DNA of 64,000 bases from Ricordea florida (lineage: Eukaryota > Cnidaria > Anthozoa > Corallimorpharia > Ricordeidae). The stretch covers positions 23,124,285-23,188,284 of the forward strand of contig OX453287.1 in assembly GCA_949710005.1 (NCBI GenBank). The letters are read 5' to 3'. This document shows, piece after piece, positions 1-64,000 of this stretch. The notes under the pieces were generated by a model. That model was given only the letters and a program-made list of their open reading frames with translations. It ran no database searches and was not told the origin of the DNA. The stretch's first letter is position 1, and the number at the start of each line of letters is the position of its first letter. The position numbers were made by a program, and so were the translations under genes.

Positions 1-42
1 ATAGGAATCAAATTGTTTCATACGAAAGGCGATCTGTACCCT

Positions 43-130
43 AAGGTCGTTTCGTACCCACAGGTCGTTTCGTACCCAAAGGTCGTTTCGTACCCAAAGG
101 TCGTTTCGTACTCAAAGGTCGTTTCGTTTC
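43..130. repeat. 18-bp minisatellite
   Basis: Five direct copies of an 18-bp unit (core ggtcgtttcgtaccca) start near 44, 62, 80, 98 and 116; the last copy is diverged. A degenerate earlier copy may precede it. The array stays open in one frame, but the peptide is only a translation of the repeat. Confidence 0.85.
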
Positions 131-345
131 TCAATCACTCCTTCATGCGATCACTCAATCGATCATTCATTTACTCCCTGACTCGCTCACTCAACCAATC
201 AATCAACCCGCTGAGGCTCTCACGCCTTATCTATCCACTTAAACGCTCACTGTAGCAACACACCCAGTCTCCCACTCACTCAATTCACTCACTCACTCAC
301 TCAATAACTCAATGTCACTGTGTCACTCACCCACTCACCTGATTC
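131..345. repeat. CACTCA-rich low-complexity tract
   Basis: Imperfect actcactc-type repeats run from about 131, densest at 262-345, directly after the 18-bp minisatellite. No coding signal. Confidence 0.7.
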
Positions 346-2500
346 CCTTTTTACTCTTGTGTAAATTATGTCATGCTAACCGTCATCATGCTAGTCAAAC
401 AGATCGATACAACTTTCCATGACTTGGTCACAAGTCTGTCTGTCAAAGGGATACATAGAGAGTTGCAGAGTTCCATTTGACAATGAGCTGTCAGCGAGAT
501 TATGGACTTCCTTATAAGAGGCCAATGGGGACGTGTCGCTGGATGGGGTCGTATTTTCACGACTGGATTGACTTTAATGGGTTAGCATTTTCAATAGGGA
601 TACTAGAACGCGGTCGTACATTTTCGGATTTTAGGGGTAAGAAAATTCTAGTAAGTGGGAATTCAAAATGGTCTCGGTTAAAAGTTCAGAAAGTTGTTGT
701 TAATTTATAAAAATGTTTCAATTCATTTTGGGATCGCCTGCTGTTAAAGGATTGATAAAGTAGATGCATAAGAAAGTTGGGATCGCGAAAATTACAAAGT
801 AACTAATGCCGCGTTCGATCACACCAAGTTAAGTTAAACTAGGCTTTGAAATTTTCACACCAGCCTCCCAAACAACTAAAGTGTAATCTTTAGACATAGT
901 GAGAAAAAGAGTCTAAAAGTGATTCATTAGAAATAACTTTGAAGTCAGTAGAGAATTTACACAGAGCTGTTTTGCGCCAAGTGATTCCAAAGCCATGTTT
1001 AACTAAACAGCTTTAAAACATGTTTAAGCTCCAGTGTAATATGGGGTCTATAACTGGCCACAAAGTAGACTGTAATGGGGCTCGGGCTCTGAGAGGCCAG
1101 CGGACATACCCAGCAAGAATTAAGGGGATCCTAATTTACTTAGAACCAATTCACTCACGTAAAACTCAGTCTATCCGACCTGTTACAATGAAAGGCTTCA
1201 AGAAACAACCGAACTTTCATGATCCAAGCTCTCCAAAAGTTCAAAGTTTACCATTTGAATGAAACTAAATTTGAATCGTTGAAAAAATGTGACAAGTGCA
1301 CTCGATTGGCGACAAAGCTGGTTAGTCAAAACAAAACCGACACCAGTTTCACTTTGAACAGCCCAATAAATAAGCCAATCACGTCATTGTTAACACTTCT
1401 TGGGCGAAGTAGTGAGTCAGTATCTATTATTATCGCCTTCCCTGATGTGCCGTCCTTAAAAACAAATCGGATAGAAATCATATGTAGAAAAATGAAGCGA
1501 AAGAACGCAGGTTTTTCATAATACCAGATTTTCTACTTACTTTTGTCTTAACTGGTGGATGGAGACCAACAAAAAATCAAGTTAATGGAACGTCATGCAT
1601 AAAACAGGTGCGTGCAAAGGTATTTAGTGGATCTGATAAATTTGCCTCTGAAAAGTGGGCCTTGCTTTCTCAAAAACAGGGAAACAATTACAAACAAACA
1701 ATCGAGGAGAAAACTCCTACCCAAAACTCTAACATACGTGTTCGTCCTCGAATACAACTGTATCTTAGCAAAGAAGGCTTAACGTAACAAAAATCCTATG
1801 ATGTGAATTGCTCTCCTAGTTTGCATCACCTAAAAATTTGTACGTGAAAAGGAAAAACCAACAGACAAAATCCTTTTTACTTCAGTATCAAATCTTAGCA
1901 GTTGTATGTTGCGCTTGAAATACGGAGGCATAGAGATACGACGAATCGTCTGAATAATTCCCGTCTAGAGGGGGAGAGCATTATTTAAAATCCTGTTTCT
2001 TTCAGAAGTAATTAGTGTGAAACTGCTCACTACATTTGTTATATACTGTCCATAAAACATATTACAAGCAAAAAGTTAACTCAAAAACACTGAATTTATC
2101 GATTAACGTAATAATTCTCCAAAATGACACATGAAACGAAGCCCCGTAAGAGCGTAAGAGAGGATAGCCAGTCACAAGTAAGGAGAAATGCTCCAGACAT
2201 CCTGCTTGAAAGGATTGTCATCTGAGTAAAACTGAATCCAGTTTCACGAAATTATCACAGTAATTGAGGTTTTGAATCATTTTCCGTGAACTGAGACATC
2301 GTAGAACATAGATCATGTTAGATGAGTTATAAGCGCTGTCCCCCTAAAGTAAACTTTGCGTTATTTCTATCAAACTTCTTTCGCAAGTACCATTTAAAGG
2401 AAACCACTGAACCATTCACCTCAAGCACTTCAGTCAAATTCTGAAGAAATTAGACCACAGAAAACAAGGGATATTAAGCATCTATACTGTACACTGTAGA
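346..2500. other. Intergenic stretch, no gene seen
   Basis: Only short AT-rich ORFs occur here, with no domain, no credible splice-flanked exon and no recognisable repeat family. It probably holds the promoter and 5' UTR of the first CAP gene, but I cannot point to a specific element. Confidence 0.5.
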
Positions 2501-2567
2501 TATGGAGAAAGTAATTAACGATGAAAATATATATCAGTTCCTGCAGTTCCTCCCGCTCCATGAACCA

Positions 2568-2631
2568 ATGTTTCTAAAGAGTCTGGCCCTATTGGTTATA
2601 TCGACACTGCCGCATGCGTTCCTCCTTGAAG
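2568..2631 (+). CDS. CAP gene 1 exon 1, signal peptide
   Basis: Encodes a short hydrophobic leader (LALLVISTLPHAFLL) and ends phase 1 at gaag|gtaagt. The first base of a Gly codon is completed by the next exon at 3032. Confidence 0.75.
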
Positions 2632-5600
2632 GTAAGTATCTTCATACTTGCAGGAAGCTAAAACAACACCTATACGATGTAACTCGGTACACGGGTTTTT
2701 CTCAGCTACGTCCTCCATTATGGAACATTTTTTCTGACAATATTTCATACAGATGAAACCATGCAGCGTGACCATTCTTTGTAAAGCTACTGAACAGTAC
2801 TGTACTGTAGTATTGTTTGTTTTACTATACAGTGTGGTTCTAACTTTTTCATCCGTGAATCAAAGCGTGCAGTGTGACCATTCTTTGTAAAGCTACTGAA
2901 CAGTACTGTACTTGGTACTGTTTTTTTCACTATACAGTGTGGTTCTAACCTTTTCATCCGTGGATTAAACCATGCAGTGTGACCACTCTTTGGAAAGCTA
3001 CTGTCCTTATAACTTGACTTTGTTTGAACAGGTGTGAAAGCAAGGGAAGTTACCAGATATGGCTTATTGAAAGTAACAAACCAGATTACAATTCAGCATG
3101 GCAAATATGGGGTGAAAAAGCTACATGAAATCACGAAAAGGAAAACCTTTGTCAGACATGAGAAAGAAGAAACATCCCGAAAAAGGACATTACTGTTAAA
3201 ACCAAAGAAAAAGCAAAGAAATGAAAATCTGGTTGAGCAACTGGCTGTCTCCTCGGAGCTAAACTTCCGTGAAGGGACATCAAAGAAAAGCAAGACTGTA
3301 GCAACACAAGCAAGAAAGACTAACCACTCGGACAGTGATATTTTGCATGCTAAACATGGAAGGGAAGTAATTTTACTGAAAAAGAAGGTAAACGTGGATG
3401 CAAGTGAGAAACGAGCAACGATTGCATTGCCGTCAGCAATGAATCTCACCCGGAAAGACCATCATACTGTGCGGGTGACCCCTACTCTTCTTTCAGCACT
3501 TGCGATGCTTTTAGATGAAAGAAACCACTTTCAAAAAGATTCTAACGCTTTGACTTTAGCAAGGGTGCTCCTAAGCAATGATAGTGTTCTGAAGGATGCA
3601 CAAACGGCTTTATCGAAACTTACGGATCGTACGTTGCCTCTAAAAGAAGTTGCCATGTTGCTGGGAGGCAACTCTACATTACTGGAGAATGAACTTCATC
3701 TAACCAATGCGTCGCCTATCGAGAAACTTATGAATGGTGAACGGAAGTCGACCATATACACAGAGCTTATTAATCCTACAGAGCTTGGTGTCTCCATATT
3801 AAGACTTCTTTTTGGGCCAGAGGCCCCGCTTGTCATGAAACCTAGATACAAACCAATGGTGGAACATGATTGGTCACGCTTGCCAAATCCGGCGGCCTCA
3901 AGTTGGAATTTTAAACCTGAACTTGGGAGCAAACAATTTCTGCGGGGACACCGTAAACCAGCGAGACTTAACTTTGCAAAGAAAAAGAGGCAGAGATCAT
4001 TCTCGTTTGCCCTAGCAAAGGCTGTTAGCGAGATCATTAAGTCTATGGCAAAGGATGAATTGGATACTTATATGCATAAACTTAGTCGCAATTCAGGAAA
4101 GTCGAAATCTTTATCCTTTAGAAAAGTACCATTGCGCTTTTGGCCTTCAAGAAAGAATGTTGACGTTCAGGGAAATAGAAAATCGTGGGTTCTTTTGAAA
4201 ATTCCTAAAGTTGGAGACGTAAACTCAATTCACCAAAAAGCCTTATCTGATAAGCCTCCAGAGGAGGAAGAAGAAAACGTTTTGGAAAACGACGACAAAG
4301 AACTGGACGCAGATAAGGAACCCGCAGAGGCTGGTGGGATTGTTGACACTTTAGGGAAACTAAACGACGCTGAAGCTGCAAAAGCTATCGACAACGATTT
4401 GATGCAGGAGGCCTTGAAAAGTCATATGAAAAATGCGACACAAGCCGTTGCGAATGACATTCCAGTGCAACCTACTCCTCGTGTTGGTTATAGTGTCAGG
4501 GTGTTACCGTCGCTGCGGGGTAGAGGAGGGCAGAAAACGGACTTTGACCAAACAACCATTCGGCCAACTAGAAAAACTGATGCTCCCTCTAAAAATGCCG
4601 CTACGTTTGCACTGGCAGTGAAAAAGCTTCTTCAAGCTGTGCAATCAAGCATTCAAACTTTACAGGGAAAGCATTTGATCGGGTACCCAGAGCCGACGCA
4701 TAAGCCGGTAGATCCCGTTCCCAAAGTCTCCACTGATCAAAGTACGAATACTGGAAGCATTAGAGCAATGGAGTTAAACCAACTTCCTCAGAATGGAAAG
4801 CAAAAAGATCCAATTATTGGACAGTTAGAGCAGCAGACGGGACCGAGTTTGGGGGAACTGACATCTACAGCAAAAGATACGGGACAAAGTAACACTCTTG
4901 TACACCAAAACGTGCTGTTTGATCCGTTAAATGACTTGGACAGTTCGCCATCAGAACCAATAACAAAACAAGCCACTCCGACCAGAGCAAGACCTGGTCC
5001 ATCAGAAAATGTCTTATTTGAGTCTAATACGGAGCTTGGAAGTCCACGAGACAGGCAAGAATCGAACACAATCAAACATCTGAAAGAAGGTATAGCAAAG
5101 GGTGCATGTTTCACGTATTGGATAATACAAATATGAAATTCCAAATGTTTAAACTACGCAGGAAAGATTTAACAAGTGTGAGATCATCACAGTTATGCAC
5201 ACAGCTTAAAAGCATTTGCGAAAGTAAGACCTGAAAAAATTCAGACTTGTACGGGATTCGAACCGATGACCTCGTGATACCGATGCAACACTAACCAAAT
5301 GAGATATCAAGACAACTGGGAGATAGTCCTTTGTGAGTTTGTAATATGCACAAAGAAGATGAAGATATGAATGTGAAAATATGAAATTTCATAATGATAA
5401 TAATGATGGTAAACGCAAAAGGTGAACTGCAACACTTTTAAGGAAGCACATTTATAAGGAAACAACATTACGTACCTAAAAGCTACATCGCTTCAGTTTG
5501 GAGCTATTGCACATTGAAGAAATGGTAAACGTGCAGCGTGCGCCCATCGATTTATGGACGCACGTGGGAGGTTGCTAAGCACGAAAGAAGCATGAGAGAT

Positions 5601-6742
5601 GCTCGAGGCGCAGCCGAGAGCAGCTGTGGCTTCCTGAAGATGGAAGCATCTCTAGCTTCCATAGCTCGATGGTTGCATAGCTGCTGCATTTACCATTTGT
5701 TTTATAACACAAGACTTCACAACATCCAGTGACCACATCGTGTGACAAATGAACAATTTATATTATGATCACACGATGAACAACAACCCGTTCCTTAACA
5801 AGACTTCACAACTTCATTAACTGACGTCAGCATGCAACAAATGGGCAAATAGATCGCGCGTATTAGCCAATGACAGCGCGTGCTATCCCAAAGCTATGCT
5901 ATAATAAATGTTGAAAGTTTTTCTTTTTTAAAGTTTGGTCTCGGAATTAATTTCTTTCGTACTTGGCTCCGCAACTACTACAACAATTTACTATAACTGA
6001 TAAAAATTTCCCATAATTTGAAAGCTCGCTCATATTGTACATTAGAAAAATCTTCTGATTTGAATTGATTCCAAAACAATGATTGACAACTGGTGCTTTA
6101 AAATTGTCTCAAGAAACCACCCAAACCCGATCCTTTTGAACCATCCAAAATCTAGTGATTTTAATATTTGCACTTACTGGACATAAAAAATATATTCAAC
6201 GCTTGTTTTTTGTAATGAATTCTTTTTTTTTTTCCAAAGATCTGGAAACGTTTGCAGAAAGGGGCCTTCAAGCTCACAATCGTTTACGTCAAGAACACCA
6301 TTCCTCAACCCTTCGGTGGTCAGACGAGCTGGCTACCCAGGCAGAGAAGCTTGCTTATGATATGGCAATGAAGGGTGTGGTAGAGAGGTCCGATGACACC
6401 ATGTCTAAAGGTCTTGGAGAAAATGTCGCTAAAATCACCGGAGTCCCATTCAATGATGCTGGTTTAGTCGCCACCGACGTCTGGTACAGTGAATCCAATA
6501 ACTACAGTTATTCTTACCCCAGACTCACGCCGCAAACGGACGCGTTTACGCAACTGGTGTGGAAAGAAACGAAAGAGATTGGTATGGGCTGTGCAAAGGA
6601 TATAGCGACTAATGACTTGTACGTCGTGGCTTTGTACAGACCGCCTGGAAACGACAGGAGATTTCTAAGAGCAAACGTTGTTAACAAAGGATCCACTACT
6701 GAGGACGTTTATGCAACAATATTCAAGAGAACGCGACTATAA
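2568..6742 (+). CDS. CAP gene 1: secreted protein with basic disordered linker and C-terminal CAP domain
   Basis: Three-exon model: 2568-2631, 3032-5089, 6240-6742. Donors gtaagt and gtatag and the two acceptors are all visible, both introns are phase 1, and the coding sum is 2625 nt (874 aa). Exon 1 encodes a signal peptide starting MFLKSLALLV; an in-frame ATG at 2502 would add 22 residues before it, so I chose 2568. Exon 2 is an approximately 685-aa Lys/Arg-rich linker with predicted amphipathic helices. Exon 3 is a CAP (SCP/PR-1) domain of the GAPR-1 type: AHNRLR at the start, GEN, WYSE, the FTQLVW block and a YRPPGN-like block. The family is known for extracellular or membrane-linked binding roles rather than a fixed enzyme reaction. 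The tetrad His before FTQ is Ala (codon 6542-6544). No TSP1 exon is seen, unlike genes 2 and 3. Secretion is inferred; the function is unknown. Confidence 0.8.
2763..3000 (+). repeat. ~106-bp satellite, three copies
   Basis: Units start near 2763, 2869 and 2972 (gcagtgtgaccattctttg...). Each contains the self-complementary acagtactgtact and the stretch actatacagtgtggttctaac. It lies in intron 1 of CAP gene 1. The same unit recurs at 29.7, 41.3 and 55.8 kb. Confidence 0.85.
3032..5089 (+). CDS. CAP gene 1 exon 2, disordered linker
   Basis: A single 2058-nt exon. The first 150 residues are rich in Lys and Arg (runs such as KPKKKQR). Leu/Ala-rich, probably helical segments follow, then a KKKRQR basic cluster, a short Glu/Asp block (about 4258-4320) and a Pro/Thr/Gln-rich tail. 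There are no cysteines in most of it and no recognised domain. Flanked by aacag and gtatag, phase 1 on both sides. Confidence 0.8.
5180..5325 (-). mobile_element. tRNA-derived SINE
   Basis: On the minus strand a tRNA-like head (tatctcatttggttag as A box, perfect B box ggttcgaatcc) is followed by cttgtacg..., a T/A run and cagctgtg-like body sequence. The body matches the arms of the palindrome at 40.8 kb. Lies in intron 2 of CAP gene 1. Confidence 0.7.
6240..6742 (+). CDS. CAP gene 1 exon 3, CAP domain
   Basis: Acceptor after a long T tract (ccaaag). Encodes about 166 aa ending VYATIFKRTRL and stop taa at 6740-6742. Tetrad positions: His in AHNRLR, Glu in GEN and Glu in WYSE are present; the fourth, His in the [H]FTQ motif, is Ala. 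A single Cys lies in GMGCAKD. A possible polyadenylation signal aataaa lies at 7065-7070. Confidence 0.85.
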
Positions 6743-8740
6743 AGTATACGCCACTCGTTGTAAATACAGCACGAGGCTGCACTGTTTATCAATTAAACTT
6801 AGCAGTAGGTTATTTGCTCCATACCTACGGGCCAAACCTGCAATTAGACTCTTTCCAAGAACACCTATGAGTGGAAAAGGAAATGCCATTGTATATAACA
6901 GCTCACAGCATTGTGATATTAAAACTAATAAATCTCTTGCGTGTTTCATTCAGATCCGTAAGATGCACATGGTAAAAAGGAGATCACAAGGTGTTTGGCA
7001 AGAGTTTCGAATGAGTAAACTCTTAAACAAAGTCAGAATTCGGAACGTTTTCAATCTACGTGTAAATAAACGGAACGTGGTGCACAGTGTGAAGAATCAG
7101 TTGTCGTCCCTCTTTATGTCCCCAACACTTGCATGCTTTACATACTGTTAAGAAAAAAGGATTAATCAGTTTGAATTAAATTGCACCTCAAAACCCATTT
7201 ACTACCAGGTCAATAATGATAAAAAGCAGCACACCAACCAACACATCCCCGTTGTCACCTAACAGAACTCTAAAACAGGAAGTGTTGTAGAGAAAAGTAA
7301 GCATGAATCGAAAAACAGGCCAGAAAGGAAAAATCCGCTGTGCGGATTCTGTGGGAATAACCGCACCGCCTCCAACCAGATTTCGCGCGGCTTTCTTCCT
7401 AATATTTAGCTTCGTTTTCTACGCGCTAATAAAAGAGGTGCTTTCCGCAGTATAGCTTTGTAGTGGAGCCTAGGTTATGCCAGTGATTCTACAATCCGAT
7501 TTTAAGGGCAGTGCCTACTTCTTAGAGGGCAACAACTGGATTTAACACCGTTTAGATCAACCTAGGCAGGTCAAAACATAATAATAATTATTATTATCAT
7601 AATGCTTTTGAACTGGTGATTCGTACTTTAGACACGTCTGTCAGTACCATAGTTTGTAGTTAACCCTTTAACTCCCATAATTTAAGTAGCAGTTCTCTTT
7701 AATTTTTCTCACACATTTTGTTGTAAGCTATTTTGTGAACTTGGTGCTAAATCAATTTATCGTGCTGGAATTGATCCTTCCACTCAACTCTCATTATCAG
7801 GTTGCTTCAATGCATATTGCTAATGTAAGGAGAAATTTTATGAAGATCGTGTCTTTAGTAACACTCAATAGGAGCTTAAGCAAAACACGACGACGACTTT
7901 GTCTGCAACGGCACCAAACAATACCATTAATGTATGAAACAATGAAACTGCACGTGCAAAATACAGTCTGTAGCTAGGTCTCTTTGCAGTCCTCTGCAAC
8001 AAAACAACTTGAAATAGACATTTTTCAAGTTTTCTGGAGAACGCGGTTGTAAAACGGTTTGCGTTGGAGAACGCGGTTGTAAAGTTTAAGTTGGGAAATT
8101 CGGCGGTTAGAAAAAAGAATATGGAAAGAAAATGAAACCAGCCTGCTGTTATTGGTACAATAGAAAACATTGTTTTTACTGGTGCCGTCCCCGGCTGTTC
8201 GTCAAGCTTGCTTAAGCTTTGTAATAACTGTCGAAGCGAAGCGTGCACCAGTGTCGCTTTCCGTTTTGTGTGTTAAAACCAAGAGCCGTGATTCATCTTG
8301 AGCAGTAATTATGTCATGGCAAGAGCACCTGCCCAAGAACACACTTTAATTATTAACTTATTGGATTTTCAAGATGAACATGGTTTCCTCCGAGAAATAG
8401 TAGTCTTGGATTGATTAGAGTCGGGGATTTCCTGGGAAGAGAAGGTACTAGAGAGAGAGAGAGAGAGAGATGAGGTAGGAAGAATGGTATAAAATCTGAG
8501 TTGGTAAAAGAGCATGTTGTTTTCTGGGAGGTAAGGGTACACGATCAATGATTCGTCCCGCTCGTGATCGAGGTCTTTAACGCTGTCATTATCTCATACT
8601 AGTGACAGGGTATTGGTGACGGGCAGGATTTTGAAAAGTGCAAAGAGTAAATATGTTCGTGTGTTTACGCGAAAAGAAGTGCCATTAAAAGAGTAACAGC
8701 GAGGACAGCTTAAATAATGAAGAGGGTATATATTGAGCCT
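6743..8740. other. Gap after CAP gene 1
   Basis: 3' flank of CAP gene 1 and AT-rich sequence. It contains a (taa/tta) stretch near 7580, a duplicated agaacgcggttgtaaa near 8038 and 8066, and a (ga)n run at 8450-8470. No ORF here shows domain content or splice context that I can support. Confidence 0.5.
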
Positions 8741-8960
8741 GGAGTCTCCTATAGCTCAGTGGTAGAGCATCCGAGCTAGTAATCGGTAGGTCGTAGGTTC
8801 GACTCCCGTTGGGAGAACTCGGATTTCCTTTTCCGAGTTTGCCTGTAATATTGCCAAAAGATACATCTTGCACAGTAAAGGGACTTGTTGCTCATTATTT
8901 CTTGTGCCCTGAACCCTATGCAACAGTAACAAGTTTTCTTCTACATCCGTTATTATTATT
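8741..8960 (+). mobile_element. tRNA-derived SINE with good A and B boxes
   Basis: tRNA-like head 8746-8818: A box tagctcagtgg, B box ggttcgactcc (perfect), a 7-bp acceptor-stem-like pairing (tctccta with tgggaga) and a D-arm. The anticodon arm pairs only 4 bp around an 8-nt loop, so it is not a clean tRNA. The body tccttttccgagtttgcctg... is shared with the copy at 22.8 kb, which marks it as a SINE family. Confidence 0.7.
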
Positions 8961-9748
8961 GATATGTACAAGCCCTGGATATGAGCAAACGCGCGCTCTG
9001 ATTGGTTCCCTACACACGGGCTATCAGCTCCTATCCCATCAGCACGGAAAACGGCCATCATGGGAGAAATATTTCTTGAATTAGACAGGAAAAAATTCAA
9101 GTCTTCCTTGAAAAGAATACAAACCAAAAATACTACCGAAGCGAATAAATACGAGAAGAAATTATTCGGCAGTAAGTGAGCAAATTATACAGCGAAATTG
9201 ACACGATTTTAATAGTTTATTACGAACTAAAGTTAAACTCTTATCCGTGGACCTCGTTAACTGAGTTTTTTTTTTTTTACTTCTGCCTACTTTTTCCAGT
9301 TTTAATTCTTAGATTGGTTTACTAACTAAAAAAAATTAACAAGTACATTGAAGGAGTGTTTAAGAACGAGCCGGACTCGTGATTTACAAGCTCTTCTCGT
9401 GTTCTCCCAACATCCCAAGTGGTTTATTACGCCGGTAAACCCATAGAAACTCCTGTTTATTACTTTTATAAACTTTCTTTGAATAAAAACAGAATTTTTT
9501 TCTTTTTTTCTATGGGTTTGCCGGCACAATAACCCATAGGTTTTCGACCAATCAGCGCTCGTGTAGTGTCTGAGTTATTTTATAATTTTCAATACTAATT
9601 TTAACACCAACATCGCGCCAATGTTGGTTATTTTCCCATTCAATACTGAAACTATATTTGCCACATCGATAATCGATTATCTTTATGAATCCCAGTGTGA
9701 GATGAGTTCAATGACAAGCGATGGCAATAACACAGCAGCACTGAAACA

Positions 9749-12700
9749 ATGTTGATGAGAAAGTTAGCACAACTGACAATAATAGTTGTATTACTAGTCA
9801 GCTCTGAAGGTGAGTTTTATTTCCTTTATCACATTAATTATGACAGTCCTGCACTGGTGGTCTAGGGATAATTTGCTTGAGAATCCTCCTGGTGGGGGAG
9901 GGGAGAATGCAATCAATTGTTGAGTATAGGGGTGCCTCTAAGGGTTTTGAACTCTGGCTGTTCTCCAAATCTCCATCCATGTCCAATATACTTCACTAGT
10001 ATATACCACACAAGTGAATAGTGCATTTCGCGCGTTCTGATTGGTTTACTCGGAGGTGATTAACAAAGTACTATTCACCTTCGAGCAGCCGACGAGAAAC
10101 AAAACGGCCTCCCCTTTCGGTTTCCGAAGAGGAAATAATTTGAATAAACGCTAGTCATTTAGCTTGTGTGGTATATACTAAAACAATTATTTACCTCAGT
10201 GTCGGTGAAAGTGGTGGATATTTATTCACCTCTACTTCGGTAAATAATTGTAAACTACATTTAAATGGAGTTAAAGTAAGCGTTTCAAGAACCGAAAAAA
10301 GTGATATTCTTTTCACTTCGTAAATTATTGTTACAGGTTCCTTGCCAAAGGAAATATCAGGCAAAAAGCGAAAACACAGCAAACTAACATCTTCGGACGA
10401 AGTCGTCACTCGATCGGCCCTTGTCGGTATAAACCCGGATGACCTTACAACGAGCAGCACTTCAGGTTTGTGTTCCAATAATATCGATTTAAATCAACTT
10501 TTACTATGCGAATCCACAACTTAAGGAGACAGAAATGCTGAATAGCTTTCAAACAAACAGGCCATTGAACGTTTTCCGTTGGTCTGTTCAGTTGTACAAA
10601 TGCGGACCTCAAATGACGTCAAAATATAGTGAGAACAAAAAGAAAAAAAACAAACAAACAAAAATGTTCTTACCACATATCCAAATGTTCTGTAATCTAT
10701 AGCTGAACAAGCCTAGGCACCTTGCAAAATGGAATAGATTTCTTTTCAGCAAGGTAAAGAAATTGAATTTAAGTTCAATTTTTTTTTGCACATCTGGTTA
10801 AAAGAAATCTAAATAAATATTTTTCTGGCATGATTCTGCCAAGCCTAGATCCGAGCTCTGATCTGACATCCGCATTGACACTTTTTGATTTTCCAAGATT
10901 TGACTTTCCTAGATACTAGTACCTCAAGAAATAACGATGTAGATCCATTGGAAAAGCTCCCAGATCTTAAAGGTAAATAATCATGATAACTGATTACCCC
11001 ATATTGCACTATGTTTTAGATTTAATGCTTTTACTTTAGTTGTTTGATCGTATTTGAATCATATATTTTAATTCGTACAAGTTGATTGTTTTCTGTTATG
11101 CTCACTTCATGAATCGAGAATTCTCAATTTGGAAATACATTAGATTTTATTGCATCTGTTTGTTCTTGCTGATCTTTTAGTTTTCATTTTTTGCATTCAT
11201 TTTTTTGGTATGTAGATGAACAACAGCTAACAGAAAAAGCGCTGGAATATTCACGTTTATTGTCTCCAGTCGATCAACGCTTAGTGAAAGAATTTGATAA
11301 AGGTGAAAGTATAATTTATAATTTCGCAGACAAACTTAAAGCTAATTAGTTTGTTAGTGCTTTTCTTACCAGGAACGCAGTTGTACATGACGATTAATCT
11401 AATAATTAATAATGTTATTTGAATGGCGAGCAGTTAATATACAAGAAATTGGGATAATTAAAAAAGTTGATAAAGTAATTCGTACCACGGAGGTGCTGAC
11501 GTTTCGAGCGTTAGCCATTCGTCAGAGAGAATGACCGTTAACCGTTAAATATATATATATGTTATTTACCGGGCAGGAGGTCCGTATGGGAAAGAACTGT
11601 GCCCGAGGACTTGAGTACGGCCCATATTTTGGATGTCCTCATTTTAAAGTAACAAGAAATAGAAAATTGCTACAGCGGTGAAAAAATACGGCCCGTGGGC
11701 CGTATCGTAAAATGCTGGACCGGTCACGCGCGCGTAATTAGCCAACCAAGTTCGACGATTTAGGATTGCGGCCCGCTCAGATGCTTGAGAAAAAAACAAT
11801 ACACTTGCATATGGAACTGTCCCGTTAACGCGACGCAAAAATTCTATGCGTCCATATAGTAAAATGAACAATTCAGGGCAGCTTAAAGATATGATCATAA
11901 ATTTGGTTTCCTCGCGCTAAAAACTATATTCAGTCAATTAAGCGCCTATGTGTAATATCTTTTGTATACCTCATTCTAGCACTTTGCAGTATTATTTTAT
12001 TTGATTTCTTGAACAAAAAAAGAGATCTACTCGGAATGTTTGACCAGGAGAAGATATTTACACCTATGAACTAACTTGATGTAAGCCTAATGTACCGAAC
12101 GTTAACTTTTACCCACCATGCCTTGTATCAAGAATAAACCGACCCTCAATGGTATATTAAGGGTGCGTTCCTGTGGTATGATCAGGATCTGGATTTGCAT
12201 GGATCATGACACATCAAAGGAATCGATGAATCCTTGTCCAGAGTGGATTCATTGACCCCTTCGGTGCTCCATGATCCGAGTGATAACAAATCCAGATCTT
12301 AATCATATTAAAGGAACACACCGTTACAGTTTTCCTCTTTTCAGCTACCACAAGTGATGGGAATGTTGTGCCGGCCAGTTCTGAGCCTAAGATGGAAGAA
12401 ATAAACGTCCTAAATGCCTCTCCTGAACTAAAGGCAACGAGAAGTAAGTAACGAACATCTTCAGTTTCACTACTCTTAGCACGTGCATCAGTAAAGAACA
12501 ACACTTCTTTAAAATGCAACTTCTACTGTTTCTAATGAACTTCTACCGAACTACCGAATTTATTACTTCAACAAATTTGAAAAAGATTTATAACAACCCC
12601 TTAACTGGAGATTAACTATTTCTGTATTTCCCTGAAAACAATGCTAATGCTTCAATTCTCAAACAAACAGTAAGTTCAGTTGTAGAACTTATTGTGAGAA

Positions 12701-15700
12701 GACTTTGTGTCTGTTGTGGTTCAATTTTATCCTTGGTTCAAATTTGGTTTTCTTTTGTTTTGGTCATGGTAAGTTGATGGTAATGAGTTTGAAACAAAGG
12801 AAAATAAAATTTAAACCAAGGATAAAATTGAACCACAACATACCCAACATAAGAAAAAGAAAAGCAGAACTGTACGATACTTAGGGATTAAAACTACAGA
12901 CGAGCTTTTGTTGTAATTTCCTTTTCGCGCAGTTTTCAGACTTGACGTTGAAGATGACTTAGAATTGTACAGAATGGTCGCCTGTTTGAGAGACAGTATA
13001 ACACTGATTTCCTTTCTCGCAGATGTTAGTAGATATAATAGGGCCTTGCAATTGCCTGACCGGGTAATGGGAGATGGACTGGGGCGAACAGACGAGTTCG
13101 ACCCGTTACGCGATCCAGATAAAGAAGAGTTTAGTAAGCAATTCACTTCAGTGTGCACGTGCATGCAGTGGTGCTAATTAAACGTTTGCATGCACTTTGG
13201 AAGGCCCCCAAACTGACAAAAATGCATACTAAAAAGACACTATTTCGCCCCGTAACATGAGCGGTGTGCGTGAAATGGGGAAATCACATGCAATCGATAT
13301 CGCAAGCTTAATAAGTGGGGAAATTCTACTATTTCCAGTAAAAAAAGGAAGAGTCTGTGCAGGCAGGAGGCCTGTTGCAAGTCCTTTTTCGTCATATCAC
13401 AAGCAAGTGACAGTCTAAAAAAGCCTGTCTTATGGTTCGTGTTTTGTATGTTTTGGAAGTTGATAGGATTGTTCCCTTGAGAAGAGGCAGTTCAGGAAAC
13501 AGAAAATTGTCAGAAAGCATGCAGTTTTGGACAGAGCAAGTTGAAACTAGGCAAAACGTTGCTAAAGTTAAACGTGTTTAGGATCTGGACGTCTATTATA
13601 GACTTTCAGATACATGGACAACGCATGAAAATTAGTCAACGACGTAGTGGGGTTTTAAAAAAACTTTTAGGTCAGCGGTCACCGAGCAAGATGGTCGTGA
13701 AATTTATAGCTCCGGGCTAAATAGGGAAAAAGTTAAATTTTTTTGTGCTATTTTTCATATCTACCTTAGTACATGTGATATTTTGTGTATTAACATGTCA
13801 TCAACTACGAGAGGAAGTAAGAAACTGTCAAGGGATGCATCAGAAGAAGATTTTGAAACGTATGTTCGCGAGCTACTGACACGCTTGTGCGAAGGTCAGA
13901 ACAAGATCATACAGGACATCTCTAGTCTGAGAGCAAAAGTTCAGTCTAATGAGACGGCATTGGTTAAGCTTTCGAAACAATTTACGACCCTCAACCAAAG
14001 TTTCGAGGAGCTCAAAGGAGAACTTCATGATGCAAGATGCAAAGTCGATGAGATAGGAAGCTCGGTTCAAAACCATACCACGCAAATCGCTCAAATGAAT
14101 GAGCGTTTGCTGTCCCTCGAGCGTTACTCACGCGAATACAATCTTCGTTTTCATAATATACCAGAATCTCCTGGCGAGGTTTGCCTACAGAAGATTAACG
14201 ATATTCTAGCAAACCAGCTAAATGTGGAGCCGAAAATTGAAAACGCCCATCGAGTGGGAGCAAGAAACGATGGTAAGTCACGAGCGATAATTTGTAAGTT
14301 TGTTTATCGTTCAGAGAGATACAAAGTTATTCAGAAGAAGCGTGACCTTAAAGATGGTGTTTGGATCACAGAGGATCTGATTTGGGAGGACCGAGAGAAA
14401 AAGAAGAAGCTCAGAGATGTGATGAAGGAGGCGTTTGAGAGGGGAAAAAGGCCAAGATTTCATCATGGAAAACTTTATATTGATGGAAATTTGTATAGAG
14501 AAACGTAGATGTTAATTCCATTGATCAGGTTAGTTAAAATATGCAGAAAAACCTTCTGTTGTCCTACATCTAGTTTATCTTTAACTGGCATATTAAGTTA
14601 TTTAAAATAGCCAAATGACTCATAACACGAATGATCCAGATTTAAATGTGCAATCATTTAATGATCATGGAATATTTACAGTAGAAGAGCTTAATGAACT
14701 CTCCTCTGTCGTTAAGCCGCAATTCTCGGCACTTCATCTTAATATAAGAAGCCTAAGTAAACACTTTGATGAGCTACTCAATCTTTTGGACTCCATTCCT
14801 TTCGAAATTGATATGATTGCTTGCTCAGAAACATGGATCACTCCCCAAGTCGATCTAGATAGCATAAGAATTACAAATTACAATATGATAATAGATAACC
14901 GCATGTTTTCAACAGGCGGCGGAGTTGCTCTTTATCTAAAGTCAAACTTTGACTATACAATAAGAGATGATCTTAAAATAGATGGCATTGAAAATATTTG
15001 GGTGGACACACAAGGCTTGTTAATTGGCGTTATGTATAACCCACCTAAAAGGTCCCAACGGGAATTTCTTGATGAATTTGAACAAGTTTTGCATTCCATC
15101 TTTTTGTCAAAGCGTAAATGTTTGATTCTAGGTGATATCAATATCAATACACTTGTTAACAGCGCAATAGCAAAGGAATACCTTAATCTAATTTATTCGG
15201 AAGGCTTTAATCCCCTGATATTTGAAGCAACACGTATAACTGACACCTCAATAAGTTGTATAGATCATATTCATTCCAATTTTGTATCTTCAAGTACAAG
15301 TGGTAGTATTGCTGTGGAGATAGCTGATCATTTACCTGTTTTTACCCTTTCATACGATCCAACACAAAGTCCATTTCCTGATACTATTGAAATTAGAGAT
15401 TTTAAAGGGTTTGACAAGATTGCTTTCCGTGATGAATTAAGGAATGAAAATTGGAAGTCGGTTTATAACAGCAGCGATGCAAATGAAGGCTTAACAAGAT
15501 TTCTGCACATATTTAACAGAATTAGCAATAAACATGCACCAATTAAATTAATTAAGATCAAAAGTAAATCTAACAAACCCTGGGTAACTAAAGGCTTAAA
15601 AAAATCTATCAAAGTTCGAAATCAGCTTTATAAAAGATGGTTGACAACTCGTAACAGCTATTATTATGATCGATATAAAATTTATCGAAACAAAATCGTT

Positions 15701-18700
15701 TCAATCAATAAAATGTTCCGTACCTTATACTATGATAGCGTACTTAAAGACTCAATAAACACTAAGAAAATGTGGGATAACGTTAACTTAATAATAAATA
15801 AAAAGCGGCCGTCATGTGTTATTGAAAATTTGCAAGTTAAAGGTAAGAATCTCCAACAGCCTGTTTCGATATCAAATGCTATCAACAAGTACTTTTGTAA
15901 TGTTCCCTCTGAACTTGCATCTGATCTGCCTAAAACAGATCGCCGTGCTTCGTCTTATGTGAATAGGAAAAAATGCAGTTTCCACTTCACTAAAGTAAGT
16001 GAAATGGAGGTCTTTTTACTATTAGATAGCATTGATTGTAAAAAATCATTTGGTTTTGATAAGATTCATCCTTTCCTTTTGTTCTCTGCAGCGTTGGAAA
16101 TATTTAAACCACTGACATACATTATAAATTTAACTCTTGAACAAGGTATATTTCCTAATAGTTTAAAAATTGCCAAGGTTATCCCGATTTTCAAACAAGG
16201 CTCTCGTTCCTCATGCAATAACTACCGGCCCATATCCGTCCTTTCCGTGTTAAGTAAAATTTTTGAGAAGTGCATTCTTAATCAATTAAAATTTTATTTT
16301 ATGATTGAGAATATCTTAGTATCTAATCAATATGGCTTTAGATCTGGGAGCACCACAACTGATTGCTTGGTAGAACTTATGGATGAGATAACAAAAGCTA
16401 TTGATCAAGAAAAATATGCGGTTTCTATTTTTCTTGATTTAAGTAAAGCATTTGACACGGTCAATCACTCTATTCTGTTATCTAAACTTAACTCATATGG
16501 TATTCGAAGTATTGAAAATCAGTGGTTTAAGTCTTACTTGAGCAACAGGAAACAAAAGGTATTTGTTAATGGTATCGAGTCTAGTTCTCTTTTAATAAGC
16601 TCAGGTGTACCTCAAGGGTCGATTCTAGGTCCTTTTCTTTTTCTAGTTTATATTAATGATATTGTTAAATCAACCAACTACTTCTCTGTAAGACTATTTG
16701 CTGATGACACTTCTTTAACTGCGACTGGTAAAGATTTAGAAGTACTTCTACAGAGAATAAACTCAGAATTGCCTGCTATTTATGAATGGTTATGCTCAAA
16801 CAGATTGACCTTGAATTTAAGTAAGACAAAATACCTGGTTTTTCAACCACGCCAAAAAAGAAATTATAATTTACATATCCCTCTTAAACTAGCAGACCGG
16901 TACCTAGAACAGTCTTTTAGTGTTAAATATTTAGGACTCATTATTGATTGCTCACTGTCTTGGCACGACCATATTGATTATATAAGTAATAAAATTAGCA
17001 AAAGTGTAAATGTTATTGCAAAAGTAAAACCCTATGTGACATCCCAATCCTTAATAAGTATTTATTATGCACTTATATATCCCTATTTAACTTATGGTTG
17101 CGTACTGTGGGGTAATAATTACGAGGCTCCATTGTCACAATTGGTTAGACTACAAAACAAAGCTATTAGAATAATTAACAATGTGCCACTTCGTGATCAT
17201 ATTACTCCCCATTATGTAAACCTTGGTCTTATTAAGCTTCCTGACATTGTTAAACTGTATACCTGCCAGCTATTATATGACCACTTAACTGATGAAAAAC
17301 CGTCTAATTACACCGTATCTCTGGTATCTGAGCAACATAACTACGCTACTCGAAGTGCATCCTTACAACACTTAAACCCCGGTTTCTCCAGAATAAATAT
17401 AAGGAAATTTTGCCCCACTGTTATTGGATGTTACTATTGGAATGACCATCCTTTATCTATACGCAACTTAGCGACTAGAAAACATTTTAAAAAAGCACTC
17501 TTTCAGTATTATTTTGCTCAATATTAATTAATTTATACTTCTTCTTCTCCTATTGTCAAGTTTAACTTTTTTACCCTAATTTCTATTGTCAATTAAAGAA
17601 GGGCATCCAATTAGCTTGCTATATTTTTGCCCTTTTCCATTTCTACTCTTACTTGTGTAATTTATATTTATCTTTGTAATTCTGGAATGGAATAAATAAA
17701 TAAAATGAAATGAAATGAAATGTAGTGGGGTTCCTCTCTCAAGTCGACTCTGCATTTTAGGTCGTTGCTTTTTGTCTCACGCTGCATCTGTATGCGAACG
17801 TCTGGAAGAGGCATTCCTCCGATTTAAAAAGGGTGAATTAAATGTTTGAGTGAGATAAAACCGTAAAGTTAAGCTTTTCAAGAAATTTCTGCTTTCCTTT
17901 CAAGGTACTCCACGTAGTGCAGACCTAGATAAAGATATATTTCGCCAAATAAGCCAAATAGAGGGAGAGAGTTCTTCGGAGAACAACGGTAAAACTGGGG
18001 GTCATATCACGGACATTTACAAAGACAATCCTTTGCCCGAATATAATTACAAGGAGTCAGACGACCAGGCGCAAGTGTCGGAGTACCGTCCTGAAGACGA
18101 CTACACTAAGTTCTATAAAGAAAATCCATTCGAGATGCCGAAAACTTACGATCAACCAGATCAGGAACTTGTCGAAAGATTCCGAAACTTGCCGAAAGAA
18201 AACCCTGACAACTCGGATTCAAACTCAGAATTTTTTACTGTGATCGGAAAGAAAGTTTTGCTTAACCTTTTGGACAGTCAAAATCAATCGCAAAGCCAAG
18301 CTGGACAAGCACTCAATCAGGATTTCCTAAAGAAATTAATCGGACTGCCAGCTTACCACAGAGACGCGAACAGCGAGCAGTTTTCTACAAAGAAATTTAC
18401 CCCAACATCTCCAATCGCGAAAATACCCTCCAATGCAGATATCAACCAAATCACGTCCACTTCACAGACCGCTACCCCTACCGGAAAAATATCTAATTTC
18501 GCACAACAAGCTATACCGACCACCCCACAAATATTGCAGCGCCTTAATCTGCCACCAGGAATTAAACTAGAAATTATGGGGCAACTTTCCAAGAATGATC
18601 CACTAGCCTCTAGACAGGAAACAAAAGCACCAGCTAAGGAGGTCACGTCCAGAATAACTGCTGTATTTCCAACACAGAAACAAGCTTCCAACTTTGAGAT

Positions 18701-19650
18701 ACAATCCGACAGCAAAGCTGCAAATAATATTTTATCGAAGGATGGAAGAAAGGGAAAAGAAAACTTGGTTACGTTGAAAATTTCCAGAGGAGGAAAACCA
18801 ATTAGTTTTAAAGCCGACACAAGCAACGATGGGTCGCTGGTATTGAAGATTCCAGGAAATGTCACGTTAATGAACACTGCGGGTAATAAAGACACAGAAG
18901 AAGCAATACCTGCTGACAAAAGCAAGACTTCAGATTCGAGACTTTATCAACAAACTGGTCGACTAGATAACTTAAACTTTGACACTAATGTACCCGATCT
19001 ACAGGATTTTGTAAAGAAACAAAAAATGGTATCGAGCAATGCCGACAACATGGAGGGTCTCAGCGGTTGGCAAATCCTTGGCAAGACAAATCCCTCGTTG
19101 GGTCACGAAGAGTTTAAGGAACAAGCAGAAGTACACAATATCGTACAGTCTGCTTACAAGTTCCCATCATCAGTACAACCAACACAGGGCCAGTTTGGCC
19201 ACGCTCTTAGCGAAGGACCAACTGCAAAACAGGAGTGGAATCAAGTGCCCACGGCTAAGAGCAACGACCTCAATTCAGTTTCTTTTACTGGGGTTGGGCA
19301 ATCACCGCCATCAGAATTATTTCCTTCAAATTTCAGACTGAGGAAAACCTTGCCTTTAAGACAAATTTTGAGACCTTCGAAGTTTATTGAGGACGCCGCA
19401 GATGTGAGAGCGAAATTGCGCTTTGGCTCCATGTACGCTGCAGAACGGAAGTTTCATCATGGTAAGCAGTTACCATTTATTCACTCTAATTTATTCAGAT
19501 GAGAGGTTTGATCTTCGCAGCATTAACGTATTTTATAGCAACTGGCTGGAACGGGATCGATTTAAACCAGCCACCTCGCGAATATCGGGCTACCAGCTGA
19601 GATAAACTAACAATTCACTCTACAATGCAAATATATGATTTATTTCATAC

Positions 19651-19696
<46 letters not shown>

Positions 19697-21600
19697 ACTT
19701 TATTTGAATGTCAACTGTACTTAGCACTGACGTACTAATTGGGGACACTGTAAAGCACAAATGGAAGCAAATCAAATCAAATGAAATCAAACATGTTGGT
19801 TTTTGTGGAGAGGGGAAAACCGGAGTATCTGGAAAAAATCCTCTCGGAGCAAAATAGAGAACCAACAGACTCAGTGCACATACGACGCGGGGGCCGGGAA
19901 TCGAGCCCAGGCCTCATTAGTGGAAGGCGAGCGCTCTCACCACTGCGCCAACCCTTCCCCTGGAACATATTTAAATTGTTCCAGCTTACATGTGCAGCAT
20001 GTCTGCAATTCCATACGACAAAGAATGCAAAAAGTACAAGGATGAAAAGGGATGCAATTGCTAAGAATCAACATGAGCAATGTATCTGAACGGGCAACCG
20101 GCAGCAGGACAATGCAATAATTGCAGGAGAGTCCATTATCTGTTGACTTCTGGTAAAGTCTTAGCTTAATCCACAGATGAATTTGTTTATGGCAATGATA
20201 AAGCATCTTGGTCAAAATTTTCCCCACGCTCTTGTCGGTTTATCTCTGCAAAAGTTCCTTGTAATAACCTTTTTAACATCATCTGCCAAGTGTCATAAGC
20301 AGTGGTCATAGCTGGTTCAACTTAAAAAAGGCCTCTTAAAGATTCTTAAGGCGCACGACCTCCTGTCAAGAGGACTTTATTACAGTTTTGTCTTCGCATT
20401 ATCTTAACTAGAGACGCGGAACATGTGGTCGCCTTGTTCGGTCACCTGTGGTCAAGGTATTCAGGCCAGAGCTCGTTTATGTGAAGGAGCGCAGTGCAGG
20501 GGGTATAGAACCGAGAGTAAAACGTGCTTCAGGGAGTCCTGTCCAGGTAAGAAATTTTATTTTTTCCTGAAATGCTTTGTTGGTTTTACCTGCTTCAAAA
20601 ATAAAGGGATAGCACAGTACTATTACTTGTAAGGTTGTTTGCAGTATCCTGCTGAAAATTGAAACAAGCTTAAACTTTTTCAAGGTGCAATTTATTTTTC
20701 TTTCCTTTACAATGATACTGAAGTAGTTCTAGCGCACTAGCGTGCCTGCGTAGCTGTTTAACTTTTATCTTGAGGGCCGGGTTTCGCATCAAGGAAACAT
20801 AAGGAGCGAGGCTAGAAATGAATAAAGTACACCTTCCAAGATAAATGAGCAATTAATGTCGCTATCCCTTGAAAAGATTTCTTTATTACTTTAGAAGTGC
20901 GAGCGGTTCCTTCCTATTACTTCGATTGTGGGAGGACGCGCGCAGCGTGATCGCGCGCGCGAGAACGCCCAAAGCAGTACGTGAGTAAGTTTCTACTAAA
21001 GAAAGGAAGGACTTTAAAGGAAGGACTTTACGCATGCTTTCGTCGCCTGTTTTACACATCAGTATATGGTGTGAGCTAAAGTGGTGACCATGAAACGTAT
21101 AAGAATGATGATGATAACTGGTTGTAATTGTTGGTTGTACTCTTATAGAACAACTAGGAAGAGCTGGCCTTCGTTTACACAACAAATTTAGAGCTTGGCA
21201 TCAAAGCCCTCCTCTCAAGTGGTCCGAAAGGCTGGCAGAAAAAGCACAACAAATGGCGAGTGATATGGCCAATAGGAAGTCTCTACGTTTGTCCGACATG
21301 AAGGAGAGTTCTGGTGTAAACATTGCACAGCTGTGGCACAGTTATGACATTGCTGCAGAGAAAGCAACAGCGGACTGGTACAGTGAAGTAAAAAGCTTTA
21401 ATTTTGACGATCCGAAAATTGATGATTCTACAAAACACTTCACACAGCTTGTTTGGAAGGATTCTAAGCAGGTCGGCATTGGAGCCGCCAAGAGCAGAGA
21501 CGGCGAATACACATTTGTAGTTGCGCTTTACGATCCTCCAGGGAACATAAGGAGTAAGGAGAGGAATAATGTACACCTACCAAGATCAATAAACAATTAA
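9749..21600 (+). CDS. CAP gene 2: secreted protein with N/Q-rich linker, TSP1 repeat and CAP domain
   Basis: Nine-exon model: 9749-9809, 10337-10465, 10913-10972, 11216-11302, 12345-12443, 12933-13133, 17905-19461, 20412-20546, 21149-21600. Every intron is phase 1 and the coding sum is 2781 nt (926 aa). Exon 6 could instead start at 13023, after a better pyrimidine tract, also in frame (896 aa). Order: signal peptide ([17 protein letters not shown]), five short disordered exons, one 519-aa Asn/Gln/Ser/Thr-rich exon, a TSP1 repeat and the CAP domain. TSP1 repeats usually bind matrix glycans or proteins, so an extracellular role is inferred. The CAP tetrad Glu of the GEN motif is Val (21316-21318). 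The intron 13134-17904 carries a full LINE. Further small exons in the 0.5-1 kb introns cannot be excluded. Confidence 0.75.
9995..10251. mobile_element. Foldback MITE pair in CAP gene 2 intron 1
   Basis: Inverted arms ctagtatataccacacaagtg (9995-10015) and its complement near 10160-10180 enclose cgcgcgttctgattgg. A second foldback follows at 10183-10251 (acaattatttacc ... ggtaaataattgt). Related foldbacks lie at 24.55, 52.3 and 62.84 kb. Confidence 0.65.
11445..11740. mobile_element. Dispersed MITE-like repeats in CAP gene 2 intron 4
   Basis: 11445-11545 holds ttgggataattaaaaaagttgat followed by accacggaggtgctgacgtt, related to the foldback at 49.95 kb. 11560-11740 holds gttatttaccgggcaggagg and gtccgtatggg, whose reverse complement recurs at 54.68-54.83 kb. 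Confidence 0.6.
12933..13133 (+). CDS. CAP gene 2 exon 6 (start ambiguous)
   Basis: Open throughout between two acceptors: cgcgcag at 12932 and tttctcgcag at 13022. Both keep phase 1; the second has the stronger pyrimidine tract. Donor gtaagc at 13134. Encodes an acidic segment ending near DPDKEEF. Confidence 0.55.
13644..13654. repeat. LINE target-site duplication, left copy
   Basis: gtagtggggtt, identical to 17722-17732 just beyond the LINE tail. Confidence 0.75.
13783..14508 (+). CDS. LINE ORF1 protein
   Basis: 241 aa. A coiled coil at about residues 25-115 (heptad-like, Leu/Glu/Lys rich) is followed by an RRM-like and C-terminal segment ([41 protein letters not shown]) as in L1 ORF1p-like (Transposase_22) proteins. 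Such proteins trimerise and bind element RNA. The ATG at 13783 is preceded by AT-rich leader sequence; MSS two residues in (from 13795) is an alternative start. Confidence 0.85.
   Translation: MCINMSSTTRGSKKLSRDASEEDFETYVRELLTRLCEGQNKIIQDISSLRAKVQSNETALVKLSKQFTTLNQSFEELKGELHDARCKVDEIGSSVQNHTTQIAQMNERLLSLERYSREYNLRFHNIPESPGEVCLQKINDILANQLNVEPKIENAHRVGARNDGKSRAIICKFVYRSERYKVIQKKRDLKDGVWITEDLIWEDREKKKKLRDVMKEAFERGKRPRFHHGKLYIDGNLYRET
14615..17527 (+). CDS. LINE ORF2: endonuclease-reverse transcriptase
   Basis: 970 aa. The N-terminal APE-type endonuclease is about residues 38-245: [11 protein letters not shown] (71-74), LGDIN and the catalytic ADH (237-239). The reverse transcriptase is about 520-790, with [30 protein letters not shown] and the catalytic FADD near 695-698. 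A C-terminal region ends in a typical LINE segment ([11 protein letters not shown]). All catalytic residues I can check are present, so it may be competent for retrotransposition. Separated from ORF1 by 106 nt. Confidence 0.92.
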   Translation: MTHNTNDPDLNVQSFNDHGIFTVEELNELSSVVKPQFSALHLNIRSLSKHFDELLNLLDSIPFEIDMIACSETWITPQVDLDSIRITNYNMIIDNRMFSTGGGVALYLKSNFDYTIRDDLKIDGIENIWVDTQGLLIGVMYNPPKRSQREFLDEFEQVLHSIFLSKRKCLILGDININTLVNSAIAKEYLNLIYSEGFNPLIFEATRITDTSISCIDHIHSNFVSSSTSGSIAVEIADHLPVFTLSYDPTQSPFPDTIEIRDFKGFDKIAFRDELRNENWKSVYNSSDANEGLTRFLHIFNRISNKHAPIKLIKIKSKSNKPWVTKGLKKSIKVRNQLYKRWLTTRNSYYYDRYKIYRNKIVSINKMFRTLYYDSVLKDSINTKKMWDNVNLIINKKRPSCVIENLQVKGKNLQQPVSISNAINKYFCNVPSELASDLPKTDRRASSYVNRKKCSFHFTKVSEMEVFLLLDSIDCKKSFGFDKIHPFLLFSAALEIFKPLTYIINLTLEQGIFPNSLKIAKVIPIFKQGSRSSCNNYRPISVLSVLSKIFEKCILNQLKFYFMIENILVSNQYGFRSGSTTTDCLVELMDEITKAIDQEKYAVSIFLDLSKAFDTVNHSILLSKLNSYGIRSIENQWFKSYLSNRKQKVFVNGIESSSLLISSGVPQGSILGPFLFLVYINDIVKSTNYFSVRLFADDTSLTATGKDLEVLLQRINSELPAIYEWLCSNRLTLNLSKTKYLVFQPRQKRNYNLHIPLKLADRYLEQSFSVKYLGLIIDCSLSWHDHIDYISNKISKSVNVIAKVKPYVTSQSLISIYYALIYPYLTYGCVLWGNNYEAPLSQLVRLQNKAIRIINNVPLRDHITPHYVNLGLIKLPDIVKLYTCQLLYDHLTDEKPSNYTVSLVSEQHNYATRSASLQHLNPGFSRINIRKFCPTVIGCYYWNDHPLSIRNLATRKHFKKALFQYYFAQY
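17722..17732. repeat. LINE target-site duplication, right copy
   Basis: gtagtggggtt, identical to 13644-13654. Confidence 0.75.
17905..19461 (+). CDS. CAP gene 2 exon 7, N/Q/S/T-rich linker
   Basis: A 1557-nt exon with acceptor ctttcaag and donor ggtaagc, phase 1 on both sides. Encodes about 519 aa without cysteines, starting acidic (Asp/Glu/Tyr) and continuing Gln/Asn/Ser/Thr/Pro-rich, ending in a basic [13 protein letters not shown] stretch just before the TSP1 exon. No known domain. Confidence 0.75.
19660..19970 (-). mobile_element. tRNA-derived SINE with (TAA)n tail
   Basis: Minus strand: head ttggcgcagtggtgagagcg with a B-box-like ggctcgattcc (about 19890-19965), a body, then an (ataataat) tail at 19660-19695. 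Lies between exons 7 and 8 of CAP gene 2. Confidence 0.75.
20412..20546 (+). CDS. CAP gene 2 exon 8, TSP1 repeat
   Basis: 135 nt, phase 1-1. Encodes [20 protein letters not shown] and three further Cys (six in all), the canonical thrombospondin type-1 pattern WxxCxxxCGxGxxxRxRxC. A single W replaces the usual W-W-W ladder. Confidence 0.85.
21149..21600 (+). CDS. CAP gene 2 exon 9, CAP domain
   Basis: Acceptor ctcttatag. Encodes about 150 aa: [31 protein letters not shown] is replaced by GVN, so a tetrad Glu is lost. It stops at [11 protein letters not shown] and lacks the VYATxxxR tail of the other three paralogs. No cysteine in the domain. Confidence 0.85.
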
Positions 21601-22646
21601 TATATATGACTTAGGTCAAGATATTGATGCATATTGCATTGTGGCCAAGTTCTATTTTTTTTGGACAAAAAACGAGGCCAATAGCCAGCCATCTTGACCG
21701 AACAAATTTGCTGAAACTTATTGTACTGCGCTATAGCCTCACAACAGAGAAAAGCACATTGGATATTATATTTGAGGTCATCATCTATGGCTTGTTTGTT
21801 TGCAGTTGGAATTGCCAAAGAAATTCTTAAAAAAAAAAACGTTCGGATTTCTAACTTTGATGTTTGGCGAGCACTGTTAGAGCCACTTTCCAATTTAGGG
21901 GTTCATTTTGACTATTCTGTGTAATTATTAAAAATTATTTTAAAATACAGTGTCTACAAGTTGCTTTAACTCAACTGCAGCGTGAAAAAATGATACCAAA
22001 TAAGCAGAATCTTTCGCAAAAAGGCATGGATTTTCGGTGTAGGAGTTGTGCCATCGGAACTATTGCTACTCTGTCCGAGAATACAGCGTTTTCACTCACG
22101 TGGCCAGCAGCCATGCAAATTTTTTGGAACAACAGAAAGTTTTTACATAAGAAAAGAGTTCAACTCCCAGAGGATTAATTTAGAACACCAACATGGCCGC
22201 CGTTTCATTGTTTTGGAACACCAATATGGCTGCTGTGACGCTCTATAGGTGGAAATACATTTTATGTACCCTACCTTTTCGCTGCCAGAAGTCTCAAAAG
22301 ATATCAGAATTCACTGAGTTATCAAGCAAACGGATGATTGAAACTGGGAAAATCACTAACTCATGGATAACCAATTAAATTACCGGCAAATTCTCCTTAT
22401 CCACAAGTAAAGAAGAATACGAAACTCACTCACGAGAATTGCTACCTTGATCTGTAAGGCAGAAGGGTGAAGAATCATCGCACTACTTTGCCTACAACAA
22501 TCAGAGGTTGCGTTGTGACGGACTAATTTTCTAAGATGTATTTGAGAAATTGAAGCAGTGACGGAGGAAAAGAGTTGATTAAAAGATCAATTTTTCGACA
22601 CCATCCTAGGCAAATTCGTAAAACGAAAATCCAAGTTCTCTCAACA

Positions 22647-22960
22647 TGAGCAGAACCTACGAACTTCCGATTATTAGTTCGGACGCTCTACCACTTAGCT
22701 ATAGAAGACTGGTTGGAATAAGGTCATTAAACTAGATTCATAGGACAAACATCCTCCACGCTGCTAGGATTCTTGAGTCTCCTGTGGCACAGTGATAGAG
22801 CGCCAAACTAGTTATCGGAAGGCTGTGAGTTCGAGGCCTATTGAGAGAACCCAAATTTGCTTTATTCGAGTTTGCCTAAGACAGTGCCGAAAAATACACT
22901 CTTCACAAACTATCCAGACTCAAAATATGACACCTTCATAATTTCACGACTGCAATGAAC
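22647..22960. mobile_element. Two SINE copies, head to head
   Basis: 22650-22715 is a minus-strand fragment of the SINE head (gtctatagctaagtggtag type). 22775-22905 is a plus-strand copy (gagtctcctgtggcacagtg ... gagttcgagg ... tttattcgagtttgcct). Same family as 8741-8960. Confidence 0.65.
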
Positions 22961-23565
22961 CTTCTCTTCAGTAATCTTCAACAGCACACTTTAAAGTAGG
23001 GACTTCAGGAAAAAAGCGAGAAAGGCCAAGAAAGTACAGTTTTAAGCAGGTAGTTTTTTTGGACGAGAAATGATTGATAATTTAGATCCACCTACAATGT
23101 ATTACTTAGATTCCATAGAACTGCGCCCCTTTAACTCAGTCTCATTTCTCCCTTATCGGAAAGTCGTAGCACAAGAAAAAAGACAAACAAACCTGGTACA
23201 TGATTGTGCCGCAGTCATTTTTGCACGGCTCTCGAGGAATTCATGCGTTAGAGCTCCGTGAAAACATTACCCGTCAAAAGTCATGGTTAGGTGTTGAGCA
23301 AATCTAGGTCAAAACCCCTGCATGTGTTAACTACTATGTTTGACAAGGCGATTTTAAAAGTTTCAAGCATTTAGAGTGGTCTATAGAAGTTTCATTTCAT
23401 CATGGACAAGTTTTGAGCGATATTTTTTCAGTCAACCTCACTGATATGAAAATGAGGTCATCAAAAAAGTCGGTGCTCGCGGGAAGCTCAGCGACATCAA
23501 GAATTCATGAACCTTGCCTTGTTCTAAGCAACACTAAGTTTTTTTTCAGTTTCTTTTATTTCTAG

Positions 23566-23826
23566 ACGCGAGTTCAAATTTTCCAGCAAACTCGGAGATG
23601 TGATGAAGGAATTGCCTTCTTTGGATATACAATTGTGAGTGCAGGTAACATTTTGTATGTACAACACTACGAAAAATATTATGATCCGCGAATAACTGCA
23701 CGACAAAAAGAAAACCAGGCCATAAATTTTGTCAGAGTTAAGGATTTATGCAAGAAGAAAATAGCAACGGCGATGAGATTCAACATCGCTTATTGGGGGA
23801 ATAGCATTAGTGCTTACACTAGTTAA
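23566..23826 (+). other. Possible orphan terminal exon
   Basis: A good acceptor (ttcttttatttctag) opens an 86-codon frame to a stop at 23824-23826, with no recognised domain. I find no matching upstream donor or partner exon. It may be a chance ORF. Confidence 0.2.
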
Positions 23827-24091
23827 CAAAACAGCGCTGCATTGCCCAACAACACGAGTAAAGTGAATCGTTGTAATTGAATACCACAACAGTATTATTG
23901 CCAGAAGGACAAATCGCTTGGAAAGATTAACATGACTCAAGTCCAAATAAAATATTAAACGAAACAGCTCCCAAGAGCGTTTGTGGAGGATAAAATAAAA
24001 ACAAGTGTTATTTAAATATTAGTGTTGTTGAATAATTGTTTTTTTGTACATGTCTTCCTCTCTTGCAGTCGGCCAAGACGGCGAAATCAAG

Positions 24092-27000
24092 ATGGCACTT
24101 GTAAAAGTTTTGACTTTATTCTTGATGACGGCTGCCTTAAACCAGGAGAGCGTCAGTGGTAGGGTAATACTTCATCATTAAAATGGATTAGTTTTATGCA
24201 ATATTCTTGGTATCTGATCCTCTATTCAGTCAAAATTAACGTTGGCACTTCGCTTTGCAGGAGACATCAGAATCGGAAGAAGAAAGATGGAAATCATTCA
24301 TAACGGGAAACCTTTGCAAGGTTGGTAGAATGTCAAGTTATGTTTTAGCATCAGAATGGTGCTCGGTATAAACGGTACTCTACTGACGTATTCATTAAAC
24401 CTTGAAACGGAAACTCACCCAGTTGGAGATTCGATTCTCGAAGTATTTAAGCATTTGGGGGGGCATATCCGATTTAGCCTGAAAAAGAGAGGGGGCTGGA
24501 ACGGGCTGAAACAGCCGTCAATGTTTCCAGCCCGTAGTAAAAATATATTAGTATAAATACTCAGGTGATTATACAAAATCGCGCGCTCTGATTGGTTCGC
24601 TATCTCGGATTATCAGCCGATAATCACCTCGACGAACAAAATGGCTGCCAGTCGTTCGCGCGCTTTTGATGAAATAAAACTTTTTCGTGTTGTAAAATGC
24701 TTTTCTTTTCTTTTTTGAAATAATCACCAGTGTATTTATACTAAAACAATTATTCGCCTCAGGCTCAGTGATTCTCGGTGAATATTCACCAAGAATCACT
24801 TCGCCTTCAGCGAATAATTGTTAAATATTATTCAAAGCAACTGATCAATCGGAAATCCGCACAGTAATCTTTAAGTAACAATTGGTCATTTGTACATTTT
24901 TAAAAAGCCTTCGAGTTGAAAACATCATAAGCTTTGCAATACAGCATCCCTAGTAATACACCAGTTGCTTTGGCTACGCATTTCTGCAATGTTATTGGCT
25001 ACATAATTTCGCGCCATTTCTCAACCAATCAGAAATAAAGACATTGAACTCCTCACTCATATAGTTTCCAAAGTGTCTAGCAGCGAAAGCCTTAGAGCTT
25101 TCTTTCCATAACAACGCATTTTGGTTATACCTTACAGCCTTATCTATAACAACTAATAATAACAATTAAATAACTATAACAAAGTAAGGAAACTAGAGTA
25201 GGGAATTTCTCCTTTGATAAAAGTTTTTTTTTTGATTTCTCGTTTTAGCGATGCTTCAAGACAATGGCATTGAGGACTTTCACCCGTTAGACCGCACCGT
25301 AGACACAGGCGACAATCAGGGACAAGAGTACGGAAAACAGAGCAGAGCCTCTGTATCAGTGCCTGAATCCGATGATTCAGATAAAGAGTTAAACGTAGAT
25401 GATATGCCTGAGTATGGACAAGAGACAAAGGCGGACTTCAAAGGAAATCAAGAAGCAATCGACTGGCTCCTAAGAGATCCCAATGAGTTTAACGTGAAGT
25501 CCTATCAAGACACAAGTTTGTTAGGAGATGACTCGGAGCATGACCACATGGACGACCTGGATGCAGATGTCGACATTGGTAATAAGCAATCTCAATTCCA
25601 TAGAAAAAATGGTGGTGCTAAGAGACAACAGGGAGAGCCATATGCACAATGGGATGACAATGACTCCATTGACGGGTTTAATACTGAGTCAGCTGGAGAT
25701 AATACTTTGTTAGAAGATTATGCTGATGGTTTTGATCATGGCCACGGAAGGCACTCTTCACGTTCTCAACACGAGAAATTCGATGAAAGTGGCGGCACTA
25801 CCAAGCAACGAAATTACCACGGCAGAAAGGGCGGAAGGACAAGAGAGCAAGCGTTATCATCCCTGGACAATAATAATTTTGCTGAAATTGAAAGCAGGGA
25901 AGGAAACCATCGAGATGAGAAATTCGAGGATGATAACACGCATTTACAGCCGCATCACGTGACCCCCGGAAATAGAAAAGAGTTTAGTAAGACAGCAGAA
26001 AGGGGTCAGAGAAAGGATTTCAACAGGAACGATGATTATGATGATGACTATGCAATGAAGAGCAGCAACATCAACAGTATTGACGGCAAATATGGACAAG
26101 ACTTGACTGATAGTGAATTTACAAACTACAATGACGGAGACAATGGAGGGGATGAAACTGAGAGCGACAGCTCATTGTCACAAAAAAATGTTAACAAACA
26201 AGTCGAATATCAAGACGCAAAATTATTCAAAGAGCTTGCAAACTTCCAACACTTTGAAGAGAACGAGATTTTTGACGATAAGAATGATCTCGATAATTTG
26301 GATACTTTTTCGGATAAAATGAATGATACAGATGATTACAATAGTTCGGATAATACGTATAGCTGGGATAACCTAGATGATTCCGATAGCTCGAATAATT
26401 CAGACAAATCCGATAATTCCGATAGTTCGGATAGCTACGAGAATCCGGTCAAATCGGATGATTCCGACAGTTCGTATAATTCCGATAATGGGGCAAAATC
26501 AGGTAATGCAGATAAATATGAAGGGACTGATGACGAAATTTACAATGAAGATAAGCAAACGGACGAGAAACAGTCTGATGAACAAAATGGTAACAAAACA
26601 TCGGATGATGATGGGGAGGATTCCGGAGATAGCGATAACGAAGATTCTACGTCTGATGAAACAGACCAAAAGAAACCCCACAATCGTCCGGTAGGTACTG
26701 GATACGAACCTGACGATGAACCCGACAATGACGAAGAAGGAGGTAACGAAGCTGACAGCAAGAGCACAGGGATGAAATACCAAGATGGAAATCAGGAAGT
26801 AAAGATGGATAAAGATGAAGAGACAAACGATCACAGCAGTCGTGGAAGTAAACAAGGCAGTAGCGAAGATCGGGTTAGTAATGTAGATCACAATGGAGAA
26901 GTGAAAAACTTGGAAAGTAAAGTTCCAAGCCATAAGGTTACAAATGACAACAGTCCAGGGTACGATGCAATTAACAGTTCAACACGAGATCACGACAAGG

Positions 27001-29595
27001 AAAATCATGGCGGGAAAGCTCAAGGGAAGGTAATGGGCACTTCAATTGCTCCAGATAATATAATACAAGACTCCAGAAACGGAACAGACAGAGATCATGA
27101 GAAAAACAGACATTTGGGAGTTGAGGGCGCGAAAAGCATCACGGGTGATGTTGGCAACATCGTCAGAAATGATTCTGTTAACGCAAAGAATGCCAATACT
27201 GGTATTGGTGCTCAAATGAGCTCGCCTGAGAACAGAATAAGACCTTTGAAAATGAGAAACAACGCTATCTCACTTGAGAAAACAATGGAGCAGAATAGTG
27301 GTCACGCCACGGAAGTGCAGCATTTTAAAACGGAAGAAGAAGCTTACAAATTGAGCGAGGAGATGGGCAAACAAGAAGAAAGTCATGTAGAACCATTTCA
27401 GGTTAACAGAGACCATAACTCAAATAAAGGTCCCGATTTATTTATGACGGAGTCGTTTGTCCGCGACCATTATCACAGCCAACAACCAAAACAGTTGGCG
27501 CAAAATCATCGCAAGCAAAGAGACGAATTTCACAGGAAAGATTCTACACGGCATCATCGATGGCACAGCTCTTTGCCGCGCATGTACTCAATGGCAGATC
27601 TCAACAAGATGGAAAAAATTGTGTCTTCTTTAAGGGCAACTGCCGCTTCAAAGTCTCTGCCATTCAAAAAGCAACACGGAGACGTCTCAATCAAAAGTCT
27701 CTACTACTACCCACTCCACCCTACTCCTCAAGATGAAAGTGACCTCCCCGAACCAAAAGGTAAGATATTCAAGACGCATGATAATGGTTAGAACATAACA
27801 ACTAATCAACATAGCGTTGAATATCTCGGGATATTCAACTCTATGAACGTCCTGTGCATGTGCAAAATACAGTCCAAACTTATGATTCACTATTTTTCAT
27901 AATTTCAGCATCAAGAGTAGCTTGTCCTTTTTGTTACTCCTAGTGTAAAGCCATAGGTTTTAAGCAGTTTCTTCAAATGATCAGTTTTTTAAGTTCTCAT
28001 ATTATCCATAGGTGTTGTTTTTTTGTAACTAAAAATCATCCAGTCTGTATATTTTATTTGGAGAGGCCATCACCCCCGAGTGAAGTTGGTATCCTCAACA
28101 GAAATTATTTCAAAGCTACTGATCAGCAATGTAGAGTAGCACTTTTGGTTTTACTCTAGTGTGACACTAAGATTTTTCACCTGTAGACCAAACCATAGAG
28201 CAGTTTTTGAGCATTGTTAAAAAGATACAGTACGATAATTGTTTTTCAGATCGTACTTTCAGTGAGTGGAATGACTGGTCCACGTGTTCTGTGTCATGTG
28301 GTAAGGGAACAACAGTCAGAGCACGTGTATGTCTCATGGCGCCATGCCAACAGAAGGACATGTACCAAACAAAGGCGTGCCACAAACCCATTTGCCAAGG
28401 TACACACTCACATCATTGCACGTTTTAAGCAATACAACATAATCATTTGGGAGCTCCCGCAAACACGACGACAACGCCAAAGGAGACAACTGTAAAAAAA
28501 ATGACTTTGCCTTCCTCCTGTGCTAATGGCAGAATGCTTGGGAAGCCCGTGTAAAAAATACCGGCCAAATACAGTTGGAAATAGCCTTGCAAGGATTGGT
28601 ACCCCAATTAGAAAAGGTCCCGATTGACCTTATTCGCTTGTAAATTTTGTTTTCCCAATAAAGACCATGTGATGATACTCATGAGATTTTATCGTTTGTC
28701 TTGTTTATTAAAAAGAGTGCATGCAAGCATGATATGCCTGCCTGTACTCTTTTTAATGAACAAGACATCTCCTGAGTATTATCACATGATCTTTACTGGG
28801 AAAACAAAATGTACAAGCGAATAAGGTTGTTTGGTATCCCAATTAGAAAAGGATTGCGTGGGCTACCTTGGCTTGACTGCGCTTTACTCAGTTACTGAAG
28901 GACTGAAAATTCTTCTCCTTCAAATATTAATAATAACAAATAATGATAACAATGATAATAGTAATAATTATCACTTATCATTATTAAGATTTAATTACTT
29001 ATAAGACGCAAATCCATATATGATCAAATGCTTGTATTAATATTTCCTCTCGTTAAGCTAAAACACACAATCTACAATCATAGATGAACTGCAAATGGAG
29101 TCTTTGGATGCGCATAACGAGGTCAGGACAAAGCATTTCTCCCCACCGCTGGTGTGGTCTGCATCCTTGGCGAAAAAAGCGCAAAAGATCGCGAACAAGC
29201 TTGCGAGGAAAGATTTTCTTACTTTAGACGATCTGCAAGAGCCACCAGGAGAGAGCATCGCTCAGCTTAAGTACACTGGAGGAAACGTGGTAAAGAAAGC
29301 TATTCACAACTGGTACAACGAGGTAAATTCATATAGCTTTTCATATCCGAAGATAAACGACAGGACACGACACTTCGTGCAAATTATTTGGAGACAAACA
29401 AAAGAGTTGGGAGTAGCCACTGCCAAAAGCGCGAGCGGAGATTACGCTTTCGTAGTTGCACTTTATCATCCACCCATAGACAACAAAGGTCACGTGAGAC
29501 AGAATGTTTTACGTCCAGGTTCTAAATACGATGTGTACTCAACATTTCGAAAAAGAACACTAGATAAATCCGACACAAAGTTGGGGAAAGACTAA
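24092..29595 (+). CDS. CAP gene 3: secreted protein with very acidic linker, TSP1 repeat and CAP domain
   Basis: Five-exon model: 24092-24158, 24261-24320, 25249-27759, 28250-28399, 29084-29595. All introns are phase 1 and the coding sum is 3300 nt (1099 aa). A strong acceptor (cctctcttgcag) at 24068, upstream of the ATG, implies a non-coding 5' exon. Order: signal peptide (MALVKVLTLFLMTAALN), a basic 20-aa exon with IGRRK, an 836-aa Asp/Ser/Asn/Glu-rich exon, a six-Cys TSP1 and a CAP domain with an intact tetrad (AHNEVR, GES, WYNE, RHFVQ). The acidic block resembles phosphophoryn-type and other biomineral or calcium-binding acidic proteins in composition only. Calcium or matrix binding is inference. 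The exon 2 donor (gttggt) is weak. Confidence 0.8.
24549..24830. mobile_element. Foldback MITE in CAP gene 3 intron 2
   Basis: Begins tagtataaatactcagg, contains cgcgcgctctgattggtt, and repeats gtatttatactaaaacaatt before a second foldback (acaattattcgcctcaggc ... gcgaataattgtt). Same family as 9995-10251. Confidence 0.65.
25249..27759 (+). CDS. CAP gene 3 exon 3, giant acidic disordered exon
   Basis: 2511 nt, acceptor cgttttag, donor ggtaagat, phase 1-1. Encodes about 836 aa dominated by Asp, Asn, Ser, Glu, Gly and Lys, with no Cys. The densest part (about 26320-26520) is short Asp-Ser-Asn words such as DSSNNSDKSDNSDSSDSY, built from imperfect DNA repeats of the type gataattccgatagttcg. The C-terminal 100 residues turn basic and His-rich (HHRWHSSLPRMYSM). 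Confidence 0.85.
28250..28399 (+). CDS. CAP gene 3 exon 4, TSP1 repeat
   Basis: 150 nt, phase 1-1. Encodes WNDWSTCSVSCGKGTTVRAR followed by four more Cys: six Cys and two Trp, a standard TSP1 repeat. Acceptor gtttttcag, donor ggtacac. Confidence 0.88.
28596..28852. mobile_element. Foldback element flanked by 22-bp direct repeats
   Basis: Arms of about 47 bp (28627-28673, accttattcgcttgta...) pair with 28781-28827; a further arm pair lies near the centre. The outside is bounded by 22-bp direct repeats, 28596-28617 and 28831-28852, with one mismatch (accccaattagaaaagg / atcccaattagaaaagg). Lies in CAP gene 3 intron 4. Confidence 0.75.
29084..29595 (+). CDS. CAP gene 3 exon 5, CAP domain
   Basis: About 170 aa to the stop at 29593-29595. 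The tetrad is intact: His in AHNEVR, Glu in GES, Glu in WYNE, His in RHFVQIIWR. VALYHPP block and DVYSTFRKR tail. No cysteine, as in GAPR-1-like CAP domains. Confidence 0.88.
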
Positions 29596-29709
29596 ATTCT
29601 CTTATTTATCGAATCAAAAGATGCAGTCGAAACACATACGGATCTAGCCAACAGAATATCAAAATGTAGAGTTTAGAAAGCTAACGAACAGAAGTGTGCA
29701 ACTGTTTAT

Positions 29710-30015
29710 AATACTATACTGTGTGGTTCTAACTTTTTCATCTGTGGATCAAATGCACTGTGACCATTCTTTGGAAAGCTGCTGAACAGTAGTGTACTGT
29801 GGTACTGTTTCTTTTACTATACAGTGTGATTTTAATTATTCCATCTGCGGATCAAACCATGTAGTGTGATCATTCTTTAGAAAGCTACTGAACAGTACTG
29901 TACTGTGGTACTATTTGTTTAACTGTATAGTGGTTCTAATTTTTTCATCTATAAATCATACCATGCAGTGTAACCATTTTTTAGAAAGCTAGCTACTGAA
30001 TAGTGCTGTACGTCA
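29710..30015 (+). repeat. ~106-bp satellite, three copies
   Basis: Same unit and orientation as 2763-3000 (actatactgtgtggttctaac; tgaccattctttggaaagct; cagtactgtactg). Lies just downstream of CAP gene 3. Confidence 0.85.
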
Positions 30016-30149
30016 TAATTATGGTATGAATTGTAGCTTAATATTTAAATGTCTTAATAAGCGTATCCCGACTTTTATTGTCCAGACAATTTTGCAATAA
30101 AAAATCAACAATTAAATGTCGGTACTACTGTCAATTTTTAATAACAGGA

Positions 30150-30910
30150 TGCAAGGTAAAGGCACACACGGCAGGAGCTTATCCCGGTTTCATTACCATA
30201 AAGAATCTGGGAGTATTAGCATTTCACCCCTGCCCCGTCCCCCTGGGTGAGATGCTAGTCTATGAGAGGATTATTGCTAGCACTGTATTAAAAGTACCAC
30301 AGGAAACCCACAGGAGGCCCACAGTACCAGAGCTTATTCCTGTTTCAATAGCATGAAGCACCTTGGAGTATTAGTATTCCTCCACTCCACCTTGCCCCCC
30401 CCCTGGGTGGGATGCCAGTCCATGAGAGGATTATTGCCAGCATAATCTGTAAAGTGCCACAGGAGGCCCACAGACCAGAGGTTATTCCTGTTTCAATAGT
30501 ATGAGGTACCTGGAAGTATTAGTATCTCCACTCCACCACTATATATAGTATATCCACTCCACCTCTTCCCCGCCCCCCTGGGTGGGATGCTAGGCCATGA
30601 GAGGATTATTGCCAGCATAGTCTCAAACGTGCCACAGGAGGCCCACAGTACCAGAGCTTATCCCGGTTCCAATAGCATGAAGTACCTGGGACTATTGTTA
30701 GTTCCCAGCTTGATGGGATGCCCGTCCAACGCAGGGTTACCCCAGCAATGTATCACCGGTACCCATTTACACACCTGGGTGGAGAGACAGTGTGGAGTTA
30801 AGTTTCTTGTCTGAGGCATCACCACAGTGCTATCACCAGGAATCGAACTTCGCACCTCCTAATCAGAAATTCGACCCGCTAACCACCACACGACCGTGTC
30901 TCCACAATAA
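30150..30910. repeat. Tandemly repeated SINE-like block
   Basis: Four imperfect direct units of about 150-170 bp (landmark ggcccacagtaccagagctta near 30160, 30314, 30462, 30638; each with ccccctgggtg and gatgctagtc/ccatgagagg). They end in acacctgggtggagagacag and a minus-strand tRNA-like end with gaatcgaac at 30840-30900. Confidence 0.65.
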
Positions 30911-32398
30911 TATGACCCAGAGTAGTCACGCTCATAACAAAAACGCAATAACAATCAAAGTAGGACTATGGTGAACTCGTGGATATGTTTACAAAACAAA
31001 GAAAAAAGAAATAATTTAAAAATTAATGAGGTGTTTTTTCAGAGTTGTGATTGAATGAACTTGAAGATAATTTTAATAATCTATAATCACAACATAAAAG
31101 TGACCAGGGAGCTGAGTAGCTTTTTGAAATAAGCATACAGTGAGTACATGACGCCAATCATTTGACTACACTAGGCATCAGTTATAAGGCAGGTGGCAAG
31201 CATACAGTTGTTAAAAAATTTGATAACTTAACATAAGGGTACAGGATTAAATGGCACCGAAACCAAATGTAGTTCTGGTATCCTGCTGCTCACTGTCTGT
31301 GTGTTCAAAGTAACGGGGTCCTTCTGAATAAGGTCTGAATTTTGTTGCCATGACATTGTCAATTTTATCATCATTATAGTTTTTGTTGTCTACAAGTCTA
31401 TTCAATGTATGCAACAGAAATATCCACCTTGATTCTGCAGCTGATAATGAACAAAACCATGTAGGATAGCCCAGCTGATGTGATGATCTTAAAATCCTTA
31501 AGACTCTCAATCCTTTATCAAGTTGAATTAGTTTATTTACCGTACCATCTCATTTTAGGTTATCAGTGGTATATATATTCAGGGTTGCACTTAAAAAAAA
31601 TCACACTCGCCATCATTAATACAGCAATACATCTTTGTTTTTATCCTTATAACTTCTTGTTTTTACAATGTAAATATGATGAGTCACACAACAGTAAGCA
31701 AAACAGGTAAGCCTATTTTTCCAACATGTCTACTTCAACACAATCTAGTTCACTTCAAGGTAAATTCGGAAATCAATAGACAGAAAACGTTTCATTGTAA
31801 CGGCTTGTGGTGTATTGTATATAATATAACGCTTAATACATTTTCTTCATGACTTACTCTTTTCGAACCCTGGTTCTCCGTCACGGCATGCGCCTCTATA
31901 TTTAATGGTAAGCGTTGACATACTTCTTGACCGTCCCAATACTTTTCCAACTCCATTCCTGTTAGTACTAACACTTAAATCAGTAGAAAAGTCCTCCATG
32001 CGATGTTTCTTATCCAGGTTGGCCGCAGAAGTTCTTCGGTTTCACATTATGGATTCGTCAATTTATTCTGTTTTCAGTAGTGGTTTCGTTCAATAACGAG
32101 TACTCATTTCGCTCAAATAAATTCTCATTCAAGTCCTAATTTCGCTCTATGAGTTCTCATCAAAGCTTACTATATTAGCAAGAGATTTTCTCATCTTCAG
32201 ATCACTTTCGAGCCAACTGAAATTCATATACTGCTTGTAATCTTGGGGGCGGTCGATGGCGGTCGATGTCGGAAAAGCGAATAGTTATCATCTGTTCACG
32301 TTTAGCGCCTGGCCGAGTAAAAGGCTCATGAAATTCAGTCTCCAAGTTGGTCATTGTCCTAACTGGAAACATTTAAACTCCTTTTGATTTTAGTAAGA

Positions 32399-32608
32399 CC
32401 GCTAATGAGGCCCTGTTAGTGAGGTTGTTTATGTCGCGCGTCTGAGTTTCAAACCTTTTCACGTCGCAATTTCGGAAGGTCGAAGGTCGCTGTCGTAATT
32501 TCCCGTGAGCGGCTCGTCGTTCGTCGCCATTTCAGGTCCTTTATGTCGCCGTTTCAAGGCCACGTCGCTTGTCGAAATTTACCCCTAACAGGGCCTCGCT
32601 AATCGTCC
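32399..32608. mobile_element. MITE with ~18-bp terminal inverted repeats
   Basis: Left end gctaatgaggccctgttag, right end ctaacagggcctcgctaat (imperfect complements); GC-rich interior with repeated gtcgc words. No coding content. Confidence 0.6.
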
Positions 32609-32768
32609 TCTTAAGCTACAAAATCATTACAAACTCTGGCAACGGTACGATACACTTTCAGCGTGAACTTTCATCAACAGACTTTCGTGACTTCGGTCAC
32701 GACAATTGTCGTCTTCATATCGGTGCCCCCGAGTTCTATCCGACTAATTACGAAGTGTGTCTACACTG

Positions 32769-32809
32769 GAGTGAGTGAGTGAGTGAGTGAGTGAGTGAGT
32801 GAGTGAGTG
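32769..32809. repeat. (GAGT)n microsatellite
   Basis: About ten perfect gagt units. Confidence 0.9.
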
Positions 32810-34501
32810 ACAATTTGCATATCGGAGTCCCCACAAAAACTCGCAAATACGCTTCGCGTATCCACGAGTTAAAAACGGACTTCCCCTTCACGCTTGGCGG
32901 ATTTGTTTTCACGAGAATGACTGAGATCCAAACAGAAAGCCGACCACCATATCAGCAACACACGCAGAAATTACCTACTATACCGAAAAGTTAAAGACTC
33001 CTTTCAACGCTTTCAATACTTTCCCAATGATCTCACTCTTTCCCTGAATGGTCTACAATTCAAATCAGTCATATTTATGTCGATTCTGACAGGTTATCCT
33101 GGTAAGGTTGCTTCATTTCATTGGCCGGTGCCTTTTCCAGCAAGGTCAAGTCTTCCTGTTTCCTGAACGATCCCCATCCGCTCCGCACACGACTCGAACC
33201 GTGTTTTTTTTTTTTGTTTTTAGTACGTATATCGCGCTCAAAGAAAACCACAAAGAGACTACTCATAGCCTGTTATAAGAAGGCAGCACTGTGGCCAATG
33301 ACAAAGGGTAGATGTCGATACATGCATGGCAAAGATCAACCGCTAAAAATCGAGCCCTTGATGAAGACTAAGCAGCGGGTTTTTCCATCTCAGAACTACA
33401 AACACAAATTAAAACGCGCGAAAGTTGAATTGAACTGCTCAGATGCTGGAGTGACCTCCAGGTCCCACACGGCGTGTTCAATGACGACAGCTTTGCGTCT
33501 AGCAGGTGCTTTTCAGCCCGTCTGCGCTGATAAGCAGCTAAAAAGCGCTTTACTGTAGAAAGAGTAGTAAATAAGGGATGGTTATAACTTCTATGAGAAG
33601 CAGGACAAAAAAGCAACTTTTATCCGATTTTTATTGAATATTTCTAACAAAGGCTTCATTAAGTTATGACCACCCGTTACGCTGAGACGAAGGCGGAGTT
33701 GGGTCTTGAAACGTTTTTGTCAAAACTGGTCACATCCAAATAATGTAATGGTAAACTTAGCAAGACCGGTTGGACAATATTGTCGAAAGCTTGGAACATT
33801 TTCAAGACTGAAATAATAATAAGAAAAAAAAAATACTTCTGAGGAAGCGATTTGACGTGTGGTGAATAGAAACGAAAAGAGAGGGGAAGGAACGTATTTT
33901 GAACAACGGCCAGCCCTGATTGAAGAGAACAAGACATACAGGGAGTCACACAGGTGTATTGCTGCTTTTATAACTAACTTAAGCGATAGTTCATCTGTGA
34001 AATATCACCCGTAAAGAACTCGCAACCCAATTTGACCAAATCTGAAGGTCACCCGAAATACGGCACTTAACTGGCCATTACACTGTTAAATCTCCTTTCA
34101 CAATACTTCCCGTAAATTGTAAGACCACACGATGAGGTAATAGATTGGAATTTTCAAGATCTTTTGGAATAAGGAGGGCAGTTTGGAAAGTCAAAAACGG
34201 AGTCACTATGATTACAAATTTGAAGGTATATTTTCCCTCTCACTTCATATTTCTCACTTCTGAGCATTTTTGTGTTGACAAAACATTAATTTGTTCGTTG
34301 ATTGTGAGTGAGAACACACAACGAAGTAATAATATTCACTTGTTGTGGTGACGAAATTGAGAGGACAATGGACTATACAATAACTTGTGTTAGCTTCTAG
34401 TACTGATCATACTGTACTATTACTCAAAGGAATAGTTGATTTCCAGAAGTTCAAGTCATGCGTAGTTATCTCATAGGTTCCTCCGTTGAGGGGATAACAC
34501 A

Positions 34502-37500
34502 ATGGACAACAATCCACGGATTCAGTTACGTCGCTTCATTGTTCTGCTACTATTTCCACTCATCATACTATCCCTAGGTAGGTAGAGTCTTACCCTTTGT
34601 TAAGAAATTTATGATGTGTCTCTCACAGTGTTTGTACATGTAATACAGTTTGCCGATGAAAGCGTGCTCCTACCAAACACCGCAGCATAAACAACAGGAA
34701 CAAAAAAGTGCGAGTCAAGCTTGAAGTGCGTTTTTATGAGAGGTTATTTTGGGTCGGTAAAATAATGCTACATGCTATCCAATTTGAAAAACTAATTGGA
34801 TGAAAAAAAAATTTCCAAGTACAGACAAAATTGGAGCGTCATTTAAAGATTCGAACGGATGAATTTTGAATTATATGTGTGCGCGTTCCGTTGAAGAATT
34901 GCTAATTTGTGGACGTTTTCTTTGCAAAGAGCCATTTCACAATTGTTTGTTCCAACAGGCTGGGTTTGAATCACGCTACAAGTGGAAGTAGCTATCTCAC
35001 ATGCAACTTCTGAGCTTGAATTATTTGGTTGCTTTTTGGTTGAGAGGCAATAACACCACAATCCGGACAACGAAAAAGTGTATACGAGAAGTCGAATTTC
35101 TTGTGACATAATTACTTGATAGATGAATGAACATTCACAGGAGATTCTTGAAACATAACAATAATAAATATAAAAACAGTAATAATCCTACTTATAAAGA
35201 TAACAATGATAGTGATAATAATAACCGGTATTAATAATAATAACAATAATAATAACAGCAATAACAACAACAATGAATGTGAATACATGACTACCTGGAG
35301 TTTACATTTGAACAGTATAGTAGATAGCTGTCATAGAAGTTAGCTATGGTAAACGATGGCCTTTCCATATTCAAATCATTTTTCTCATGAGCAAGTCGAT
35401 TCAAGCGTTTTCCAATTCATTTTATACTCGAATATTTTTCACTGGAAGACTAAAGTGGGTTAAACATATTAGTTGATATGTAACAACTTGACAGCAAAAT
35501 GCTTTTTCTTCCAGAGCCGAAAGCTAACCACACACAGCAACATGCGGGAAATTCTGCAAATGCCATCAAAAAGAGTGTGCATAATGTTCTTGGTCCAGGA
35601 GAGGTCATTAAAGGAAGAACACAGCTAGTGAAGCACTTTTATGTACGAGGCGGTAGGAGAATAGACGTGCAGAGACCGTTTGAGGATGGTAATAGTACAT
35701 AAGTGGTTTGAGTGTGTTATTCCTTACAGCTGTTTTGGGTCGTCATGGGACGCTACATCGCGACACTAAAACGGCTGCTGGGGAGATAAGCTTAAGCAAA
35801 TGAATAAAATAATATGGATAATCCCTTTATTTAGGTGTTGATGTATTTAACACTGCTGTGCGAATTGGAGGCACTGTTAATAAGTAGAGCGTAAAATTCG
35901 GTGAGAATTCAAACTGGTAGGAGACTGACCAGTTGGCGATTAACAAGCGTAGTCGACGAAACTTGCAAGGCATGAGGCTGTTACAAATTCATTACTTGTA
36001 GCGGTCAGGGCAGGAACTAAACCCGAGACGACCATACTAATTCAAGTCTGTCGCACTGAGCACTCTCCAAAGCTGTCACCCTCGTGGGACATGTTGGAGA
36101 AAGGAGGTTCAGAAACGCCCACATTACAAAATTAATCACTTCTTGGGGATGAAAGGGTCGATTAACGAGATGAGGAAGTGTTTAAGACCCACTAGAAATT
36201 AGGTCTCTGATATACCAGTAACGTTTCCTCTTGTCACGAAAGATGTTAGCGACGACAGCCGAGAATATGAAGACGAAGTTCCAGAGGATTCTCCAACGGC
36301 AGAGATTCTGGGCGAGGTTGCAGGCAAAGAAAGGAATAAAGAGGAGGTATTCGACAACGAGAAATCCTACAAATCACGGAAGGGTGAATACGAATTACAG
36401 GAAGGACAAAGATTTGGTAAGTTTTGTAGGTTTCGATTCGTAAAACCTTTCAATATAACTTTTAAAAGCTGCGTCAAACAAGGAAACTTCTGGTCCTGCT
36501 CGAAAGGCGATCAACGTTCACAAACGAATATAGCGTGACTTGTATTACAGGAGCGTAGCTAGGATTTCCAAAGGGAGGGGTGGGAGGAGCTCACACAGTG
36601 TCAAACCCAGGGTACCTAACAGATTGTACTTACCATGCACATCGTGTTTTACTAAATGTAACTATCTAGCACTGGAAAAGATTGATTGCATGTTGATTCT
36701 TCGGATTCGCGTGTTCTCGCCACCTGAATTATAGGGACATAAAACAATTATCTCACAGGGAGGAGGGTCACAGGCACCCCAGGAACACCCCCCCCCCCCC
36801 GTAGCTACGCCTCTGCATTACTATAATTTTATTAAGAAATGCTCTTCCTTTTTAGGAAAAGAAATGAATAAGCAAAAAAATAAGGAACTGAGCGTGCAAA
36901 TAATGGCGCCGGACGCCTTCGAGGACAAACAGCAAACTTCGGATGGTTCCGACACAGAGGGTAAGCTGGCGTTGTTGTAAATATAACGTTCCCACTTGGG
37001 GATCGTTCATTTTTTACGAGGAAGGGGGGAGGAGCTGGTGGGATTTGGAGGCAAGCACTCGAAAAAACGGTTTTCGAGGGGGGGGGGATCACCTGAAATA
37101 TTTTCGCAATACTTTGAAATCACATAATGTTTTAACAGGAACCCATCAATGAAATCGCTGCTTCAAGGGAGGGGGGGGGGGGGGAGGGGGGCTTGTAAGA
37201 AAAAATAGCAAGCCGAGGGGGAGTGACGCAATTTTTAAGTGGTTCTTCCCGAATCACACCAGCCCCACCTCCCTCGTAATAAAGGAAAATTAGGAGTTCA
37301 CGCTTTCTTAAAAATTTCTTCACAGTGAACAGTGTCCAAATCTCACCGATATGGCACTAGAATCTAAAATTCACACAAAATTGATCACCATTTCCAATAT
37401 ATATGCACAGCCACCAGTTTTTTAAGCGCCTTAATTAATAAATTGGTCGTGAATGTAAACGGATTTTTTTGTTGTGGGTAGAATTGAATATTGTTGCTAT

Positions 37501-38900
37501 AGTACTGATGCGACTAAAGATTTATAACTAGCAAATAAGAACTAGCAAATAAGAAACACGAATGCTTGATTTTCTTTCCTTGCATGTGCATGCTACAAAC
37601 AAAAGGTGCCACACGTAAAACACTACAGATTTACATAGCAGAAGAGCAAGCAGACCAGCAACGGCAAAATGACTCTAACAAGAAAATCTTTCAGAAAGCT
37701 ACCAACGGAACTGTTAAACACGACATCAAAACCAGAAACAACACTGGAGTGGCGACTGTCCTTCACAACAAAACAGAAAACGGCAAAAATTCTACTGCGA
37801 ATCTTTTCCACGACAGTAGGTCCATGAATAGTAGGAATAACACAGCAAAGATCATCCGAGACCGTAAGCCAACAAACAGCAGTAAGTAACGTTAGTAGCA
37901 CAGATGTAAGAGATAAACTTAGCTTCGAAGAAAGCTACAAAGGCTTGAGGCTGGCTTATAGACCATAAGGTCAGTCGTAATTTACACATGCTCTCAAACA
38001 TAAAGAGTTCCTCTCCACCCCCCAGTCCCTCATCAATGTTGCCATCAATGCAAAACCATGTTGAAAAGTTAAACATACAACATTGACAGGGTAGTGATTT
38101 GAAGGAAGAAGGGGTTTCAAAATGCCTCAACACTTTTTGTGACTTAATCAGGCACCATCCAGCGACGCTTCGTATTTTCTAGTCAATAACCAGTCAAACC
38201 AATGACTTAGGAAGCATCAATGAGGCCTTTTCCCACGTGTTTTTCGCACGTTTGGTCCGAGACGCTTTCGTGGGCGTCTCCGAGGCAGCACATGTGGGAG
38301 GCACCACTCGGTAACGCTGCCCATGCTTGTGGCAAATTTCGAAAAAATTCCTTTAAGAACACTAACAGGTTGTTTTTTTTTTTCATAGATGCAGTTTTTC
38401 AAGAGGCTCTCGTTGCTCACAACCGCCTGAGAGCCATGCACCATGTACAACCACTACAGTGGAACGCTACCTTAGCATCAGAAGCGCAACAGATTGCCGA
38501 TTCTGTGGCCTCGGACCCGTCCACCTTCCAAGGTGAACCAGCTGGCGAAAACATCGCTCAAATATGGCATGATCTGCCGCGGGCTCCCCTTAAGGCCATC
38601 GGCATCTGGTACGGTGAAAAAGGACAGTTCAGTTACTCATATCCTCAACTGACGGACAAAGTTAAACACTTCACGCAAATGGTTTGGAAAAGCACCAATC
38701 AATTGGGAATGGGCGCAACACCGAGTCCCAGTGGCAAATACGTCATAGTGGTTGCACTGTATAGACCAATAGGAAATGATGTCCACCAAATGAGAGATAA
38801 CGTTTACAGAGCGGGCGAAGCAAGCGATGTGTACGCGACCATAAAAGAACGCATTTCCAGGCCAAATGAGGACAAACACCTTAATCAAAAGGCGTCATAA
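34502..38900 (+). CDS. CAP gene 4: short secreted CAP protein, no TSP1
   Basis: Six-exon model: 34502-34577, 35515-35688, 36243-36416, 36856-36960, 37606-37881, 38389-38900. All introns are phase 1 and the coding sum is 1317 nt (438 aa). Signal-anchor-like leader MDNNPRIQLRRFIVLLLFPL, then four short linker exons of mixed charge, then a CAP domain with an intact tetrad. Exon 3 reads as an acidic Glu/Asp-rich segment (EYEDEVPEDSPTAEI) only in the phase set by splicing; a longer unspliced ORF in another frame is misleading. There is no TSP1 exon. The Asn-rich exon 5 offers several N-glycosylation sequons. Confidence 0.78.
35840..36090 (-). mobile_element. Degenerate tRNA-SINE
   Basis: Minus-strand tRNA-like remnant (gagagtgctcagtgcgacag ... 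gggtttagttcctg) with a body resembling the SINE at 19.66-19.97 kb (aggcactgttaataag). Lies in CAP gene 4 intron 2. Confidence 0.4.
36243..36416 (+). CDS. CAP gene 4 exon 3, acidic linker
   Basis: 174 nt, acceptor tcacgaaag, donor ggtaagt, phase 1-1. Glu/Asp-rich. The acceptor pyrimidine tract (tttcctcttgtc) supports the call. Confidence 0.65.
37606..37881 (+). CDS. CAP gene 4 exon 5, N-glycosylation-rich linker
   Basis: 276 nt, phase 1-1, donor gtaagt at 37882. Rich in Asn, Lys and Thr with sequons NGT, NNT, NKT, NST and NNT; a further NSS-like site spans the splice. No known domain. Confidence 0.7.
38389..38900 (+). CDS. CAP gene 4 exon 6, CAP domain
   Basis: Acceptor after T10 (tttcatag). 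About 170 aa: AHNRLRAMHH, GENIAQIW, WYGE, KHFTQMVWK, VALYRPIGN, DVYATIKER. All four tetrad residues are present; no cysteine. Stop at 38898-38900. Confidence 0.9.
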
Positions 38901-39216
38901 ATTGTTCACTTCTGTGACTCGACAATATACAATGTATTCTTCATACAAGAAACCTCAACTGAGTTAGTCTAGTTTCGCTCTCACCAAAACATTCAAAGTT
39001 CTGTTCCATTTTTTTACTCTTGATTGCGGAAAAAACTGAGGTGTTACCATATCACTTCATACCGCTGGGCCCATTCGAGGCATGGAAAAAGCATTCATAT
39101 AATAATTGAGGTACACCAAAAACTTTTCGTTCCATACCATTAATATAGTTATCAAAAGAACCAATATACAACTGTACGTCGGGATTTGAACTCGTCTGCA
39201 AAATGCAAGATTAGCT

Positions 39217-39582
39217 TCTTTATTACATCCATCTTGAAATCACAGGTGATCCCTGCAATTTGATTGGCCCATAGCAGTGTGAGTGTGATTTATTCACGAA
39301 TCGCACTATCTTAGGTTCTAAATCGCATCTTTTTTTTCAGCCAATGAAAATAAACCCAAAATAAAACAACCAATCAAACTTACACTAAAATATTGGCACT
39401 TGACAAACAAAACTCTTGCACTAGAACTATTAAATTGTGCGATTTCAAAACTGGATGTAATAAAGTGGTAATTGTACTTCATGTCGTGCAATTTTGGTCT
39501 GAAATCATACTTGTGATTTCACATTTGAAATTACGCATATGATTTCAGACCAAATTGCACTCCACTCAGTTCAATTACCATT
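39217..39582. mobile_element. Two adjacent foldback elements
   Basis: 39217-39465: arms tctttattacatcc... and ...ggatgtaataaag. 39466-39582: arms ggtaattg ... ttggtctgaaatcat and atgatttcagaccaa ... caattacc. Both are non-coding, near the 3' end of the SWIM gene. Confidence 0.65.
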
Positions 39583-39773
39583 ATAAACTACTCCTTTTGA
39601 TGCGACAATCAACGACGTCTGTAGCACTAAAACTGAGTAGCCATGCATGTAGGGGAATTGTTACACTCCAGTCCACGTGATATATATATATGGTGGTTCA
39701 ATTTTCAACGAAAGCTCCGTGAGAAAAAAATTGAGTAACTCCAAAAGTAACACGTTTAAAAACCACCTCATCA

Positions 39774-40107
39774 CTAAATAAAATCGTCCAGAACAGATAT
39801 TCTTTGTTTGCTCTCCTGTTTTCCTTCGTGTTGTCCAGGCTTCTGTTTATCACTGATGCCTTTGTTAGAAGGTGTATTTTGAGTAGAACAAGATGCTGAA
39901 GTAACCATCGATATCGAACTCGATGTTCCGTTATTTTCTGACAGAAATTCTTCCATCGTTGTTCTAGCTGTTTCTGAGATCGCATCCACCGCTTGAGGCG
40001 ACGTAAGCCTTGATTCAACCCTGGGAGATGTTAAAGGTGATTTATCTCTGACAGAGAATCTCTCACTCAAAACAGCATCAGGTGCAGGGGAATCTAGCTG
40101 TTTCCTT
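39774..40107 (-). CDS. SWIM gene terminal exon
   Basis: 334 nt, acceptor cttttaaacag, stop tag at 39776-39774. Encodes a Ser/Thr/Pro-rich tail of 110 aa (DKSPLTSPRVESRLTSPQ) ending in an LDDFI motif. Phase 2 in, matching the donor at 40613. Confidence 0.65.
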
Positions 40108-42303
40108 CTGTTTAAAAGGCAACACAGTTTGTCAGATAGAAAACTATCTTAAGGCTATAAAAAAGGTTTTGCCTTAATGTTACGTGAATACTTGTTACGC
40201 TGACAGATACATGGAATATCTTCTCATCGGTGAAACAGGAACAACTCTGGTGTAAGCGTAGACACATGGCCGTGCGAGTCTCTTAAATGATCTTATGCCG
40301 CATCACAAAACCACCAGCCCAAACCTCATGCCTCCAAACAGGACATCTTCTTCTTAGAAGAAATTTATTAATTTCTAACATTGTTGATTTGTTTTTGAGT
40401 GGTGGGAGAGGCATAGTGGATGGAATGCCGCACACAGAGCTATAACATAGAAGTTAGTCGTGCGGGTGTTGTGTTAATTCTCTTTTTGACTTCCGAGGAC
40501 GCATGTATATCCTTTGAATGAAGAAAGCAACTCATTCTCAGAAAGAAAGGAAGAAGGGAGAGAGAAGTAGGAAGCTAGGGGTGGGAGAGAGTAACTTGCA
40601 CAACAAAGTGTACCTTCTGCAGTCCTTCTCTATATGTAGTGATCTCTTGGTGTCTGTCACTTGATAGTGTTTCTCAAATTCTTGTTTCTTGGTATCAAAA
40701 CATAAAGGATTATTATTATTGATGTTATTGAATATATGAAAGACCATATATTTGAACTGCGGAGTAATATGTAATGACATTAATTGATCATCGCAGTTAT
40801 GTACACAACTTTAGCAGCTGTGAAATTAAGGCCTGAAAAAAAAAATCAGGCCTGAGTTTTTTTTTTTCAGGCTTTAATTTCACAGCTGCTTAAGTTGTGT
40901 ACATAACTGCGATGATCAATTGATGTCATTACATTATTATTGTTATTGCGCAGAAAGTGGGATGTGGATAGAATTTGGGGACTTTGAGGTTATGGGATAC
41001 TACTGGATTCCAATCAGGGATGAAGGTGTTGTTTGTTGGGGGTGGGGATGGGTGGGGAGGGAAATAACAAGGTTTGCTTACCTCTATCAGCACTTGCTTT
41101 GCTGTATGGAGAAGTTCGTCAGCGCTCATACAATAAAGCGTGCTTTTCACGTTATGTTTCCGTTTTAATCTGAAGTACGAAAAAAAACTGTTCTTACAAC
41201 GCAGTAAACCTTCTGCTCCCAAATGGATAATTTAAAACCCAAAGACTTATACTTCTACTACAGTACTTATTAAAGGAAAAACGATTTGATTGACAGATGA
41301 AAAACTTAGTATCACACTGTAAAGCAAAACAAGAATTCGAAGTACCACAATACGCTACTGTTCACGATGCATGGTTTGACCTACAGATGAAAAAGTTAGA
41401 ACCACACTATATAGTAAAACAAACAGTACCACAGTACAGTACTGTTCAGTAGCTTTACAAAGAATGGTCACACTGCATGGTTTAATCCACAGATGAAAAA
41501 GTTAGAACCACACTGTATAGTAAAACAAACAGTACCACAGTACAGTACTGTTCAGTAGCTTTACAAAGAATGGTCACACTGTATGGTTTGATCCACAGAT
41601 GAAAAAGTTAAGACAACACTGTATAGTTACCTATTCACGTTCACTCTCCTAGCTGGAAACGAGGTCTTTTTCCTTCTTACCTCGTCGATATTTTGTTGAC
41701 TATCCTGTAACGTAAATCAAAGGTACCCAATGATGAGGTGGTGGATAAAATGTTAACTTAAAAGTTAACAATATCAAGGAATGTATAGTATTTTCTTAAT
41801 TGGACAAGTGTCTTGCAGGTGTTTAATGCAACACAGCTTGGATTATCTTTCTCGAATGACGATCGATAATTACATGGAAAACCCAAGGTTACTACTGGCT
41901 CCGATGTTTCCTTTGTTATCCGTTATCCGTGACATTTCTGACCCATCATCCCAATATCTCGTGAATATTATTAACTATGGAAATCATTCTCTTAGATATC
42001 AAGGACCTCATATATGGTCGAAACTAGATATTAAATTGAAAGGCTCCTCGAATATTGAATCTTTCAAAAAGAACATTAGGAGAAAAGACCTAACGTCACT
42101 CTTAAACAACAACAATAGCTGCTGCGACCATTGTAGTTCTTAGAGACTACCTTGTATATAACTATTGTTTTAGTATACAATTTATACATGCCACATATTT
42201 TCATTGTATATACATTATTATTATAATTATTTCTCATCTGTAATTTTTATTTTTGTGTCCCAAATTAGTTGTGAAAACTAAATACATTGACACATTAATA
42301 AAG

Positions 42304-42343
<40 letters not shown>

Positions 42344-45300
42344 AATCCACGAGATCTTACAATAATTAAAAATAGGCACGCGAAGCATGCATGTGGCTAC
42401 TGCTTTGGTTGGGGTTGTTTTGTTTTGCTATCGCTTGATTTGAAGCAAAGTTGGATTTGATACAAGTCCTTCGCCTCTGATAGAAAATCAAGTGCAGATT
42501 CGCAAAATCAGTTCATGTGAAAAGATATCAGTACGTAATTATTCAATAATGTATAACAAGAGCAGTCAAGCAGCATTGTATTACTGTGGTCCCAGCACCG
42601 TCCAGGATGAGAATTGCAATTAGCGGTTTAAAATGATTTCTTTATATTAGTATTGAGTATCGAGGTAAACTTTGAATCAGAGTTGCGTTAACGTTTTTCC
42701 AAGGTTTCGTTTAACACTTTAACACTTTATGGCAAATATACAAATAAACATATAGTGAAATAGATGAAACGACGAGAGTCTTTCTAACGTTGAGTTTTTA
42801 TAACTCTACAACAATGAACAAGCAACAATGACCACTAAGCTGCAACAGCATAATAATGGTAATTATTAAGCTTGTAACCATTCCTGAAGACTGGTTTCCA
42901 TATACATGAAATCGTTTCAAATGCGCAATACTTGAGCTATCTTTAATAACTAATTTTGTGACCGAGGAATCGAGTAGCCCATTAACAAAAACAGTTAGTT
43001 TGCATTTACTACACCTTGACTGTGGAAGTGTCATCAGTGACGTGTATCTTTGAGTTGCACATTATGCATTATGAAACATTAGCTCCTAGGACAGACCCAA
43101 TAATAACCTTACCATAGGACTCGCATTGGGGTTCTGCGATGCATACCACGTCATCAACTACATTGGTTACTGTGTAGTTTGCAGTTGTTAAATATTTCTC
43201 ATCACTGAAACTATGAACACTTACACCTTACTTTCCCATTTTACTAGCTTGATAGATTTAGTTTTGTTAGCAATTATGCAATCTACCTTTGTTAAAGGTT
43301 TCCCCCTAACATTTACAATCTCAGGCTGACCGATTTCAATTACTTTTGCTTTCACTGTTATTAACTGGAAGTCTGAAATGTTATCAATGTCACCAATGTT
43401 AAAGTGCATTTGTGAAAATGCGTCGTCATAGTCATAATCTACTGTGTGGGGTGTTACTCTCGATCTTTTCTTGATGGTATATTCTTGTGAAGCTCATCGC
43501 CTGCTAGTGGTTTGCTGCACACTATCAAAACTGATAGGTTGTTTTTTAGTTTGCATTTCCTTTATTTTTGCACGCTTTTCAGGAGAGTAGCAGGCGGCTC
43601 TGACAGATTTCCTTGGGGAGGTTTGCAGCTGGAATTCCAAGTATGACGAAGCTCCCACGATTGATGATCTTATAGCACTCAACTTGTGAACAAAGCCACA
43701 GAGGTTGTCTTGTTGCCCGAAAAATGAGGATATTCTGATAAAATAAAATATAAGATTAGATCAGTACCATTCACTTGTGAAAACATAGCTTGATCGATTG
43801 ATTGATTGCTTGACTGACTGATTGACTGACTGATTGATTGATTGTTGGGTTGACTGATTGATCCTTTGTTTTTTCAAGAATAAAAGTTAATGGTATTGCA
43901 GTATTACTTACTCGAGAGAGTTGCTTGATTTTGTGCTTGAGGAGCCTAAAATATGTACAGATTTGTTATTTTATATTAACATCTGGCAAATAACGCAGTG
44001 TGGGAAAATTAATTTGTAAGCGTTTTTAATACAACAACAAGCCTGTATTTTTTGTTTATTTTGCATTTTTCCAAATAATAAATACATACATAATTATATT
44101 CATAAAATACATTCATACATAAAACGGCTTGCTGAGATTGATAGTGACTTTTGAATTATGATGTTTGCTTTGTAAATATATATCTAGGTTTAATTGGAAG
44201 TCAGGGGTTTGGGTTTGGTAGCTAAGGGACCAATAGCAGCTGTTCATGACCTGTGAAATACAAAGCAAACACACATAATAATCTTTAATTCGAGGCACAA
44301 AGTATATCGTGATTCATTATCTCCAGAAGCTAATGTCATAGGTACTTCTCCAAGCTGGCTGTTTGAATCCCCTGCCTGAGATGGATAAGTGAATGAGAGA
44401 GACATCAAAATATGTTGATGACACCATCTGATATTCAATGGGAAAAACAGCAGTGAATGAGGATGCTGTTAAATATTTCCCTTGCATTTTCTAAGTGCTA
44501 TTTGAGACTGACCAAGAAGGATTTTCATTTGTAATTTTTTTGCTTTGATATTTTCAACACACATAGCAGCCCTTCTGTCAGATCTTCTAAGCTCTGATTT
44601 ACAGATATCACTGTAATAATCTTGCTTACTTTCTGTTCGTTGTTGACCAAGAAAAATGCCAGGATAAACTAATTCTTCAGAGTACTTGTCTCTAAATATG
44701 CTCAACGGTCTATTGCCTTCAGCTGGAGCAACATTCATTATAACTTGCCGCTCATTATTTTCTAAAAAGTCAGATGATGTTAACATTGTATCAATAACAC
44801 CAGCAGGTATTTCAGCTTCATCTTCACTCCATTCATGTTCATCATCTGAGTCTTGTGGCTCACTATTTTGACTGTTTTCAGTGGTTTCTCTTGATCCTTC
44901 TTCAATCAAATTGTCAATTGTTTTGCTATTTTTAATTATTTCCTCATTGTATCGTTGAGCCCAATCTGAGTTAAATATAATTCCTTAATCCTTCTAAAGA
45001 GTACTATTATTCATGAACCAAACTGCTGCTTGTGCTTCCTTATGAGGTCTTATATTTAATGATAAAGCACTACTTTTATATTGCAACTTCCTTTTTAAAT
45101 TGACTTTTGTACAAGTCTCAATTGGTAACCTTGGTAGCATACTGACTGTATTAGTTACATCAGCAGGAACAATAACAGCATTACCATGAATTTTAAGTTG
45201 CTTTCCTCTAGGAGCTTGCATTAACTTTTGAAATGCAATTCTTGGTGCCAGTAACCTACATTTTAATTCATTGAGATAATATAATGCAGGTTTTTCTGGA

Positions 45301-48300
45301 AATGTCATTTCATTTACCACTTATAATGGTGCCATTTTATTTTTAACCAAATATATATAACATGTCAAACAAACCCATTCAACATCATCAATACTTTTGT
45401 TGTTAGAAATATGTTTATCAACATTAAACACAACTGATCACAAGTGCAAATATAGAGTGGGCCTTGAGAGCCTGTTTCATGAAACTCTGAAATAGTTAAC
45501 TCAATATTGCTCTTTGTTTTTGCTCTGTAAGATTTCATATATTATATTCTGTTGTACTTTTTCATTGACTGTTTTTGACGATCTCTGGTTTCTCATACAT
45601 GCATTATGTTTGGCCTTTTGATCTGAAGATTCAGTTTCAGATCTAAAAGTTCTCATACGAGCATTATGTACTGCTTTTTGCTTAGGCAATTCAATTTCAG
45701 CTCTATAATTCCTCATGTATGCATTAGCTTTTTCTTTATGTTCAGCTGATTCAATTTCAGCTCTATAATTCCTCATGTATGCATTAGCTTTTTCTTTTTG
45801 TTCAGGTGATTCAATTTCAACTCTATAGTTCCTCATGTATGCATTAGCTTTTTCTTTTTGTTCAGGTGATTTAATTTTGGCTCTATAATTTCTCACGTAT
45901 GCATTAAGTTTTTCCTTTTGTTCTAAAGATTTAATTTTGGCCCTATAACTTCTCATGTAAGCATTTCATGTTGCCTTTTTGTCTGGTGAATCACTATTGG
46001 TAACTTTGTCTTCTGTAGTTTCCTTCTTAGCTGCTTTATATTTCATATCTATTCTTCTCTTTTCTTTCACATCAGCACCTGCCTTATTAGGTCTAGGCTT
46101 TCTTACCTTGTTTACATTTTCAGACTTTGCAACATCACTAAAAGCCATTGTACATTCATTGCCATTTTGTGACATAAAGTCATATTTTCTTTTGGACCCA
46201 TTCAAAGTACATGGTTAAGAATCAATAAATACATCTATGTCTGTTTTGTTTGAAATTCTTTGAACAGTGGAAACATAGTGCATTTCACCTATGTGCCCTA
46301 TATGTATAGTCCTACAATTCTGTGAAACATTTGCAGCTTCAACAAAGCTTATTTCACTAAAATTTTCATTTGACTCCACAATATTAATTTTCAAATTCAT
46401 AGCATCTGCCACAGCCGTTGAATTATAATGTGATCAGCCCACATCCCTTGTCTGGACATTGAAGTTAAATATTGAGACCACGTCATATTATCTGCAACAC
46501 TTTTCATAAATTGTTCAGGGTGGTCTAGCAAATATTGAACTCCAGCAGTTCTTACTCCTGAATGATGTCTTGCTTCATTGTATAATTGATGTGCTACAGG
46601 TCTAAAGAAGCAATCCCCATTTCCTCCTACATCTAGTGAAATGAGTCCAAGAGTATGTATTCTGTTATGAAAAACTGGATCATTGTTCTCATCGCATATT
46701 ACTCTTAATGAGGTGGGAATACTGCTTCCTCTCGGACCTGGATTTAACTCGATATCTCCTGACAGCAAAGTTTTTAATTTTGATGTATTACACACTGATT
46801 CAGACTTAAAATAATTGTTATAAAAACTGTCTTGTCTCTTCAAAAACCTGATGTCCCATTGTTCACACTGACTAGCAATGGTATACAACACAGATGAAGC
46901 AGGAACTGCACTTTTAATCACTCAGTTTTCTGTGTTTTAGCGAGTTCAAAACTTTTTTTCAGTGATATTCTGGAAGGTTCTCTATCTCTTACTTTTCGAT
47001 TCCTTAGTTGTCTGGACTGCTGCAAAATCCTACTGCAATGATCAGTAATATTAAATACACTTTTATAATTATTGTCAGCTCCTAATGTAATATTCATTTT
47101 ATCATCAAAAACCTTATCATCACATTCTAAACCAGGCACAGAAATCAAACATGTTTCAGTGTGACAGCCTTTGTTTAAACTTGTTTATCGCCACAATCAC
47201 TATGGCTGCAATTTGCGTCTGACAAGAAACTTGCATTCGTGTTTTCAAAGTCAGCATTTGTTCCCCGAAATGAATTGTTGGTTTCCCGTAGGAAACTGAG
47301 TGACCCAGAACACTTTTGAGCAGCAACACACATCACGCGCTCATCATGGTGGTCTTTCAAACATCTTAGCGGTTCGGCAAAATTCCATTTTCTTTTGGAA
47401 ACTCTAAAGCTTACACCTTCGAAAAAACTTAAAAATGTCTTTAGGAAAAAATGTTAGCCACAGTGTTGGTTTGCTGTGCCTGATCTGTGGTATAAAATAA
47501 CGATAAAACATAGTAAAGTATTCATCTTACCTTCACTCGACGAGCACATGGAAAAAGGGTTGACGCAGCTCAATCTTCTTGCTGTCGATATAAATTCGAC
47601 AAAATGGCGAAAACATATCGGTCATTATCGTTTGCACAATCCGTCGCCGTATCTTCACCGTAGATACACGAAACAAACCCGAAATATCTTCCTGACTCAT
47701 TCAAGAGGAGACCGATTTTTTTTCGACTAAAATCGCTGCCGAAAAAACCGAAGATAAACCGAAGATTCGAGTATTACTTACTTACTTACTTACTTACGCA
47801 CGCACGCACGCACGCACTTACACGACCGATGACATAGAGGCTTACTGCCTGGTTACCAGGCAGTAGCCACAAAAAGGTAAGTTAAAAGGATGAAGTCACA
47901 GTTTATGAATCTTACATCAGGGTGCATGTACAATTTTAAAAAGGTGAACCACGCTGTATAAGCGTCTGGACTTGGCATTTTGAAAGTTACTTAATAATGC
48001 ATGAGGGACAACGTGTTTGGATATCTGGAGTGTTTGGATATCTGATCGATACATGTGTTTCATCACATATCAAAAACCTCGAATTTCGCTAAAATTACTC
48101 CTCTGCGCGTCGGATTTTCAACTCCCTTTTCGGTGTTTTATATGTGATGAAACACCCTATCTCGTGTTTGATATATTACATGACAATTCACCTCTCTTTT
48201 CAAACTGAACAACTGATTTACATGTACTGCGAGGTTTAAAAGCCGAGAATCTGATACGGAGGCAATGGTATCACGTTCGCCCTTTTAACCTGCCTATGAA

Positions 48301-50148
48301 TATCTTTAAGCGCAATTTACCGCGACAAGTGCAAACAGTATATGAATTACGCGAATAAATAACAACAACAACAACATTAACTATTAAAATCCCATTCAGG
48401 TACAAATTCGCGGCACACAGTTAGCCTAAAGGCGAGTCGTAGCGCGCCAGATTAATCAAATAGAAGATCAAAACAAGTATTATGTATAGGAAATAGAGAA
48501 ATAAATAAAGGAAGAAACAAGAGAAAAAGAAAAGAAAGAAGAAAAATAATCACATTAGGAGCAATGTATGATGCAAAGTATGGAGAAGAAAAAGTACAGT
48601 ATTAACTTCACATTCAAATTAAAACAAAAAATATACAAAAAATTAGCAAACAAACAACAAAAACAAACAAGCAAATCAGCAAGATTCGGAAAAGATAAAT
48701 CTGTATGATGCGAAGTATGGAGAAGCTAAGCTTTAGCATGATTTTTACATGACTTAGATCATTGGGTTATCATGGTTGCATCAAGGCAGCTATCCTTACT
48801 TTTTAATAATTCAGAAAGCTCGTTAGGTAAAGGTGCCACTTTTTCCTCAGTTGCAGCTAGTAGCTGAATTGCGGAGGAACCAGAGGATGAGATCGGACAT
48901 CAGCATATAGAAGGCGCCTCTGGCAGCCGCCTCAGTCCATGAATGATCTCACCCCACCCGCCCAGACCAATGACGGCACGAGTCAGCTGGACCATGACAC
49001 CGGCGGGAACACTCCCTACATTTGATTATTTTCTGTTTGAACCAATTTTTATCGCTTACCTGAGCAAGAGATGAAACCCAACTTGGTAGTGACTTGGCTT
49101 TGTTGGGCTGTTGAAGGTGTCGGTCGGGTGTGCCTTTCGCTACAAATTTACGAGCCTTTTCCTGAAAGATTAATGAAGATAGCAAAGATATTATTTTAAG
49201 CGCTCCAACGAAATAGTAGCGACAAAAATGTCCTCCGATCCCTGGCAGCGTAGGCTAGCAGAGTCAGAGTGAGCATTTAAGATCTGGATCGTAATTCTCT
49301 TTGGCCAGAGTCAGACATTTCCATATTAAGTATGAAAAAGTTGGAATTAGATCACTACGATCTCATTGAGTTGATAATTTTCAAATTCTCATTATTTGTT
49401 TACTTGACAATGTTATTGATATTGGAAGAAGTAGTTGCATTTTGATCACCTTCTCCGTGTACCTGCACAGATGACGTAAAACAAGGCCAGACCATAAAAA
49501 AGATGTTGCGGAATAATTTACACACAGTGGTAAAACAATGCGCTACGTCATCTGTGCCGGTACCTTGAGGAGCCATTTTTTTTGGATAAGATTTGCCTCC
49601 TGGTGGTACGACCTTGTTAAGGAAAATATAACTATAACTTATAAATAAATATATACTTGCTTAGTGGGCTTCAAAATTGGTCTGATATATTGGAATTATC
49701 TTATAATGCTAAGGAAACTTTGCAGTTGGGAATGCAGAAAGACTTGTGTCTACCCTGATTTTGCAATGTCTCCGAACAAAGTTAAAATGAAGTCAAAAAT
49801 CGAGAAATATATAGCAAAACAAATGGGATTTTCATTCAGGAAAAGATGGGACGCAATGCCTGCAAAAATTTTGCCAACTTTTAAAATTAATGGTACTTTA
49901 ATAATTTAATTGTAATATTTTGCAATGTATTACTTGGGTCTCAAGAAACAGGGATAATCAAACGAATTGATAAGCAAGTTATACCACCGTAAGGTAAAAG
50001 GAGCGAATGACGGTATAACTTACTTTATCAATTCGTTTGATTATCCCAATTTGTTATATTTCAATTCCCCACCGACGCAGCACTAGTTACTTTTAAAGAA
50101 GCTATCCCCACAATACTTGATATCACTTGGGCCTACTGTGTACTCTAA

Positions 50149-50199
<51 letters not shown>

Positions 50200-53100
50200 C
50201 GTGTGTGTTATGTGCGAAAAGTGTCGTGCGTGTAATATATAAAGGCGAAACTATCAGTTGCGATACAGGAAAAGGAAAAAACAAACGACCAGGTTCCACA
50301 AAATGCTCAACGTACCTGCTCAGTATTGTTTTCTTCTTTTTTGCACGCAAACAGAAGTGCGACCACGTGTTTACATTTGCCATTTTTACTGGCGGGATCT
50401 GGACACGAACAACCTCCTCTGATAATACCTATAAAACAGTTATTCTTGTAACAAGATTTCAGTTTTTTTAAGCTATAAGTTTAAGAGTTGCACTCAAGCG
50501 AACGAGCAAACGTTAATAAGCCTTTGTTATAGCGGAGCTCCACAGCGGCTCGAAGAGCCGCAGAGTGGAGCCCCATAACTACCGTGCGAGGATAGAAATT
50601 GAGAAAACCATGCGTTTGAGTTTTCATGGTCATCGTGGCTAGCGGCATGGCTCGCGTGCGCCTAGCGACGACGACGAAGTTGCCCCAATATGGCGGCCAT
50701 AGTCATCCGGGATATTTAGAAGGTCTTAAACCGAAACGAGGCTTTGTTTTTCGCGCAATGGCTCTTCCGTTGAGTCGCGAGCTAGATGTTTTTTTTTTGA
50801 CGATTTATTTCAGCTATCGAATCTTCTTTAAGTAGTTGCGTACACCAGGCGTATTTAATAACTTTAGTGACAGCATTTTCAATGTGTGAGGGTCTGTGTG
50901 AGGAGCTCCGTTTTTAGGCTTGCCTAAATCTATTTAATAGGAAATAGAACGCTAAATAGATTCTGGCAGTTTGAATGGCGGAATGTTGGTCCAATGACAT
51001 TGGTTTACGTCATTTGGCGTGCCATTTGCACCTTTCCATAACAAGACGTGTCTAGGCGAATGTACCGTGTTTTTCTCCTAAGCACTTTATTTATGTCATG
51101 TATAATGTTTCAAATGAAAACATCTCCTTTGATACCAGAAAACTAATAATGAACGTTCGATGGAAAATTTCTTTCATCATACGAAGGATCAGGGGGAAAA
51201 AAATGGCATTCGGCAAACTGCAAACTTACCATTTTGATTGAGCAGAACCGAGACATTATAAAGCTGTCCTTGAGAACCAATACCTAGAGAACAAAGAAGA
51301 ACAAAACTACATGAGAAATAAAATTAAGGCCAAAACCTTGTACACCAGTTATTTTCCAGCGCCAGGTCAGAAGTGGTGAACAGGCAGACAACATCTGGGC
51401 CCCTGTCCGGCCGAAAAAAAAAAATAACAAAATGAAAAAATAAAATAATAAAAAAAAAAACAAATGCACCCAGCCGGCCATACGTAAGCTTAGTTATGGC
51501 AATTTCAAACACCCCTGGCTATGCCCCTGTTCCTTGTTTCAGACTCCACAACCCCGCCTATCACTAAAGGCAAGCAATAAACTACTGAAGGATGAAAACT
51601 GGTAACGCTTGTGCTTACACGAAGAAGGACAAGAACTTACAGTTGGCAGACAGCAAGGCACCGTCTGGCTCCATAGCACTGTTGATGTTCCTTACCAAGT
51701 GGCTGCAGCCTTTACCGCGGGTGAAGTGTCCCGGGCTGAAGGCGTGTTTCTCGACGTCTACCGGCTTTAGGTGGTTAATAAAGTACAGGGCGGAAGACGT
51801 CGCTTCACCCACTATAAGAATTCAAACAATAAAATAGAAACAGTCAAGAGCAACGTCGCGTTTTTAACGCTTAGTGGATTTTCATAGTAATGAATCCACT
51901 GGTTGAAAACACATTTCATTCTTATAAAGGTTGCACCACTGTACCAAACTACAGGACATGTTGCACTATGCACCTCACCTGCATCGGGCAATTCAAAGCA
52001 AAATTTGGGATTTTACGAGGCTTTTACGTTCCTTTGCGTTTACAAGTAGCAATATTGCTCATCGGGTGCCATTCATTTTCTTGTACATGTAATTTTTAGT
52101 GTAGAATTTGCTGTTAGATTCACAGGGGGCGACGGGAGTGTAGTCTGATTGAAACCATCTAGCAAACTTTCAATCTTCTCCCAATATTCAACGATTTATC
52201 AACTTCTAAACTGCACTGTTTTGTTCCAAGCGCGGACGTTTTTGCTACTCGCGTTCCACTAAACAATTAGATTATGAGCTCGAGATTTCTATCGCGCGAT
52301 AGTTGACGAGGGCGCAGCCCGAGTCAACTATCACACATAGAAATCGAGAGCGAATAATCTAATTGTTTTAGTATAAATCTGCTAGTCCTTCAAAACTTTG
52401 TCTTTTCTGGAACGGCCTCGACCAGTAAACTGTCTAAATCTTCTTCACGGACACTTCGAAAACGTGAAGAAGCGGGCGCCATTACGCTACTCACTATCTA
52501 TCACAGAATAGATAGTGAGTAGCGTAGCCAATCAGAGCGCGGCATTTGTGATAGAACGCTAGCAGATTTATACTAAAGCAGATTATAGTTCACCTCCAAA
52601 TCTTCTCCGACTCTTATTGGTTTAAATCGAGCACGTGATGCGATACTGTTCGTCCGCGGAGAGACACTGTCAGCCCATAGTGCTCTTCCGAGGAAAATAC
52701 CCGGATAGATAGTAGTCGTACGTGAAAATTTTATTAGTATGGCTACTCGCTTCACCGAGGTCAGCGAAGAAGATGTAACTATCCTTGTCAATGATTGAGT
52801 ATCCCAAAAAATCGAGGCCACTTCGTATGCGGTTGCGTGTTTTAGGTTGTCATTTTTTCAAAACAACAGATTGAAGGCCAGGCAGATCGGAAAAAACGGT
52901 GAATTTTATGGCAATTATACCGTATTTTTTTAGCCAATGTACGTAGATAACAGGCTGCACGCATGAATAAATACTTGATTGATCTGCATTTAGTGGGTTT
53001 TGACTGTTTTTTCACTGGCGCGCGAAAGAAAAATTAAGTGGGGAACAACGTCTCGGAACTATCGCTCTGATAGTTGCCCTTGGAAATTTGATGCTCTTAA

Positions 53101-53478
53101 AACTAGCATATTTGCCCGAGAAGAAGAACATCAAATTTCCATGGGTCAACTACCAGGTGACAGTTCCTCGACAGAAATACTTCATTGTTAGTATAAATAT
53201 TGAGTACGTTAGCCAATCAGATTGCAGGATTCGTGTTAGAATGTGAGTATTAAATTAAGTAAAGAATAGATGCTACACTTACTAGATTTGCCGTCATATG
53301 ATTTCGTCGGTGTACCAGCTTCAGCTTTTCCTTTGTCTTCTTGTTCGACTCCTTTTGCGTTTTCTTGCTCGCTAAAAATAGTTGAAGTGGTTTGGACGCA
53401 GTCAGTGCTGTTTGAAGCCAGTTCGGTAGGGGTTGCAGCATTCTTGTACAACGTATTGTACCTGCGAATATTCCGCAT
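39774..53478 (-). CDS. SWIM zinc-finger protein gene (11-exon model)
   Basis: Minus-strand exons: 53478-53283, 51811-51641, 51283-51230, 50428-50316, 49161-49060, 48863-48800, 43945-43912 (least sure), 41704-41681, 41169-41082, 40756-40614, 40107-39774. All junction phases agree and the sum is 1323 nt (440 aa). Start: ATG at 53478 (MRNIRRYNTLYKN). Order: disordered Ser/Thr/Glu N-terminus; a folded region (ALYFINHL ... GALLSANC); a SWIM zinc finger CSCPDPASKNGKCKH (CxCxnCxH), a fold that binds DNA or proteins; a Lys-rich region; and a Ser/Thr-rich tail ending RISVLDDFI. The SWIM-flanking text (YNVSVLL, KHVVALLF) is typical. I do not recognise the ortholog. Its large intron between 48800 and 43945 contains the Helitron. 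Exon 40756-40614 could start instead near 40697. Confidence 0.6.
40773..40931. repeat. Large palindrome made of two inverted SINE body pieces
   Basis: About 70-bp near-perfect arms (40773-40841 and 40860-40931: gatcatcgcagttatgtaca ... cagctgtgaaatt) around a short A/T-rich centre. The arm sequence matches the body of the SINE at 5180-5325. Lies in a SWIM gene intron. Confidence 0.8.
41294..41628 (-). repeat. ~106-bp satellite, three copies
   Basis: Units such as accacactgtatagtaaaac ... gtacagtactgttcagtagc ... agatgaaaaagttagaacc repeat every 106 bp (41401, 41507), preceded by a diverged copy. Reverse orientation to the copies at 2.8 and 29.7 kb, i.e. the orientation of the minus-strand host gene. 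Confidence 0.85.
41781..42345 (+). mobile_element. 5'-truncated LINE, C-terminal RT piece and tail
   Basis: 41781-42143 encodes a LINE C-terminal segment (YGNHSLRYQGPHIWSKLDIK ... SFKKNIRR), then a 3' UTR and an (acttactt)n tail at 42305-42345. It is 5'-truncated near 41781-41815. Confidence 0.65.
43232..43734 (-). pseudogene. OB-fold (RPA-like) fragment with in-frame stop
   Basis: Minus strand, acceptor ttttatcag at 43735, possible donor gtaagg at 43231. Reads SSFFGQQDNLCGFVHKLSAI ... QTSPRKSVRAACYSPEKRAK, then an in-frame TGA (about 43497), then a block ISDFQLITVKAKVIEIGQPE ... VDCIIANKTKSIKLVKWE, which looks like an RPA70-type OB fold. The exon 43945-43912 could splice to it instead of to the SWIM gene. 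It may be Helitron cargo or a remnant of a dispersed cnidarian family; the disruption suggests it is dead. Confidence 0.5.
43790..43865. repeat. (TGATTGATTGAC)n low-complexity repeat
   Basis: Imperfect gattgactgattgattg repeats. Confidence 0.8.
44994..45320 (-). pseudogene. Helitron segment, DUF6570-like
   Basis: Minus strand: LNELKCRLLAPRIAFQKLMQ, PRGKQLKIHGNAVIVPADV ... LPRLP, the pattern of the DUF6570 region that precedes Helitron helicases in animals. Bounded by stops on both sides. Confidence 0.6.
45501..45956 (-). pseudogene. Helitron segment with 26-aa tandem repeats
   Basis: The minus strand encodes five to six copies of a 26-aa (78-bp) unit, AYMRNYRAEIESPEQKEKAN, highly charged and probably helical. 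Adjacent copies are nearly identical in DNA. Confidence 0.7.
46215..46921 (-). pseudogene. Helitron protein segment: 2A-like motif plus OTU-like domain, frameshifted
   Basis: Near 46733-46765 the minus strand encodes LLSGDIELNPGP, matching the 2A ribosome-skipping consensus D-x-E-x-N-P-G-P. It is followed by an OTU-type cysteine protease region with GGNGDCFFRPVAHQ (catalytic Cys) and, after a frame break near 46400, a GEMHYVST block carrying the expected His. In intact elements the OTU domain is thought to be a deubiquitinase-like module. Here the frame break makes it a pseudogene. Confidence 0.7.
47775..47822. repeat. (ACTT)n/(ACGC)n microsatellite
   Basis: ttacttacttacttac followed by gcacgcacgcacgcacgc. 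Beyond it lies the short palindrome actgcctggttaccaggcagt. Confidence 0.85.
48051..48155. repeat. Inverted repeat
   Basis: gtgtttcatcacatat near 48053 pairs with atatgtgatgaaacac near 48138; the interior is AT-rich, with no coding. Confidence 0.7.
49060..49161 (-). CDS. SWIM gene exon after the zinc finger
   Basis: 102 nt, acceptor aatctttcag, donor ggtaagc, phase 0-0. Encodes EKARKFVAKGTP ... SLPSWVSSLAQ; joins in frame to 48863-48800 (LLAATEEKVAPLPNELSELL), which has a good pyrimidine tract. Confidence 0.65.
49459..50047. repeat. Two foldbacks in SWIM gene intron
   Basis: 49459-49565: gtacctgcacagatgacgta with tacgtcatctgtgccggtac. 49953-50047: gggataatcaaacgaattga with the complement ending tttgattatccc. 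The latter is related to 11445-11545. Confidence 0.7.
50146..50208. repeat. (GT)n microsatellite
   Basis: About 25 gt units with minor interruptions. Confidence 0.95.
50316..50428 (-). CDS. SWIM zinc-finger exon
   Basis: 113 nt, acceptor ctgttttatag, donor ggtacgt. Encodes IIRGGCSCPDP followed by ASKNGKCKHVVALLFACKK. The CxC and CxH pairs are the SWIM ligands. It enters in phase 1 from the exon at 51230 and leaves in phase 0. Confidence 0.75.
50520..50720. repeat. GC-rich hairpin-bearing segment
   Basis: gcggagctccacagcggctc / gagccgcagagtggagccc forms a hairpin; the following CpG-rich sequence looks like a dispersed repeat but has no second copy in this window. Confidence 0.35.
51230..51811 (-). 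CDS. SWIM gene exons before the zinc finger
   Basis: Two exons, 51811-51641 and 51283-51230, joined in phase 1 with perfect gtaagt donors. They read GEATSSALYFINHLKPVDVE ... GALLSANC, then IGSQGQLYNVSVLLNQNG, leading directly into the zinc finger. Confidence 0.65.
52258..52580. mobile_element. Foldback MITEs with CCAAT-type core
   Basis: aacaattagattatgagctc ... gataatctaattgtt-type arms (about 52262-52366), then tagtataaatctgctag and its complement ctagcagatttatacta (52369-52577), with gcgccgcgctctgattgg on the minus strand near 52530. Confidence 0.6.
52739..52798 (+). pseudogene. Tiny ORF resembling the start of a recombinase-type element
   Basis: Encodes MATRFTEVSEEDVTILVND then stop. 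The text resembles the N-terminus of cnidarian Crypton/DUF3504-like proteins, from memory only. The rest is absent. Confidence 0.25.
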
Positions 53479-54539
53479 AAAATATCAGGTCATATGAAAC
53501 TTGCCTGCCTTGTAGGGACTATCACTGAGCCACGGTAATTTAAGAAGTAAACATACATAGCTATTTCAAGGAAAGTCGTCCGGAACCAAAGCACACACGA
53601 CTGACAATACCGAAGGTTACCATGGGTAAAGAGCGCTGATCAGTTGTGATTGGTTCGTGAATATTACGAGTGGTGAAATTCTTTCGTATTCAACTATTCA
53701 AGACTATTCTAATGTATGATTTTCCTTTCTAATCACCAACTCACATGTGAATATTATACAGACTGCCAAATGTGGAGTGCTTCAAATAGTTTTATTCTGG
53801 AGTCGGCGATCAAGCTAATGCGCGATCCGGTACTAAAAACGAGTGAAACGCTATCAAAGGTTTTTAAAGATAAAGTAATTTGTTTCCTACACATTATTAG
53901 AAAGCACCAAATTGAAACGCAAAACTTGAAACCACCATTTCACTGACTTAAGTACAGAGCAGTAACTGCTCACAACTTTAACACCCTGGTATACACACTT
54001 TCGCACGCAATTTAGAAATACAAGAAAACGAGAGGGCACTGAATATTATAATCCCGAATTATGTTCATAGTGTGGACTACTATGCTGGTAGCACAGTTTG
54101 AAGCCGAGTTGGCAGTTTGTACTGCATCAGTGATCTTTGACAAAGTACTTCTTGATAGGAAAAAGAATGTGGACACCTTGCTTGCCCTCTTTACCTCTCA
54201 AAGCTACTGAAGTCCTTGAAGCAAATGCCATGCACACGTCCTGCTTTCGCAAGAGTGACACAACCAACTGAAGCTGTCTCCCTAGAGTGGAGAGACTGAA
54301 GGATGTGCTGATAGAGGGGCAGGCAGGCAGTTGGTCTGGGATCCTGAGGTTCCTGTTTGTCAGAGGTCGCGGAAGATCCAAACCATATCAGTCTTGCTTT
54401 GCGAACGCATTCAGGAGGCTGTGGAACGACTCCGCAGTACACTGCTTTGATCTGAATAGAGATTGGAACGGTGACACAGTGAGTAATTAATATTATTTTT
54501 TTCTCAAGCATCTCAGCGGGCCGGAATTCCAAATCCTCG

Positions 54540-54835
54540 AATCTGATTGGCTAATCGCGCGCTCGTAACCGGTCCAGCTTTTTACGATACGGACCACGGT
54601 CCGGATTTTTATCCGCGCTATTCGCTGCAAATTAAAATTGTTGCGAAAAAAGCAAACAAACAGAAAAAATAAATAAGTTATTTACCGGTCTAGGTCGGTT
54701 CGTATGGGAAAAAACTGTGCCCTTGGTCTTGAGTACGGCCCTCGGCCTTCGGTCTCGGGCCGTACTCAAGACCTCGGGCACGGTTTTTTCCCATACGGAC
54801 CTCCCGCCCGGTAAATAACATATATATACGCGAAG
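54540..54835. mobile_element. Palindromic MITE, second copy
   Basis: A perfect hairpin cttgagtacggccc ... gggccgtactcaag centred near 54745, continuing into acctcccgcccggtaaataa. Matches 11560-11740 in the opposite order and strand. Confidence 0.7.
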
Positions 54836-55101
54836 AGGATATTGGCTTCAGAGGTGCCATACTGTAACTCCCCATTTACGTGAGCTGGGGACACAGAACG
54901 TACCATGGATTCCTTAGCAAGGTGAGAAGGGGGGGCACGTATACAGGAATACATGGGACGGGAGGGTGAATTGAGGCCAAAGGTGTATATGCAGATGCAG
55001 CCTTTCATTGACTTTTCATTGCCTGCACAATAGTACAGACCCTTAGGAGCGTACAATGGTGACAAGCTTTAGAAAAGAGAGAAGTCAGGTAAACGAACTA
55101 A

Positions 55102-58100
55102 TCACACCAAGAAATCATAACAGAAAATTTTGCTTACCACCTGAGGATTTTCAAAAACTTTCTTGGCCTAAGAAAAAATATAACGGCATTCGTCAAAAAT
55201 TTAATTTGATGCGGAGCTGGAGTTGAAAGTAATTATACATCAAACATAACTCACCTTAATGTACTTTACTCCAGCTGCCAAGCCTGCCTTCAAATGAGAT
55301 TCGCTGGAGCAAATGAAGAGGGTGGCCTGTCAAAACAACAAGACATCACACTTAAACGGAAACCTCTACAAACAACTGTAAATGAGAGCTTGTACTTGCT
55401 ATGAGATATAATCTCAGAAATAAAAAAAAAATTCGTCAGAGTCAAAGCCGCAAAAATCTTTGACCAGATTTAATACCAATAAGAAAATTTTATATACCCC
55501 AGAAAATTAAATTCACATTGTCGACTACGCTAGACTTACCCGGTGAGATAAGTCGATACAGTGAAGTGTTTGAAGCCACGCAAAGATTCCTGGCTGAGGA
55601 GGCTTGCTGAATGTCCACAGGTGCGACAAAATACACACAAAATAGATTGGGATTGACAACTGTAACAGAAAAAAAAAAAAAAAAAAAACAAAAAAATAAT
55701 AATCAACGAGATCGCAAGTGAGAGAGGACAAATAACGAAACGTGTCAAAAAAAAAACCAGCGTTAATGGTTTTCATAAAAGAAAAACCGCACTCCTCACT
55801 GTAATAAACAGTACCACAGTACTGCACTGTTTTTTTCTAAAAAAGAGTCACACTGCACGGTTTGACTCACATATGAAAAAGTTAGAACCTCACTGTATAG
55901 TAAAACAAACAGTACCACAATGCAGTACTGTTTGGTACCTCTCCAAAGAATGGTCACGCTGCATGGTTTGATTCAGAGATAAAACAGTAAGAGCCACACT
56001 GTATGTATATGTAAATGTATAAGGCATGCATGTCACATCCACTTATGAAGGTCAAATCACGCTGTGATATAAAATTTTGCAACTTTTAAAATTAGTAACG
56101 AGATCCCCAAAAATTATTACCAACTACCCAGCCAGTACAGTATTAGTAATTTACCACTGAAAAACGTTTGATTACCTGCAAAGATATTCAAAAACAGATA
56201 TTAAAAAAAAAACAAGATTTACTTGTGTGACCAATCCCTCGATAAACTGTTTCATGTCTTCTACACATTTACAGTTCGTCTCTGTGGTAAAAGAGCAATA
56301 GTTACCATAAGTTATAGGGAACAGCCAGTCATCCTATTGCTGAAAGTCAAGGCCAGTAAATGGTTCAAACAAAATGAAAGTTAATCATTAAACTACCAGC
56401 AGTAGCAGTAACAGTTTCTCTACTGGACTACGATCTATGTAGGAAATATAAAGCTAGAGAGCCTCTCATATGGTTTATTGTCCAAGAAAAAAACCCACTG
56501 TGCATAGGTATTGGGTTGAGTTTTTCCTTGTGTTCTCTCGTTTTTCTGAGATAATAATTATTGAGGTCCATAAAATTAAAAAAAAGAATAAGAACATGAC
56601 CTGGACATTTTTTATCCCACAAGCTTTATGAATAAATGATTTAATACATGCCATTTTCATGAGGAAAAATGCAGGAAATCCCGAGCAAGCAAGGTAACTC
56701 CACCTTGCTTGCTTGGCCTAGCCAATCAGAGTCCAGGATATGCTTCACCTTGCCACCTAGTGGGACTACAGGTAGGCACATAATAAACTTCTTTTTAAGT
56801 TTTTAAAAGCAAGTTGAAGCACTTCAAAGTATCAAGAAAGCAACTGTAAGGTACTTCTTAGGAGTACACTTAGATTAATACAAAAGATCAAGGTTCCAAG
56901 AAAGAACTCAAAGGGCTTCTCAATTGACGGAGGCAGAGTGGCCTAGCTAGAGGTCAGGGTTCTAGACTGAACATCTAGTTTGCTTTGCAACGTTAAGGTT
57001 AATCAAAGTTCCAAATCCTTGATCATGATTGGCCAACAGGTCTGCCTAGCTCCCACCAATTGGGATTCTTACCAAAGTTTTTGTTCTACTTGTGATGTTT
57101 GCTAATCCCTATTTCCAGTGCCCCCAATTAGCAAGGCAGCACTAAATATATTGGCACTCAAATAGAGTAATCATAATCATTATCATTACCATTATCACTG
57201 TCACTGTCACTGTGACTGTCAGTGTGACTGTCATTGTCATCATCATTGTCAATGTCATTATCATTATTACTATTTAATAGCTACCTGTACATGGATGCTT
57301 TTCATTAGCTTTAAGCATAATTACTCTTCCAGTGGAATTGGCATTGAACCACATGTTAATAACACCTAAAAGTTTGTCTTTAGCACTGTGACTTTCACTT
57401 GAACACTGAATGACTCCATCCCATTCAATAAACAGAGCTGGGATTTCAAACTGAGAACAAGAAAAGCAAAATTTTATTTTTACTTAAGGTGCTCAACTAT
57501 TTTGAATTTAACAGGAGATCAAATTCATTCTTTCCAGTTTGGTTATATTCAGGGCAATACACATATATTGGATGAAGTTTTTTTCGTGATACCCAGAATA
57601 ATCAACACAGAGGTTTCTGAAGGTACCTCTGTTTACTGGTACTTCGTTGAAGAGGTACATGTACCTGTGTAGACGTTACAACTGCATCATGCCAAAGCTA
57701 AGGTCTGATAAGAACTAAAATGTATTGTACATGTAGTTACCATACTAATTAAAGACCTTTAAACATTGTTTTTGGATATCACAAAAACTGAATGGGAATA
57801 TATGATAAACCCATTTCGTTTATATGCTTTAAAACTCCTTCAAACAGTTCTTTTCCCTCATTTATTTTCTTTCAGGGACTTTGATTAACAGTTTATACAG
57901 TACTGTTTCAATCCTTATTTAAATTTTATCTACTGGTACTAGATTGATTGATTAGAGAAAGCAGCTCACTTTGTAAGGTGTGTCACCAACAAGCACTGGG
58001 TTTCTTGCTTCAATTCTATTGAAGCCTTCATCTTCACTGGGTGGATCTGAAATTTTGTGAGAACAGATTTTTACTGTAAACACAGTAATTGTGCTTATTA

Positions 58101-61100
58101 ATAATTAATATAACTTGTTCTTGCAATGTGAGTAAAATATGGAAACAAAATCACCCATCATTTTTCATAACGTAACATAATTTCTTAACACTTTTTGCAC
58201 TCTCAGTCTAAATTTCAAACAAATTATTATTAATTAGCATTGGTATGAAGAATGTGTCAGAATGAGGATCATTCTCTATTTTATTATTTTCATCTGTCTG
58301 CAAACATTACTAAGTATCAATAAATTATCATTGAAAGAAATTAAATGTTGATCACTTACATGTACATAAGCACTATAATTACTTAATAGAAGATTAACAG
58401 AGCTGTAATCATGAAATCTACCATCTAATATAAAGCAGACCAGATAATGTCAAGTATGTTGCAATCTGTGGCCCAGAAATGGAAAATACAGTGTTATTTA
58501 GACTGAAGCATATGGTTGGCAACATACTTGTTCACCAGTTCACTGACCAAGCAATGCATCTAGTAGTTTGAATGCACTACACATGCTTACATTACAAAGT
58601 GCTCTATGTAGATTTAAAGGCAAAGGATGGCCATGAAAAGGGGTGGGTTGGAAGAGTTTCCAAGCCAATTTTAGCCATGGCTCAGCAGTTTTATCTCCTG
58701 CAACACCATCCTGTTGAACAGCTACAATTTTCGACAAAATTAGTTGATATGTTGCTGTGTTTGAACAGCTCTTTTTAAGTGTAAAATAACACAACTACTG
58801 TATCTGTAAACAATTGAAAGCATCCCTTCCGCTACCTCCTTCATTCAATGTTGACTGTTTGTAGCTAAACAACCCAGGAAATCATTACAATACAACATTG
58901 TTTTGGGAGAATAGGTGCAAATTGGGCTATACCTTTAGGAAGGCTAGAAGAGAGAACAATCGTGTGATAGGGGGTAGAAATGGTTGATGTGTCAACAATT
59001 TTGTCACTGATTGTAGATGGTACATAGATAGACCATAATGGTGTCACATGATAACAACATGTAAATACCAATAGTCACCTTCCTGTTTCTCAAAACAATG
59101 TTCCAGCTTCTTTGCAGAATATATAAATGAGGGAAGTGATGGTAGTTCCATGTGCATTGCAAGCTGCCATTCTCTGAGCCACAGGTGCTGCAGATGACCA
59201 CTTGATGCAGTTAGCTTGAAATGCACTACTCTATACTGACAGTCCTTGACCTGAAAAAGGTTATAACTGCAATATTATTTTATCGCTTCACATTATGTAG
59301 AGAATGCATTCTTATATAGTTTGGGTATTTCTGTTAACAACACAGTTTTACAGTGAATTTTGCCTGACAACAAGAATTATATGGCATGTTAAGGATTATT
59401 ACCAACTCTACAAGAAATAACATTGGACAATAATTATTGACAATTGGACCACCACAAATATTGTCACGGAAACAGTAAGCTGTACTAAAGATAATACTAC
59501 CGTTCATATTTAATTTTCATTTTTTCTGTCCAAGTCAACACATAATGATAGCCTTGTATCAAATTCTTCAATTAATATGTAAAGGTTTGATTAATTCATG
59601 GTGAACCATTATCTATAGCAAACACATGTATAAAGTACCTTGTTTTTAAGTAGGTTAAGGTAAGACCTTCTGCTTTTCTGACAGCTGTCATCATCATCTA
59701 CAACAACACTTTGACCCTAAATGTAGGCAAGAGCCAAGTTTTAGGGGATGTTTAAATGAGATAACCAGCTTGTGTACGAGTTCCACTAGGAGCTCTTCAG
59801 CCTGTTTCAGATCCTCAGACGTGGAGCAAACAACTGGCTGGGCAGGGTACAAATAAATTAAGCTGGTACTGTTGGGGAGGGGGAGGGGTACTCCGCCCAT
59901 TTAGCTCATTTGGTAGAGTGCTGGCCTATCGAGAGGGAGGTTGTGAGTTCAAACCTCAGCCAGACCAACACTCAAGGTCTTAAAAATAACTGAGGAGAAT
60001 GTGCTGCCTTTGTTATGACATCTGCAAAAGGTTAGACATTCTAGTCTTCTCGGATAACGACGAAAAACAGTAGGCCCCGTCTCTCAACACTGTTCTTGTG
60101 GGATTATAAAGATCCCACAACATTGTTTGAAAAGAGAAGGGGACTTAGACCCCAGTTTTGTGGTCGTCCTTTGAATAATAAGTTGATTTAATCAGGGCCA
60201 CAAGTTTATTACACCACTTTCATAAATGGCAGCCGATTTATTATTCTTTTGTATGTATGTTAATTAAACCCACTAACCTTATTTTGGAACAAAAAATTTA
60301 TTGAATTTTGCACATCCTAGTGAGGCGAGCAAGGCTCATTCCATGAAAACAAAATAATTTTTTGTATGGCCACCATTATGAAAGAGGTCTATGGCTATTA
60401 TGTGCTACCCTGTAAAAATGAAGTCTTTATTATTATAATTATTGTTATTGTAGGGGGGGGGGAGAACAAGCAGCTCAGCTCCCTACAATGCCTCATTTAC
60501 TTTTAACTTAAGCGTGCATAACAGTAAGTATAATAATGATGACATTCAGCCAGTTGTATAACTAATATAAGTGACGTTTTTAACGATTTTAACATGGTTT
60601 TGCTTAAATAAAGATTACCATATCCCAAAAGTCTACTTTTCAAAAACATCACTAATAAGTTCAAATGAATGCTTTATCTGCCATGAATTAAATAGACAAT
60701 GAAAAACGATAAGTATATGATACAGACTGTATTTATTTATCATACCAATTTTATTTATTTAAATAAATTATTTTAGCTCTGGACAAGAATACTGCACATC
60801 CAAACCTTTTTGATGAAAAATAAAACTTGAAGAATAACAGCTCTAAGGCTTAGGGCAGGGTTTGCTTCAAACAGCTCTTGAGGGCAAATCCTCTTATGAG
60901 TAGAGGAAAAATGCTGTTGGTAATAAAAGCTCTTTCCCTAGAAGATCAACCATAAAATACAGATTATATGTAATAATAAATAAGGAATTCTTCAATCTGC
61001 AAAATTGCAACATGAACTTAATAATTACGGTTTAGTCACCACCAGGATGCCACTCTTGGGGTCACGGCAAGGGGTCACTTAATGGAAGTTGACATCTTAT

Positions 61101-62803
61101 TAGAAGTTTGCAGAAACTTGTGTTGTGAGCGTGACTTGACATAGGGTGACAACAAGTATAGTTGCATAATAGTTTTGGTGTAATTGTTAACATGGTCTAT
61201 CACATACAAATGACCAGATGTAAGGGGTATTTCTAGTTTCGCCAATGATTCAGCATGAATCACAATTACTCAGCATGAGTCAAAGCATAACGTTCTGTGT
61301 AAAACTCCCTTCTGTTGATATTTCCATGTACAGCAATTGTAAGCCAGAAAATAGCATGCTGTGTAACATATAAATACAGCAGTGATTCTAATAAAGCAGT
61401 AGTTGTATAGTGAAGTTCAAGGAAGACTCACTCTGTGCAAACTAGCCACAACGGCAAGATTTCCGCATACGTCCCTACTTCATTATGCATGCAGCAGATG
61501 AATTGTTTACGGTAATGCACATGTAAACATTTAAGGTAAGATTTCCGCACAGGTCCCTACATCATTATGCATTCTGAAACTATGATATTTCGTTCTTTGA
61601 ACAAAAGAAATATTTTCATGTGCATTACACAAGACAAGACAGCTTCAGCATGCATAATGAAGTAGGGACCTGTGCAGAAATCTTACCAACTTTTCTTGTA
61701 TTTGCAGAATGAAACAGTATGGCTACAGCATGCATAATGAAGTAGGGACCTGTGCGGAAACCACAACTTAAGGTTTAACAGTTACCAATTACGTGAAACG
61801 GTCCTACGCTACACTAGCATTATCTTGCAGGGTCATATAGCTGCATATGGACATACACAAGGTTTATTCGTTGTCCTTTAAAAAAATCTACCTGTAGGGT
61901 CGCTACAACCACATATCAAGTTAAGAAAAAAAAACTTCGCTCATAACCAAACTAGTTGTGAGAGTAAAACCCAACTAAGTGCGTCAACTCAATCTTGGTG
62001 ATCGCCTATAAAAGAAGTGAAAAGAATTGGAGAACTCTTTGAGATGGCCAAAAAATGGCTGCGGCCGCTTAATGGAGGTTAAACTTACGATATCATTCTA
62101 CAGTTGTTTCGGGGCATTAATGACTGGCCGCTTTATGGAGGGTTGTAAATTTATAGTGGAGGTTGTACTCTATCCCAACAACTTGTTACATGCACACACA
62201 GGATATACAAACTGTTACCACTGAGACATTTCATTCGACAATTTGTACCCTCTTCCTTCGAACAGCACTAGACACTGTTTAAAGGTCTGCATGGTAACTG
62301 TCATACACTATATCAATTACAAGGGCTTGTATCTTACTGAAAATGAGGGCCCACAGAGAAAGACGACTTCCAGAGACATCGATCAACTGCCCCATTCAGA
62401 CAAACAAAACTCAGCTGAAGTTTATTACGCCCTACACGAACTACTGCGTGTTAAGTTATAAACCGCTGTTTCGGTATATTGCGGCGTGGCTCTGTGGTTT
62501 TCTCATAAAAATAGTGCCGCGGCAAAAGTTGAGAAAGGAGGGAGTATAGCTAGAGAAATATGGCCGCCGTCGTTCTCCCTTTACAGCTTTTTCGAAGAGG
62601 TTCTACTAGGGAAATTAAGCAAAACACCTTAACAATGATGAAATGTTGACCAGGGCAGGACCAACAGCGCAAATGAACGACACACTAAAACTGCCCAGTG
62701 TGCAAAATAGAGGCGGTCCGGTAAATCTCTTTGTCGTACAAAATACGCTTCAACAATTAAGTTTTCTCACCGATTCCCTCTGAAAAATCGTCCGCGTCGT
62801 CAT
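55102..62803 (-). CDS. Gene with degenerate PNKP-type HAD phosphatase-like domain
   Basis: Minus-strand exons: 62803-62771, 59716-59639, 59250-59079, 58046-57970, 57450-57285, 56281-56223, 55659-55540, 55326-55255, 55167-55102. All phases agree and the sum is 843 nt (280 aa). The stop at 55104-55102 assumes that the last exon is terminal; a gtaagc donor at 55137 would allow continuation. N-terminal third: Asp-rich start, then KDCQYRVVHFKLTASSGHLQ, unrecognised. The C-terminal part follows the PNK3P/HAD order: FIEWDG (for FDxDG), SIPIYFV ... SKPPQPGIFAWL (for RKPxxGxW), LFICSSES (for the GDAAGR loop), then GLAAGVKY ... VFENP. The catalytic first Asp and the motif IV acids are changed, so it is probably a pseudoenzyme. 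The assignment is inference. Confidence 0.5.
55540..55659 (-). CDS. HAD-like gene exon, motif III region
   Basis: 120 nt, acceptor ttctgttacag, donor gtaagt, phase 0-0. Reads LSIPIYFVCILSHLWTFSKP then PQPGIFAWLQ, aligning by pattern with the KPxxGxWxxL strand-helix of PNKP-type phosphatases. Confidence 0.6.
55803..56005 (-). repeat. ~106-bp satellite, two copies
   Basis: gtaaaacaaacagtaccaca ... tggtcacgctgcatggtttg, the same unit as at 41.3 kb. Lies in an intron of the HAD-like gene, on that gene's strand. Confidence 0.85.
57175..57270. repeat. (TCATTA/TCACTG)n low-complexity repeat
   Basis: Imperfect cattatcactgtcactgtgactgtc run just downstream of a HAD-like gene exon. Confidence 0.8.
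57285..57450 (-). CDS. HAD-like gene exon, motif I region
   Basis: 166 nt, acceptor cttgttctcag, donor ggtagct, phase 0 to 1. Reads FEIPALFIEWDGVIQCSSES ... GRVIMLKANEKHP. The hydrophobic strand plus WDG matches HAD motif I, with the nucleophile Asp replaced. Confidence 0.6.
59079..59250 (-). CDS. HAD-like gene exon 3
   Basis: 172 nt, acceptor cctttttcag, donor ggtgact, phase 0 to 1. Encodes VKDCQYRVVHFKLTASSGHL ... YSAKKLEHCFEKQE; no known domain. The best splice context in this gene. Confidence 0.65.
59894..60200 (+). mobile_element. tRNA-derived SINE
   Basis: Head tagctcatttggtagagtgc, B-box-like gagttcaaacctc, then a body with gatcccacaacattg. In an intron of the HAD-like gene, opposite to its strand. 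Confidence 0.7.
60201..62760. other. First intron of HAD-like gene
   Basis: Three kb without a supported exon. Contains the four-copy repeat at 61.45-61.77 kb and AT-rich DNA. Confidence 0.4.
61449..61766. repeat. Four copies of a ~40-bp repeat, two in each orientation
   Basis: The unit gcataatgaagtagggacct-gtgcggaaatctta occurs inverted at 61449-61490 and 61531-61573 and direct at 61649-61687 and 61730-61765. Between them catgtgcatta words also pair. Probably nested foldback elements. Confidence 0.7.
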
Positions 62804-62835
62804 CGTGTTTGCTTAAGCTCACGGCCTACCAAGGT

Positions 62836-62960
62836 TGCTTTATATAAAACAATTATTCTCGTCAGTCTCGGTGAATAGTGGCTTAATTTAGGAATATTTA
62901 CCTCGCTGCTTCGGCAGCTCGCGATCAGTAATATAAATATACTGCCACTATTCGAGGGTC
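62836..62960. mobile_element. Foldback MITE
   Basis: aaaacaattattctcgtcag and cggtgaatagtggc pair with gccactattcgagg near 62942. Same family as 10183 and 24.74 kb; it directly precedes the HAD-like gene start. Confidence 0.55.
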
Positions 62961-63725
62961 TCAATGGGGTTAACCGTTAACCGTAAAATGGTCCTAAATT
63001 TAGCTGTTAGACCTAAAAACTGGAAAATCTTAATTTTAACCGTTAAAAAATTCTAGCTACGAAAATAAACTTTTAACTTCTTTAAACAATGAAAATTAAC
63101 CATTAACTTTTTAAAAGAATGAAAATTACTTCTTAAGTTAATAAGGCAAATAAATTAACCGGTAGCCGCAAAAAAGCCAAAATAATAACAGCCAGCCGTA
63201 AAAGCCACCACGACATTGAGACTCTGCTATTCCCCTCGATTTCTGAGAATAATAGTTAAATAAATCAGTGTATTCATACGAGTTTTAATGAAAAGCGACT
63301 ACTTTTTCCACTTACACCAAGGGTGGTCGCAGAGACTTGACAGTAATTATACAGTTCAGAGAGAGCCGGTCTAGAGAATAATTTATTGGTTGTGAGGAAG
63401 AGAGAGAGAGAGTGGTTTAGATCCAGCTTACAAACAAACAATAAAGAAGGCTATGAGGGAAACTGTTGAAAAATGTTTCAGGGTAATCCCCAGTAGTTTT
63501 TTCGATTTTAAACCATTATGGGATTTGCGCTCTTCAATCGACATTGCATTTGTAGCCTGAGTGAAGCCATTTACATTAATAAATCAAAGGAAAAATAAAT
63601 TTAATTTAACAACTCTCTCGCCGGCTTCCTGCTGATCTGCTGTCATTCATTGCTATGGTATTTTTAAGATCTCGTATAGTAGTGTATATATTGAGGGGCT
63701 GGCGCACTGATTAAATTTTCAGTCA
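62961..63725. other. Intergenic stretch
   Basis: Repeated taaccgttaa words (62970-63170), a (ga)n run near 63402 and AT-rich DNA. No gene seen. Confidence 0.5.
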
Positions 63726-63734
63726 ATTTGAGTT

Positions 63735-63885
63735 AAAAAAAAATTTATCAGAGATTTTATCAGAGATTTTTTATATAATTGTCTTAAAATTTATCAGAGA
63801 TTTTAGCAGAGATTTTATCAGAGATTTTCATATAATTTTCTTAAAAATTATCAGAGATTTTATCAGAGATTTTATAAGGAATTTC
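63735..63885. repeat. Nested tandem repeat of ttatcagagatttt
   Basis: Eight or so 14-15-bp units, grouped in a higher-order repeat of about 60 bp separated by tatataattttcttaaaa. Confidence 0.85.
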
Positions 63886-64000
63886 ATAGGACACAAATTT
63901 TAAAATTGATTTAAAGAAATACAAAATATTTACTAATAATTGAATGATGGAAAATCTAAAAGTTGTAGAATTGCAAGCTATTGCTCGAGAGCAGCTTATT

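What the first reader, a model, noticed from the sequence alone, without database searches (positions are those of the whole stretch)
2568..38900. Modular four-gene array of secreted CAP proteins with unrelated linkers
Four tandem same-strand genes share a first signal-peptide exon and a last CAP exon, but the exons between them share no recognisable sequence. Every intron is phase 1 and every internal exon is a multiple of three, the classic exon-shuffling design. Coding sums close without a frame error in all four (2625, 2781, 3300, 1317 nt). This looks like a gene family that keeps one domain and freely exchanges its linker. I know of no described family with this layout.
Basis: partly seen in the sequence, partly recalled or inferred. 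Interest (0 to 1): 0.8.

Follow-up and report, generated by a model that had tools for sequence, protein, structure and literature searches.

The report
Mushroom-coral secreted CAP gene array
Four neighbouring genes of what is probably a mushroom coral (a soft relative of reef corals) encode secreted proteins that share one end domain of a known family but carry long, floppy, unrelated-looking chains in front of it; it is a new arrangement of known parts rather than a new kind of system.

Summary
I rebuilt them: signal-peptide-like exon, linker exons, terminal CAP exon, every intron phase 1. Splice-phase and codon-usage controls favour the models. Two corrections. First, the exon before CAP in genes 2 and 3 is a thrombospondin type-1 domain, so those two genes share a recognisable middle module. 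Second, "freely exchanges its linker" is not supported: the linker exons searched (all of gene 1's, most of genes 2 and 3, 91 aa of gene 4) found no second copy in the 538-Mb genome beyond one E 5.12 match, and no linker pair beats shuffles. The four CAPs group together among 19 compared, GAPR-1 type; all four lack GAPR-1's His54, kept in 13 of 14 other CAPs compared. The mitochondrial contig has a corallimorpharian layout, so the host probably makes no skeleton. CAP plus TSP1 is already reported from red-coral skeleton (CR_3-4), in the opposite order. Best reading: secreted matrix proteins, a new variant of a known kind.

The parts
2568..2631 (+). gene 1 exon 1, ATG + signal-peptide-like stretch, phase-1 donor
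3032..5089 (+). gene 1 linker exon (685 aa; whole-linker pI 9.8; no Cys)
   Evidence: no Pfam family at E 0.1
6240..6742 (+). gene 1 CAP exon with stop; H54 and H103 equivalents are R and A
9749..9809 (+). gene 2 exon 1, signal-peptide-like
10337..10465 (+). gene 2 exon 2 (linker)
   Evidence: 10 of 300 chance intervals as good
10913..10972 (+). gene 2 exon 3 (linker); acceptor second-best
   Evidence: 0 of 249
11216..11302 (+). gene 2 exon 4 (linker); acceptor third-best; weakest coding score
   Evidence: 34 of 419
12345..12443 (+). gene 2 exon 5 (linker)
   Evidence: 7 of 386
13023..13133 (+). gene 2 exon 6 (linker); donor second-best
   Evidence: 0 of 340
17905..19461 (+). gene 2 long linker exon (518 aa)
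   Evidence: no Pfam family at E 0.1
20412..20546 (+). gene 2 TSP1 exon, six Cys, CSVTCG motif, no WXXW
   Evidence: Pfam TSP_1 E 5.6e-10; low codon score
21149..21600 (+). gene 2 CAP exon with stop; H54 and E65 equivalents are L and V
24092..24158 (+). gene 3 exon 1, signal-peptide-like
24261..24320 (+). gene 3 exon 2 (linker)
   Evidence: 9 of 249
25249..27759 (+). gene 3 long acidic linker exon (836 aa, Asp/Ser-rich; whole-linker pI 4.66, net charge -85)
   Evidence: no Pfam family at E 0.1
28250..28399 (+). gene 3 TSP1 exon, six Cys, WNDW and CSVSCG; donor third-best, acceptor second-best
   Evidence: Pfam TSP_1 E 1.5e-10; low codon score
29084..29595 (+). gene 3 CAP exon with stop; H54 equivalent is L; acceptor third-best
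34502..34577 (+). gene 4 exon 1, signal-peptide-like (possibly a signal anchor)
35515..35688 (+). gene 4 exon 2 (linker); donor second-best
   Evidence: 2 of 159
36243..36416 (+). gene 4 exon 3 (linker)
   Evidence: 0 of 159
36856..36960 (+). gene 4 exon 4 (linker); acceptor second-best
   Evidence: 0 of 376
37606..37881 (+). gene 4 exon 5 (linker); acceptor not among the four best-scoring
   Evidence: (0 of 35)
38389..38900 (+). gene 4 CAP exon with stop; H54 equivalent is Q

Best explanation
The stretch is a tandem array, probably old, of four paralogous secreted CAP genes of GAPR-1 type, most likely in a corallimorpharian (mushroom coral). Each protein is: signal peptide, a 243-858 aa Cys-free and largely disordered chain, no or one TSP1 domain, and a C-terminal CAP domain. 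Shown from sequence: the gene layout (as models), the domain identities, grouping of the four CAPs, failure to find relatives of the linker exons searched, and loss of GAPR-1's first metal-site histidine in all four CAPs. Inferred: they are matrix or mucus proteins. CAP and TSP1 act as docking heads on sulphated glycans or acidic lipid surfaces; the chain acts as a spacer or brush whose length and charge differ from gene to gene (linker pI 9.8, 5.9, 4.7, 8.1). Because the metal site is eroded, the CAP head probably binds or assembles without zinc and has no enzyme-like role. The linkers look unrelated because disordered exons are under weak sequence constraint and diverged or arose in place, not because they are swapped between genes; only TSP1 behaves as a gained or lost module.
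For: Gene models and phases. Of 10 short linker exons kept out of the training set, 9 score within the top 5% of chance intervals and one (gene 2 exon 4) within the top 8%. CAP and TSP_1 by Pfam. Nearest solved relatives of the gene-2 CAP: GAPR-1 1smb E 1.6e-26, then Pry1; AlphaFold model from the four CAPs pLDDT 75.3, best Foldseek hit GAPR-1 1smb E 6.9e-10, TM 0.69. Window CAPs group 100/97 in a 19-row tree. H54 lost in 4 of 4 window CAPs, kept in 13 of 14 others; all four site residues intact in 0 of 4 against 12 of 14. Linkers: 0 Cys, TOP-IDP-high windows 60-71% against 22-35% in the CAPs. No second copy of the linker exons searched beyond one E 5.12 match. GAPR-1 self-assembles with heparin, and His54 and His103 matter for the zinc route (PMC6803662 passages). 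WXXW and CSVTCG are named as GAG- and scavenger-receptor-binding TSR motifs in cnidarians (PMC5446238 passages); gene 3 has WXXW, gene 2 has CSVTCG.
Against: No transcripts and no second species could be examined. Some sites are weak: 3 of 19 donors and 6 of 19 acceptors are not the best-scoring in their stretch, notably the gene-3 CAP acceptor and the gene-4 exon-5 acceptor. In-frame ATGs lie before the CAP domain in the CAP frames of genes 1 and 4 and at its edge in gene 3, so shorter products are possible. The TSP1 exons score as non-coding by the codon measure, whose training exons hold one Cys codon. Neither TSP1 has both named binding motifs (gene 2 lacks WXXW, gene 3 has CSVSCG). Gene 1's linker has helix-prone stretches in a very low-confidence single-sequence model. 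Charge-hydropathy distance hardly separates linker from CAP for genes 1 and 2. The tree and site counts use only CAPs whose DNA was fetched, a part of the 72 hits. Glycan or lipid binding is extrapolated from human GAPR-1 and other TSRs.
Confidence: 0.6

Rival explanations
1. Exon shuffling of linkers: each gene captured a different pre-existing linker exon from elsewhere through its phase-1 introns.
For: The exons are class 1-1 and could move. TSP1 is present in 2 of 4 genes only. A second locus, C10 21.10-21.15 Mb, has CAP exons around a 2637-aa Glu-rich open frame whose borders also look phase 1 on reading. Not every linker exon was searched.
Against: No donor or second copy of the linker exons searched, one E 5.12 match apart.
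Confidence: 0.1
2. Skeletal organic matrix proteins: the acidic chain of gene 3 and the CAP/TSP1 heads serve calcification as in corals.
For: CR_3-4 (GAPR-1 + 2 TSP1) occurs in red-coral skeleton and has a putative homologue in stony-coral skeleton (PMC7853314 sections 13 and 17). Gene 3 linker pI 4.66, net -85. Two CAP proteins also occur in sponge spicules (PMC12419799 passage).
Against: The mitochondrial contig has a corallimorpharian layout, and Corallimorpharia are called the closest noncalcifying relatives of corals (PMC8382919 passages). Linker charge is not consistently acidic.
Confidence: 0.06
3. The CAP exons are separate short genes and the linker exons belong to other or no genes.
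For: Six CAPs at C16:4.3 Mb of the same genome show no TSP1 hit and no comparable long linker that I recognised. The CAP frames of genes 1 and 4 have in-frame ATGs upstream and gene 3 one at the domain edge; gene 2 has none. Some acceptors are weak.
Against: TSP1 exons with matching phase stand between linker and CAP in two genes; 9 of 10 short linker exons score in the top 5% of chance intervals; each unit of the array repeats the same order.
Confidence: 0.12
4. Nematocyst, venom or mucus CAP effectors, in which the linker is a propeptide cut off during secretion.
For: CAP proteins are listed among sea-anemone venom-type transcripts, six of 13 in Anthopleura dowii being likened to a coral matrix protein (PMC6722582 section 19). 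Linkers contain basic-pair or RxxR sites.
Against: Nearest relatives of the gene-2 CAP are GAPR-1 and Pry1, not CRISPs; no C-terminal Cys-rich domain; no repeated processing unit noticed in the linkers (direct reading only).
Confidence: 0.12

Closest known systems
CR_3-4 of Corallium rubrum (and its putative stony-coral matrix homologue, possibly ectin of Acropora millepora)
   Same: Secreted GAPR-1-type CAP joined to TSP1 in an anthozoan (PMC7853314 passages and sections 13, 17).
   Different: There CAP comes first and two TSP1 follow; no long chain is mentioned in what I read. Here TSP1, at most one, precedes CAP. That ectin is a CAP protein is recalled; a table passage lists ectin as a 400-aa skeletal fragment with signal peptide, no domains given (PMC4043741), and says six CAP-family transcripts resemble a coral matrix protein printed as 'lectin'.
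CAP/TSP1 locus of the same genome, C13 4.787-4.824 Mb
   Same: CAP domains and TSP1 domains on one strand.
   Different: TSP1s lie 3' of the CAPs; the two CAPs examined carry extra Cys and intact metal-site residues. Whether it is one gene or several was not modelled.
Human GAPR-1 (GLIPR2)
   Same: Best solved match; same CAP type.
   Different: Single domain at the cytosolic side of the Golgi, with the His/Glu site intact; the window models are secreted-type and lack H54.
Yeast Pry proteins
   Same: Pry1 is the second-best solved match; signal peptide, low-complexity region, C-terminal CAP (layout recalled).
   Different: Fungal, no TSP1 (recalled); linkers not compared.

Membership tests
CAP superfamily (PF00188) | full CAP domain over the curated cut-off | tested here: met
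   62.8-85.5 bits against a cut-off of 21.1, 4 of 4
GAPR-1-like CAP | closest relatives are GAPR-1/Pry1 rather than CRISP or Ag5 | tested here: met
   gene 2 CAP: 1smb 1.6e-26, Pry1 2.1e-18, plant PR-1 1.7e-11, CRISP-type venom proteins 7e-7 or weaker; fold search with the same domain agrees. Only gene 2 was searched.
GAPR-1-like CAP | His54/Glu65/Glu86/His103 metal-site residues | tested here: not met
   intact in 0 of 4 window CAPs, 12 of 14 other CAPs of the genome, and GAPR-1. His54/His103 from PMC6803662; Glu65 as site residue is recalled.
CRISP | Cys-rich C-terminal domain | tested here: not met
   CAP is followed by at most a short Cys-free tail and stop
CR_3-4/ectin-type matrix protein | CAP followed by TSP1 | tested here: not met
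   TSP1 precedes CAP in genes 2 and 3; none found in 1 and 4
CR_3-4/ectin-type matrix protein | found in mineralised skeleton | not testable with these tools
   no proteome; host is probably non-calcifying
Class 1-1 modular secreted protein | domain exons bounded by phase-1 introns | tested here: met
   18 of 19 best donors and 17 of 19 best acceptors phase 1, in stretches laid around my exons
   no convincing second copy of the exons searched; gene 2 exons 2-6, gene 3 exon 2 and gene 4 exons 2-4 not searched
Coral acid-rich proteins (CARP/SAARP) | homology to the CARP4 family | not tested
   only composition was looked at: gene 3 linker pI 4.66

The most novel reading that the evidence does not exclude
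A lineage-specific matrix kit: duplicated CAP heads gave up their metal site and serve as fixed end-anchors for rapidly renewed charged chains. The four chains form a set of opposite charge (basic gene 1, strongly acidic gene 3) that co-assembles by charge in a soft, non-mineral extracellular material.
Probability: 0.12. Interest if true: 0.7.

Novelty: new variant of a known kind. Interest (0 to 1): 0.4.

Why it matters
A CAP-like protein with TSP1 is one of nine protein families reported in the skeleton matrices of both red and stony corals, and its authors say its function remains to be clarified (PMC7853314 section 17). A related but rearranged array in a probably non-calcifying sister lineage would show that such parts, including a strongly acidic chain, exist without mineral. 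That cautions against reading acidic secreted chains as calcification genes, and gives a natural comparison: same head, four different chains, eroded metal site.

Tried and rejected
Neuropeptide-precursor reading of the linkers: no repeated amidation units seen on direct reading; not tested further. Linker homology by Smith-Waterman: 0 of 6 pairs above shuffles. TSP1 remnants in genes 1 and 4: none by motif scan, and none below E 1 with a five-sequence HMM, list cut at 60 rows. TSP1 of genes 2 and 3 as each other's closest relative: not shown; the gene-2 copy ranks 21st of 66 listed matches to the gene-3 copy, self included, 150 of 323 candidates scored. TSP1 next to other CAP loci genome-wide: inconclusive, only 150 of 622 candidates were scored. 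Gene 2's missing 90 nt: not located. Dating or dN/dS: no second species on hand. The CAP tree and site count use 18 genome CAPs plus GAPR-1; left out were C10 12.8k/16.0k and 17.2k/19.3k, C16 23.06 Mb, C15 8.4k, two C13 near-copies (7.7k, 16.3k), and the hits whose DNA was not fetched. Paper searches for this layout listed no description of a signal peptide-disordered-TSP1-CAP family; most listed papers were seen only as listings. The Acropora skeleton paper PMC3748352 is not held.
Full report
What is there. The window is contig 16, 23124285-23188284, of a 538-Mb genome in 48 contigs. I rebuilt four same-strand genes: gene 1 with 3 exons (2625 nt), gene 2 with 9 (2691 nt), gene 3 with 5 (3300 nt) and gene 4 with 6 (1317 nt after moving the exon-5 donor to 37881; 438 aa). 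Each opens with an ATG exon coding a hydrophobic signal-peptide-like stretch (judged by eye; no predictor was run) and closes with a CAP exon that holds the stop codon.

Is it more than chance? Exon borders can be bent to fit a frame, so I scored sites by a generic consensus without regard to phase, though in stretches laid around my own exons. The best donor is phase 1 in 18 of 19 stretches and the best acceptor in 17 of 19 (P 3.5e-7 and 5.9e-5 against the phases of all GT and AG there). My chosen sites are the best-scoring in 16 of 19 (donors) and 13 of 19 (acceptors); the weakest are the gene-3 CAP acceptor and the gene-4 exon-5 acceptor. Open frames of 702, 547 and 851 codons compare with a maximum of 210 in 60 simulated strands. 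Of ten short linker exons not used for training, nine score in the top 5% of chance intervals and gene 2 exon 4 in the top 8% (34 of 419); the two TSP1 exons score as non-coding, the training exons holding one Cys codon, and rest on Pfam instead. Phase-1 borders are the general rule for shuffled extracellular modules (PMC8001218 passages), so the phase pattern supports the models more than it supports novelty.

The exon before CAP in genes 2 and 3 is a TSP1 domain with six cysteines; gene 2 has CSVTCG without WXXW, gene 3 WXXW with CSVSCG. Genes 1 and 4 show no TSP1. The long linker exons have no Pfam family at E 0.1, no cysteine and no mutual similarity above shuffles (0 of 6 pairs). In the genome, the gene-1 linker finds itself and one E 5.12 match, and the long gene-2 and gene-3 exons and the largest gene-4 linker exon find only themselves; the shorter exons were not searched. 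So the only module seen to come and go is TSP1; linker exchange is unsupported, not excluded.

The CAP heads. Nearest solved structures to the gene-2 CAP are GAPR-1 and Pry1. A four-sequence AlphaFold model (pLDDT 75.3, last 18 residues below 50) finds GAPR-1 first, at rmsd 5.7. In a 19-row tree the four window CAPs are one side of a branch with support 100/97; the order within them is open. Aligned to GAPR-1, position 54 is R, L, L and Q in the window, while 13 of 14 other CAPs keep His; gene 1 also lost His103 and gene 2 Glu65. His54 and His103 matter for zinc-driven assembly of human GAPR-1 (PMC6803662 passages). The window heads therefore probably work without zinc.

The host. Contig 48 (21,378 bp) is mitochondrial. 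In the 19,000 bases read, nad5-3', trnW and nad5-5' stand together, while nad1, cob, nad4L, nad3, atp8, cox1 (with an intron-like open frame), cox3, cox2, nad2, nad4, nad6 and atp6 lie elsewhere; rns, rnl and trnM were not located (genes named by reading the translations, except cox1 by Pfam and trnW by ARAGORN). All genes but trnW inside the nad5 intron is reported for Rhodactis, Discosoma and Ricordea florida (PMC10167242 passages), and Ricordea florida is listed at 21,376 bp (PMC3989238 passages). The host is thus very likely a corallimorpharian, a group called noncalcifying (PMC8382919 passages). A skeletal role is therefore unlikely in this animal.

How it probably works (inferred). CAP and TSP1 dock on glycan or lipid surfaces; the chain (243-858 aa, pI 4.7 to 9.8) sets reach and charge. 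GAPR-1 forms fibrils with acidic phospholipids (PMC7853314 section 17) and with heparin plus metal, and TSR motifs bind glycosaminoglycans (PMC5446238 passages). None of this was measured for these genes.

Comparison with the known. CR_3-4 of red coral is GAPR-1 followed by two TSP1, in skeleton matrix, with a putative stony-coral homologue (PMC7853314 sections 13 and 17). The same genome holds CAPs with TSP1s 3' of them at C13 4.787-4.824 Mb. The window genes have the opposite order, a long chain and an eroded site. I file them as a new variant of GAPR-1-like CAP proteins, not as members of the CR_3-4 type.

Noticed in passing
13648-17527 (+), inside gene 2 intron 6: A LINE-type element: a coiled-coil-like ORF (weak Pfam matches only) and a 973-aa ORF with endonuclease and reverse transcriptase domains (RVT_1 E 4.4e-36).
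   Followed up: partly
43221-46921 (-): A run of ORFs including an OTU-like protease (E 1.5e-8); the set reminds me of a Helitron-type element (recalled, unverified).
   Followed up: partly
L014-L018 (C10 21100001-21150000): Several CAP exons around a 2637-aa Glu-rich open frame whose borders look phase 1; possibly one large multi-CAP gene.
   Followed up: partly
L034:2977-3696: A 239-codon Ser/Gly-repeat open frame in the mitochondrial contig between nad2 and nad4.
   Followed up: no
8750-8820 and 22785-22855 (+): Two tRNA-like stretches, perhaps tRNA-derived short interspersed elements (direct reading; ARAGORN was not run on the window).
   Followed up: no
gene 1 linker, 3034-5088: Helix-prone stretches (model residues 150-260 and others) in a single-sequence AlphaFold model of very low confidence (pLDDT 38.9).
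   Followed up: no
genes 1, 3, 4 C-termini (before 6742, 29595, 38900): Shared short tail DVYAT/DVYST near the stop, absent in gene 2.
   Followed up: no
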